From assembly GCF_963675165.1 (NCBI RefSeq), contig NC_087381.1, positions 868,001-932,000 of the forward strand: 64,000 bases of DNA. Direction: 5' to 3'. The notes under the pieces were generated by a model. That model saw only the letters and a program-made list of their open reading frames with translations, searched no databases and was not told the origin of the DNA. Position 1 is the first letter of the stretch, and each line of letters begins with the position of its first letter. The stretch is from Halichondria panicea (lineage: Eukaryota > Porifera > Demospongiae > Suberitida > Halichondriidae). Made by a program: the position numbers and the translations under genes. Shown here in pieces: positions 1-64,000 of this stretch.

Positions 1-850
1 AAAGGATATAATATTAATAATGCTTACTATAATTCTACAGTGGCCTATAGATATAGCATATAGCAGATGTGCGCTTTGAGCTCCATGCATGCAAGTATAA
101 TAGGTCCAAAGGGTATAATACACCAGGGCTCTTATATATAAGGCCGCTTTTTTTCGAGAATTGAACATTTATTATAGATAGGATCTTTTAATTGTGCCAA
201 ATGCATATTATCCTGACTCAAGTGTGAGCACTCAAATGGCTTACAATAGGCAAAATAGGCCCATTATAATGATTTGGAAAATCACTGAGGCTATATACTT
301 TTAAACAATGATCATTATACGTACACACTTTTTCCACCTATAGTCCGTGGCAGCACCACCAGCTGGTGCAGCAGTATTTATATGCGTAGCTGTGGCAACA
401 CTTTTCTGTCTGATGCTGGTAATTATGAATACGATTTGATAACACGTATACATGCAGTGCATGTGGCTAGGCTGTAGCTGTGGCTCTCATGAATATGATT
501 TTTTGGCATTACACTTAGGCCGGCCGGCCATGATTATGCTTTTTATCACCTATTCCTTTTTGTCATGAGAAGGTCTTTATGCAAAAATTAATGTAATGAT
601 CTCTACCGCGGGTGAAATTTTGCTCCGCGGAGCCCTCAGTCAAAATTTTCTAATATTTACGTTTCAATGCTAGGAAACCACATCCACAATAGCTTTACAT
701 GTGAGAAATACCAGTGTGTGGGAGTTTATCCCAGTTTTAATTTTCGCGCTGCTCTGCCCATTGTTTCAATATCTCAGCTCAATTAATAATTTCGTCTGAC
801 AAAAATATTCAGCTATAGCTATACTTACTGTGTTCCTTAACTAATTTGTT
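1..850. repeat. Left end of trio block P, non-coding
   Basis: No gene seen. The stretch aligns with 34620-35400 (block Q) and more weakly with 40970-41440 (block R), with many small indels and substitutions. It is upstream sequence of the Z gene that was duplicated with the Z-Y-X trio. Short ORFs here are not conserved between the copies. Confidence 0.7.
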
Positions 851-1146
851 GCATTTTGAGTGGGCAGATCAAAGGAAACACTGTGCCAATATCTGCCATA
901 TGGCACAGGTCAAGCCTTGAACTGTGCCACTATCTAGATACTGGCATATAGACCTGAAACGGTCCGTTTTATAGTATAACACTGTTAACAGATTCAGTGG
1001 TAGGCAGAAAACGTTTTTCATGCGTCTGGTGCATTCCACAGCCGACCACAAGTAGTTGCAAACTAGTTGTCCTACCTAGGAGTGATGTGTACGCGGAAAG
1101 GAATGCACAAGGAATGCAACAAATCAGTTATTACACAGCTCACTAG

Positions 1147-1385
1147 CTCGTGCGCACATCAGAGGAGGTACGACATCCGCGTGTCATCCGCATGTCTTTA
1201 ACACACACATTCCAAACTTTAACCTAAGGAATGTGTGTGTTAAAGACATGCAGATGACATGCGGATGTCGTACCTCCTCTGTGCGCACATGGGATATATT
1301 GGCTCAGTAGTGACTTAGGCCTGAGGGCCGCAGGCCTCGAGGGAAAAGGCACTATACTGAGCCAATATATCCCATGTGGCACTCG
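1147..1385. repeat. Two adjacent hairpin (foldback) repeats
   Basis: Arms at about 1163-1215 and 1230-1283 are reverse complements and begin and end with the motif AGAGGAGGT/ACCTCCTCT. A second hairpin follows, with arms at about 1285-1312 and 1352-1378 around GATATATTGGCTCAGTA. Blocks Q and R lack both, so they are insertions in block P. The same AGAGGAGGT ends flank a hairpin at about 31291-31432. They are probably miniature foldback DNA elements; no coding potential. Confidence 0.6.
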
Positions 1386-1984
1386 TGCATGTGTCACAAC
1401 TATAACTTACACAACAAGATCCGTATCAAGAAATAGTGTACTGACTGATAATTATAATATTTCATTAGTTACAGGCTACTCTTTAACGGTGGATTAATCT
1501 CCCTCAGTTACCCTCACAAGATAATAGCAAATGACGTTGCTCTGCTTCGGTCCCTAGTCATGTGACTTCTTTCTGGTTATCATCATCATAGTCTGGTAGA
1601 CCCATGCAGGCTCATTAAATAAAATTGTATTCTGTCGGGCTTGGAAGTAATCAAGCAACGGAGGAGGATCGACCAATGATGGAGGAGGATTGACTTATAA
1701 TTATTATTGTGGCATAAAGTTTACACATACCGATGCATGCAGCTGCATACATGATCAATTAAGACTAGGGCACCATCATTTTTCTGTACATGCATTGTAT
1801 GGCATTGTGCGGTCATTGAAGAATAAGTGATTATATCTCACCTGCTGAAAACGCACTACTCCATCTGATATATAGCAGTGTTCAAACGAACTTGCAGCCA
1901 TACATGCAGTCAACACCACCACCATGCACCCTATATATACACCACACATGCACACAGAGCATCATTCACTATAATCATTATAGC

Positions 1985-2276
1985 CACCAGAAGTCGGTTA
2001 ACTTCAGCTACGATAATTATATCAAGTATGATAATCCAGTTGCTTGAAGACATTAAACCAGTCAACATGCACTCGTCCTGTGAATGAGGTTGAAATAACA
2101 GTTGCTGCTCCTGACATCTACGTCAATCCTGGAGACCTTAGTGAACAAGCCGAAGAAGAGCCCAAGGCAAAAGAAGCAGCTGTTGCTGACGAGAAGGCTG
2201 AAAGGGACGAGGGCCGGTGCATCAAATTCAGACCGCTCAATGCAGAGCTTGATTCTCAAGTTCGGAGATCATGATG
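1985..2276 (+). pseudogene. Z1: copy of acidic small-protein gene Z, start lost
   Basis: Homologous to Z2 (36039) and Z3 (42127). The start region lacks the four bases ATGC that supply the start codon in the other two copies (GCCACC runs straight into AGAAGTCGG). Four extra bases ATGC follow about 80 bases later and shift the frame. A downstream Met at 2044 could open a 76-residue product in the same frame as the conserved middle (motif APDIYVNPGDLSEQ), so residual expression is not excluded. Probably a decaying copy. Function unknown. Confidence 0.6.
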
Positions 2277-2667
2277 ATAATGCTAGTCAGCATTCTACGG
2301 AGAAAGAAGCTGAACTAACTGAACTAACTGACAATAATTATGTGACTCACTTTTTTAGAGGAAGAAGTATAATTCGATTGTACCACGTATTCATAAGCTG
2401 ATTTATTTTATTTGCTTTTGTCAAACTATATATAATTATCCTTGTGTTTTGATTTCCAATTTCTTTGTTATTACTGAAGAATGCATGAAGTATATATACC
2501 AATCAAAGTAATCATATTTTGTAGTCAGCTAATTATCTGGGGCAAAAAATATTCACTAGATCCATTTATATCTTCTACAATTTACAGCAGTTCAATAATG
2601 ACTATAATTATGTAAGTTTATAACAGTCACGTACAGCTAGTGCCTCATAACTACATTACAGCAGCTG

Positions 2668-4092
2668 TTAGGCTAACACTTGACGAACAACAAACCATGT
2701 TGCCCACGTTTTCTTTGGAGTTGCTGTGACATTTTGCAATGGATTTTCCTGTCGATTGTCGACCAATGTCAGATAGTTATTACCACCAGCAGGTTTAGCG
2801 CCAGGCTCATAGATGATCATATCGTACGGTGACTGTGATGGCGCTTCTTCAAATTGAAATGTTGGAGGAAGGACCTGTATAATTATGCCAGATATTTTAT
2901 TAGACAGATTTTGCTCATAATAAATAAAAAATGCAGGCACATGCATAATCAACAAGATGCTTGTAAGAGCGTGCGTTGAGCTTCATTGCACAGTCGCAAA
3001 CTGTTTGTGGTGCGCTGAGGAATGCATAACACATGCATGCAGTATAATTATACCGTATACCGTATTACTAGCAGAGTCTCCAAGTATACGGTTTTTTCCG
3101 CATTATACGGATTTCTGTCTTCTAATACGGTTATACGGAATTAACTTCCTTACTATACTGTATCTATGCCATTGCAATCTCTTTAAACTCGTGGGTATAA
3201 TAGTTAGTTATTCTACTTAATAATAAAATAGTACCGTATATATATATATAGCGGGTATATATAATTATTTTGATGGTATAATATAAAATGCTCGTGGCTT
3301 CCTCTATTATCTGGCCGTCAAGGTAGCCATAACTCGAAAGTCCACGACCAATAAAACCTTGCTGAAAGCCTATATAGAAGCTTTTACTTGTTCTTAAATT
3401 TTAACTGTTGAGCAGTTTTATAAAAGCGGTGATACGCATACGCAACCGGGGCATGTACTGTTTGTTAAAATAATTGTGAGGATTAGGTTTCCTTTGCAAA
3501 AAATAACTAAATCCTACGTATAAATTAATTCATTTACCACTTGAAACAATACTGCTGCATTTGTTGTATTCAAATTATGAAAATTCAGAACTTGGCTGGT
3601 ACATGTGAATGTACTAGGTTGTGTACCTCTTACAGTAGGGGCCGTGAATGTCAGTATACCTATATAACATAACAGACAGTACATGTAAGCAGGTGTACTT
3701 AATATATATTATATATAATTATGAATCACACTTGTAAAAATTAATGCTAACGATGCACGCAGGAAAAGGGTATACAATAATTATCATGGAACTTACAGCT
3801 GAGGGGAATTGGGAGGGCATTATTAAGAACAATCGAGCTATCAAAGAGTGTGTTATTACGAGTATCCGTTTTTAGGAAGAATTCACTAGAAGAAATTTGT
3901 ATGACAACTTGAACAGGTCCTGACTTATATAAGAGTTGAGTCAGCTGTTTAAGAAATTCCGATGAAAATGCTCAAGATATGAATTATTTTACCTCTGAAA
4001 CTGTGAGTGGTGGTCCATAAGTGGGTCTTACTTCAGCATTGCCACCGAACTGTGTTGGCAATACAGAGAGCATGCATGATAATCAGTGCCAT
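2668..4092 (-). CDS. Y1: four-exon secreted protein, family unrecognised
   Basis: Exons on the minus strand: about 4092-3993, 3944-3797, 3659-3538 and 2874-2668, each bounded by GT/AG (donors GTAAAA, GTAAGT, GTAAAT), with phases that join cleanly and a stop at 2668. The product is about 175-185 residues with several N-x-S/T sites, and the last exon contains SPYDMIIYEPGA and GGNNYLT. The best Kozak start (ACCATGG at 4090) is out of frame because of an extra CATG compared with Y3; an internal ATG ending at 4073 restores the frame but leaves a short, weak leader. I do not recognise the family. It lies tail-to-tail with Z1 and head-to-tail with X1. Confidence 0.6.
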
Positions 4093-4161
4093 GGTGGTGA
4101 TGGCACTATAATTATTAATTATGAGTAAATAATTATTCTATAATTAATTCAGCATAGCCGT

Positions 4162-4294
4162 TAGCCTCGTTCCCAGGCCGGTCCGTCTCCAATTGAACGC
4201 TATAGGTCGACCCAGGCCGATCAGTCTCCAATTGAACGCTAGGAGTCGACCTATAGCGTTCAATTGGAGACGGATCGACCTGGGATCGAGGCTA
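4162..4294. mobile_element. MITE of the TAGCCTCG family in the Y1-X1 gap
   Basis: A 133-bp foldback element with ends TAGCCTCG/CGAGGCTA is flanked by the 9-bp duplication CATAGCCGT (4153-4161 and 4295-4303). The same insertion occurs in block Q (38671-38803) but not in block R, where the empty site is seen near 45376. The 73-residue minus ORF across it is a by-product of the hairpin. Confidence 0.85.
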
Positions 4295-4621
4295 CATAGC
4301 CGTCTGACTGCGCCATTACCTACAACAATGCATGCATGCAGACAGTAACATTGCATGCAAAGCAACTACATAGTGTATAAAGGGGATACATTTTCGCAGG
4401 TATTAATGCTGCGAATGAGAGTAATATCGCAAAATATTGTATTCGCGGATAATTACAAAATGCAATGAACCTCAAAACTGCATGCGAGTAATTTACAAAC
4501 GCTATGAATAACATTAATTAAGAGCCGATCAGACATTGAAGAGGTAAATGATTCAAAAGCTTGTTGCCACAAAATAATTTTGCATCTGTCTATAATTATT
4601 ATGAGTAATACATGGGAGTCT

Positions 4622-7540
4622 TTAATTACTCACCCAGAAGCAGTCATAGTTGTCTGGTGAGCTGCTCTCTTCAGCCACAATGGTACCTGACTCGAGCTTC
4701 AGGTAGTAGATCACGCTGTTGCCTTTGCTGTTGATTGCAGTTGTGTAGAGAGCAAACTTTGTTTCTGAATCAGAGCTTGTATTCTTGCGAAGCTTGAACA
4801 ACTGGCTTTGGTAAAACACCTAATAATTATTATGATCAATGTTATTATTTTGACTCTAATTAATAATGTACCTCTTCTGACTTCTTATCAAACCTCACAG
4901 CTATCGATCCTAAAGTTTCATCAGTGATGACTTTGAGGTAGGTATCTTTGACCACAGGGTTTGTGATAACATAGCCGTGTTGATCGCTGTCTCCCTGCTT
5001 CTCTAACTTGACCATCTTCATCACAACTATATTAACAGAAAATTTCATACACCTCATTTTATTAAAGGGTAGGCCCTGATAAATTATGCTTTTTTTTCAC
5101 CCATGCATTATTCTATTCTTTAATTCTTGAAAAATGTGCCTATTATTCTCATAAAAAATCCGATTATTCTCTGGTTTTCCCCAAAAATGTGACATAACAA
5201 ATTAAGACGTATAGAACAACACACAACTAACTCAAGACATAATGAATACTCGCTGAATTGAATTGATCCATAATTAGGCATTCCTAAAAGGGCGGCTGAT
5301 TAAATATTCACCTTCAGCCATTTTTGCCCATGAAAAACATCGTTATGCAAAACTTAATGTAATGATCTTTACCAAAAATGGACATTGATGCCTATTATTC
5401 CTTTAGACACCTATTATGCTAAAAATTATTCCGAGCATAATTTATCAGGGCCTATTAAGGGGGAAGGGTACGTATACTTATATATGTGGTCCAAACTTTA
5501 AATTTGTGTCAACACACTATTTTACATTTGTGGTCAATAATTATACTGGTAACTTAAAGTACAATACCAGTGGCGGATCCAGAGGGGGTTCTTTGGGTTC
5601 AATTGAACCCCCCTTTAAGAAAGAAGTGAGTGGGAGGCTCAAGCAACTAGTTAGCAAGTTGTTCCTTTCTTACTAGCTTTCACATGCACTTCTCACTTAC
5701 CTTTAGTCCTGTTAGTCCTGCGAAGCTTTGTCTGTGCAGTTTCAGTAACTATGAAGGCTAAAAACTCTGAGCGAGTGCATGCAGACTGCTTCATGAAAAG
5801 TGATGACCTTTTCTTAGGAAAAAAGTCGGTGTGTTAATGCGCATGCTCACTGTTTAGAAGAAGTGACGACCTTTTTTTTAGGTAAATTTAACAGTCCTTG
5901 ACCCGCTCAGAGCCCTGGAACCCCCCTTTCAAGAATCCTAGATCCGCCATGCATGCACTGAATACTATATATACGTAACTGTAAATCATCCTTTGCCTTG
6001 GGACTTCGGGGATTACTAATACATTAAGGTTATACTATTAGTATTTTTAGTGTTTTTAGATTTTCCTCTACTAATTTTGGCGGATTTGTAGCAAATTCCT
6101 TAGTACACTATTATTTTGTCCAAAAGATGTAGAAGCTTATATACCATCTAATGTATATAGCTCTATACAGTGGCGGATCCAGAGGGGGTTCTTTGGGTTC
6201 AATTGAACCCCCCTTTGAGAAGAAGTGAGTGGGAGGCTCAAGCAACTAGTTAGCAAGTTGTTCCTTTCTTACTAGCTTTCACATGCACTTCTCACTCACC
6301 TTTAGTCCTTGTTAGTCCTGCGAAGCTTTGTCTGTGCAGTTTCAGTGACTATGAAGGCTAAAAACTTTCTAGCGTAGTGCATGCAGATTGCTTATGAAAA
6401 GTGATGACCTTTTTTTTTTTTAGGAAAAATTCGGTGTGCGCATGCTCACTGTTTCGAAGAAGTGACGACCTTTTTTAGGTAAAATTTAACAGTCCTTGAC
6501 CCGCTCAGAGCCTAGTTGGGCAGAGCCCGACCGTTCCTAACAGGAGGTAGGGTTTTAAGCCTATGTCAGGATTTGTCTTTGCTGCAACTATAGTTGCAGC
6601 CCAATCAAATTGCAGCATTTCTACTGTGGTCTGTGTCACGTCCGGTTGCGCACCACTTCAGGATAATAATATTCATAGAATAAAATGATTATTCATAGCT
6701 GCTTATCAGCGTGTTACATAATTCAGCAAAGACAAATCCTGACAAAGGCTTGAAACCCGACCTCCCGTCAGGGACGGTCGGGCTCCGCCCAACTATTCAG
6801 AGCCCTTGAACCCCCCTTTCAAGAATCCTAGATCCACCACCAGTGGCGGATCCAGTGCAGGCACAAGGGGCACGTGCCCCCCCATTCTGACCAGCTCGAA
6901 TAAAACTAGCTCACAAAGTGGGTGTGGCTTAAAGCAGAAATCAATTATTGCAGCATATCACATGCAGACATCTCTAGTTGTAGACTTTGAAGCTGAAGAG
7001 CAAGATGATTCCATCCATTTCTGCTATCTCTTGCTACTGTGTATATCATATACTGTCATCAATCAATCCATGATCAGAAAAGCTACACTGATTGAGCTTT
7101 AAAAAAACTGTTGACCTTTTTTTATTAACTTCAAACTGCCCCCCCTTTTCAAAATTCCTGGATCCGCCCCTGGCCACTGCTATAGCATGACATGCTATAT
7201 AGAGCATGTATAGCTAACAGTCATAATTATACCCGAGGGACTCTTGCAGTTGTCTGTTTTGGGAGGAGGGTACATCAGCCCATGGTTCTCAGAGTTCACA
7301 TAACACAGATACTCCTTCCCCTTTACGTCAACTCCAATCTTGAAGAAGGGTGCATCACTAGCTGCTATTGTTTCAATCTGCATGCATTATTATCAGCAGT
7401 TACATGCATGCAACAGTTAATAATTGCTAGCTATAGAGATACAACACAAGTATAGTTGCTATTGCATGCATTTTGATTTGATTTACCTCGGGTTCTGTTA
7501 ACATCGTAACATCCTTGACACAGTTCGATGGGGTTGCCAT
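4622..7540 (-). CDS. X1: four-exon intracellular or leaderless protein, possible beta-trefoil
   Basis: Exons on the minus strand: 7540-7487, 7377-7233, 5026-4872 and 4819-4622. Splice sites are GT/AG and phases join, giving 183 residues from MATPSNCVKD to the stop just after DCFWVSN. No signal peptide is visible. Three similar segments can be made out, each opening with FKI/MKM/FKL and carrying a YL motif about 15-25 residues later (residues about 30-65, 67-115, 122-183), a pattern reminiscent of beta-trefoil folds such as the FGF/IL-1 type. That is a weak resemblance, not a family assignment. Intron 2 (5027-7232) is bloated by nested transposons. The last exon could splice on at GTGAGT, but all copies end in a nearby stop. 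Confidence 0.6.
5070..5454. mobile_element. Non-autonomous DNA element in X1 intron 2
   Basis: Inverted ends TAGGCCCTGATAAATTATGC and its complement lie inside the imperfect 8-bp duplication TTAAAGGG/TTAAGGGG. The interior has no gene. The matching copy in block R is 46314-46708, so the insertion predates that duplication. Confidence 0.75.
5568..5949. mobile_element. hAT-like MITE, CAGTGGCGGATCC ends
   Basis: It starts CAGTGGCGGATCCAG and ends near GATCCGCCA, the terminal type of hAT non-autonomous elements. The interior matches 6168-6510 closely. In block R this element and the next are collapsed into one, as expected from recombination between direct repeats or a later duplication in P. 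Confidence 0.65.
6168..6839. mobile_element. hAT-like MITE carrying a second nested element
   Basis: Same family as 5568-5949. It is interrupted by an element at about 6513-6797 whose inverted ends begin TAGTTGGGC.GAGCCCGACC (arms about 75 bp), flanked by TCAGAGCC at both sides, an 8-bp duplication typical of hAT. The block R copy is 46828-47531. Confidence 0.65.
6841..7173. mobile_element. hAT-like MITE, CAGTGGCGGATCCAG to CTGGATCCGCCCCTG
   Basis: Short inverted ends only, with a non-coding interior. It lies directly next to the previous element. The block R copy is 47532-47861. Together these three elements make up most of X intron 2 in P and R; X2 in block Q has no such insertions and its intron is only about 70 bp. 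Confidence 0.65.
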
Positions 7541-8138
7541 GACAAAATTTGCTTTTGAGATTTTTTGACTAAAGTCCGATGTCACCAGTTAGACGTATAC
7601 TGATATACATGTATATAAGTGTATACTTACCTTGTAATAATACTGTATTCTTGGTTGAGTTGTAGACGTCACCAACAGTTTAAAACTCAAGTTGTGCAGC
7701 TATGATCAAGTTGTGTAGCTATATATCATTAGCAGTTGAGTATCATGGGATAATTATGTAATTGTGACAACACTATCTGAGTCTCTGTCACTGATGACAT
7801 ACAGAAAGTGAATGAATACTGTCACACCCTTAAATCAGATAACACACATGCATTGTGAATCTCGTGAATATTTAACAACACCATCATGGGCCGGGCATGC
7901 AAGAATAGTCCGACTGCATATATTTAGCTCTCAACAATCTTCGAGTTACAATTATTTCTTCACAGACAATTAAGATATATATTAATTCGTTCACTAAACT
8001 TAAAGCATTCCCATGCATGCAACTGTACACATGTTGAGCTACTTACACTGCATATAATCACAGGTCATGAAACAAATACACCGTATACGTACGACATGCT
8101 GTCTATACAATGATTAATATACAACCAGGTACTTAATT
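7541..8138. promoter_or_regulatory. Upstream region of X1, non-coding
   Basis: No ORF of note. The stretch is conserved behind X3 (48231-48830) and behind the orphan exon at 18264 (18318-19100), so it travels with the X first exon. It probably includes the X promoter; I cannot point to a confident TATA box. Confidence 0.4.
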
Positions 8139-10092
8139 GCACACAGAGAAAAGAGGTGTGCTGTTTTAGACCCTGAGCGTGTGCTATATTAGCACCGCGG
8201 TGTGCTAAACAGTGATTCAGCACACTACATGTGCTGTTTTGTAGGCATAGCATAGCCTACGTGTTGTATTGGTGTGCTTTTTCATGGCTTGTGATTTTGA
8301 TGTTCGATTAATGTGCTAAATGGACTGTGCTAAATGTAATGGGTGTGCTGAAACAGGTAAACATGCTAATTCAGCACAGTGTGCTGTTTTCAGTACCAAA
8401 TATAAGGGCATGCAGTACAACAGATGTGCACCTGCAGCTGCATAGCAACAAAGATTTTTTTTTGCTGTTCTTGCAAAGAAGAAAAGAAGTTGAGTTTAGA
8501 CATGGTTTGAGAGCTGTTTGAAAAAACTGTGGAACTAGATAAGTTTCCCTCAACATGCTGAACAATGCTGTACAATGCTGTACAATGTAATTGCACAGCT
8601 ATTGTATTGTAGCAGGTGTCGTACAGTACACAAGGGAGCATCTGTACAATGTAATTGCACAGCTATTGTATTGTAGCAGGTGTCGTACAGTACACAAGGG
8701 AGCATCTGTACAATGTAATTGCACAGCTATTGTATTGTAGCAGGTGTCGTACAGTACACAAGGGAGCATCTGTACAATGTAATTGCACAGCTATTGTATT
8801 GTACCAGGTGTCGTACAGTACACAAGGGAGCATCTGTACAATGTAATTGCACAGCTATTGTATTGTACCAGGTGTCGTACAGTACACAAGGGAGCATCTG
8901 TACAATGTAATTGCACAGCTATTGTATTGTAGCAGGTGTCGTACAGTACACAAGGGAGCATCTGTACAATGTAATTGCACAGCTATTGTATTGTAGCAGG
9001 TGTCGTACAGTACACAAGGGAGCATCTGTACAATGTAATTGCACAGCTATTGTATTGTAGCAGGTGTCGTACAGTACACAAGGGAGCATCTGTACAATGT
9101 AATTGCACAGCTATTGTATTGTGCCAGGTGTCGTACAGTACACAAGGGAGCATCTGTACAATGTAATTGCACAGCTATTGTATTGTGCCAGGTGTCGTAC
9201 AGTACACAGGGGGAGCATCTGTACAATGTAATTGCACAGCTATTGTATTGTACCAGGTGTCGTACAGTACACAAGGGAGCATCTGTACAATGTAATTGCA
9301 CAGCTACTGTATTGTACCAGGTGTGTCCACTAATTTTATTCATTGCTTTTCCTTATCAGCATTGTTATTGTTATTGTTGTATCTCAAGTGACTGTGGTTA
9401 CATGCAATAGTGAGTTTGCCTCCTGTGTACAGATTATTGGTGTTGCGTACGGTGTTGCGTACTCTTCCTCTTGGTCTTACCTGTGTTATATGACTCTTTC
9501 TGTAGCTAGAATTCTTTGCTTTCGGCTCATGTACTTTTTCATGCACTGGCATTTGTCATGGATCACAGCAAATACTTTTCTTATTTCTCCCCATAATAAT
9601 TATAAGTTTTATCGCAATGCATACTTTGTTCATGCTATGACTGATGTTATGTACCTAATCTATACGCACTTAATTATTCTTATACTTGGTTATAATTCTA
9701 CTGGCTTTTATGTGACATATTTTTCTACTTCGCGCATGCAGGTGATGCTGAGAAGTCAAAGGCAGTATCTTGCAATTGCAGTGATCTGAGTGCAGACTTG
9801 CTATGTTTAACTATGTTAAAAGAAACCTTTCACTTTTGTATATCCTTATCGTTTGTTTAGATACAATTTTAATACTGAATTGATGTATTGTTGTTTTTAA
9901 TGTTTGAAATTAATTTAGCACAATACAATCAGCACAGATGTTTCAGCACATTAGAATTTAGCACATGTGCCGGTTTTGACACAGTAAAAATGACATAATA
10001 TTAATTTGACACCCGTGTTAGTGTGTTAATTTTTGGGAAAGCAGTTTGACACGCGTTTGCATGCTAAATTGACACCTTTCATTTATGTGTGC
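8139..10092. mobile_element. Satellite-bearing insertion A in the P spacer
   Basis: The P spacer is interrupted between TTAATT (8138) and a 75-bp piece that is inverted relative to the other copies (about 10088-10162). The insertion starts GCACACAGAG, has many GTGCTAAA/GCACATT-type motifs near both ends, and holds a 64-bp tandem array (8579-9320). A related element in opposite orientation is at about 24000-25583. No transposase is visible, so it is presumably a non-autonomous element of unknown class. The 148-residue hydrophobic ORF at 9343-9789 has no conserved features. Confidence 0.6.
8579..9320. repeat. Tandem array, 64-bp unit, about 12 copies
   Basis: Units start TGTACAATGTAATTGCACAG and are nearly identical; they differ mainly in TTGTAGCAGG / TTGTACCAGG / TTGTGCCAGG, and one unit is a base longer. 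Because 64 is not a multiple of 3, long but meaningless ORFs run through it on both strands. Each unit contains the self-complementary pair TGTACAAT...ATTGTA. There are no unique spacers, so it is not a CRISPR. Confidence 0.95.
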
Positions 10093-10202
10093 ACCCCCAC
10101 CACATCCACCGTCTGAGTTGTGGCGAGAGTCCGGGAATTGTGATGACTCAGCAATACATGCACTATATACTGGTATCCCAGGAGAAGTGCAGCATAGCAT
10201 GG

Positions 10203-10380
10203 CAGACTATAACAGGAGGAAACAATCATTGCATGACTGTGCCTGGGGCAATTACACAGCCTGGCGTCGCTTATGAGGTGCATCAGTGCACAAACAAACC
10301 CAACTACTTATTAGGCCAGGCTGTGTAATTGCCCCAGGCACATGCATTCCTGCAATGATTGTTTCCTCCTGTTATAGCAT
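10203..10380. repeat. Inverted repeat in the conserved spacer
   Basis: The arm around GGAGGAAACAATCATTGCA...GGGGCAATTACACAGCCTGG (about 10203-10264) is repeated in reverse complement at about 10314-10378. The same hairpin is kept at 48950-49112 and 19217-19390; in the 19 kb copy the right arm is present twice in tandem (also about 19493-19560). Confidence 0.8.
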
Positions 10381-12760
10381 ATAATTACAGGTACCATCTG
10401 CTACGCATTGCTGAACTTCTCCTGGAATACCAGTAGTGCATCATTGCACAAACAAACCCAACTACTTTGGAATAATCATGCGGTTGCTGGTAAACGTACA
10501 AAATTACCACAAATATAGCAGAGTATTATTAATGTTGTATAGGTGAGAATTTCTGAGTGTGTGGTGATCGAGTCCATACCCCCCCCCCCCCGCCATATTA
10601 CAACAAGTAACACTTCCTTAACAAGAAGAAACAATCATTGCACAGCAGTCATTGGCATGAATGTGCCTGGGGCAATCACATGCATGCATGTACACAACCT
10701 GAATGGCTTCTGTTTATGTGGTCAAGCGCATCATCCCACTCTACATGCACTAACTGCATGCTTATAATTGTGGGAGAAATGCATGTTCTAAGTGTTGTTG
10801 AGTATCCCCCACGTAATATTATAGTGCACTTTATTGAATTAAGGATCACTTCACTGTCCTACATTCTCAATCACATCAAAGTATTTTAACTGCACAGTTC
10901 CCCAAACTACTAACTGCACCACATGCGTGCCCACAAAGACCTAGCATGCACAACTGGACAGTGTCTAAAAACACCACTCACGGCATACTCAGTAATGTTG
11001 ATCTACATGCATGTATATAATAGTACAACAAGGAACACTCTATTGATACACTTCACACGGTCGGTACATACCTTTGGCACCTATATACAAGACTTTAATT
11101 TGGCATCCCATGCATGTTTGTATGTGCTGCATAACTGTCCCCGCCCCCCCAAACTGAACACAACACAGTTAATTAAAAAACTAGAGCACTGAAGTGCAAA
11201 CCCTCGGCGTTAATTTGAGGTTTATAGTGAGTCTACAGTCTCAAGTCAAAGCCGCGTGTACATCTAGGCCAACGTGCAGGTTTAGCTTCTTAGCTTTTGC
11301 TCGCTTTTATTCGCCAATAAAGCTTTAACAGCCAAATTTAAAACTATGTTGTGTTGAGGCTATCAATGGTACAAACACAGTGCTATCGCATCCAGGTGAG
11401 TATATAGACTCAGAATACACAGACAGACAGACAGATAGACAGACAGACTGACCGACTACTATAAACCCGTGGCGCCACGGCATGCCTCGGGTTAATAATA
11501 TCATGTTTCATTCCCTGAATTCTGAACATTTGACTATCAATACTGCACAGTTACGCCCCCCCATGGTGAGGCATGCAACGGAACACACACACACATGCAT
11601 GCAACTGAACACACACACGCACACACGCATGCATGCAACGGAACACACACATCACACATGCATGCAACTGAACACACACACGCACACACGCATGCATGCA
11701 ACGGAACACACACACATGCATGCAACTGAACAACACACACGCATGCATGCAACTGAACACACATGCACACATGCATGCAACTGAGCACACACACACATGC
11801 ATGCAACTGAGCACACACACATGCATGCAACTGAGCACACACAATGCATGCAACTGAGCACACACAATGCATGCAACTGAGCACACATGCATGCATGCAA
11901 CTGAGCACACACATGCATGCATGCAACTGAACACACACACATGCATGCATGCATGTTTACTATAATCATTGTTCCAAAGTGTATATTCATAACTACATGC
12001 ACAGTCTAAACACACCACATGCTTGGCCTAAGACTATTACTGTAACAGTGTACTTTTTCCACCTATTACCAAGACAAAACTTTGCTTCTCATGTGCATGC
12101 TGTACTTATTCATAACTGTATGGTTCCCCCCTCCCCCCAACTGAACACAGCAGTGATGTTGTGCTCAACTCAAAAATTGGAAACTACTAGTGAAGCTGTT
12201 ATACAGTAGCTATAATGGTATATGAATCACTCACTAGCAGTTTATTGCCCAGCATGCGGCCCGAGGGCATTATGTTGCTCCAGTGAGGCATGGAGGTCAA
12301 ATGTTCTTGGCATCCCACGCAACTGGGGTCAAAGGTCCAATGTTTTAGTGGGCGTGTTTACGTGGATGACAATGACATTTGACCTTTGACCCCATTTGCT
12401 GTCTGATCATTGATACGCGAGTGACTCAGTAGAAATAATTGCTGCATAGACATACAAGCGTTTTGCAACTCCAACTTTGGGGGTTTTATTGTTTAGTATT
12501 GTCCTTACATAATTACTATGTGACTCTCAGCATATCCCCCTACAGAAGAAACGGTAGGTTGTGTCTGATGATCGATTTTTTTGTCTGTTCTTACCGTTAT
12601 CAGACACTAGCACATTTTCAGCTTTTGAAGACTTAGTAATCAATTCTTTTTTGCACATTCATAGTAACACATGCTTGATCAGATGGTGCAAAAGAAAATT
12701 TTTTATCACTGCTTGTTTCCTCAGAATGAGTGTCTGAACATGCATTGTGTCTGAATATAG
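10381..12760. other. Long non-coding spacer between X1 and L1
   Basis: No supported gene. It contains a C homopolymer near 10579, an ACAG microsatellite near 11420, the GCATGCAACTGA satellite (11565-11955) and unique sequence, all repeated in order at 49130-52100. The several ORFs here are short and not codon-like. The near-identity of the two copies reflects recent duplication rather than demonstrated constraint. Confidence 0.6.
11565..11955. repeat. Minisatellite with GCATGCAACTGAACACACAC-type units
   Basis: Units of about 21-33 bases, each with TGCATGCAACTGA or ...ACGGA followed by a CA run of variable length. Minus-strand frames give artefact Cys-rich ORFs. The counterpart is at about 50331-51290, interrupted by an element. 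Confidence 0.9.
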
Positions 12761-12767
12761 ATGCCTT

Positions 12768-12977
12768 ACTCTACTATACGATGGGTATACATATACAATA
12801 TAATGTGTGCGTGCAGTCCACATGCATGCGTGCTTGTATAGCCAGTTATGTATGTTATTTCAAGCCATGCAGTTTCCCACAAAAAAGTTGATTGCATGCA
12901 CGCCTCGATAGTATATACGCCGGGTATAAATGTGTGTATAAAAATGTGTGTATATGCATGCATGAGGCACGTTAACA
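12768..12977 (+). promoter_or_regulatory. L1 upstream region with TATA-like motifs
   Basis: A conserved block about 60 bp long (GTTATTTC..GCCATG, TTTCCCACAAAA, GTTGATTGCATG) precedes TATA-like GTATAAATG and GTATAAAAATG at about 12923-12946. The start codon in GTTAACAATGAAG follows at 12978. The same arrangement precedes every L gene, sometimes with extra copies of the block. Confidence 0.45.
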
Positions 12978-14282
12978 ATGAAGTATCAACTGCTGATGAT
13001 ATGCTCTCTCCTTGGTCTGGGGTCACCCTGGAACCAACCCAGCACCTGCTACATGAGACAGACTATCTGTTCTACAAATTATAAAGAGGCAATTGAACAG
13101 CTGACTGATAATATAGACGGCCATAGCCAACAAATTCAAATGTTAGAGGCTCAACTAGTCAACTCAAACGGACAATCTGAAATGAAGATCACGGAATTGC
13201 AAGTGCAACTAAATACGTCTATCCAGATATTGCAAGCTGATAAAGATTCATTTAACGAAAGCCTTCAGCTGGTGCAAGCTCAACTAGACAATTCCAACGA
13301 GCAGTTTGGAGGTCAGATTATGGAATTGCAAACTCAACTAAATAGCTCTAATCAATTGCTTCAAAGGCTACAAGATCAGCTAAGTGCTACCACCGGTGTT
13401 TTACAACAAAGCCTTTCCGAGCAAGAAAACAGACTGGAAAATATACAATTAATTGTGGAAGAGGTTCGTTTGGGTACCATTAACAACCCAGCAAGCTCTT
13501 GTAGTGACATCTCTCAAGGCCGACCATCTGGAGAATACTGGATTACCACTAACACTACTAGCTCTCCTGTTCTGATCTACTGTGACATGAATCGAACAAG
13601 CTGTAGCTGCAACACTGCAGGAGGATGGATGAGGGTAGCCAACCTTGACATGACCGATCCTAACCAAAACTGCCCAGAGGGATTTAGACTGATGAACAGG
13701 ACTGAATCACCACTGCGTACTTGTGGTAGACATGCACCGGGATGTCTGTCTACTACATATCCAGCTTATGGGGTGAAGTACTCAACAGTTTGTGGTCGAA
13801 TCAATGGATATCAAAGTAGTACAATGGATGCTTTTCATCCATATTTCTCCAACAGAGCTTTATCTATTGATGATGTTTACGTTGATGGTGTGAGCCTAAC
13901 CCATGGTCAGTCGCCTCGTCAGCACATCTGGACATTTGCTAATGCACTTGATGAAACTCGATCCACTTATTATGTATGTCCTTGCACAAGACCTGACCTC
14001 ACCTATACTGGAGTTGTACCTCCCTTCATCGGTCAAGACTACTTCTGTGAAACTGGAAGCCGACAAGCATTTAGTTATAATACCTTCTACACTGATGATC
14101 CAGTCTGGGATGGTCAGGGATGCGGGGGTACCAGTACTTGCTGTGAGTTCAACAATCCACCGTGGTTCTGCAAGCAACTCCCTCAACCAACTACAGATGA
14201 TATCGAGTTGAGGCTTTGTAGTGATCAATCTATTGGAGATGAAGACACACCAATTGAAATTGCCGAAATATACGTTAGCTGA
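12978..14282 (+). CDS. L1: secreted coiled-coil fibrinogen-like protein
   Basis: An intronless 434-residue protein. Residues 1-16 are a signal peptide (MKYQLLMICSLLGLG). About 36-163 is a long heptad-rich coiled coil with Q/L/N repeats (LQTQLNSSNQLLQ). From Cys175 the C-terminal region opens like a fibrinogen-related domain (SSCSDI, GEYWI, YCDMN, GGWMRVANLDM) and continues with DGVSLTHGQSPRQHIWTF, FIGQDYFCETGS and FNNPPWFCKQLPQPTTDD. Proteins of this kind are known as uncharacterised multigene families in sponges and cnidarians. The likely role is an extracellular oligomeric binding or lectin-like protein; the ligand is unknown. L1 is nearly identical to L3 (broken) and close to L5. Confidence 0.9.
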   Translation: MKYQLLMICSLLGLGSPWNQPSTCYMRQTICSTNYKEAIEQLTDNIDGHSQQIQMLEAQLVNSNGQSEMKITELQVQLNTSIQILQADKDSFNESLQLVQAQLDNSNEQFGGQIMELQTQLNSSNQLLQRLQDQLSATTGVLQQSLSEQENRLENIQLIVEEVRLGTINNPASSCSDISQGRPSGEYWITTNTTSSPVLIYCDMNRTSCSCNTAGGWMRVANLDMTDPNQNCPEGFRLMNRTESPLRTCGRHAPGCLSTTYPAYGVKYSTVCGRINGYQSSTMDAFHPYFSNRALSIDDVYVDGVSLTHGQSPRQHIWTFANALDETRSTYYVCPCTRPDLTYTGVVPPFIGQDYFCETGSRQAFSYNTFYTDDPVWDGQGCGGTSTCCEFNNPPWFCKQLPQPTTDDIELRLCSDQSIGDEDTPIEIAEIYVS

Positions 14283-15219
14283 ACATGTTTTCGTTAGCAC
14301 TATATACATTAGTTAGCGCTAGACAATGAACATTTAAGAGTACAGAAACTGAATAATAGCATGCAGTCTAGAAATAATATTATGATAGCATTATAGTAGC
14401 AATTCCCTATACCTAACTTTGTTACTGAGCTGTTTATACTTACACCATGCAGCGAAACTTGTTTAGTCGCTATTGCCGGATGCCCGTGCAAATAATATTA
14501 ATGAGTGAAACTATAGTGGTACATGAATACTCACTTCAAAACAGCGGGGCTAAAAATGTTCTGTCCATAATTTATAGGCTGGTATATAATGTAACAAAAC
14601 TGACTCAGTCGCAGGTAGTTGCAAGCAGTCCTTTACCCCTAAGATAACTGATAATACCCCTGTCCCACCTCCCACCACTGTTGACATGCTCAAGATAGAC
14701 ATACTGATAGTGGATGGATGGATGGATTATCAAAGATCTCAGAATGCCATGTGTGAGCGCACATCCCGGCAGTAACACACCAAGATCAAAGGTCATTTAG
14801 CTACTACGGTTAGTATAGAGTATGCAATGAAGCTACGCCCCCGCTTTCGGAAGGAATTAAAAGTTGGAGGCGAATACCGTTAGTGATCCGTTCAATTCAG
14901 TTCATATTTCACACAAATGTCACAAATGATATGGGCAACAGATATATAAACTCAAAATAACTGTGTCTTGTGTCTTAGGTGAGATCCAGAGGGGGGCTTT
15001 TTGCTGTTTTCGACCCAACCCTATACTATTAGCACTACCGTGCTAATGATAGGAACACCCACACACATGTAAAACACACCTATGAATAATTTGCGCTTTG
15101 TGTGTTTGCTCACAACTACACCACTTCTGACTCACACCTCAAGAGCTGGGTTGACTAATCAGAACCCGGATTAGGCCCTTACACAAACGCAGATATAGGT
15201 TTAAAGGCCTTGTGTAAAC
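14283..15219. other. L1-L2 intergenic region, non-coding
   Basis: The 3' flank of L1 contains a conserved block (AAACTTGTTTAGTCGCTATTG, then GGTACATGAATACTCACTTC) found after each L gene. The rest, including a GGAT microsatellite near 14712, is repeated after L3 and L5. No gene seen. Confidence 0.7.
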
Positions 15220-15627
15220 ATGTTATTTCCAACCATGCATGCCCCCCACAAAATGTTGAGGTCATTAGTGATTACTAGCATGGTGTGTACTATACGAGTG
15301 GTACATCAATGTATGCTGGCTAAAAGCCTATTTATGTATACTATTATCAAGGGCGTATTATGTTATTTCAGGCCATGTAAATCTCCCACAAAAGTTGATA
15401 CTATAGATGTGTACTATACGATGGGTATACATATACAATATAATGTGTGCATGCAGTCCACATGCATGCGTGTTTGTATAGCCAGTGTAATATTATGTAT
15501 GTTATTTCAGGCCATGCAGTTTCCCACAAAAAAGTTGATTGCATGCACGCCTCGATAGTAATATACGACGGGTATATATAATGTGTGTATAAAATGTGTG
15601 TATATGCATGCATGAGGCACGTTAACA
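15220..15627 (+). promoter_or_regulatory. L2 upstream module, three degenerate repeats
   Basis: The block GTTATTTC..CCATG..TCCCACAAAA..GTTGA occurs three times at about 140-bp spacing (about 15221, 15362, 15504), each followed by ACTATACGA- or TATACGACGG-type sequence. TATA-like GTATATATAATG and GTATAAAATG precede the L2 start. L5 and L6 have the same three-copy arrangement; L1 has one copy. Confidence 0.45.
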
Positions 15628-16941
15628 ATGAAGTATCAACTGTTGATGATCTGCTCTCTTCTTGGTCTGGGGTCACCCTGGAACCAACCCAGCACCTGCT
15701 ACGTGAGACAGACTATCTGTTCTACAAATTATAAAGAGGCAATTGAACAGCTGACTGATAATATAGACGGCCATAGCCAACAAATTCAAATGTTAGAGGC
15801 TCAACTAGTCAACTCAAACGGACAATCTGAAATGAAGATCACGGAATTGCAAGTGCAACTAACAACGTCTATCCAGATATTGCAAGCTGATAAAGATTCA
15901 TTTAACGAAAGCCTTCAGCTGGTGCAAGCTCAACTAGACAATTCCAACGAGCAGTTTGGAGGTCAGATTATGGAATTGCAAACTCAACTAAATAACTCAA
16001 ATCAATTGCTTCAAAAGCTTCAAAATCAGCTAAGTGCTACCACTGCGCTTTTACAGCAAAGCCTTTCCGAGCAAGAAAATAGACTGGAAAATATAAAGTT
16101 AGTTGTGGAAGAGCTTGAACAAGTTCGTTTGGGTGGCATTAACAACCCAGCTAGCTCTTGTAGTGACATCCCTCAAGACCGACCGTCTGGAGAATACTGG
16201 ATTTCCACTGACCGTACTAGCTCTCCTGTTCAGGTCTACTGTGACATGAATCGAACAAGCTGTAGCTGCAACACTGCAGGAGGATGGATGAGGGTAGCCA
16301 ATCTTGACATGACCGATCCCAACCAAAACTGCCCAGAAGGATTGAGTCTGGTAACCAGGGGAGAACTACCATTGCGTACTTGTGGCGGAATAGAAGGACC
16401 AGGATGTACTTCTACTACCTATTCAACTTATGGGGTGGAGTATTCAAAAGTTTGTGGTCGAATCATTGCATATCAAAGTGGTTCTCCGGATGCTTTTACA
16501 CAATATTTCCGTAACAGAGCTATATCTATTGATGACGTTTACGTTGATGGTGTGAGCCTAACCCATGGTCAGTCGCCTCGTCAGCACATCTGGACATTTG
16601 CTGGTGCACTTGATGAAACTCGATCCGATAGATCGGTATGCCCCTGCACACGACCTGACCTCCTCTACACTGGAGTCATACCTCCCTTCATCGGTCAAGA
16701 CTACTTCTGTGAAACTGGAAGTCGACAAGCATTTAGTCATATCTTTTATCCTGATGATTCCCTCTGGGACGGTCAGGGATGCGGGGGTGCCAGTACTTGC
16801 TGTGAGTTTAACAATCCACCGTGGTTCTGCAAGCAACTCCCTCAACCAACTACAGACAATATCGAGTTGAGGATTTGTGGTGATCAAGCTCTTCTAGATG
16901 AAGACACGCCCATTGAGATAATAGAGATGTACGTTCGCTGA
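15628..16941 (+). CDS. L2: secreted coiled-coil fibrinogen-like protein
   Basis: 437 residues, intronless, same architecture as L1. The signal peptide and coiled coil are almost identical to those of L1, except that LEQ is added at the coil end (EELEQVRLGG). Differences concentrate in the C-terminal region: after NCPEG (LSLVTRGELPLRTCGGIEGPG), at the YQSGSPDAFTQYFRNRA stretch, at RSDRSVCPC, at RQAFSHIFYPDDSLWD and in the last 25 residues (CGDQALLDEDTPIEIIEMYVR). All Cys of the C-terminal region appear kept. It is the most diverged complete member of the cluster. Confidence 0.9.
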   Translation: MKYQLLMICSLLGLGSPWNQPSTCYVRQTICSTNYKEAIEQLTDNIDGHSQQIQMLEAQLVNSNGQSEMKITELQVQLTTSIQILQADKDSFNESLQLVQAQLDNSNEQFGGQIMELQTQLNNSNQLLQKLQNQLSATTALLQQSLSEQENRLENIKLVVEELEQVRLGGINNPASSCSDIPQDRPSGEYWISTDRTSSPVQVYCDMNRTSCSCNTAGGWMRVANLDMTDPNQNCPEGLSLVTRGELPLRTCGGIEGPGCTSTTYSTYGVEYSKVCGRIIAYQSGSPDAFTQYFRNRAISIDDVYVDGVSLTHGQSPRQHIWTFAGALDETRSDRSVCPCTRPDLLYTGVIPPFIGQDYFCETGSRQAFSHIFYPDDSLWDGQGCGGASTCCEFNNPPWFCKQLPQPTTDNIELRICGDQALLDEDTPIEIIEMYVR

Positions 16942-18263
16942 ACATGTTTTCGTTAGTATAATTATAGTTAGCACTATAGATCAATGAACATTTAAGAGTA
17001 TAGAAACTGAATAATAGCATGCAGTCTAGAAATAATATTATGATAGCATTATTGTAGCAATTATTCCCTACCTAACTTTTTTACAAGAGCTGTTTATACT
17101 TAAACCATGCAGCAAAACTTATTTAGTCGCTATTGCCGCATGCCCGTGCAAATAATATTAATGAGTGAAACTATAGTGGTACATGAATACTCACTTCAGA
17201 ACAGCGGGGCTAAAATGTTCTGTCAATAATTTATAGGCCGGTATAATGTAACAAAACTGACTCATTTATCAGAACGCAGGTATGCATGTACAGCATGCAG
17301 AATGTGACCTTATCACATAACAAATGCAGAGGCCAATATACGTAGGCCATGCGTACCTGTGTAGAGTACAGTAGTATAATTAATCGATTTTCTGGACACT
17401 TGTTCCAGAGGCAGGCCGGATAACCAGATAATTGAATGGATAAACCACGCCTCGATCCACTTTTTTGACTACCGGGTCATCATGGTAACAGCTGTTAATT
17501 GCACATGCGCATTAGGACCCTGCATGTGTCCTAGAGAAATTTCCAGAGGAATAATCGAGGTTCTATATCTGCATGTACATGCAATAGGTATAACATGTAT
17601 GTTATTATGCACTTAAAATTAAGGAAAGGCATTTGTTATTGTTCATCCATAAATAGAAAGTAGCAAAAAAAGAATAGACAAAGTGAGGCAGTAATATAAT
17701 ATTACATGCAGTATAGATATTTGTGAGTCACTGTATAAGTATTATCTTCTCTCTCTCTCTTTGTGTCCTCCTCATAGTCCCCTGCCCACGAGAGTGTCAG
17801 AGAGAGAGCTATGCTGAGATGGACGGAATACATCACGAGTCACACTAACTTCCCAATACAGTATAGCTAATAATGATTATTTTACAATTATATTTTTATG
17901 GCGTACTCCCAACACATCCTGCATGCATATTTAGTAGTCAGTTATATATGCAATACATAATGTATTAGTTATTGCCCAGCACGAGTGTAATGTGCCATAC
18001 ATGGTGGCATATTGCATGAGGGCACCTGCAGTCCTACAATAACTAACTTGTTGCCCAATGACGTCAAACTCTTCTGACTGATTGGTCATGTTTTTCTTGT
18101 AATAAGTGTTTTGAGTGAATTTTAGTAGTTTTGCTGAATTCCAGAGTAATTAAGTTTTTAGGTTTTCTTCCCACAACTATACAGTGGAAAGGTAGTAGCC
18201 TATATAGCTATAGAGATACAACACAAGTATAGTTGCTATTGCATGCATTTTGATTTGATTTAC
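16942..18263. other. Non-coding region after L2
   Basis: 17240-17600 matches 62940-63360 after L6 (motifs CCAGAGGCAGGCCGGA and TTTCCAGAGGAATAATCGAGG), so it is shared L-cluster flank. A possible small MITE with TTAGTTATTG/CAATAACTAA ends sits at about 17966-18045. A TC microsatellite is at 17751. No gene seen. Confidence 0.6.
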
Positions 18264-18317
18264 CTCGGGTCCTGTTAACATTGTAACATCCTTGACACAG
18301 TTCGATGGGGTTGCCAT
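18264..18317 (-). pseudogene. Orphan first exon of X
   Basis: Reads MATPSNCVKDVTMLTGPE followed by a GT donor, as in X1 exon 1, together with about 800 bp of the X upstream spacer (to about 19100). No exons 2-4 lie to its left. It is a leftover of a larger trio duplication. The upstream spacer carries an extra insertion at about 18507-18703. Confidence 0.8.
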
Positions 18318-20769
18318 GACAGAATTTGCTTTTGAGAATTTTTTGACTAAAGTCCGATGTCACCAGTTAGACGTATATATATATATGTATATAAGTGTAT
18401 ACTTACCTTGTAATAACACTGTATTCTTGGTTGAGTTGTAGAAGTCACCAGTTTAACACTCAAGTTGTGCAGCTATGATCAAGTTGTGTAGCTATATATC
18501 ATTAGATCATGTTTGCCATAAATACTGCAATCTGATTGGTTAGAGGAAATGTTCTATCCAATTTAGAAAATCATGTACTTCAATAGAAAATCATGTACTT
18601 CACTTAGAAAATCATGTAGCAAAGATTAGATAAGAACCATTCAAATCTGATTGGCTAAATACTCATGGTTGCTATGATCTAAAATGCTTAGACACTGTTA
18701 TTTAGCAGTTGAGTATCATGGGATAATTATGTAATTGTGACAACACTATCTGAGTCTCTGTCACTGATGACATACAGGAAGTGAATGAATACTGTCACAC
18801 CCTTAAATCAGATAACACACATGCATTGTGAATCTCGTGAATATTTAACAACACCATAATGGGCCGGGCATGCAAGAATAGCCCGACTGCATATATTTAG
18901 CTCTCAACAATACTTCGAGTTACAATTATTTCTTCACAGACAATTAATATAATTCGTTCACTAAACTTAAAGCATTCCCATGATGCAACTGTACACATGC
19001 ATGTTGAGCTACTTACACTGCATATAATCACAGGTCATGAAACAAATACACCGTATACACGTACGACATGCAGTCTATAATATACAACCATGTACTTAAT
19101 TGTATTGCTGAGTCATCACAATTCCTGGACTCTCGCCACAACTCAGACGGTGGATGTGGTGGGGGTGATGGATGCACTACTGCATGGTATCCCAGGAAAA
19201 GTGCAGCATAGCATGGCAGACTATAACAGGAGGAAACAATCATTGCATGACTGTGCTTGGGGCAATTACACAGCCTGACGTCGCTTATGAGGTGCATCAG
19301 TGCACAAACAAACCCAACTACTTATTAGGCCAGGCTGTGTAAATTGCCCCAGGCACATGCATTCCTGCAATGATTGTTTCCTCCTGTTATAGCATATAAT
19401 TATAGGTACCATCTGCTACGCATTGCTGAACTTCTCCTGGGACACCAGTAGCTAGTGCATCATTGCACAAACAAACCCAACTATACTTATTAGGCCAGGC
19501 TGTGTAATTGCCCCAGGCACATGCATTCCTGTAATGATTGTTTCCTCCTGTTATAGCATATAATTATAGGTACCATCTGCTACGCATTGCTGAACTTCTC
19601 CTGGAATACCAGTAGTGCATCATTGCACAAACAAACCCAACTACTTATGATACAATAATTATGCGGTTGCTGGTAAACGTACAAAATTACCACAAATATA
19701 GCAGAGTATTATTAATATTGTATAGGTGAGAATTTCTGAGTGTGTGGTGATCGAGTCCATACCCCTCGCCATAATTATTACAACAAGTAACACTTCCTTA
19801 GCGAGTGGGCGTGTCCAATAATGGAGTAGTAAATAAAGAAAAGACGAATTGTTTACGTAATGCACTGTGCCTTGTGCACCACATTAACCGAGAGGCCATC
19901 CTCGGCACACAATTAATCTTGGCTAGGTGTGTTCTACATGCATAATGCTTAGTTTGCTATAATCATTGTTTCATCTCGTAACGCCAGCCGCACAGCTGCA
20001 CTGTTAAAAAGGATATATTAATAATGCTTTTACTATAATCATGTTTCCTGCACAGCCTCAATTGTATACACATCACTATTAAAGGATAACAATAATCATT
20101 GTATTTCATCCATAATTGCACAGCCTTAATTGTACACATCACTGTTAAAAGGATATAATGCTTACAATGATCATTGTCCCTGCATTCTCAAAGTACATTC
20201 ATAGCTGCACGAACTGCCTCAACTGAACACACATCTCATATTCAGACAATGGACTGAGAGCGGTAATCATTGGATCTCGGTGTTCCTCGTAAAGACAAGA
20301 AACGTTACTGGTGAAATCAGAACCCTATATACCCTGTCATCAATCCAGCAAGCACTATAGAAATTGGTAGTGAAAAAACTAAGGCAGCTACAGCCTAATT
20401 TCTAAACTGTAACATGAACACAAAATTATACTTGCAAATTATTATATCAATAGAACTGTTTTAAAAATCGTTTTGCGCACAAGGAAATTTGGGATTTCTG
20501 TAGCAGCAATTTTTATCAATTATGAACTTACAAAATGGTAAATATAAAGTCCCCGTTCCGTTTACGTAGTACGTGCATAATATACATACAGCGCAAATTA
20601 AACGCTAAAAAGGACGCTCAAGATAAGAGCTTTTTTCTGTTGTTAAAATTACTTTGGTCACCCATGCAGCTATAGTTATCATGAAATTTTGCAGCTTGCT
20701 AGCTTTGTATTATAGTGCGGTGAATGGTGCGTTATATTTCTTTGTTAGATCTATGTAGAACTATAGGCT
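18318..20769. other. Third copy of the X spacer plus unique non-coding DNA
   Basis: 18318-19850 repeats the spacer behind X1 and X3, without the 64-bp satellite insertion, and has one internal tandem duplication of the hairpin arm (about 19330-19490 and 19495-19640). 19990-20230 resembles 41690-41900 (GTTAAAAAGGATATAATGC motifs). Nothing coding is supported to 20769. Confidence 0.6.
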
Positions 20770-23281
20770 CAGGGACGTAGCCAGACTTTTGAGACAGGGG
20801 TTTCCTTATAAAAATCAGCGGCGCGGTAGCGCCACGAAATTTTTGACCACGCCCACTTCCGGTGCCACACCCTCTTGATTGGGGCACACCTACTGCTCAT
20901 TGACTTTTTTTACATGTTTGTGAGAAGCTACACAGCCAAAAATCCACGGGTCCTTTTCAGGCCGTTAGTTGAAAACGGGCCGTTACGGCCCCGTGAACGG
21001 CCTGTATACAGGATGTAGCCCACCCACGGCCTATATACAGGCCGTTCTCACGGGCTGTAAACAGGACGTTAGCCCACGTCCTGTTTACAGCCCGTGGATA
21101 CGGGCATGTAATTAGGGCGTAGCATCCACGTCCTGTATACAGGCTGTTGCAGCTGTAGCTTATGCGCTGTAGCTTATGCGCATGCGCTAGCTTGGGGCAG
21201 GATGACGTCACCTGACTACAAAAAGAGAATGAGACAGACAGAGCTCTGAGAAAAAATCCTGCTGCTTGTCACAAGAGGAGCTGCTGGTCCAAAAAGACAA
21301 CTTGAAGAGGACTATACACTATTAGTCTACCTGTGAACAGAAAAAGGTGAAGCTGTAGCAGCATATTATTATATTAAACAGTTATATTATTTTTATTGAA
21401 CTTTCTCATAGCATGCAGTTTGTGTTCCTCTAGTTCCACAGCTATTTCAAATCTGTAGTGAATTTGACCTCTAGTGTAGTTGGCAGCAAAGGTCTGTAAA
21501 TTTCACTTCTACTGTATGTTTATAAATTCAGGTTTGCACGTTGTTATGGACTTTTGAAGCTGGAACACTGGCCAATTTTACAAGGTAAACGTTTCGTTTT
21601 GCTTCCTTTTTGAAATAATCCTCCTCATCGTAGGCTCCCATCTGAAGTTTTTTCACTTTTGATAAAGAGGTGTTGAAGAATGCTCCCAGGTTTGTTATTC
21701 TCTTTCACTAGCATTCACATATTAAACACGCAATCAAATTGACTTTAGATAATGCTGCCGAGTTGAAGTCTGGACTAATTACGTAAGTGCCACTGTTCTG
21801 TTGTGTTTGTGATACGTTATTGCTTCTGTAGACACTAGATGTTGTCAGAAGAATGAACTAAAGATAAAGCAACAGTTTCCTGGTAAGAAAATTCAGCAAG
21901 TATGTAATCTGTGTGAATAGCGTATTGGTGTACAGTTGCGGGATATCTTCGAGATGAAAAAGAGCCCTTGTAATGTGTACAGCACACTGTAAGCTGTTGA
22001 CTGACTTCATAGTACGCCGGTAAGATTATTCACAGTGGACAGTGGTGTGTTCTTCTTTTAATCTTCTAACTCTTCTTCAGATGTTGCAAAACTCAAGGTT
22101 TGTTTATTGTTTTCATCTTTAGCACTCGTTACACATGTTATTTAATAGATTTCTTTATTGGCATGCCGAGTTGGAGTCTGGATGTGTTAGGTAAGTGCCA
22201 TTATTTTGTATGTGTTTGGTGGTGCATTATATGCCTCATAGATTGAAGTTTTTAGACGAATGATAAAGAGAATGCAACAATTGCCTGGTAAGCAACTTAG
22301 TTTAATCTATGTGAATAAGTATTATTAGTGTACAGCTGGCGAGCTATCTCGGAGATGAAGAACGGCCCTTCAAGCTGTTCACTGACTTCATAGTACGCCG
22401 GTAAGCAGTGGTGTATTTTTTGTATAATTCCCAGCCTCTTCTCCTCAGAGTCTATCTTTGTGCACAAAAACAAGACGAATATAAATACAGTAAGTTAGTA
22501 TACTTATGTGGCGTTAACGTACGGTTCAACTGGTTGTTTTATCTGCAGTGCCACCGTGGGGATGTGAAGACACGGACATGATAATGAGAGGCATAATGTA
22601 GCTAAACAGAAATTAATATATATATATATCTTGTTCTTGTCTTCTTTGTCTTTGAATTGTGACCTTTTGAAGCATGATACTAGCTTATTAAATTGTGCAT
22701 GAGAAAAGTATGATACAGGCTGAATACAGGCCGTTTGTACGGGCAGTTTACAGGCTGTATGTGAACGGCCTGTTTAGTAGTGTCTAACCCCAACGGTCCC
22801 GTATCAGGATGTGGTAAACTTCCTGTAACGGACCTGACACGCCCCGTGGATTTTTGGCTGTGTAGCTAGCTAGCTATAGACATACTAAAAGGCAGGTGTT
22901 AATTAATTGTGTATTGCTAGTCTAGCTGAGCACAATTAAATGTCATTTACCTGAGAGGTTTCATGTAGCTGAGATTGTTCTAAACTTATACTTCCTGAAT
23001 AAAGTTGTGCTTAGAGCTGAGTCTGAGAATACTGGGATTGATACTAGAACTTAAGTCTTGGTCTTCTTTATTTGAGGTAGCTAGCTAGCTGAGACTAGCT
23101 GAGACAAAGCCAAAGTGAAACGCTTCATGGTGCCATCTCTAGCTAGCTCTGATGATTGATTTGCAGCCACGATGCAGAAAAGATGGGCAGGGCTGCTTGA
23201 TAGGAGAGCCCTGCCCAATTTTCTCAGCAGCTCCTGGGGGGGTTTCTGGGCAACCAGGAAACAATGGTAGCTACGCCCCTG
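20770..23281. mobile_element. Outer DNA element (CAGGGACGTAGCC ends) with a nested element
   Basis: Starts CAGGGACGTAGCCAG and ends CTACGCCCCTG, flanked by AGGCT at both sides (20765-20769, 23282-23286). It is non-autonomous as far as can be seen, and most of its length is a second element at 20930-22863. No intact transposase is recognisable. Confidence 0.5.
20930..22863. mobile_element. Inner 1.9 kb element with CG-rich terminal repeats
   Basis: Ends ACACAGCCAAAAATCCACGG / CCGTGGATTTTTGGCTGTGT are exact inverted repeats, flanked by AGCT. Subterminal regions are rich in short inverted motifs (GGCCTGTATACAGG, GGCCGTT). The interior (about 21600-22560) has repeated short exon-like pieces with GTAAG donors: the set around 21745-22023 recurs at about 22150-22403. 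In the second set the piece near 22338-22402 reads LASYLGDEERPFKLFTDFIV; the first set carries stops. Possibly a captured or decayed spliced gene; function unknown. Confidence 0.5.
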
Positions 23282-23995
23282 AGGCTTATAGCTAAGCAAA
23301 ATTTAGCTGGATATTATATTACTAGAGGATTGTCGCTTTGTATTCAAAAACACAGCACACCGCATTTGTAAAGTGCAATAGTATTGTATCGTTCACAGAG
23401 TGTTGCTACTCTACTTAGTAGTTAGTTCTGCACTAGAACGCTAGCTGCAAGAGTGAGAAGAGAGCTGCAAGGCTCTGCTGACTTGCAGCCATTAATTTTA
23501 GCTTTAGGCATCAATCGTTTTTAACAACAATCATGGGTCGATCACTACCCACTATTTGAGTTTCCCTGCGATTGCATGCGCAGCAAAAATAATTATCATC
23601 AATCAATGTGTGTATAAAAGCTAGCTATTAGTAGTTTTATGTTATGTAGCTTTGGCACCTCCACCGAGGCATCAGCACCCGCGGTGCTTTCATTAGAAGA
23701 AGTAAATAACTCACTTATTGTGCTATTAAACTTGGGCAATATAGGCTTCAATTGGTCTCCACTTTGTTGAGCCCCCATTCAACCTTTTACTTGCTTGTCC
23801 TTCCTGCATAATTATTATATTGTAGAGTTATTACAGGGTGTCATACAGGATTTTAAAGTAGAGGGGGGAAATATAAGGCATTCTTTTAAAAAAAGTCAAC
23901 TGCATGTTATTTCAATACCCTGGTTAGTAGCTATACAGACTATGGATACTCAGTCATACAACATTACTAATACCTGAATGCAAATTTTAGGGGGG
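23282..23995. other. Non-coding stretch
   Basis: Nothing recognisable apart from short simple-sequence runs. Codon-like ORFs are absent. Confidence 0.5.
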
Positions 23996-23999
23996 GAGG

Positions 24000-25583
24000 G
24001 GTTGGAACCAGGGGGGATACTTCCCCTGTGTACTGTATGACACCCTGGTACAATTGGTACAATAATTATTATACAATAGCTGTGCAATTAATTGTACAGA
24101 TGCTCCCCTGTGTACTGTATGACACCTGGTACAATACAATAGTTGTGCAATTACATTGTACAGATGCTCCCCCTGTGTACTGTATGACACCCTGGTACAA
24201 TTGGTACAATAATTATTATACAATAGCTGTGCAATTACATTGTACAGATGTTCCCCTGTGTACTGTACGACACCTGGTACAATACAATAGCTGTGCAATT
24301 ACATTGTACAGATGCTCCCTTGTGTACTGTACGACACCTGGTACAATACAATAGCTGTGCAATTACATTGTACAGCATTGTTCAGCATGTTGAGGGAAAC
24401 TTACCTAGTTCCACAGTTTTTTCAAACAGCTCTCAAACCATGTCTAAACTCACTCCAACTTCTTTTCTTCTTTGCAAGAACAGCAAAAAAAAATCTTTGT
24501 TGCTATGCAGCTGCAGGTGCACATCTGTTGTACTGCATGCCCTTATTTGGTACTGAAAACAGCACACTGTGCTGAATTAGCATGTTTACCTGTTTCAGCA
24601 CACCCATTACATTTAGCACAGTCTATTTAGCACATTAATCGAACATCAAAATCACAAGCCATGAAAAAGCACATCAATACAACACGTAGGCTGTGCTATA
24701 TTAGACTCGCAAGCCACTCCTTTTTCTCTAATTGGACGGGGGCGGGAGAAAAGGGACTGGTGACTCTGGGCTACATTTTGTGTCTCTACCAGAATTTGGG
24801 TAGAGATTATTCATTGATTTTTCCACGTGATCCAAAAATTGCGTGAGGTTAAGTAGAATTGCGTAGCCTGCAAAAGTGGTCGCGGGCTTCTTAGCTACAG
24901 TTTGAGAATGGATGCTAGTGCTAGAAAAGAGAAGATGATGGAGTAATAACGACATCAGGCATTCAGCTCGGATATAGTCATCTAAGACACCAGCAGAGAT
25001 TAGCTTCAATCTATGGCTTGTTTTAGTTTTATGTGATGAGAACTGGCAGCCGAAAGTCATTGGTTGCCTAAAGCTTTTAATAACCTGTACAATACAAGAC
25101 AGATAATGGCAGAGGGCAGCAGTTGAATTGAGTGTAGTCAGACTTGTACAAGTTGTCTTAAATCGCTGCCACTCCTCGGTTCAAAGAAGGACTGCCAAGA
25201 TTTCTACGTTCATCAGCTGTTCCATGCTAATCCACAAGTTGTGGCACAACAGACACTGGTACAAGGATCTATAATATCAAAAGGCTGGCTAGATAGATCT
25301 GTATACTTGTCTTCTGTGTGTCTTTAGCTTTTGACACATCAGAATAAATTGGATAATTTGCACGTGACATTAATATTTAATAGCATTCCTGATTTACACA
25401 AGCTGTAGCCCAGAGTCACCAGTCCCTTTTCTCCCGCCCCCGTCCAATCAGAGAAAAGGGAGTGGCTTGCGAGTCTAGTGCTATATGCCTACAAAACAGC
25501 ACATGTAGTGTGCTGAATCACTGTTTAGCACACCACGGTGCTAATATAGCACACGCTCAGGGTCTAAAACAGCACACTCTGTG
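24000..25583. mobile_element. Insertion B, inverted relative of element A
   Basis: 24030-24380 holds about five units of the 64-bp repeat in reverse orientation, some longer through an extra AATTGGTACAATAATTATT. 24380-24700 and 25487-25583 match 8139-8580 in reverse complement. It is interrupted by a hAT-type element at 24702-25477. It differs from A in repeat number and lacks A's right part. Confidence 0.7.
24702..25477. mobile_element. hAT-like non-autonomous element nested in B
   Basis: Inverted ends TAGACTCGCAAGCCACTCC (about 70 bp of arm, continuing through GGGGGCGGGAGAAAAGGGAC) are flanked by the 8-bp duplication TGCTATAT (24694-24701, 25479-25486). The unoccupied equivalent is seen in element A near 8245. 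The 110-residue minus ORF inside shows no known motif. Confidence 0.8.
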
Positions 25584-25937
25584 TACATGTAGAATAATAT
25601 GGAGCGCCAAAGTGGACAAAAATATCGACAATTGATAGGCCAAGATCGTGAGTACATAAATCGATCCAAAAGTGGGCGCGGTCATACATTTTTTATGATC
25701 GAAAAATATCGACAATGGATAGGCCAAGATCGTTAGTACATAATCGATCCAAAAGTGGGCGCGGTCATACATATTTGATGATCGAAAAATATCGACGATG
25801 GATAGGCCAAGATCGTTAGTACATAATAATCGATCCAAAAGTGGGCGCGGCCATACATTTTTGCTGCGGTGGCGCTGGGGTGATTATTACTGGCGCATGC
25901 GTGTTAGCAAATGACCACGTGTTGTGTAGCAAGTAAT

Positions 25938-28900
25938 ATGGAGGACAAGGTCAAGCAGGCTATTAAGCTTCTCGCATCTATTGCTGAGAGCTCGGCTGAG
26001 AGCTCGGCTGAGAGCACTACACCCAGTACATCCACTTCATTGTCAACGCCTTCACAGCATGGTAAGTGTTAAGTGCAGCTAGCTAGCTTGAGTTTATGGA
26101 GTTCTCTGTAGATCTTTTGTACTCTGTACTATACTAAGCTATAAGTACGTACGTGCTAACATGGTGCTAATTATAAGGCACATCTTTATTGAGCTAGAGT
26201 GATGTGTGATTGTGTGAAAATAAGTATCACATTAATACCATATAAGCATTTTTTAAAGCGCCCCTCTAAAGATGCGCCATGAAGCCTCCAAAGTAATTTT
26301 TGAAACTCCTAATGGAGCTCCACCACGTGTGAGTAATTATTTTTTGACGGTGCATTGGTAAATAGAGGTAAAATGAGCAAGCCAATCACAGAATTCTTCC
26401 TTCCACATTTGGGCCACACAGTGCCTCTTTAACGTGTGCAACGTACGCACAGGCCTGTTGGAAGAACAAGAAAACTGCTGCAGGTGCCATGCACATGCAC
26501 AGTCCATTTGCAAAGCTGTTTTTTTACCTCCAATTAGAAGGCGCTCTTCTAAAGACTCGAAACTAATTTTCCAACCTCATAATAGAGCCACCTTTACCAG
26601 CGTAATTATTTTAATGTGGCGCCATAAAAAGAGCTTATACGGTATGGCCATTGGACAAATAAATTTTGGTATAATCAAGAGTAGAATAAATTGAGAGTGG
26701 TGCTATATAATTAGTGCATACACAATCTTACTAATAATGATCCATTAGGTGTGAGGCATGGTGCCAGTGGGTCATGCAGCAGAGCCGTAGAAGCCCTTCG
26801 TTCCGTTAGGGAACGACTCCAAGAAGGAACGTCTTCCAGGGAACGACTCCAAGGGGGAACATCCGAGCAGAAGGCAAACTTTGCCCCATATGAGAGAAAG
26901 AGTTCAACGAAACACAAGAGTTGGACTGTGAAGTTAGTCTGTCTCAGCAGTACAGAAGCAAAAAAAGTACCCTGCAGTGTGTATGACCGAAATGTGCTTG
27001 TCAGTGCTGGGTTAGGAGAAAAAAAGACAGTAATCCCAGACATAGAATGCTCTGCAAAGGACTTCAACGAAATCATAATCTCATCATTCTCCAAGTTGAA
27101 TGGGTGTGGAGGGTTCGAGCTGCTTCGATGTGTTCCAAATACTAAAGATCTGGAATTAATTTCACCAGTAATTGCAGCATCTCCCAAGGTACTAAAGAGC
27201 GTCATTGGCAATGGCCGGGTATTCATCCGACCCATTCAAAAAAGCTTAGATGTCAATCCTATAGCAGGAAACTCTAATGAGGTAAAATACAGAACATGCA
27301 CCTTCAGCTAGTTGGCTACATGTATAATTATCTATCTCTAATAGCTAAAGGAGAAGTGTTTACACTGTGACATTAAAGTGCCAGTGGTTGACCTACGTGC
27401 TCACGTTAACATTTGCAAGTGGAAGAAGTCAAGGTACTTGCCATTAATCAATTATAATTATGTATAATTATACTGTAATTAGTCTGAGCCGTGGACTCGA
27501 ATCAGACAGTGATTCAGACGACTTTGAAGACCCTGTTCCACCAAGAAGGCCTCCTTTGAGGTTGATACTTTACAAAAATTAATGATGATTTAACAATGTC
27601 ATTAATTGCTTTACAGCTTGAAACGAGAACTTCATTGGGATAGTGATGACACTTCCCCCCCCACCGAAGAAGCCAACATCAGAGCCCCTTATTTCAATTT
27701 CTTCTGAGTCTGACAATGATGTAAGTGGGAAGTGTATACATTTACTAGATTTTTGATGATATCTTTTACTACAGGTTGAACAAACCGAGCAAGAGATGAT
27801 AGACCGTGCAATTTCTCTCTCTAAGAACAACAGGTAATTTACGCAAGTTGGTTGTAGTTGAGATTAAATGAATGCCCTATTCAGTTCTGAATCAATTGCA
27901 ACAATAGCAGACCTTCTGAAGTCTCTCTCCAAGTATGTGACAGGTGAAGAAGTGACTGTAACTGTGAGACGGGAAAATGTTCTCGACGATGCTTTACGCA
28001 CCGTTAGGCGTGGTTCTTTTCCAATCGACCACACTATCATTGTAAGAAGGTACTTTACATTGGCCACTATAATTGATTGCATGTGTTACTGTAATATAGG
28101 TGGAGTTTCTTGGGGAGGCAGGTGAAGATGGGGGTGGTTTAAAACGGGAGTTTTGGTGTCTCCTGTTTAAGCAAGTGAAGTCATCTTTGTTTGAGGGGGT
28201 TGGAGATCGCCTGGTGCCAAGGCATGATGTTGTTGCACTGCAGGTTCACTATTCTTATGTATAGATTTGCCTCCATTATAATTATGCTATTCTAGAACAA
28301 GAAATTTGAACATGTTGGCAATTTGATTGCTATGGGGTTACTCCAAGGCAGCAGTGGTGTTCCATTCATTGCACCTCCGATATACGAGTACTTATGTGGC
28401 GTGAGTGCAGAATCGGTGAATGTCAGTGTGGAGGATGTTCCGGCTTACGAAGTCAAGGAATATATCTCTCAGGTGAACACCTTATCATTATTAAAAAATA
28501 ATGTATAACTGCATGATTTCTTTTTAAGATCGAGGCAGCTGAATGTAATGAAAGCCTTAGACAGACTTGTCAGAGTGATATCGACACTGCACTTGAAGCT
28601 GGGTACACCAAACCCATTGCTTCCATCACCATGTCAGAGAAACCTGGGCTTGTAAAAGCACTATTGCTCCACTTCGTTGTGTACCGAAACAAAGCAGTTC
28701 TGGACCAGTTGCGAGCTGGGCTCAACATTCTAGGGATGAGGGAGGCCATGTCCAAGTACAGTGAGATTCTAAAACCATTCTTTGTTGAAGGAATGCAACC
28801 ACCTCTTTCAGCAAGTAGGTTGGCATCCCTCTTAATTTGTTTGTTACCTCCATTTTATTTTGTTCAGATATGATTAGGTCTCTGATAGGTGACGTGCATT

Positions 28901-29296
28901 TTTCAGAATCTGGAACTTCTGAATTAGTCAAAGAGAAAGCGTCGTATATGCTTTTTTTGGATATGTTGCATAACATACAAGGTAATAGGTAATTAGATTA
29001 AAAATCATGCTACACTAAACGGCTTCCCCCCGATTTATGCAGATGGAGGCAGCGAGTCAGGGTTGAGCCTTGGTCAGGTTCTAAACTTCTTCACTGGCAG
29101 TGACTACCCACCTGTTTTGGGCTTTGATAGTCGAAACCCTGTGAGTATTCACTTCAGCTCCACTTCAAACTATCCCTTGGCCTCAACATGTGCATTGCAA
29201 TTAACATTGCCAACCAAGTTTCATGATGATGAACTCCGGTTTAAAGAAAACATGGAGTATGGAATACTAAACCATGGAGGTTTTGGAATGTGCTAA
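25938..29296 (+). CDS. Transposon-borne HECT-type ubiquitin-ligase-like gene, 12 exons
   Basis: Exons: 25938-26061, 26749-27281, 27345-27433, 27483-27560, 27617-27720, 27775-27833, 27885-28041, 28100-28243, 28296-28472, 28529-28814, 28868-28981 and 29043-29296, all GT/AG with matching phases except at one point. The product would be about 706 residues: a Ser-rich N-terminus, a C2HC zinc finger (CLHCDIKV...HVNIC), a UIM-like helix (EQEMIDRAISLSKN) and a HECT-like domain (VEFLGEAGEDGGGLKREFW to STCALQLTLP, with the expected catalytic Cys) ending GFGMC. A run of eight C in exon 5 (about 27655-27662) puts exon 5 out of frame; seven would fit. That is either a frameshift, a polymorphism or a sequencing error. 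Function in transposition is unknown. Confidence 0.75.
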
Positions 29297-29299
29297 CAC

Positions 29300-29634
29300 T
29301 AACATTCGTGTATTTTTCAGATATAATCAGCTATCAGTGTTTTTTCGATTCACATTCATTACTACCATGACAGTTTAATTTTGGCATCACATATGTAATC
29401 ACTTTTGTGCCTCATCACTTTCGTCAAATATATGGTATATACCTTATATGATTGATTCTAATAACAAGTTAACAAAATTAATTTATTCAACATCACATGA
29501 CAAAACAAATATAAACACTAAAACACTAGCTATATATAAATTAATTAATATGTAGCCAAAATTAATTTATTCAGCATCACATGACAAAACAAATATAAAC
29601 ACTAAAACACTAGCTATATATAAATTAATTACAG
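29300..29634. repeat. Gap between convergent transposon genes with an 84-bp tandem pair
   Basis: 29470-29545 and 29554-29632 are near-identical (ACATCACATGACAAAACAAA...TAGCTATATATAAATTAATT). It probably serves as 3' flank for both genes; several AATAAA-like stretches occur but none is decisive. Confidence 0.7.
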
Positions 29635-31160
29635 TCACTGACATGCTTCAACATAAGCCCGAGTGATAATATACAAAGATATCCCAAGATCATCACAGGT
29701 TTCAAGAGGATCAACAGCATGTGCTAGCTCAATGTGCTGCTCTCTACTTATGCAATTCCTAGTCTCAGGAATAGTGACACGATCAAGATCATCAGACACA
29801 GTGACGGGACCTTCCCAGTCAATTCCAAAATATTCCTACAATAAATCACATTGTGATAACACTGAAGAAAACATTAATAACTAACACTCTAACACCCAAA
29901 ACAATTACATTGTACTCTTACCAATGTATCACTTGCAACACCTTGTATAGCAGCAGCATCACCTGACCCTTGTAACAATCCTTTCGTCCACAACTGGTAT
30001 GGAGTCTGATTCTTCTCAGTTCTTAAACGATGATGAGCATACGATTGGCGAAATTCATCCAAATGGCTGTTGATTCGGGGGATATATATGTAATGCAAGG
30101 AAAACAGGTCTGTATTGCACAGAGGGTCCAACAATCCATCTTCTTGTAAGGAGGAGAACACCTCGTAGTAGAGTGATATGCATCCTGTGAATAGGTCCCT
30201 CCACAACCTCTCAATTCGTTGATTGTGGACACTCCGTCCTGTAATAAAACTTTTACGTCCGGGCCCACGTTCTGGATGATCAAGCATAAACTGAGACACC
30301 AGCACATTTTCTCCTCCCTTGTCACTTCGGACTCTAGAGGGTAGACCATACTCATGAACTGCACTCAAAAAACTGTCTAAAACTGTCTCTGCCCTGTTGT
30401 TTGTGGAAGCTTTCATATATACAGGGAGTCGGGAGTAGCCGTCAATGCCTCCATGTATGACAATACGCCATTTAATGAGCCTATGATAACCGTCTATGTG
30501 CCAGAGGCTGTTTGGCATGCATACATTATATTTTCGCCGGTGGAGAACTTGCCGGAAGCGTGAAGCCACACCAATGGGATCAATTCTCTTCAGACTTTCC
30601 CTGACTCTTGCGCGCTGGATCCGAATACCTATACTCCACAAAAAGCCACTTAGTGATCGTTCTCCAGAATTAGGATGCGTCCTGATAAAATTTGTTGTAA
30701 TATCATCAAGCTCAGAGTCGCTCAACCCTGAGAATGTTATCTCATCTTGCATTCCGTATTGAACTATTCTTCTCCTTATTGTACGAGATGAAACGCCTAA
30801 CATTTTCCCAATGGCTGTAGTTGAAAAATGAGCTTTTAGCAGCAAAATAAGGCTTTCTTCACTAATTGGTATTTGTGGTCGTCCCCTAATGTGACAACGG
30901 TGTTCATCATCAATCACCTCATTAATACACACAACTATGTTTCTCACATGTTCAACTAATATTTCTCCACTTCCAAAAGGTAACAAATCTTCAGCACTCA
31001 GAATATCTCCAAGGACCATCTCAGCAGTACAAAGTGCATCTTCGACAACAGTTAAATCACCTTCAAGTATCATCATGTTTGTTCTCGTAATAGTATCTTC
31101 AGCCTCAAGCAAGAAGTCAATCATCTCAGAAGCTGACATTCTAAGGAAAGAAATCGCCAT
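29635..31160 (-). CDS. rve-type DDE transposase/integrase, two exons
   Basis: Exon 1 is 31160-29922, then an intron of about 86 bp (GTAAGAG donor, TTGTAG acceptor), then exon 2 at 29835-29635, giving about 479 residues. N-terminal region: a helical stretch, then a helix-turn-helix (GRPQIPISEESL...TTAIGKMLGVSSRTIRRRI). Core: integrase fold with Asp in LWHIDGYHRL, Asp in VRSDKGGENV and Glu in HNQRIERLWRDL, with 36 residues between the second Asp and the Glu. Exon 2 (EYFGIDWEGPV to AYVEACQ) is a typical C-terminal tail of this animal transposase group. If exon 1 is read through without splicing it ends in CNCFGC. The reading frame is open throughout, so it may be active. Confidence 0.85.
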
Positions 31161-32440
31161 GTGAGGAAAATGGTACCTAACAGTGAGGGTGTGTCTTTAT
31201 AGACTTATTTGTGCACTTGTAAAAGTAATGCCCCACCTCCCCCAGGTGGGGATTAGTTGGGGATTAGACTTGAAGTTGCTCCCCTACCTCAGAGGAGGTC
31301 TGACATGCACGAATCACTACAAGTTCAGTACATTGATATCATTGCGGTCACGTGATAATGTCCAGGCCAAATGCACTGAACTTGTAATGCACTGAACTTG
31401 TAGTGATTCGTGCACGCATGTCGGACCTCCTCTGTCCCTACCTAGGGGACTTAGACAGATCACCTGATGCATGCATTGGGTCAAAAGATCACATGCCATA
31501 CTCATCCTTCCAACACATGCTGAGTACAGTGAGAGCAGTTTATTAATCCTAAGCAATCTCTGCCTTTTTGCTTTATAAGAGTATAGCTGTCAATATTTAT
31601 ATAGTGATTCTGTATTTGTTATCTTCTCGCTATACGTAGTGATAGGTCTATTCCCCACATAACCCCCATGTTGTACTAGGGGGATTAAACCAAATAACAT
31701 GCCCAAAGGTAGGGGTATTATATCATGTGATTGGTCTAATCCCCACCCCCGGTAGGGGAGGGGGAATTAGATTGACAAGTTCATTAGCCTTCATTACATT
31801 GTAAAGCATTACAAAGTTTAATATTCTAGGTAGGTATATGCATACAATAGCTCACGTCCAGTTTGGGGAGGGACGTCCTTTCCCCACAATATAAATACAT
31901 ACGCATACACGTCATTCTGTTAGGCTACCTATGACTTTGAGAAGATCCTCAACCTTACACCATGACTCTTTTATACTTACAAGAACAAACGAACAAAGTA
32001 GAAAACGGTTGTGTTAGCCTACTAAACTAAAGATTAATAAAACAGTACCAAATAATTATAGTACCTTAATACTCTATGCCCTCCCTCAATCGAATTAATC
32101 AGCTTGGCTCACTTATCATGCTCTTGATCTTGGCAAAGAAAATAGCTGCTATTATTGTAGGTGAGAACTAGAGTAGAGACCACGCCCTTTACATAGCATA
32201 GTCTCATAGAAAGGGCGTGGTCTTCAGTAGAAAGTGCTGATTTTACTAGGCCTTGAATCGAGGCTAGGCTGACACGTTCTTAGCCTCGAGACCACGCCGA
32301 TTGAAATAAGACGTGGTCTCGAGGCTAACACCTTCTTGAATATCAAACACAATGTCTACGATTGAGAGGTCGATAATAGACTAAATCATCACACAGGTTG
32401 CATGTAGATCGAATATCAATTGGCGCGGCATTATCAAACT
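31161..32440. other. Non-coding right part of the transposon
   Basis: It contains a hairpin at about 31291-31432 (AGAGGAGGTCTGACATGC ends), G/C-run pairs around 31670 and 31750, a hairpin at about 32170-32220 (GACCACGCCCTTT...AAAGGGCGTGGTC) and one at 32279-32327 with TTAGCCTCGAGACCACG ends. These are probably later insertions. No gene. Confidence 0.5.
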
Positions 32441-32619
32441 ATCAAAAATGTATGGGCGGCCCACTTTTGGATCGATTATGTACTAACGATCTTGGCCTAT
32501 CCATTGTTGATATTTTTCGATCATCAAAAATGTATGACCGCGCCCACTTTTGGATCGATTATGTACTCACGATCTTGGCCTATCAATCGTCGATATTTTT
32601 GTCCACTTTGGCGCTCCAT

Positions 32620-33480
32620 AGAATAATAGCATACAAATCCAATGTGTGTATGTGTTGTGGCAAAAAATGTGGTAAAACTTGTATGTATGGCTATAATAAA
32701 TTAAATAGGAAATGTACCTCAAATTTGTGACCTGACAGGGACCAGTATTAAGATTCAGACAGCTAGCTCACTTGGAGGGTGGTTAGGATGGCCTACCTGC
32801 AGAATAATAACTATGCTGATGACAATAATAGTACTCAAATTTGTGTAAATGCCTTGACAATGGCTAGAAAAAAGAATCGGACCGCAAAAATAAATGTTAG
32901 AGCAGATTAAGGATGGTTAAGAGGGCCTACATGTAGAATAATAGCATACAAATCCAATGTGTGTATGTGTTGTGGCAAAAAATGTGGTAAAACCGTTGTA
33001 TGTAATAAATTAAATTGATAGGAAACGTACCTCAAATGTGTGCCCTGACAGGGACTAGTATTAAGATTCAGACAGCTAGCTCACTTGGAGGGTGGTTAGG
33101 AAGGCCTACCTGCAGAAGAATAATTATGATTGCTGATGAGCTACAATAATAGTTATTTATTTATTAGTACTGTACTCAAATTTGTGTAAATGCCTTGACA
33201 ACGGCTAGTAAAAAGAGTCAGACTGCACAAATAAATGTTAGGGCAGTTTGAGGATGGTTAAGAGGGCCTACATGTAGAATAATAGCATACAAATCCAATG
33301 TGTGTATGTGTTGTGGCAAAAAATCTTGTATATATAGCTATAACAATAGGAAGCGTATCTTTGAGCCCCTCTGTTTCGTACACTATCACAATCGAAGGAG
33401 TCTGCCATTGTTGAGAAAGGAGAATTACTGACTTATAAGCCAAAAAAACAAGTAGAGTCTATCAATTCTGCAATAATTAC
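32620..33480. repeat. Tandem repeat, about 315-340-bp unit, three copies
   Basis: Units start AGAATAATAGCATACAAATC at 32620, about 32935 and about 33277. Each includes GTGTGTATGTGTTGTGGC; the first two units also include CAGGGACTAGTATTAAGATTC (with one base difference) and GGTTAAGAGGGCCTACATG. The transposon 25599-32619 lies at the start of the first unit. A 61-residue minus ORF inside is not conserved between units. Confidence 0.85.
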
Positions 33481-36038
33481 ATATTAATAGTCTTTTTAAT
33501 AGAGAATATAAACCTACCACTGAAAAACTGGGTAGTTTCAGAGTTGAGGGTGGTTCCAGCAGTTCAATTCTTTGAAGTGAACAGTTGTCTCGACTGTACT
33601 GTACTATACTTGGTTGAACTAACTAGCTAGCTACCATTTAAGCAGTCTCACTCGTTGCTATGTCACATTTGTTGCCAGGGACATATGAAGTATGATTTTT
33701 ACAAGTGATTGTGTTATCACTTGCAACAATCATGTTTATATGTAATGTGCATAAGAAACGACACATGTGTAATGGGTCGTTTTCATTCAGTGGGTCAAAA
33801 CGACATACTTTTAGCTGTGATAAACTTTTCTAGAGGGTAAATAACACACTTTAAGCAGTTTGGCACATGTATAACACGCTACACGCGCTATAATGGCACA
33901 TCTCTTTTTACAGTGTAGTATGTGAGTCTATGTCTATATATATACTCCCACCCATAATTATTACAACAAGCAACGCTTCCTTAGCAAGTGGCCGTGTCCA
34001 ATAAAGGAATGAATCGTTTAACGAATTTGGTCATAATTAGTGCCTAAGGTTAATTGTGTCCTCCCTCCTCTGATAACACAGTATTGAAAAGATCATGCAC
34101 TACACATGCACGTTGGCATACATTAATTGGCAACAAATTTACACATAAAAACCCTGCATGGTAGAATCTTAATCATCAATTAATAATACCTGAACAGTGT
34201 GTACAGTCAAGCATTCCCTGCGCATGTGCTGTATAGATTCATAAGTGCACAGTTTCGCCCCCAAGTGGCAACTGAACACAGCACATGCATGCTTAGCGTA
34301 TTCATACCTGCACATGCACAGTCCCAATAACACATGCAACACAGTTAAAAAGGATATAATTATGCTACTATCACTAGACTAAGTACTATATGTTTCCTGC
34401 ATTCTCATTCATAACTGCACAACCATGAACACACCATGCACTCATGCATGCATGTGCTCAACTCTCAAATTTGCATAGTGTATCCTGTCTATAATAATAT
34501 AGCTACTATATAGCTAATGTCATAGGAAATCACTATAAACTGTACCAGTTGTATATATATGCATTACATGTGCATGCATGTATACATGCACAATAGGAGT
34601 AGCTGCAATTCACCCACTTTCTCCATTGATAATCTATAATGTGCGCTTTGAGATCCAAGTATGCATGTATAATAGGTATAATACACCAGGGCTCTTATAT
34701 ATATAAGGCCGCTTTTTTCGAGAATTGTTCTATAATAATAATTGTGCCAAATGCATATTATCCTGACTCAAGTGTGAGCACTCAAATGGCTTACAATAGG
34801 CAAAATAGGCCCATTATAATGATTTGGAAAATCACTGAGGCTATACTTTTACAATGATCATTACGTACACACTTTTTCCACTTATAGCTCTGAGTTGTAA
34901 AAGCTATAGTTCGTGGCAGCACCACCAGCTGGTGCAGCAGTATTTATATGCGTAACTGTGGCAACACTTTTCTGTCTGATGCTGGTAATTATGAATACGA
35001 TTTGATAACACGTATACATGCAGTGCATGTGGCTAGGCTGTAGCTGTGGCTCTCATGAATATGATTTTGGCATTACACTTAGGCTGGCCGGCCATGATTA
35101 TGCTTTTTATCACCTATTCCTTTTTGTCATGAGAAGGTCGTTATGCAAAATTAATAATGATCTCTACCGCGGGTGAAATTTTGCTCCGGAGCTCTCAGTC
35201 GAAATTTTCTAATATTCGCGTTTCAATGCTAGGAAACCACATCCACAATTATAGCTTTACATGTGAGAAATACCAGTGTGTGGGAGTTTATCCCAGTTTT
35301 AATTTTCGCGCTGCTCTGCCCATTGTTTCAATATCTCAGCTCAATTAATAATCTCGTCTGACAAAAATATTCAGCTATAGTTATACTTACTGTGTTCGTT
35401 CACTAATTTACACAACAAGATCCGTATTACGAAATAGTGTACTGACTGATATAACTATATTATTATTATCTATATAATTATTATAGTTCATTAGTTACAG
35501 GCTACTCTTTAACGGTGGATTAATCTCCGCTCATCGGTTACCCTCACAAGATAAATAGCAAATGACGTTGCTCTGCTTCGGTCCCTAGTCGCCGTGACTT
35601 CTTTCTGTGTATTCGCACGCTGGTTATCATCATCATAGTCTGGTAGACCCATACAGGCTCATTAAATAAAATTGTATTCTGTCGAGCTTGGAAGTAATCA
35701 AGCAACGGAGGAGGATCGACCAATGATGGAGGAGGATTGACTTATAATTATTATTGTGGCATAAAGTTTACAACATTAATGCATACCGATGCATGCATGC
35801 AGCTGAATGCATGATCTATTAAGACTAGGGCACCATCATTTTCTGTACATGCATTGTATGGCATTGTTTGGTCATTGAAGAATAAGTGATTAGCTATCTC
35901 ACCTGCTGAAGACGCACTACTCCATCTGATATAGCAGTGTTCAAACGAACTTGCAGTCATACATGCAGTCAACACCACCATGCATGTACCCTATATATAT
36001 ATACACCACATGCACACAGAGCATTCATTATAGCCACC
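33481..36038. other. Non-coding flank and upstream region of block Q
   Basis: 34050-34620 repeats at 40541-41060 (start CCTCCCTCCTCTGATAACA), which marks the unit boundary of a tandem duplication of about 6.5 kb (Q then R). 34620-36000 matches 1-1980. The Z2 TATA-like sequence CCTATATATATATACACC is at about 35990. No gene before Z2. Confidence 0.65.
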
Positions 36039-36317
36039 ATGCAGAAGTCGGTTAACTTCAGCTATGATATATCGAGTATGATAATCCAGTTGCTTGAAGA
36101 CATTAAACCAGCCAACACTCGTCCTGTGAACGAGGTTGAAATAACAGTCGCTGCTCCTGACATCTACGTCAATCCTGGAGACCTTAGTGAACAAGCCGAA
36201 GAAGAGCCCAAGGCAAAAGAAGCAGCTGTTACTGACGAGAAGGCTAAAAGAGATGAGGGCTGGTGCATCAAATTCAGACAGCTCAATGCAGAGCTTGATT
36301 CTCAAGTTCGGAGATGA
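36039..36317 (+). CDS. Z2: acidic small protein, alternative C-terminus
   Basis: 92 residues from MQKSVNFSYD in Kozak context GCCACCATGC. The middle (APDIYVNPGDLSEQAEEEPK, then KAKEAAV) is shared with Z3. Four extra bases after GATGAGG (GGCTGG against GGTG in Z3) shift the frame, so the C-terminus reads CIKFRQLNAELDSQVRR instead of the Z3 tail. Z1 shares this insertion, so which state is ancestral is open. No signal peptide or known domain. Confidence 0.5.
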   Translation: MQKSVNFSYDISSMIIQLLEDIKPANTRPVNEVEITVAAPDIYVNPGDLSEQAEEEPKAKEAAVTDEKAKRDEGWCIKFRQLNAELDSQVRR

Positions 36318-36777
36318 TGATGATAATGCCAGTCAGCATTCTACGGAGAAAGAAGAGCTTACTTCTCTCTGAACAAACTGAACTAACTGACATGCAATAA
36401 TTATGTGACTCACTTTTTTAGCGGAATATTTTAGAAGGTAGAAGTATAATTCGATTGTACGACATATTCATAAGCTGATGTATTTTATTTGCTTTTGTCA
36501 AACTATATATAATTATCCTTGTGTTTTGATTTCCAATTTCTTTGTTATTATTAGCATCTGAAGAATAACTATAATTTATAAAGTATATATACCAATCAAA
36601 ATAATCATATTTTGTAGTCAGCTAATTATCTGGGGCAAAAAATATTCACTAGATCCATTTATATCTTCTACAATTTACAGCAGTTCAATATGACTATAAT
36701 TATAATAAAATTAATTATGTTTATAACAGTCATGTACAGTGCCGTAACTACAGTAACTACATTACAGCAGCATCATG

Positions 36778-38601
36778 TTAGGCTAACACTTGATAAACAA
36801 CAAACCATGTTGCCAATCTTTTCTCTGTAGTTGCTGTGACATTTTTCAATGGATTTTCCTGTGGATTGTTGACCAATGTCAGAAAGTTATTACCACCAAC
36901 AGGACTAGCGCCAGGCTCATAGATGATCATATCGTACGGTGACCGTGATGGCGCTTCTTCAAATTGAAATGTTGGAGGATGGACCTGTATATAATTATGC
37001 CAGATATTTTATTAGACAGATTTTGTACCGTATATACCGTATCACTAGCTGAGCCTCCAAGTATACGGTTTTTTCCATATTTATACGGATTTCTGTCTTC
37101 TAATAATTTAATTACGGTTATATGGAATTAACTTCCTTATTATTAGGCTTTTCCCAATTATGCTGGCATAATTTTGGAATAATAGGGACCATTTTGAGCT
37201 CCATTAGCATTGAGCATTATTCCAGGTGAACAAAATAAATTTGGAGGTGTGGTTTTACTTAAAGAGGCGTGGTTTAACATAAAGGGGCGTGGTAAGTGCA
37301 AAGACCACATGTCCTCTTGCTACAGCCATCATCTGCAGCTGCAGAAAGAGTTTTCTCTATTTTGGAAAGTTCTTTTAATAAGAAACAAACCCATTCTCTT
37401 CAAGACTATATAATGTGCATCTGTAATGCTACAATATAATAACAGAAAATAGCTTTTTCTTTTTGTAAACACTGTCTCACACACTTTTTTAATGATTCAT
37501 TTTCCGAAAAATCTATTGGAATAATAGGTGACAGTCAAAGAATAATAGGTAACATACTAACAGTCGAAAGAATAATAGGTGGACCTTCCTGGCATAAAAG
37601 AATAGCATAATAGGCAAATTTTTTTGCATAATTGAGAAAAGCCTACTTATTATACTGTATCTATGCCATTGCAATCTCTTAAAACTCGTGGGTATAATAG
37701 TTAGTTGTTCTACTTAATAATAAAATAGTACCGTATGTATATAATTATAGCGGGTATATATTTTGATGGTATAATATAAAATGCTCGTGGTTTCCTCTAT
37801 TATCTGGCCGTCAAGGTAGCCATAACTCGAAAGTCCAGGACCAATAAAACCTTGCTGAAAGCCTATATATAGAAGCTTTTACTTGTTCTTAAATTTTAAC
37901 GGTTAAGCAGTTATAAAAGCAGTGATACGCATACGCAACCGGGGCATGTACTGTTTGTAAATAATTGTGAGGATTAGGTTTCCTTTGCAAAAAATAACTA
38001 AAATCCTACGTATAAATTAATTCATTTACCTCTTGAAACAATACTGCTGCATTTGTTGTATTCAAATGATGCAAATTCAGAACTTGGCTGGTACATGTGA
38101 ATGTACGAGGTTGTGTAACTCTTACAGTAGGGGACGTGAATGTCAGTATACCTATATAACATAACAGACAGTACATGCAAGCAGGTGTACTTATTATATA
38201 GATATAATTATGAATCACATGCACTTGTAAATTAATGCTAACGGTGCACGCAGAAAATGGTATACAATAATTATCACGGAACTTACAGCTGAGGGGAATT
38301 GGGAGGGTATTATTAAGAACAGTCGAGCTATCAAAGAGTGTGTCATTACGAGTATCCGTTTTTAGGAAGAATTCACTAGAAGCAATTTGTATGACAACTT
38401 GAACAGTCGGTGAAGATTGCAAGAGTTGAGTCAGCTGTTGAAGAAATGTCGATGAAAATGCTCAAGATATTATAATTACTGAATTATTTTACCTCTGAAG
38501 CTGTGAGTGATGGTCCATAAGTGGGTCGTTTTTCAAAATTAATATTGCGACGACCGAACTGTGTTGGCAATACAGAGAGCATGCATGATAATCAGTGCCA
38601 T
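36778..38601 (-). CDS. Y2: four-exon secreted-type protein
   Basis: Exons 38601-38493, 38434-38287, 38151-38030 and 36984-36778 with intact GT/AG sites. It has the same extra CATG near the start as Y1, so the Kozak ATG at 38599 is out of frame and the ATG ending at 38582 is needed. The last exon reads SPYDMIIYEPGAS and LATWFVVYQVLA. Intron 3 carries a 502-bp element (37144-37645). Confidence 0.6.
37144..37645. mobile_element. 502-bp non-autonomous element in Y2 intron 3
   Basis: Ends TAGGCTTTTC / GAAAAGCCTA with an A/T-rich extension are flanked by the 8-bp duplication CTTATTAT (37136-37143, 37646-37653). It is absent from Y1 (empty site near 3150) and Y3. The interior has two GCGTGG-type repeats and no gene. 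Confidence 0.85.
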
Positions 38602-38670
38602 GGTGGCGATGGCACTATAATTATTAATTATGAGTAAGTAATTATACTATAATTAATTCAGCATAGCCGT

Positions 38671-38803
38671 TAGCCTCGTTCCCAGGCCGGTCCGTCTCCA
38701 ATTGAACGCTATAGGTCGACCCAGGCCGATCAGTCTCCAATTGAACGCTAGGAGTCGACCTATAGCGTTCAATTGGAGACGGATCGACCTGGGATCGAGG
38801 CTA
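38671..38803. mobile_element. MITE of the TAGCCTCG family, block Q copy
   Basis: Identical position and CATAGCCGT duplication to 4162-4294 in block P, hence one insertion inherited by both blocks. Confidence 0.85.
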
Positions 38804-39125
38804 CATAGCCGTCTGACTGCGCCATTACCTACAACAATGCATGCATGCAGACAGTAACATTGCATGCAAAGCAACTACATAGTGTATATATAAAGGGGAT
38901 ACATTTTCGCAGGTATATTAATGCTGCGAATGAGAGTAAAATCGCAAAATATTGTATTCGCGGATAATTACAAAATGCAATGAACCTAAAACTGCATGCG
39001 AGTAATTTACAAACGCTATGAATAACATTAATTAAGAGCCGCTCATGCATTGAAGAGGTAAAATTAATGATTCAAAAACTAATTGCCCACTCTAACAGGC
39101 CATGCATGTATAACAACTAACTAAC

Positions 39126-39339
39126 TACCGTATAGCGGGTAATTTTCGTGGGGTAAAATATTCGTTATTAATTTTTCGTGGGCAGGCTGACCTCCACGAA
39201 ATTTTATCGTAGGCGTGGCTTATCTGAACGTAGGAATGCCGTGCAGCCACGAGACTAAACTAAATTTTTACTCACAAAAACTACCGTTTCTCGAGTTGAA
39301 TGAATTTTTTACCCCACGAAACTTACCCGCTATACGGTA
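39126..39339. mobile_element. MITE with TACCGTATAGCGGGTA ends
   Basis: Inverted ends TACCGTATAGCGGGTA/TACCCGCTATACGGTA, with inner TTCGTGGGGTAAAA/TTTTTACCCCACGAA. It is present only in block Q. Related sequence lies at 43185-43340 (block R) and about 44130-44355. Confidence 0.75.
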
Positions 39340-39462
39340 ACTATAGTCTTGTTCCCAGGCCGAGATTTTTCGTTCTATTAAACAGATGAAAAAAATATAG
39401 CATGTTGCCATAAAATAATTTTGCATCTGTCTATAATTATTATGAGTAATACATGGGAGTCT

Positions 39463-40270
39463 TTAATTACTCACCCAGAAGCAGTCGTAGTTGTCTGGTG
39501 AGCTGCTCTCTTCAGCCACAATGGTACCTGACTCGGGCTTCAGGTAGTAGATCACGCTGTTGCCTTTGCTGTTGATTGCAGTTGTGTAGAGAGCAAACTT
39601 TGTTTCTGAATCAGAGCTTGTATTCTTGCGAAGCTTGAACAACTGGCTTTGGTAAAACACCTAATAATTATTATGATCCCATCATCAATGTTATTATTTT
39701 GACTCTAATTAATAATGTACCTCTCCTGACTTCTTATCAAACCTCACAGCTCTCGATCCTAAAGTTTCGTCAGTGATGACTTTGAGGTAGGTATCTTTGA
39801 CCACAGGGTTTGTGATAACATAGCCGTGTTGATCGCTGTCTCCCTGCTTCTCTAACTTGACCATGTTCATCACAACTATATTAACAGAAAATTGCATGCA
39901 TCTCATTTTATTAGTGGGGGGGGGGAGGCTAACAGTCATAATTATACCAGAGGGACTCTTGCAGTTGTCTGTTTTCGGGGGGCACATCAGACCATTGTTG
40001 TCAGAGCTCACATAACACAGATACTCCTCCCCCTTAACTTCAACTCCAATCTTGAAGAAGGGTGCATCACTAGCTGCTCTTGTTTCAATCTGCATGCATT
40101 ATTATCAGCAGTTACAATCATGCAACAGTTAATAAGTGCTGTATTAGCTATAGCTACAGCTAGATACAACACAAGTATATAGTTGCTATTGCATACATTT
40201 TGATTTGATTTACCTCGGGTTCTGTTAACATCGCAACATCCTTGACACAGTAGTTTGATGGGGTTGCCAT
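39463..40270 (-). CDS. X2: four-exon possible beta-trefoil protein, compact
   Basis: Exons 40270-40214, 40089-39948, 39875-39721 and 39660-39463, all GT/AG. The product starts MATPSNYCVKDVAM and ends FWVSN. Relative to X1 it has one extra codon in exon 1 and one less in exon 2. Introns are only about 60-125 bp, which is probably the ancestral size; in P and R intron 2 has been invaded by transposons. No signal peptide. Confidence 0.65.
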
Positions 40271-40540
40271 GACAAAATTTGCTTTTGAGAATTTACAATC
40301 CGATGTCACCAGTTAGACGTATGTATATATATACAATATTATAGTGTATATAATTATATACTTACCTTATATACTGTATTCTTGGTTGAGTTGTAGAAGT
40401 CACCACCAGTTTAATACAAGTTTTGTGCAGCTATTATCAGCATGCTGTTGAGTATTATGGGAATATGTAACTATGGTAACACAGAGTCTCTGTCACTGAT
40501 GACATAATTATATATGAATACTGTCACCATTAAATTTAAA

Positions 40541-42126
40541 CCTCCCTCCTCTGATAACATGTATTGAAAATATCGCGCGGTTGGCATGCATTGGCAACAA
40601 ATTTACAAATAAAGCCTGGTATAGAATCTAATACCTGAACAGTGTATATCTTTGCCACATACAAGACTTTAGCATTCCCTGCGCATGTGCTGTATATAGA
40701 TTCATAAGTGCACAGTTTCGCCCCCAAGTGGCAACTGAACGCAGCACATGCATGCTTAGCATATTCATACCTGCACATGCACAGTCCCAATAACACATGC
40801 AAAACAGTTAAAAAGGATATAATTATGCTACTATCACTAGACCAAGTACTATATATGTTTCCCGCATTCTTAACTGCACAACTGAACACACCACTCGATC
40901 TGAGTCTCATGCATGCATGCATGCATGTGCTCAATTGCTTAGTGTATCATGTCTATATAGCTACTATATTATAGTGGCATAGGGAATCAGTTCACTATAT
41001 AATAATTCATCAAACTGTGCAGTTGTATAATTATATGTACAACAGGAGTAGCCACAATTCACCCACCCTCTCCCTCTCCATTGGTCAGAACTGAAGCAAT
41101 TTGACTGTACATTAAGGAAATCGTATTCATAAATAGGCATCAGACAGAAAAGTGTTACCACAGTTACGCATCACAGCTGTGACTCTCATTAATAGGATTT
41201 TGATAGGCCGGCTTCCATGCTAGGAAACCACACCCACCAATAGGTTTGCATGTGAAACTACATCAATAGGTTTGCATGTGAAATACCGGTGTGTGGGAGT
41301 TTATCTCAGTTTTAATATTCGTGTTAACTGTTCCAAATATAATTGTTCATTATATCAATTTCTCTGCTCAATTAATATTTCGTTTAACAAAAATATTCAG
41401 CTATATAGCTACTTACTGTGTTTTTTATGTACCTCAAGTTCTGTTAACTCATAATCAACTGTAGTAACATCCACTATACAGTTCGATGGGGTATAGCCAT
41501 GTCAGAGTTTACTTTTGAGAATAAAGATTTACTAAAGTCCGATGTCACCAGTTTCAGATAGAGATAGGTATTATATCGAATTTATATACTTTCTATACAG
41601 TTGCACAATGCTTATACTATATTCATTGCTTCCGCCATTAGCACACAGCCCCCCTAATTGTATACACATGCACCATGCATGCATGCACTGTTAAAAAGGA
41701 TATAATGCTTATAATAATAAATCATTGTTTGCTCCATAATAAATTGCACAGCCTCAATTGTACACCTGTTAAAAATTAAGCTTACATGCAATAATCATAC
41801 GTTGTCATTGTCAAAGTATATTCATAGCTGCACTGCCACATGCAGCCTGAACACATGCACACACATTCAGGATGTTGTACTCAACTCTCAGTGATACTCG
41901 CATGTAGAATCTATATATAGACCACTTTTCGTGACACATGCAGGAATTTTTGCAAGTTAATGCCTCTCTCCATGTTTTGCTTTCGTTCACAAAGTATTAG
42001 ATACCCTATAGCTCACTATACTATAGACCTTGCAGCCATACATGCAGTCAACACCACCATGCATGTATACCCTATATATACACCACACATGCACACAGAG
42101 CATCATTCATTATAATTATAGCCACC
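40541..42126. other. Start of block R, non-coding
   Basis: Repeats the flank of block Q (34050-35400) with losses. 41690-41900 resembles 20000-20230. The Z3 TATA-like sequence CCCTATATATACACC is at about 42070, some 57 bp before the start. No gene. Confidence 0.6.
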
Positions 42127-42456
42127 ATGCAGAAGTCGGTTAACTTCAGCTATGATATATCGAGTATGATAATCCAGTTGCTTGAAGACATTAAACCAGC
42201 CAACACTCGTCCTGTGAACGGGGTTGAAATAACAGTCGCTGCTCCTGACATCTACGTCAATCCTGGAGACCTGAGTGAACAAGCCGAAGAAGAGCCCAAG
42301 GCAAAAGAAGCAGCTGTTGCTGACGAGAAGGCTGAGAGAGACGAGGGTGCATCAAATTCAGACCGCTCAATGCAGAGCTTGATTCTCAAGTTCGGAGATG
42401 ATGATGATAATGCCAGTCAGCATTCTACAGAGAAAGAAGAGCTCACTTCTCTCTGA
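42127..42456 (+). CDS. Z3: acidic 109-residue protein
   Basis: The intact-looking member of the Z family, MQKSVNFSYD to EKEELTSL, Kozak GCCACCATGC. Highly charged and probably disordered after residue 50 (AEEEPKAKEAAVADEKAE), with a DDDD run and a Ser/Asn-rich segment. No signal peptide, membrane segment or recognised domain. It converges on Y3, whose stop lies about 350 bp downstream on the other strand. Function unknown. Confidence 0.65.
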   Translation: MQKSVNFSYDISSMIIQLLEDIKPANTRPVNGVEITVAAPDIYVNPGDLSEQAEEEPKAKEAAVADEKAERDEGASNSDRSMQSLILKFGDDDDNASQHSTEKEELTSL

Positions 42457-42804
42457 ACAAACCGAACTAACTGACAATAATTATTTGACTCAGTTTTTTA
42501 GCGGAATATTTTAGAAGGTAGAAGTATAATTCGATTCATTTTAAGCTGATTTATTTTATTTGCTTTTGTCATTAATATCAAACTATTATCCTTGTGTTTT
42601 GATTTCCAATTTTATTATTATAATTATAGTTAAGTACCAATCAATTAAAATAATTGTAGTCAGTTAATTTTCTGGGGCAAAAAATATTCAGCTATAATAC
42701 TTACTAGATCCATTTATATCTTCTACAGTTCAATATGACTATATTTATTATAACAGTCATGTACAGTGCCTCATAACTACATTACAGCAGCATCATGTGT
42801 TAGG

Positions 42805-45315
42805 CTATAACACTGGATAAATAACAAACCATGTTGCCAAACTTCTCTCTGTAGTTGCTGTGATATTTTTCAATGGATTGTTGACCGATGCATATGTCAG
42901 ATAGTTATTACCACCAGCAGTACTAGCGCCAGGCTCATAGATGATCATATCGTACGGTGACCGTGATGACGCAGCTTGAAATTGAAATGTTGGAGGACGA
43001 AGGACCTGTATAATTATGCAGCCAGATATTTTATTAGATAGATTTTGCTCATAATAAATAAAAAATGCAGGCACATGCATAATCAACAAGATGCTTGTAG
43101 AGCGTGCGTTGAGCTTCATTGCACAGTGGCAAACTATTTGCGTTGCGCTGAGGAATGCATAACACATGCAGTATAATTATACCGTATAGCGGCATTAGCG
43201 GGTATATATTTCGAGGGTATAAATATTCGCGGTTTCGCGGATTAGGCATGTACTGCGAATTTAATATCGCATGCTGCAAAAGGCAATATTCCACGAACAT
43301 TAAATCCGCGAAAATGTATACCCTCGAATACGGTATACCACAAATAGTTGAACTATAATTATAGGATCCTTATATATTAATGAGGTGAGGGCGGTGGGAC
43401 TATTTGCATACAGGAGTCGTGAAAGCACTAGCCTCGAATCCAGGCCGATTAAAATACGGCCTGGTACCTATTGCATGTGTAATTAATCATAGGCGTGGTC
43501 CATACACGCCCACATACTATCTACGTTTACTATACAGTTTGTATATGAAGCTTTATAGCCTTGCTAGCTAGCTGTGGCACTCTATGGTGTTATCGAGAAG
43601 GCTTGCACACTAGTCTAAAATCAGAAGAGGCTCTCATCTACCTCTATGATGGCTGGATGGTCGTGATGTTTTGAACCTGGTTTCTGTTACAAATGAGAGC
43701 TTCTTCTGGTTTCAGACTAGTGTACAAGCCTTCTCGACAACACCATAGGGGCCACAGCTAGCCAGCAAGTCTTCTCGACAACGCAATAGAGAGCATAAGC
43801 CACAGCTTCACAGGAGACAAATATTTGTTAAAATTAATACGGAAAGAAACCAGTAAACAAACTAGTTTACGGTTTAATTTTATAAAGGTTTACTTTAAAA
43901 AGTCACCCAGATTCTGGGTAACTCAGTTCACGCATGTGCACTATCACCCATGCAATAGAGACCAGGCCGTATTTTAATCGGCCTGGTCTCGAGGCTAGGA
44001 AAACACAGGAACGATGCAGAAAGTGGGAAATTATATCAATATCACATAATTGTTTCCTTAGTTTAAAGTTTAAAGTGTTGGCAGGCACCAATATAGCTAG
44101 CACTCTATAGTCTATATACATATATCCGTATATAGTGCGTATATTATTTCGAGGGTATATAAACTTTTGCGAAATGACTGTTAGAAAGGTTTTCTTGGAT
44201 TTAATTTTCGGAATACCAGCCTTAATTTCTGCAGCATGCATGCATGTGATATTAAATTCGTGGATATAAATGTTTGTCCATGGTATGCTTAATCAGCGAA
44301 AAACACAAACATTTATATCATCAAAATAATATAATTATAGTATACCCGCTATATACGGTGCTATAAATAGAACTATAACTATATAATACTATAACTTATA
44401 TTATACCCAGGAGACTGCGCAATGGCAGATAATAAGAAAGGTGATTCACCGATATAGGAAACGCAGCCAGGAAATTAGCCCACAGACATTAACTATATAC
44501 AAGCTATACATCCACTTCTTCTATTATTTATGGCAATGGCCATCAAGGTAAGCAAATCTAGCCATAACTCGAAAATCCACGACCAATAAATGTTGCTGAA
44601 AGCCTATATAGAAGCTCTTACCTGTTCTTAAATTTTAACTGTTGAGCAGTTATATGAAGTGGTGATACACACACAAACACCCACAAGCACATGCACTACC
44701 GTATATACCTCACTGCGCATACGTAACTGGGGTATAATTATAAGTAAAAAAAAAAATAACTAAGTCCTACCACTTGCAATTATGTATATTAATTCATTTA
44801 CCTCTTGAAACAATACTGCTGCATCTGTTGTATTCAAATGATGCAAGTTCAGAACTTGGCTGGTACATTTGAATGTACTAGGTTGTGTACCAAGGGGCGT
44901 GAATGTCAGTATATCTATATAACATAACAGACAGTACATGAAAGTGTACTTAATAATTATGAAACTTGTAAAATGCTAACGGTGCACGCAGACAATAATT
45001 ATCACGGAACTTACAGCTGATGGGAATTGGGAGGGTATTATTAAGGACAGTCTCGCTATCAAAGAGTGTGTCATTACGAGTATCCGTTTTTAGGAAGTAT
45101 CCATTACTATGGCCAGGGTTATCAGTAGAAATTTGTATGACAACTGGAACAGGTACTAAACTTTGATTCAGCTGTTTAAGAAATTTAATTAAATTGCACA
45201 TGATACTGGATTATTTTACCTCTGAAACTGTGAGTGCTGGTCCATAAGTGGGTCTTACTTCAACATTGCGACCAAACTGTGTTGACAATACAAAGAACAT
45301 GATAATCGGTGCCAT
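42805..45315 (-). CDS. Y3: four-exon secreted protein, best-preserved copy
   Basis: Exons 45315-45220, 45171-45015, 44914-44802 and 43005-42805. The start ACCATGG at 45313 is in frame and gives a hydrophobic leader (MAPIIMFFVLSTQFG) consistent with a signal peptide. The product is about 188 residues with N-glycosylation-type sites in exons 2-4 (RNDT, LNNT, LNTTD, KNIT) and few Cys. No family recognised. Intron 3 is about 1.8 kb and contains several foldback elements (43185-43340, 43428-43999, about 44130-44355). Confidence 0.7.
43428..43999. mobile_element. Foldback element of the TAGCCTCG family with a nested inverted repeat
   Basis: Ends CTAGCCTCGAATCCAGGCCG and its complement; the arms continue through ATTAAAATACGGCCTGG. 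A second inverted repeat (about 43561-43640 against 43690-43770, motif AGAAGGCTTGCACACTAGTC) lies inside. The flanks GAAAGCAC/GAAAACAC may be an aged target duplication. Confidence 0.65.
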
Positions 45316-45851
45316 GGTAGCGATGGCACTATAATTGTGAGTAACATGTTTTGATACTATAATTATAATTTAGCATAGCCGTCTGACTGCGCCATTACCT
45401 ACGACAATGAATACATGCATGCATGCAGACAGTAAACATTGCATGCAAAGCAATGATAAATAAGGTGACACATTTTCGCAGGTATTAATGCTGCGAATGA
45501 GAGTAAAATCGCAAAATATTGTACTCGTGGATAATTAGAAAATGCAATGAACCTCAAACTGCATGCATGCGAGTAATTTACAAACACTATGAATAAAATT
45601 AATTTTAAATTAGAGCCGCAAAGTAAGTGCCAAACTCTGCATGTCAGACATCGAATAGGTAAAACAAGATTGATTCAAAAACTAATTGCCCACTCTAACA
45701 GGCCATGCATGTATAACAACTAAATAACTAACTAGTCTCGTTCCCAGGCTGAGATTTTTCGTTATATGAAAAAATATAGCATGTTGCCACAAAGTAATTT
45801 AATTATATACGCATCTGTCTATTATATATGAATAAAATGCATAGAGAGTCT

Positions 45852-48230
45852 TTAATTACTATATACTTTACTCACCCAGAAGTAGTCATAGTTGTCTGGT
45901 GAGCTGCTCTCTTCAGCCACGATGGTTCTTGACTCAGTCTTCAGGTAGTAGATCACGCTGTTGCCTTTGCTGTTGATTGCAGTTGTGTAGAGAGCAAACT
46001 TTGTTTCTGAATCAGAGCTTGTATGCTTGCGAAGCTTGAACAGCTGGCTTTGGTAAAACCCCTAATAATTATTATGATCAATGTTATTATTTTGAATCCA
46101 ATAATGTACCTCTTCTGATTTCTTTTCAAACCTCACAGCTCTCTTTTTCTTCGATCCTAAAGTTTCCTCGGTGACTTTGAGGTAGGTATCTTTGACCACA
46201 GGGTTTGTGATAACATAACCGTGTTGATCGCTGTCTCCCTGCTTCTCCAATTTGACCATCTTCATCACAACTATATTAACAGAAAATTTCATACACCTCA
46301 TTTTATTAAAGGGTAGGCCCTGATAAATTATGCTTTTTTTTCACCCATGCATTATTCTATTCTTTAATTCTTGAAAAATGTGCCTATTATTCTCATAAAA
46401 AATCCGATTATTCTCTGGTTTTCCCCAAAAATGTGACATAACAAATTAAGACGTATAGAACAACATACAACTAACTCAAGACATAATGAATATATCGTGT
46501 TATCTCGCTGAATTGAATTGATCCATAATTAGGCATTCCTAAAAGGGCGGCTGATTAAATATTCACCTTCAGCCATTTTTGCCATGAAAACATCGTTATG
46601 CAAAACTTAATGTAATGATCTTTACCAAAAATGGACATTGATGCCTATTATTCCTTTTTAGACACCTATTATGCTAAAATTATTCCGAGCATAATTTATC
46701 AGGGCCTATTAAGGGGGAAGGGTACGTATACTTATATATGTGGTCCAAACTTTAAATTTGTGTCAACACACTATTTTACATTTGTTAGAGGGATCAATAA
46801 TTATATTGGTAACTTAAAGTACAATACCAGTGGCGGATCCAGAGGGGGTTCTTTGGGTTCAATTGAACCCCCCTTTAAGAAAGAAGTGAGTGGGAGGCTC
46901 AAGCAACTAGTTAGCAAGTTGTTCCTTTCTTACTAGCTTTCACATGCACTTCTCACTTACCTTTAGTCCTGTTAGTCCTGCGAAGCTTTGTCTGTGCAGT
47001 TTCAGTAACTATGAAGGCTAAAAACTCTGAGCGAGTGCATGCAGACTGCTTCATGAAAAGTGATGACCTTTTTTTAGGAAAAAAGTCGGTGTGTTAATGC
47101 GCATGCTCACTGTTTAGAAGAAGTGACGACCTTTTTTTTAGGTAAATTTAACAGTCCTTGACCCGCTCAGAGCCTAGTTGGGCAGAGCCCGACCGTTCCT
47201 GACAGGAGGTAGGGTTTCAAGCCTATGTCAGGATTTGTCTTTGCTGCAACTATAGTTGCAGCCCAATCAAATTGCAGCATTTCTACTGTGGTCTGTGTCA
47301 CGTCCGGTTGCGCAACCTCAAGCAAGGTATAATTGGTTAACACCCACTTCAGGATAATAATATTCATAGAATAAAATGATTATTCATAGCTGCTTATCAG
47401 CGTGTTACATAATTCAGCAAAGACAAATCCTGACAAAGGCTTGAAACCCGACCTCCCGTCAGGGACGGTCGGGCTCCGCCCAACTATTCAGAGCCCTTGA
47501 ACCCCCCTTTCAAGAATCCTAGATCCGCCACCAGTGGTGGATCCAGTGCAGGCACAAGGGGCACGTGCCCCCCCATTCTGACCAGCTCGAATAAAACTAG
47601 CTCACAAAGTGGGTGTGGCTTAAAGCAGAAATCAATTATTGCAGCATATCACATGCAGACATCTCTAGTTGTAGACTTTGAAGCTGAAGAGCAAGATGAT
47701 TCCATCCATTTCTGCTATCTCTTGCCACTATGTATGTCATACTGTCATCAATCAATCCATGATCAGAAAAGCTACACTGATTGAGCTTTAAAAAAACTGT
47801 TGACCTTTTTTTAGTAACTTCAAACTGCCCCCCCTTTTCAAAATTCCTGGATCCGCCCCTGGCCACTGCTATAGCATGACATGCTATATAGAGCATGTAT
47901 AGCTATAACAATTATATTATACCCGAGGGACTCTTGCAGTTGTCTGTTTTGGGAGGAGGGTACATCAGCCCATGGTTCTCAGAGTTCACATAACACAGAT
48001 ACTCCTTCCCCTTTACGTCAACTCCAATCTTGAAGAAGGGTGCATCACTAGCTGCTATTGTTTCAATCTGCATGCATTATTATCAGCAGTTACATGCATG
48101 CAACAGTTAATAATTGCTAGCTATAGAGATACAACACAAGTATAGTTGCTATTGCATGCATTTTGATTTGATTTACCTCGGGTTCTGTTAACATCGTAAC
48201 ATCCTTGACACAGTTCGATGGGGTTGCCAT
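45852..48230 (-). CDS. X3: four-exon possible beta-trefoil protein
   Basis: Exons 48230-48177, 48067-47923, 46270-46110 and 46061-45852 with GT/AG sites. Compared with X1, exon 3 carries a two-codon basic insertion (SKKKRAVRF) and exon 4 runs four codons longer before the stop. Exons 1-2 and the transposon-filled intron 2 are nearly identical to X1, whereas exons 3-4 are clearly more diverged; the switch lies within exon 3. Confidence 0.65.
46314..47861. mobile_element. Transposon cluster in X3 intron 2
   Basis: The same elements as in X1: 46314-46708 (TAGGCCCTGATAAATT ends), then 46828-47531 (hAT-like, with the nested TAGTTGGGC element at about 47174-47488), then 47532-47861 (hAT-like). One hAT copy fewer than in P. 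Confidence 0.75.
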
Positions 48231-51200
48231 GACAAAATTTGCTTTTGAGAATTTTTTGACTAAAGTCCGATGTCACCAGTTAGACGTATACTGATATACA
48301 TGTATATAAGTGTATACTTACCTTGTAATAATACTGTATTCTTGGTTGAGTTGTAGAAGTCACCAACAGTTTAAAACTCAAGTTGTGCAGCTATGATCAA
48401 GTTGTGTAGCTATATATATATCATTAGCAGTTGAGTATCATGGGATAATTATGTAATTGTGACAACACTATCTGAGTCTCTGTCACTGATGACATACAGG
48501 AAGTGAATGAATACTGTCACACCCTTAAATCAGATAACACACATGCATTGTGAATCTCGTGAATATTTAACAACACCATCATGGGCCGGGCATGCAAGAA
48601 TAGTCCGACTGCATATATTTAGCTCTCAACAATCTTCGAGTTACAATTATTTCTTCACAGACAATTAAGATAATTCGTTCACTAAACTTAAAGCATTCCC
48701 ATGCATGCAACTGTACACATGTTGAGCTACTTACACTGCATATAATCACAGGTCATGAAACAAATACACCGTATACGTACGACATGCTGTCTATACAATG
48801 ATTAATATACAACCAGGTACTTAATTGTATTGCTGAGTCATCACAATTCCCGGACTCTCGCCACAACTCAGACGGTGGATGTGGTGGGGGTGATGGGTGC
48901 ACTATACTGGTATCCCAGGAGAAGTGCAGCATAGCATGGCAGACTATAACAGGAGGAAACAATCATTGCATGACTGTGCCTGGGGCAATTACACAGCCTG
49001 GCGTCGCTTATGAGGTGCATCAGTGCACAAACAAACCCAACTACTTATTAGGCCAGGCTGTGTAATTGCCCCAGGCACATGCATTCCTGCAATGATTGTT
49101 TCCTCCTGTTATAGCATATAATTATAGGTACCATCTGCTACGCATTGCTGAACTTCTCCTGGAATACCAGTAGTGCATCATTGCACAAACAAACCCAACT
49201 ACTTTGGAATAATCATGCAGTTGCTGGTAAACGTACAAAATTACCACAAATATAGCAGAGTATTATTAATGTTGTATAGGTGAGAATTTCTGAGTGTGTG
49301 GTGATCGAGTCCATACCCCCCCCCCCCCCGCCATATTACAACAAGTAACACTTCCTTAACAAGAAGAAACAATCATTGCACAGCAGTCATTGGCATGAAT
49401 GTGCCTGGGGCAATCACATGCATGCATGTACACAACCTGCATGGCTTCTGTTTATGTGGTCAAGCGCATCATCCCACTCTACATGCACTAACTGCATGCT
49501 TATAAGTGTGGGAGAAATGCATGTTCTAAGTGTTGTTGAGTATCCCCCACGTAATATTATAGTGCACTTTATTGAATTAAGGATCACTTCACTGTCCTAC
49601 ATTCTCAATCACATCAAAGTATTTTAACTGCACAGTTCCCCAAACTACTAACTGCACCACATGCGTGCTTACTGTTTCCCACAAAGACCTAGCATGCACA
49701 ACTGCACAGTGTCTAAAAACACCACTCACGGCATACTCAGTAATGTTGATCTACATGCATGTATATAATAGTACAACAAGGAACACTCTATTGATACACT
49801 TCACACGGTCGGTACATACCTTTGGCACCTATATACAAGACTTTAATTTGGCATCCCATGCATGTTTGTATGTGCTGCATAACTGTCCCCGCCCCCCCCC
49901 CCCCCCCAACTGAACACAACACAGTTAATTAAAAAACTAGAGCACTGAAGTGCAAACCCTCGGCGTTAATTTGAGGTTTATAGTGAGTCTACAGTCTCAA
50001 GTCAAAGCCGCGTGTACATCTAGGCCAACGTGCAGGTTTAGCTTCTTAGCTTTTGCTCGCTTTTATTCGCCAATAAAGCTTTAACAGCCAAATTTAAAAC
50101 TATGTTGTGTTGAGGCTATCAATGGTACAAACACAGTGCTATCGCATCCAGGTGAGTATATAGACTCAGAATACACAGACAGACAGACAGATAGACAGAC
50201 AGACTGACCGACTACTATAAACCCGTGGTGCCACGGCACGCCTCGGGTTAATAATATCATGTTTCATTCCCTGAATTCTGAACATTTGACTATCAATACT
50301 GCACAGTTACGCCCCCCCATGGTGAGGCATGCAACGGAACACACACACACACATGCATGCAACTGAACACACACACGCACACACGCATGCATGCAACGGA
50401 ACACACACATCACACATATGGTGGGCCGTTTGTTTCAAAATTCAAATGTTACATTTTCATTCAAATCACAATACATTCATTCAAGATGTGCAATTTTCAT
50501 TCAAGAGCATTCAAGATTATTCATTCAAGATTCAAGATTTTGATGGATGCATAAACATGCATAATTTCAGATGACTTTAGCCACACTTTGTGGTTTTATT
50601 GCATGGTGTAGTTGTTTTAATTAACAGGAAATGGGGTTCACAATAATCAACTCCCTCCTTCAGTAGTGGTAAGGTGATTCCCAAACCAGAAACATGACAT
50701 TGATTGACGAAAATTAACAAGAGGTCAGGGGTTCGTTGCCGACCTTCGAGTTTTGAGCATTAAGCAAAGGACATCTCTTAAATGTTGTGTTTTAATGACT
50801 GTATATGCATGCATGATATCTTGAATAATTATTGTCGACTTGAATGCATTAAAATCTTGAATGACAATTGCAGGTCTTGAATGAATACTGTATATGCATC
50901 TTGAATGAATGTATTGTAATTTGAATGAAAATATAACATTTGAATTTTGAAACAAACGGCCCACCATACACACATGCATGCAACTGAACACACACACGCG
51001 TGCATGCAACGGAACACACACACATGCATGCAACTGAACAACACACACACATGCATGCAACTGAACACACATGCACACATGCATGCAACTGAGCACACAC
51101 ACACATGCATGCAACTGAGCACACACATGCATGCATGCAACTGAGCACACACACATGCATGCAACTGAGCACACATGCATGCATGCAACTGAGCACACAC

Positions 51201-52104
51201 AATGCATGCAACTGAGCACACACATGCATGCATGCAACTGAGCACACACACATGCATGCAACTGAACACACACACATGCATGCATGCATGTTTACTATAA
51301 TCATTGTTCCAAAGTGTATATTCATAACTACATGCACAGTCTAAACACACCACATGCTTGGCCTAAGACTATTACTGTAACAGTGTACTTTTTCCACCTA
51401 TTACCAAGACAAAACTTTGGTATTCCCATGTGCATGCTGTACTTATTCATAACTGTATGGTTCCCCCCTCCCCCCAACTGAACACAGCAGTGATGTTGTG
51501 CTCAACTCAAAAATTGGAAACTACTAGTGAAGCTGTTATACAGTAGCTATAATGGTATATGAATCACTCACTAGCAGTTTATTGCCCAGCATGCGGCCCG
51601 AGGGCATTATGTTGCTCCAGTGAGGCATGGAGGTCAAATGTTCTTGGCATCCCACGCAACTGGGGTCAAAGGTCCAATGTTTTAGTGGGCGTGTTTACGT
51701 GGATGACAATGACATTTGACCTTTGACCCCATTTGCTGTCTGATCATTGATACGCGAGTGACTCAGTAGAAATAATTGCTGCATAGACATACAAGCGTTT
51801 TGCAACTCCAACTTTGGGGGTTTTATTGTTTAGTATTGTCCTTACATAATTACTATGTGACTCTCAGCATATCCCCCTACAGAAGAAACGGTAGGTTGTG
51901 TCTGATGATCGATTTTTTTGTCTGTTCTTACCGTTATCAGACACTAGCACATTTTCAGCTTTTGAAGACTTAGTAATCAATTCTTTTTTGCATACATTCA
52001 TAGTAACACATGCTTGATCAGATGGTGCAAAAGAAAATTTTTTATCACTGCTTGTTTCCTCAGAATGAGTGTCTGAACATGCATTGTGTCTGAATATAGA
52101 TGCC
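48231..52104. other. Spacer between X3 and L3, non-coding
   Basis: Collinear and nearly identical to 7541-12765 of block P but without insertion A and without the local inversion. It contains the hairpin at 48950-49112, a C-run near 49316, an ACAG microsatellite near 50175 and the GCATGCAACTGA minisatellite at about 50331-51290. No gene. Confidence 0.7.
50417..50968. mobile_element. 552-bp element inserted in the minisatellite
   Basis: Inverted ends TATGGTGGGCCGTTTGTTTC and complement, with arms of about 70-90 bp rich in TTCATTCAAGA / TCTTGAATGAA motifs. It splits the satellite in block R; the block P satellite is unbroken, so the insertion postdates the duplication. The target duplication cannot be read inside the CA repeats. 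Confidence 0.8.
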
Positions 52105-52316
52105 TTACTCTACTATACGATGGGTATACATATACAATATAATGTGTGCATGTAGTCCACATGCATGCGTGCTTGTATAGCCAGTTATGTATGTTATTTC
52201 AGGCCATGCAGTTTCCCACAAAAAAGTTGATTGCATGCACGCCTCGATAGTATATACGACGGGTATAAATGTGTGTATAAAAATGTGTGTATATGCATGC
52301 ATGAGGCACGTTAACA

Positions 52317-53625
52317 ATGAAGTATCAACTGCTGATGATATGCTCTCTCCTTGGTCTGGAGTCACCCTGGAACCAACCCAGCACCTGCTACATGAGACAG
52401 ACTATCTGTTCTACAAATTATAAAGAGGCAATTGAACAGCTGACTGATAATATAGACGGCCATAGCCAACAAATTCAAATGTTAGAGGCTCAACTAGTCA
52501 ACTCAAACGGACAATCTGAAATGAAGATCACGGAATTGCAAGTGCAACTAAATACGTCTATCCAGATATTGCAAGCTGATAAAGATTCATTTAACGAAAG
52601 CCTTCAGCTGGTGCAAGCTCAACTAGACAATTCCAACGAGCAGTTTGGAGGTCAGATTATGGAATTACAAACTCAACTAAATAGCTCTAATCAATTGCTT
52701 CAAAGGCTACAAGATCAGCTAAGTGCTACCACCGGTGTTTTACAACAAAGCCTTTCCGAGCAAGAAAACAGACTGGAAAATATACAATTAATTGTGGAAG
52801 AGCTTCGTTTGGGTACCATTAACAACCCAGCAAGCTCTTGTAGTGACATCTCTCAAGGCCGACCATCTGGAGAATACTGGATTGCCACTGACAGAACTAG
52901 CTCTCCTGTTCTGATCTACTGTGACATGAATCGAACAAGCTGTAGCTGCAACACTGCAGGAGGATGGATGAGGGTAGCCAACCTTGACATGACCGATCCT
53001 AACCAAAACTGCCCAGAGGGATTTAGACTGATGAACAGGACTGAATCACCACTGCGTACTTGTGGTAGACATGCACCGGGATGTCTGTCTACTACATATC
53101 CAGCTTATGGGGTGAAGTACTCAACAGTTTGTGGTCGAATCAATGGATATCAAAGTAGTACAATGGATGCTTTTCATCCATATTTCTCCAACAGAGCTTT
53201 ATCTATTGATGATGTTTACGTTGATGGTGTGAGCCTAACCCATGGTCAGTCGCCTCGTCAGCACATCTGGACATTTGCTAATGCACTTGATGAAACTCGA
53301 TCCACTTATTATGTATGTCCTTGCACAAGACCTGCATGACCTCACCTATACTGGAGTTGTACCTCCCTTCATCGGTCAAGACTACTTCTGTGAAACTGGA
53401 AGCCGACAAGCATTTAGTTATAATACCTTCTACACTGATGATCCACTCTGGGATGGTCAGGGATGCGGGGGTACCAGTACTTGCTGTGAGTTCAACAATC
53501 CACCGTGGTTCTGCAAGCAACTCCCTCAACCAACTACAGATGATATCGAGTTGAGGCTTTGTAGTGATCAATCTATTGGAGATGAAGACACACCAATTGA
53601 AATTGCCGAAATATACGTTAGCTGA
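52317..53625 (+). pseudogene. L3: L-family gene broken by a CATG insertion
   Basis: Nearly identical to L1 through the signal peptide, coiled coil and most of the C-terminal region, but four extra bases (CATG, at about 53334-53337) follow AGACCTG where L1 reads straight into ACCTCACC. The frame ends two codons later, giving a 340-residue product lacking FIGQDYFCETGS and FNNPPWFCKQLP. The rest of the gene stays open in another frame to 53625, so the break is recent. Confidence 0.9.
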
Positions 53626-54706
53626 ACATGTTTTCGTTAGCACTATATACATTAGTTAGCGCTAGATCAATGAACATTTAAGAGTATAGAAACTGAATAA
53701 TAGCATGCAGTCTAGAAATAATAATTATTATGATAGCATTATAGTAGCAATTCCCTATACCTAACTTTTTTACTGAGCTGTTTATACTTACACCATGCAG
53801 CGAAACTTGTTTAGTTGCTATTGCCGGATGCCCGTGCAAATAATATTAATGAGTGAAACTATAGTGGTACATGAATACTCACTTCAAAACAGCGGGGCTA
53901 AAAATGTTCTGTCCATAATTTATAGGCTGGTATATAATGTAACAAAACTGACTCAGTCGCAGGTAGTTGCAAGCAGTCCTTTACCCCTAAGATAACTGAT
54001 AATACCCCTGTCCCACCTCCCACCACTGTTGACATGCTCAAGATAGACATACTGATAGTGGATGGATGGATGGATTATCAAAGATCTCAGAATGCCATGT
54101 GTGAGCGCACATCCCGGCAGTAACACACCAAGATCAAAGGTCATTTAGCTACTACGGTTAGTATAGAGTATGCAATGAAGCTACGCCCCCGCTTTCGGAA
54201 GGAATTAAAAGTTGGAGGCGAATACCGTTAGTGATCCGTTCAATTCAGTTCATATTTCACACAAATGTCACAAATGATATGGGCAACAGATATATAAACT
54301 CAAAATAACTGTGTCTTGTGTCTTAGGTGAGATCCAGAGGGGGGCTTTTTGCTGTATTCGACCCAACCCTATACTATTAGCACTACCGTGCTAATGATAG
54401 GAACACCCACACACATGTAAAACACACCTATGAATAATTTGCGCTTTGTGTGTTTGCTCACAACTACACCACTTCTGACTCACACCTCAAGAGCTGGGTT
54501 GACTAATCAGAACCCGGATTAGGCCCTTACACAAACGCAGATATAGGTTTAAAGGCCTTGTGTAAACATGTTATTTCCAACCATGCATGCCCCCCACAAA
54601 ATGTTGAGGTCATTAGTGATTACTAGCATGGTGTGTACTATACGAGTGGTACATCAATGTATGCTGGCTAAAAGCCTATTTATGTATACTATTATCAAGG
54701 GCGTAT
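53626..54706. other. L3 3' flank and intergenic region
   Basis: Matches 14283-15355 nearly base for base, apart from small indels such as AATT added near 53722. No gene seen. Confidence 0.7.
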
Positions 54707-54714
54707 TAAGTTAT

Positions 54715-55579
54715 GGTTAGAACATGGGCATGAGGTATCTATGTGTTATAGTGTCCCAAAGCTCGAGGGCTTTAGCCCGAGGGATGAGGGACACTATAAC
54801 CATAGATACCGAATGCACATGTTCTAACTGATTTAGATCCCAAAACCTATTGGCTACTAGAAATGCACTAGCTTAGCAACAGTCAACCTATATAAACAGC
54901 CAACCTAGCAACTGCATCATTATTCTTTTGAAAACTAATATCTGAAGTTGGCATCTCTGTGTCTCTACTAAATCTGTGGTCTCTACTCAAGTCAACCCTG
55001 TTCCTCCACCTCAGTTTGATGGACAAAATTATAGTCCTAGCTCCACCCACAAAACGGAAACATCCAGCTCCTCCCCCAGTTTTGCAGCAAACAAGCCCAG
55101 CACACTTCCCAAGAAACGAGCGGCTCATACTACTCTCACAAAGCGAAAGGGAAGACACCTATAAGCTATAATTTGCAGCAAACAAGCCCAGCAAACGAGA
55201 GGCTCCTATACTACTCTTGAACAAAGCGAAAGGAACTTTAGGAAGAAGCCAAAGCTATAGAATCCCAGCACTTCCATACATCCAGCTCCTCCCCCATGCA
55301 GCCTTGCAGCAAAAAAGCACAGCAAACTGCCCAAAAAACGAGCGTCTCCTACTACTTTCGAACAAAGCCAAAAAAAGAAACTAGAGCTTCTCTCTTTCAT
55401 TCTAGTTCTGTTATTATATTACTACAAAGCATCTAGCTACAATAATTTTTATGTTATTACATGTGTATCTTCTTGTAAATCACAATACAATGTACAATGT
55501 TGTAGTTTGTAGCCCAGAGCAATCTATAGTACCGGTACTATAGCTCATAGTTCCCTGCTAAATACACTCAAATGGGATC
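54715..55579. mobile_element. 865-bp insertion with 8-bp target duplication
   Basis: Flanked by TAAGTTAT at 54707-54714 and 55580-55587, interrupting an L-gene upstream region that is continuous at 15350. The left end is a hairpin (about 54716-54830, GGTTAGAACATG...CATGTTCTAAC). TTAGATCCCA (54834) and TGGGATCTAA (about 55573) form short inverted ends. The interior has three degenerate copies of a piece of roughly 90-110 bp (CCAGCTCCTCCCCCA, AACAAGCCCAGCA, AACGAG.GGCTC). No transposase. Confidence 0.75.
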
Positions 55580-55848
55580 TAAGTTATTTCAGGCCATGTA
55601 AATCTCCCACAAAAGTTGATACTATAGATGTGTACTATACGATGGGTATACATATACAATATAATGTGTGCATGCAGTCCACATGCATGCGTGTTTGTAT
55701 AGCCAGTGTAATATTATGTATGTTATTTCAGGCCATGCAGTTTCCCACAAAAAAGTTGATTGCATGCACGCCTCGATAGTAATATACAACGGGTATATAT
55801 AATGTGTGTATAAAATGTGTGTATATGCATGCATGAGGCACGTTAACA

Positions 55849-57156
55849 ATGAAGTATCAACTGTTGATGATCTGCTCTCTTCTTGGTCTGGGGTCACCCT
55901 GGAACCAACCCAGCACCTGCTACGTGAGACAGACTATCTGCTCTACAAATTATAAAGAGGCAATTGAACAGCTGACTGATAATATTGACGGCCATAGCCA
56001 ACAAATTCAAATGTTAGAGGCTCAACTAGTCAACTCAAACGGACAATCTGAAATGAAGATCACAGAATTGCAAGTGCAACTAAATACGTCTATCCAGATA
56101 TTGCAAGCTGATAAAGATTCATTTAACGAAAGCCTTCAGCTGGTGCAAGCTCAACTAGACAATTCCAACGAGCAGTTTGGAGGTCAGATTATGGAATTGC
56201 AAACTCAACTAAATAGCTCCAATCAATTGCTTCAAAGGCTACAAGATCAGCTAAGTGCTACCACCAGTGTTTTACAACAAAGCCTTTCCGAGCAAGAAAA
56301 CAGACTGGAAAATATTCAATTAATTGTGGAAGAGCTTCGTTTGGGTACCATTAACAACCCAGCAAGCTCTTGTAGTGACATCTCTCAAGATCGACCATCT
56401 GGAGAATACTGGATTGCCACTGACAGTACTAGCTCTCCTGTTCAGGTCTACTGTGACATGAATCGAACAAGCTGTAGCTGCAACACTGCAGGAGGATGGA
56501 TGAGGGTAGCCAACCTTGACATGACTGATCCCAACCAAAACTGCCCAGAGGGATTGCGACTGGCAACCAGGACTGAACCACCACTGCGTACTTGTGGCCG
56601 AGTGAAAGGACCAGTAGGATGTGTGTCTGCTACCTATTCAACGTATGGGGTGGAGTACTCAAAAGTTTGTGGTCGAATCATTGCATATCAAAATAGTACT
56701 CCGGATGCTTTTCATCCATATTTTTCCAACAGAGCTTTATCTATTGATGATGTTTACATTGATGGTGTGAGCCTAACCCATGGACAGTCGCCTCGTCAGC
56801 ACATCTGGACATTCGCTAATGCACTTGATGAAACTCGATCCACTCGTTATGTATGTCCCTGCACAAGACCTGACCTCCCCTACACTGGAGTTGTACCTCC
56901 CTTTATCGGTCAAGACTACTTCTGTGAAACTGGAAGTCGGCAAGCAGTTAGTCGTATATTCTACCCTGATGATCCCCTCTGGGATGGTCAGGGATGCGGG
57001 GGTACCAGTACTTGCTGTGAGTTCAACAATCCACCGTGGTTCTGCAAGCAACTCCCTCAACCAACTACAGACGATATTGAGTTGAGGATTTGTGGTAGTC
57101 AACCTTTACGAGAAGAAGACACACCAATTGAAATTGCCAAAATATACGTTGGCTGA
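55849..57156 (+). CDS. L4: secreted coiled-coil fibrinogen-like protein
   Basis: 435 residues, intronless. Its N-terminal half follows the L1/L5 type (EELRLGTINN), but its central C-terminal region follows L6 (LATRTEPPLRTCGRV.GPVGCVSATYSTYG), then returns to the L1 type (FSNRALSIDDVY, ANALDETRST). A mosaic of this kind suggests gene conversion between neighbours. Its own tail reads CGSQPLREEDTPIEIAKIYVG. Likely extracellular, oligomeric through the coil. Confidence 0.9.
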   Translation: MKYQLLMICSLLGLGSPWNQPSTCYVRQTICSTNYKEAIEQLTDNIDGHSQQIQMLEAQLVNSNGQSEMKITELQVQLNTSIQILQADKDSFNESLQLVQAQLDNSNEQFGGQIMELQTQLNSSNQLLQRLQDQLSATTSVLQQSLSEQENRLENIQLIVEELRLGTINNPASSCSDISQDRPSGEYWIATDSTSSPVQVYCDMNRTSCSCNTAGGWMRVANLDMTDPNQNCPEGLRLATRTEPPLRTCGRVKGPVGCVSATYSTYGVEYSKVCGRIIAYQNSTPDAFHPYFSNRALSIDDVYIDGVSLTHGQSPRQHIWTFANALDETRSTRYVCPCTRPDLPYTGVVPPFIGQDYFCETGSRQAVSRIFYPDDPLWDGQGCGGTSTCCEFNNPPWFCKQLPQPTTDDIELRICGSQPLREEDTPIEIAKIYVG

Positions 57157-57800
57157 AGTAGCTTTAATTATAGCTAGCTCTAGAACGAAACATTCAAGAG
57201 TAGGAACTGAATAATAGTAGATCTATAATCTACATGATAGCTTTAGTTTTATAGTAGCAATTATTCCCTGCCTAACTTTTACTGATCGATGAGCTGTTCA
57301 TACTTGCACTACAGCGAAACTTATTTAGTCGCTATTGCCGGATGCCCATGCAAATATTATTAATGAGTGAACTATAGTGGTACATGAATACTCACTTCAG
57401 AACAGCGGGGCTAAAAAGCATCTGTCAAATAGGCATTAAATTTTATACCAACTCATTTTGCAGAACGCAGGTATATATATATGTATAGCACGCAGAATGT
57501 GACCGTATCACACAACAGAGGCCCATTGTCCCCACACCCACTTCCTCTCCTTGTTAATTACTTGGTCGAGATAGAAGTGTATAATTATATACATATGCAT
57601 GTACATATAATAGCCTCCTACATGCACAGGCCTCTTGAGAAGAAGACTTCTATATCCCATAGATACCTATCTAACGAGGTTTCCGTATAAAAAACATTGG
57701 GGTAGAAATTTTACTTTTAATATGGTTGTGTGCATGGTAGCAGTTGCTGTTGGAAACCAATAGCCTCCACCCACCTTCTCCTTGTATGACTTGTTGTTGC
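57157..57800. other. L4 3' flank, non-coding
   Basis: Contains the conserved L 3' block (AAACTTATTTAGTCGCTATTG at about 57317), then unique AT-rich DNA. No gene seen. Confidence 0.6.
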
Positions 57801-57805
57801 AAGCT

Positions 57806-57957
57806 GTGTATATACTTGCTGTGAGTTCAACAATCCACCGTGGTTCTGCAAGCAACTCCCTCAACCAACTACAGACGATATATCGAGTTTAGGATTTGTA
57901 GTTTTCAATCTTATCCTGAAGACACACTAATTGAAATTGCCGAAATATACAGTCGAT
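57806..57957 (+). pseudogene. C-terminal fragment of an L gene
   Basis: The stretch CTTGCTGTGAGTTCAACAAT to a stop near 57957 matches the last 45-50 codons of L genes (FNNPPWFCKQLPQPTTDD). An extra TA in GATATATCGAG and other changes break the frame, and no upstream part is present. Remnant of a further member between L4 and L5. Confidence 0.9.
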
Positions 57958-58359
57958 AAACAATGTATATTATAGCTAAGCTATAGAACCAAGTATAAGA
58001 GTAGAAACTGAATAACAGCATACAGCGGTATATAAACAAGATAGCTGTAGCGATTCCAAGAACACTTTGTGCACTATATAACAGCAGAGCAAAAACGACC
58101 ACAATTGCCATAGGTTTGCAAAAATGCAATTTGTGCAAACAGTGGCTAATATGAAACTAAAGCAAGTGAACACTTACTCTATAGGAACACCCACAAACAC
58201 AACTCTAGATCTATGAATAATTTGCGCTTTGTGTTTGCTCACAACTACACCACTTCTGACCCACACCTCTATAGAGCTGGGTTGACTAATCAGAACCCAG
58301 ATTAGGCCCTTACACAAACGCGGATATATAGGTTTAATCGGATTAAAGGCCTTGTGTAA

Positions 58360-58758
58360 ACATGTTATTTCCAACCATGCATGCCCTCCACAAAATGTTG
58401 AGGTCATTACTAGCATTGATGTGTACTGTACGAGCGGTACATCAATGTATATGCTGGCTAAAAGCCTATTTATGTATACTATTATCAAGGGCGTATTATG
58501 TTATTTCAGGCCATGTAAATCTCCCACAAAAGTTGATACTATAGATGTGTACTATACGATGGGTATACATATACAATATAATGTGTGCATGCAGTCCACA
58601 TGCATGCGTGCTTGTATAGCCAGTGTAATATTATGTATGTTATTTTAGGCCATGCAGTTTCCCACAAAAAAGTTGATTGCATGCACGCCTCGATAGTATA
58701 TACGACCGGTATAAATGTGTGTATAAAAATGTGTGTATATGCATGAGGCATGTTAACA
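58360..58758 (+). promoter_or_regulatory. L5 upstream module with three repeats
   Basis: GTTATTTC..CCATG blocks at about 58364, 58500 and 58639, then GTATAAATG and GTATAAAAATG at about 58707-58730. The same design precedes L2 and L6. Confidence 0.4.
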
Positions 58759-60063
58759 ATGAAGTATCAACTATTGATGATATGCTCTCTCCTTGGTCTG
58801 GGGTCAGCCTGGAACCAACCCAGCACCTGCTACATGAGACAGACTATCTGCTCTACAAATTATAAAGAGGCAATTGAACAGCTGACTGATAATATAGACG
58901 GCCATAGTCAACAAATTCAAATGTTAGAGGCTCAACTAGTCAACTCAAACGGACAATCTGAAATAAAGATCACGGAATTGCAAGTGCAACTAACAACGTC
59001 TATCCAGATATTGCAAGCTGATAAAGATTCATTTAACGAAAGCCTTCAGCTGGTGCAAGCTCAACTAGACAATTCCAACGAGCAGTTTGGAGGTCAGATT
59101 ATGGAATTGCAAACACAACTAAATAGCTCCAATCAATTGCTTCAAAGGCTACAAGATCAGCTAAGTGCTACCACCGGTGTTTTACAACAAAGCCTTTCCG
59201 AGCAAGAAAACAGACTGGAAAATATACAATTAATTGTGGAAGAGCTTCGTTTGGGTACCATTAACAACCCAGCAAGCTCTTGTGGTGACATCTCTCAAGG
59301 CCGACCATCTGGAGAATACTGGATTTCCACTAACACTACTAGCTCTCCTGTTCTGATCTACTGTGACATGAATCGAACAAGCTGTAGCTGCAACACTGCA
59401 GGAGGATGGATGAGGGTAGCCAACCTTGACATGACCGATCCTAACCAAAACTGCCCAGAGGGATTTAGACTGATGAACAGGACTGAATCACCACTGCGTA
59501 CTTGTGGTAGACATGCACCGGGATGTCTGTCTACTACATATCCAGCTTATGGGGTGAAGTACTCAACAGTTTGTGGTCGAATCAATGGATATCAAAGTAG
59601 TACAATGGATGCTTTTCATCCATATTTCTCCAACAGAGCTTTATCTATTGATAATGTTTACGTTGATGGTGTGAGCCTAACCCATGGTCAGTTGCCTCGT
59701 CAGCACATCTGGACATTTGCTAATGCACTTGATGAAACTCGATCCACTTATTATGTATGTCCCTGCACAAGACCTGACCTGACCTACACTGGAGTTGTAC
59801 CTTCCTTCATCGGTCAAGACTACTTCTGTGAAACTGGAAGCCGACAAGCATATAGTCGTATCAAGTTCTATTCTGATGATCCAGTCTGGGATGGTCAGGG
59901 ATGCGGGGGTACCAGTACTTGCTGTGAGTTCAACAATCCACCGTGGTTCTGCAAGCAACTCCCTCAACCAACTACAAACGATATCGAGTTGAGGCTTTGT
60001 AGTGATCAATCTATTGGAGATGAAGACACACCAATTGAAATTTCCGAAATATACGTTAGCTGA
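58759..60063 (+). CDS. L5: secreted coiled-coil fibrinogen-like protein
   Basis: 434 residues when started at MKYQLL, as in the other members; an ATG three codons upstream exists but is unlikely. Very close to L1, with differences in GDISQGRPSGEYWISTNTT, HGQLPRQ, VVPSFIGQ, RQAYSRIKFYSDD and TTNDIELRLC. Intronless, with all conserved Cys present. Likely secreted and multimeric. Confidence 0.9.
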   Translation: MKYQLLMICSLLGLGSAWNQPSTCYMRQTICSTNYKEAIEQLTDNIDGHSQQIQMLEAQLVNSNGQSEIKITELQVQLTTSIQILQADKDSFNESLQLVQAQLDNSNEQFGGQIMELQTQLNSSNQLLQRLQDQLSATTGVLQQSLSEQENRLENIQLIVEELRLGTINNPASSCGDISQGRPSGEYWISTNTTSSPVLIYCDMNRTSCSCNTAGGWMRVANLDMTDPNQNCPEGFRLMNRTESPLRTCGRHAPGCLSTTYPAYGVKYSTVCGRINGYQSSTMDAFHPYFSNRALSIDNVYVDGVSLTHGQLPRQHIWTFANALDETRSTYYVCPCTRPDLTYTGVVPSFIGQDYFCETGSRQAYSRIKFYSDDPVWDGQGCGGTSTCCEFNNPPWFCKQLPQPTTNDIELRLCSDQSIGDEDTPIEISEIYVS

Positions 60064-60988
60064 ACATGTTTTCGTTAGCACTATAATTATACATTAGTTA
60101 GCGCTAGATCAAAGAACATTTAAGAGTATAGAAACTGAATAATAGCATGCAGTCTAGAAATAATATTATGATAGCATTATAGTAGCAATTCCCTATACCT
60201 ATAACTTTTTTACTGAGCTGTTTATACTTACACCATGCAGCGAAACTTGTTTAGTCGCTATTGCCGGATGCCCGTGCAAATAATATTAATGAGTGAAACT
60301 ATAGTGGTACATGAATACTCACTTTAGAACAGCGGGGCTAAAAATGTTCTGTCCATAATTTATAGGCCGGTATAATGTAACAAAACTGACTCAGTCGCAG
60401 GTAGTTGCAAGCAGTCCTTTACTGCTGATAATACCCCTGTCCCACCTCCCACCACTGTTGACATGCTCAAGATAGACATACTGATAGTGGATGGATGGAT
60501 TGATTATCAAAGATCTCAGAATGCCATGTGTGAGCGCACATCCCGGCAGTAACACACCAAGATCAAAGGTCATTTAGCTACTACGGTTAGTATGCAATGA
60601 AGCTACGCCCCCGCTTCCTGAAGCAATTAAAAGTTGGAGGCGAATATATACCGTTAGTGATCCGGTTCATATTTCACACAAATGTCACAAATGATATGGG
60701 CAACAGATATATAAACTCAAAATAACTGTGTCTTGTGTCTTGGGTGAGATCCAGAGGGGGGCTTTTTGCTGTTTTCGACCCAACCCTACTATTAGCACTA
60801 CCGTGCTAATGATAGGAACACCCACACACATGTAAAACACACCTATGAATAATTTGCGCTTTGTGTTTGCTCACAACTACACCACGTCTGACCCACACCT
60901 CTATAGAGCTGGGTTGACTAATCAGAACCCGGAGTAGGCCCTTACACAAACGCAGATATAGGTTTAATCGGATTAAAGGCCTTGTGTA
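60064..60988. other. L5-L6 intergenic region
   Basis: Matches the L1 and L3 3' flanks, with short palindromic additions (AATT near 60086, TATA near 60648). No gene. Confidence 0.7.
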
Positions 60989-61383
60989 AACATGTTATTT
61001 CCAACCATGCATGCCCCCCACAAAATGTTAAGGACATTAGTGATTACTAGCATGGTGTGTACTATACGAGTGGTACATCAATGTATGCTGGCTAAAAACT
61101 TATTTATGTATACTATTATCAAGGGCGTATTATGTTATTTCAGGCCATGTAAATCTCCCACAAAAGTTGATACTATAGATGTGTACTATACGATGGGTAT
61201 ACATATACAATATAATGTGTGCGTGCAGTCCACATGCATGCGTGCTTGTATAGCCAGTATATGTTATTTCAGGCCATGCAGTTTCCCACAAAAGTTGATT
61301 GCATGCACGCCCTGGTAGTATATACGACGGGTATAAATGTGTGTATAAAAAGTGTGTATATGCATGCATGAGGCACGTTAACA
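60989..61383 (+). promoter_or_regulatory. L6 upstream module with three repeats
   Basis: Blocks at about 60993, 61134 and 61264, the last shortened, followed by GTATAAATG and GTATAAAAAGTG before the start. Confidence 0.4.
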
Positions 61384-62688
61384 ATGAAGTATCAACTGCT
61401 GTTGATCTGCTCTCTCCTTGGTCTGGGGTCACCCTGGAACCAACCCAGCACCTGCTACGTGAGACAGACTATCTGTTCTACAAATTATAAAGAGGCAATT
61501 GAACAGCTGACTGATAATATAGACGGCCATAGCCAACAAATTCAAATGTTAGAGGCTCAACTAATCAACTCAAACAGACAATCTGAAATGAAGATCACGG
61601 AATTGCAAGTGCAACTAAATACGTCTATCCAGATATTGCAAGCTGATAAAGATTCATTTAACAAAAGCCTTCAGCTGGTGCAATCTCAACTAGACAATTC
61701 CAACGAGCAGTTTGGAGGTCAGCAAACTCAGCTAAATAGCTCAAATCAATTGCTTCTAAGGCTACAAGATCAGTTAAGTGCTACCACTGGGATTTTACAG
61801 CAAAGCCTTTCCGAGCAAGAAAATAGACTGGAAAATATACGATTAATTGTGGAAGAGCTTGAACAAGTTCGTTTGGGTGGCGTTAACAACCCAGCAAGCT
61901 CTTGTAGTGACATCTCTCAAGACCGACCATCTGGAGAATACTGGATTGCCACTGACAGTACTAGCTCTCCTGTTCAGGTCTACTGTGACATGAATCGAAC
62001 AAGCTGTAGCTGCAACACTGCAGGAGGATGGATGAGGGTGGCCAACCTTGACATGACTGATCCCAACCAAAACTGCCCAGAGGGATTGCAACTGGCAACC
62101 AGGACTGAACCACCACTGCGTACTTGTGGCCGAGTGGAAGGACCAGTAGGATGTGTATCTGCTACCTATTCAACGTATGGGGTGAAGTACTCAAAAGTTT
62201 GTGGTCGAATCATTGCATATCAAAATAGTACTCCGGATGCTTTTCATTCATACTTCTCCAACAGAGCTTTATCTATTGATTATGTTTACGTTGATGGTGT
62301 GAGCCTAACCCATGGTCAGTCACCTCGTCAGCACATCTGGACATTTGCTGGTGCACTTGATGAAACTCGATCCAATATGCATAGGTGTCCCTGCACAAGA
62401 CCTGACCTCAACTACACTGGAGTTGTACCACCCTTTATCGGTCAAGACTACTTCTGTGAAACTGGAAGTCGAGAAGTATTTAGCTTTATATTCTACCCTG
62501 ATGATCCACTCTGGGACGGTCAGGGATGCGGGGGTACCAGTACTTGCTGTGAGTTCAACAATCCACCGTGGTTCTGCAAGCAACTCCCTCAACCAACTAC
62601 AGACGATATCGAGTTGAGGATTTGTGGTAATGTTGGCATCGGTAATGAAGACACACCCATCGAGCTCGTTGAGATCTATGTACGCTGA
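61384..62688 (+). CDS. L6: secreted coiled-coil fibrinogen-like protein
   Basis: 434 residues, intronless. The coil lacks the four residues IMEL found in the others (GGQQTQLNSS) and ends EELEQVRLGGVNN like L2. The C-terminal region groups with L4 (LATRTEPPLRTCGRVEGPVG), but the variable stretches are its own: RSNMHRCPC, REVFSFIFYPDD and CGNVGIGNEDTPIELVEIYVR. Confidence 0.9.
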   Translation: MKYQLLLICSLLGLGSPWNQPSTCYVRQTICSTNYKEAIEQLTDNIDGHSQQIQMLEAQLINSNRQSEMKITELQVQLNTSIQILQADKDSFNKSLQLVQSQLDNSNEQFGGQQTQLNSSNQLLLRLQDQLSATTGILQQSLSEQENRLENIRLIVEELEQVRLGGVNNPASSCSDISQDRPSGEYWIATDSTSSPVQVYCDMNRTSCSCNTAGGWMRVANLDMTDPNQNCPEGLQLATRTEPPLRTCGRVEGPVGCVSATYSTYGVKYSKVCGRIIAYQNSTPDAFHSYFSNRALSIDYVYVDGVSLTHGQSPRQHIWTFAGALDETRSNMHRCPCTRPDLNYTGVVPPFIGQDYFCETGSREVFSFIFYPDDPLWDGQGCGGTSTCCEFNNPPWFCKQLPQPTTDDIELRICGNVGIGNEDTPIELVEIYVR

Positions 62689-64000
62689 ATATAGTTTCGT
62701 TTTTTCGAACTACACATTCAGAGTAGAAACTGGATGATGCTATAAACATGATAGCTATATAGCAATTCCCTACCTAACTTTTTTACTGAGCTGTTTATAC
62801 TTACACCATGCAGCGAAACTTGTTTAGTTGCTATTGCCGGATGCCTGTGCAAATAATATTAAATGAGTGAAACTATAGTGGTACATGAGTACTCACTTCA
62901 GAACAGCGTGGCTAAAAATGTTCTGTCAACTTAGGCCGGTATAATGCAACAAAACTAACTCACACTTTTACAGAACGCAGATTAGCCTTGATCCCAGGCC
63001 GAGTTTTCGTTTTTATCACAATTAGGCGAACAACTAGTCGTGGGATCGGGACTAAACGCAGATATGTATGTACAGCGCGCAGAATGTGACCTTATCACAT
63101 AACAAATGCAGAGGCCAATATATTAATCGATTTTCCGGACGTTCCAGAGGCAGGCCGGAAAACTGAATATGCTGGATAATCGAATAGATAACCACGCATC
63201 GATCCACCTGCTTAAAAAGAACACCTGCCGGGTCATCTGCACATGTATGCGCAGAAAATAAAACTTGCTACATAGTAACAGCTGTTATTTGCACATGAAC
63301 ATTTAAAGTACCTGCATGTGTCCTGGAGAAATTTCCAGAGGAATAATCGAGGTTTCACTGTACATGGTACAACAGGTAAAAAGTATATGTTATTATGATC
63401 ATTCAATCAGCTTGGATTATAGTATGCACAAGGTTGAGCTATCTTACACTGCATAATAAATTAATGAAACAAAGAGTCTATAATTACAATCAAGTTTTTC
63501 TACTTCTGAGTCATCACAGTTCCTGGACCCTTGCCAGTAACTCAGAGGTTAAAAACAGTAGCTGTGGTGGTGGTCCACTACTGGTATCCCAGGAGAAGTT
63601 CAGCATAGCCGATGGTACCTATATAATATAGCAGGGAGTAAGTCACATGATCATTGTGATCGCATGCACAGTGTACGTGGTGGTCAAGCATCATTCGATT
63701 CATTGTGCACAAACTAACCCAACCACTTGTGGTAGTAGCCTCGTCCCTGGCAACCTAACGTTATTTTAGAGACAACTCGGCCTAGAGATGAGGTTACTGG
63801 TAGCTGAGAATGTACAACAAGAAGTGTGTTGTGTGTGTTTGGAAAGGGTGTAGTAAGCACACGGCTAACTGGGTTGGATGGAACCTCGCCCGCTGAAGCA
63901 TTAACAGTTCATATTTGCCCATGCAACAAAACTTATTGAGTCGCTATATTGCCATGCCCATGGCCATGCAAACTCATGAGTGAAGCTACAATAAAAAATG
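62689..64000. other. Right flank: L 3' block, MITE and diverged spacer
   Basis: The L 3' block is at about 62816. A TAGCCTTG-family foldback element lies at about 62981-63056 (GATCCCAGGCCGAGTTTTCG). 63060-63360 matches 17280-17600. 63500-63720 is a diverged piece of the X spacer (TGAGTCATCACAGTTCCTGGA). A second trace of the L 3' block (AAACTTATTGAGTCGCTAT) lies at about 63927. No gene. Confidence 0.6.

Follow-up and report, generated by a model that had tools for sequence, protein, structure and literature searches.

P nucleotides arise when a sealed hairpin DNA end is nicked off-centre. At T-cell receptor joints, as far as the cited part of the source describes them, they are mostly two bases long, a short reverse complement of the end being added before joining (PMC3528771). 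Foldback insertions at yeast double-strand breaks are also reverse-complement inserts, with evidence down to 2 bases and end joining at a median microhomology of 2 bases; the events studied, in the sections of the report used here, involve inverted microhomology and a 41-base loop (PMC11724301). The de novo duplications ascribed to topoisomerase II (ID17) are, in the portion of that account considered, 2–4 base insertions from staggered breaks whose products are tandem duplications (PMC11477040). Polymerase theta end joining in C. elegans is error-prone, shapes natural indels and sometimes leaves templated insertions, with typical deletions of about 7–13 bases in the passages cited (PMC4490562), and short-range template switching in great apes yields small-scale perfect inverted repeats, according to the excerpt relied on (PMC7954356). 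The same palindromic octamer that we discuss here, TGCATGCA, is abundant in the apicomplexan Eimeria, in an account whose cited part contains no insertion process (PMC3505466), and a survey of eukaryotic microsatellites, in the part cited, left poriferans out (PMC6387519).

In the window (the whole 64,000-nucleotide stretch of Halichondria panicea DNA that was analysed) and its paralogues, even-length palindromes of 2, 4 and occasionally 6 bases make up many of the small insertions, and they are present in a gene array as well as in two unrelated interspersed repeats. The direction of each indel was assigned by copy counts among paralogues within this one genome and in two interspersed repeat families, the sequence covered amounting to roughly 300 kb. 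The main polarised set comprises indels of up to 12 bases with clean 5-base flanks, longer indels and 'ambiguous' events being left out (among the latter, 13 of 16 four-base events are palindromic), and another set, larger than that of the window alone, demanded clean 8-base flanks and missed several sites of the original prediction. Since events were chosen as clean gaps with matching flanks, the fact that no base is lost is no independent finding, and insertions with loss of flanking bases escape detection.

Among the paralogues, palindromes make up 15 of the 17 polarised four-base insertions but 6/16 four-base deletions (p=0.004), four of these six being contractions of duplicated runs; deletions other than such contractions are palindromic in 2/10 cases. 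By comparison, random genomic 4-mers at random places are palindromic in 9.6% and obey the rule given below in 1.6% of cases, figures that become 13% and 8% when the same two-base flank match is demanded, and local four-base tandem duplications are palindromic in 12.4%. Within the window 9/10 clean four-base indels are palindromic (22/25 in the larger set), as are 34/99 of all polarised insertions up to 12 bases. The copy counts, with few copies carrying the extra bases and many lacking them (for example 1 with versus 33, 30, 7, 5 and 5 without), establish these events as insertions, and deletion of pre-existing palindromes is thereby ruled out for the main class. The palindromic four-base indels noted in the original prediction are thus real, more pronounced than it stated and above chance; its suggestion that some kind of repair or insertion yields palindromes is likewise supported, the copy counts indicating insertion and the pattern being weak or absent in four-base deletions other than contractions of duplicated runs.

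The main class can be described by one rule, in which a short target N becomes N.rc(N).N, where rc(N) is its reverse complement. This fits 12/17 polarised four-base insertions, chiefly CA→CATGCA, with AG→AGCTAG and AA→AATTAA too, and 2/3 polarised six-base insertions (2 copies with versus 25 without, and 1 versus 4), for which TGA→TGATCATGA and TTC→TTCGAATTC are the examples with N of three bases; the corresponding six-base null is 0.2% for random genomic words and 2.6% with the same flank match demanded. An eight-base insertion, CATGCATG, at one CA (L078) is consistent with two rounds of the rule. In 14 of the 17 four-base insertions the added bases do not form a tandem copy, and plain tandem duplication is ruled out for the main class; 13 of these 14 are palindromic. 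A flank match of 2–3 bases accompanies 13/14 of the non-duplicating events, as would be needed for a duplicated N, whereas random placing gives a match of 0 or 1 in 83%. The three remaining insertions are simple duplications. Most events lie at single dinucleotides (CA, AG or TA) where no repeat stood before, outside existing ATGC microsatellites. A second class is centred on TA and comprises TA→TATA and ATAT→ATAATTAT; the latter accounts for 3/17 polarised four-base insertions and does not obey the rule. Two-base insertions among the paralogues are TA or AT in 17/24 cases, against 23.7% palindromic for local two-base duplications, and CA→CACA, the product of fill-in alone at CA, is rare. The unit ATGC/CATG, earlier named as the commonest, is indeed frequent and is better described by the rule with N=CA/TG; the earlier view that neither slippage nor overhang fill-in explains the insertions holds for the 14 non-tandem events, but TA→TATA alone could come from simply filling in a two-base overhang. 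Replacements of XY by rc(XY), seen in 22/105 double differences (15 of them CA/TG), were set aside as support, being confounded with CpG decay, which also yields CA/TG.

Twelve places located in the original prediction were checked against paralogues and differences were found there (Table 1), the starts of Y1 and Y2 being covered only via the site at 36038/42126. At the start of Z1 (1985–1990) the bases described as lost were more probably gained in the copies at 36038 and 42126, since a more distant copy also lacks them. The site at 2066 escaped the polarised set even with 5-base flanks. The copy carrying the insertion at 53333 has a reading frame that stops at 53339 (344 aa), its sister frames among those listed reaching 438–441 aa; the insertion interrupts the frame and therefore speaks against a selected function of the palindrome there.

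Table 1. Palindromic differences between copies in the window, and the repeat copies used for wider comparison
Feature	Position	Strand	Comparison with other copies
CA→CATGCA, private insertion	2066..2071		3/3 aligned paralogues without the 4 bases
ATAT/ATAATTAT difference, absent from the original prediction	2013..2020		Copies near 35996 and 42071 read GATATATC; third has a larger gap
ATAATTAT inside 6-base palindromic difference (TAATTA)	3261..3268		Versus copy at 37759
Family A repeat copy, young-family test	5565..5955	+	20 of the further places listed compared
CATG gained beside CATG	18996..19003		1 with, 2 without; rule with N=CA and tandem duplication both fit
AG→AGCTAG, private insertion	19450..19455		1 with, 3 without
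CA→CATGCA, common to two copies	36038..36043, 42126–42131		Absent at 1987–1990 and in more distant copy near C5:860,100
CA→CATGCA, private insertion	36391..36396		1 with, 3 without
CA/CATGCA difference	38218..38223		Copy near 3728, the only clean paralogue, lacks the four bases; 44923 copy has a larger gap
TATA duplication difference	38885..38892		1 with, 1 without
TATA length difference in TA run	48411..48420		Scored as loss in other copy; one of two long copies differs in sequence there
TE1 repeat copy, genome-wide test	49931..50255	+	37 further places compared, on 14 contigs
TG→TGCATG, private insertion inside open reading frame	53333..53338		1 with, 30 without
ATAT→ATAATTAT, private insertion	53721..53728		1 with, 5 without
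Extra TA in GATATATC	~57878..57883		Difference between copies confirmed
TA/TAATTA difference	60084..60089		2 with (one a doubtful 72% match), 2 without
ATA/ATATATA difference	60644..60650		2 with, 2 without

The interspersed repeats extend the pattern beyond the window. In 12,028 aligned bases of TE1, whose compared places were the top scorers among 1,254 candidates, 5/8 four-base insertions are palindromic by the rule, as are 2/2 in family A; palindromic four-base deletions other than contractions number 0/1 in each. Among two-base insertions of family A, only 1/9 is a duplication of the TA/AT type. Three GC insertions of TE1 fall at a single site rich in CpG, and there it may instead be the consensus from which bases were lost.

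Our preferred reading, which we put forward tentatively and rate as somewhat short of probable, is that short palindromes are written into the germline DNA of this organism by a frequent mutational process of break, fill-in and extension. Judged from sequence patterns, a staggered break of 1–3 bases (usually 2), mostly at a pyrimidine–purine step, would be filled in so that both ends terminate in N, and a 3' overhang with the reverse complement of the end would be added on each side, either by off-centre nicking of a sealed hairpin or by self-templated synthesis to the same effect. With N at both ends, the overhangs rc(N) and N would be complementary and could anneal and be sealed as N.rc(N).N. 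Joining without extension would give N.N and would account for TA→TATA; products of the CATGCA type would grow in steps of four and may seed ATGC repeats. ATAT→ATAATTAT does not fit this scheme.

Set against the described systems, the insertions resemble P nucleotides in that the insert repeats the adjoining end as its reverse complement (in the 12 four-base and two six-base events that obey the rule, though not in ATAT→ATAATTAT). Unlike V(D)J products, in which the end sequence itself is unduplicated, they carry N on both sides of the filler and occur genome-wide rather than at antigen-receptor genes; since N flanks the filler on both sides, the target was duplicated and a fill-in step must be added. 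In contrast to the yeast foldbacks, with their loop and inverted microhomology, the inverted copy directly abuts its template N, without a loop, in the 12 four-base events, which are so defined. Further marks of these two classes are a hairpin-sealed end with its opening nuclease for the P-nucleotide route and dependence on Pol delta and NHEJ for foldback insertion. Exact tandem copies of 2–4 bases, the topoisomerase II product, are found in the TA dinucleotide class but not in 14/17 four-base events. Palindromes are added here, where polymerase theta typically deletes, and unlike the inverted repeats of great apes they are extremely short, of even length and governed by one rule in most four-base events. 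Among the matches listed, an account of such a palindrome-writing process was not found in the open-access literature searched.

Word counts carry part of the same signature. Across the whole genome, CA or TG closes 7,082 exact ten-base ATGC runs (3,506+3,576), AT 662 and GC 417, and ATAATTAT occurs 100,191 times against 5,899 for its reversed palindrome. In a separate count of both strands, in which each site is taken twice, ATGC-class runs of length 6 have CA/TG ends in 326+326 cases (144+137 expected) and are AT..AT in 94 (163 expected), and at length 10 the figures are 37+37 for CA/TG, 2 for AT..AT and 0 for GC..GC. In the GATC class TC..TC and GA..GA number 71 each versus 34 and 26, with AT..AT at 50 versus 48; in the AGCT class the excess of the TA..TA phase (172 versus 115) is as large as that of AG/CT, and in ACGT-class runs little end-phase excess was found. 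Run-length peaks at 6 and 10 were not found, counts falling from 1,280 at length 5 to 78 at 9 and 76 at 10 and rising to a local peak at length 14 alone (24). Under a second-order background, XY.rc(XY).XY words take first or second rank for 14/16 dinucleotides, AGCTAGCT and other favoured products belong to the sample's most enriched words, and TACATGTA stands there at 4.6 times expectation. The idea that XY.rc(XY).XY words are in excess throughout was nevertheless dropped, as the excess shrinks under a third-order background: isolated runs of the palindromic class have a median ratio of 1.11 versus 1.04 (Mann–Whitney p 0.17), and totals are 1.28 versus 0.99 at length 6, much of which is TAATTA, and 1.13 versus 1.26 at length 7. 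What excess remains is mainly TAATTA and is small for GATCGA/TCGATC and GGCCGG/CCGGCC. Nine-letter N.rc(N).N words show an enrichment of 3.46, only slightly above complement (2.53) and mirror (3.01) controls. Individual product words are spread over the assembly in numbers from thousands to about 100,000.

Replication template switching or slippage is less likely and yet a serious competitor. Here the growing strand, ending in CA or TA, would anneal briefly to one of the frequent ATGC- or AATT-type words at another place, extend by a single period and go back to its own template, so that common palindromic words would multiply themselves. The high rank of favoured products such as AGCTAGCT and the existence of an eight-base event suit it, and short insertions templated from the reverse strand are reported in primates, in the part of the source cited (PMC2374710). 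However, TTC→TTCGAATTC and TGA→TGATCATGA obey the rule while GAATTC and TGATCA stand outside the top lists of enriched words, and switching from an ATGC array predicts AT and GC ends too, whereas the runs end mostly in CA/TG. Excision footprints of Tc1/mariner-like DNA transposons, which duplicate a TA target, seem improbable. Such excisions would give TATA, TAATTA and TACATGTA, with another element of two-base duplication invoked for the CA class; the enrichment of TACATGTA, a single TA/TACATGTA difference, unpolarised, and the insertions of TA→TATA and T[AATT]A type are all compatible with this. The CA, AG, AA, TGA and TTC classes are not, for there the filler is the reverse complement of its own target, and because it varies with the target a fixed transposon end cannot supply it; the density (5 four-base insertions by the rule in the aligned TE1 bases) would also need very many excisions.

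Fill-in of staggered breaks of the topoisomerase II type, with palindromes as preferentially cut sites, would give duplications of 2–4 bases, a route to such insertions described in the cited portion of PMC11477040, and would explain TA→TATA together with the tandem part of the four-base class; as a general account it is quite improbable, being refuted for the main class by the non-tandem and almost wholly palindromic insertions. Ordinary microsatellite slippage plus base composition can point to TGCA, CATG and TATA being common words, to the simple duplications and to the contractions of palindromic duplicated runs (4/16 deletions), and later growth of runs is compatible with it. Against it, 14/17 four-base insertions arose without an earlier copy of the unit, mostly at single dinucleotides, the null rates are low and insertions and deletions differ, and we regard it as very improbable. 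That the differences are artefacts of assembly or sequencing we consider hardly credible: they are known here from the assembly alone, but one event is common to two copies (36038, 42126), the rule is followed with different letters from site to site, and the product words are widely spread. Returning to a germline process that writes palindromes, a bolder version, which we think rather unlikely, would be a dedicated activity, for example a domesticated hairpin-forming transposase or a nuclease–polymerase pair, that cleaves the DNA at CA/TG or TA and leaves joints of the form N.rc(N).N or TA.(palindrome).TA; it would produce about one-third of small new insertions and would have rewritten the word content of the genome.

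In flies and primates tandem duplication, simple or complex, is given as the origin of about 80–90% of short insertions, in the section cited (PMC2374710), and a palindromic share of 34/99 would suggest sharp lineage differences in end-joining or copying chemistry. Such chemistry could be enough, unaided, to mould the word content of a whole genome, down to an octamer present in about 100,000 copies; abundant palindromic motifs, we caution, need not be regulatory sites. N.rc(N).N gives a simple rule, open to direct test, for how self-complementary microsatellites are born. Taken as a whole, the pattern suggests that DNA break repair or copying takes an unusual course in this organism and keeps sprinkling short palindromes across its genome.

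We confirm that paralogous copies in the window (C5:868001–932000; evidently eukaryotic genome of 131.5 Mb in 39 contigs) differ by short palindromic insertions. The window holds many duplicated blocks, CATGCA, GCATGC and ATAATTAT are abundant in it, and the palindromic differences were present at the twelve located places when these were inspected against their paralogues. Paralogous alignments within the window (≥250 bases, ≥85% identity, eight matching bases on both sides of each gap) gave 81 distinct indels, among which nine of the ten four-base indels are palindromic. The original prediction had taken the bases at 1985 as lost; a copy near C5:860,100, which is more distant, is also without them, so a gain in the two other copies is the more probable history. 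At 60084 and 60644 equal numbers of copies carry and lack the bases, so either direction is possible; for the TATA at 48411, scoring assigned the change to the other copy, as a loss.

Palindromic units are commoner among gains than among losses. Within 704 alignments (≥150 bases, ≥82% identity) among 35 stretches (240,560 bases), bases present in at most two copies, with more copies (at least two) lacking them, were called insertions, the reverse was called a deletion, and the remainder was set aside; the set was restricted to clean gaps between matching flanks and hence lacks insertions accompanied by loss of flanking bases. Of the indels no longer than 12 bases, the procedure polarised 99 as insertions and 153 as deletions. 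Four-base insertions are palindromic in 15/17 cases, against 6/16 four-base deletions, four of these six being contractions of duplicated runs; two-base insertions are TA or AT in 17/24, against 5/21 palindromic two-base deletions; and six-base insertions are palindromic in 2/3, against 1/9 deletions. Fisher tests of insertions against deletions gave p=0.004 (four bases) and p=0.003 (two bases), values to be taken as guides only, given the small number of events and the relatedness of the paralogues. These direct counts support the idea originally put forward of a process with palindromic output.

Most of the four-base insertions obey a simple rule, in which a short word N becomes N, its reverse complement and N again (N.rc(N).N, e.g. 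CA to CATGCA). Twelve of the 17 follow it with a two-base N (CA or TG in ten, AG in one, AA in one), and ten of the twelve are something other than tandem duplications. Both palindromic six-base insertions follow it with a three-base N, namely TGA to TGATCATGA (two copies with, 25 without) and TTC to TTCGAATTC (one with, four without). Random genomic words at random places would obey the rule in 1.6% (4-mers) or 0.2% (6-mers) of cases, rising to 8% and 2.6%, respectively, when the same base match is demanded. The other five four-base insertions are three of ATAT to ATAATTAT, which do not obey the rule, and two non-palindromic events (a TTTG duplication and an AATG insertion).

The rule was also examined in two unrelated interspersed repeat families. 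Copies of TE1 (window 49931–50255) were fetched from 37 places on 14 contigs and scored against their consensus; four-base insertions obey the rule in 5/8 (6/9 under another grouping of same-site events, with which the count varies), and four-base deletions are palindromic in 0/2. In one copy a CA carries an insertion of CATGCATG. In family A (window 5565–5955; 22 copies, 8,640 aligned bases, 203 substitutions) both four-base insertions are palindromic, one being CA to CATGCA and the other a TTAA duplication. Two-base insertions are palindromic duplications in 8/17 in TE1 and in 1/9 in family A (2/9 counting a CG insertion), so that the TA class is not visible among the 22 copies of the latter. 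Within each of two TE1 copy pairs, L084/L085 on C3 and L069/L070 on C1, the differences are identical, which suggests that other parts of the genome have recently undergone larger duplications.

Traces of the rule are found in run phase. Among maximal runs that follow the cycle ATGC (both strands counted), CA or TG is favoured over AT or GC at both ends: length-6 runs of this kind number 326+326 (144+137 expected) and AT..AT runs 94 (163 expected), and at length 10 the counts are 37+37 against two with AT and none with GC ends. By length from 5 to 14, the runs number 1,280, 812, 284, 122, 78, 76, 36, 12, 16 and 24, with a local maximum at 14. Genome-wide, exact ten-base runs have CA/TG ends in 3,506 plus 3,576 cases, part of which are regularly spaced copies on contig C1, AT ends in 662 and GC ends in 417. 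On C1, at about 1.3–2.4 Mb, CCATGCATGCAC recurs on one strand at intervals of a few kb to tens of kb, as though part of a repeated block. Non-palindromic phases are also in excess in GATC-class runs, the TA phase is in equal excess in AGCT-class runs, and ACGT-class runs have little phase excess.

Word counts are less telling. Genome-wide, ATAATTAT occurs 100,191 times against 5,899 for the reversed palindrome TATTAATA; in a 240 kb sample ATAATTAT, CATGCATG and AGCTAGCT are 21, 20 and 11 times over second-order expectation. Ranking against a second-order background puts XY.rc(XY).XY in first or second place for 14/16 dinucleotides. Against a third-order background with isolated runs only, TAATTA is prominent (704 vs 276) and GATCGA, TCGATC, GGCCGG and CCGGCC are 1.5–2.1 times over, but the class taken together is not significantly higher (p 0.17), making it weaker support than the second-order ranks implied. 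Support for the rule comes from the direct insertions and run phase, not from word counts; the odds for the explanations are carried by the direct insertion counts.

As a mechanism we propose, inferring the steps, that a staggered cut of |N| bases and fill-in would leave two ends each terminating in N. Each end would gain its own reverse complement as a 3' overhang, and the overhangs, rc(N) and N, would pair to give N.rc(N).N, a product predicted to be palindromic, of even length and bounded by N at each side. Overhangs of this type form when a sealed hairpin is opened off-centre; the P nucleotides so made at T-cell receptor joints mostly number two bases (PMC3528771). Foldback insertions in yeast, apparently as short as two bases, are joined by NHEJ but unlike the proposed scheme have a loop (PMC11724301). 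The ATAATTAT class would require AT added to both TA ends, of which the scheme gives no good account. Fill-in of topoisomerase II breaks yields tandem duplications of 2–4 bases (PMC11477040) and could be a source of TA to TATA.

The window also carries genes and other elements (table). One copy in the coiled-coil array has a weak fibrillar-collagen C-terminal match, below cut-off, and relatives of the array genes cluster at C5:1.25–1.37 Mb and on C13.

Genes and repeated elements in the window
Feature	Window position	Strand	Remarks
Tandem array of closely similar coiled-coil protein genes	52111–63397		
Shortened reading frame of one array gene copy	52305–53339		344 aa vs 438–441 aa; ends at private TGCA insertion
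Reading frame with strong integrase-core match	29889–31196	−	rva_4, E 1.5e-83; probably a transposon gene
Tandem array, about 64-base units	8578–9332		Related inverted block 24016–24699, 15 kb away
Imperfect palindromic element, about 133 bases	4162–4294, 38671–38803		Matches on at least ten contigs
Further long imperfect inverted repeats	1126–1315, 6513–6795, 20996–21148, 43557–43772, 54716–54828		Resembling small mobile elements
Tandem arrays rich in CATGCA and ACAC units	11551–12027, 50725–51362		Open in several frames

Finally, each single step has known relatives, and no account of a genome with such insertions was found among the matches listed from the open-access literature searched. 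The insertion process appears to be genome-wide and recent enough for events private to single copies, one private insertion sitting in a repeat family whose substitutions amount to 2.3%.
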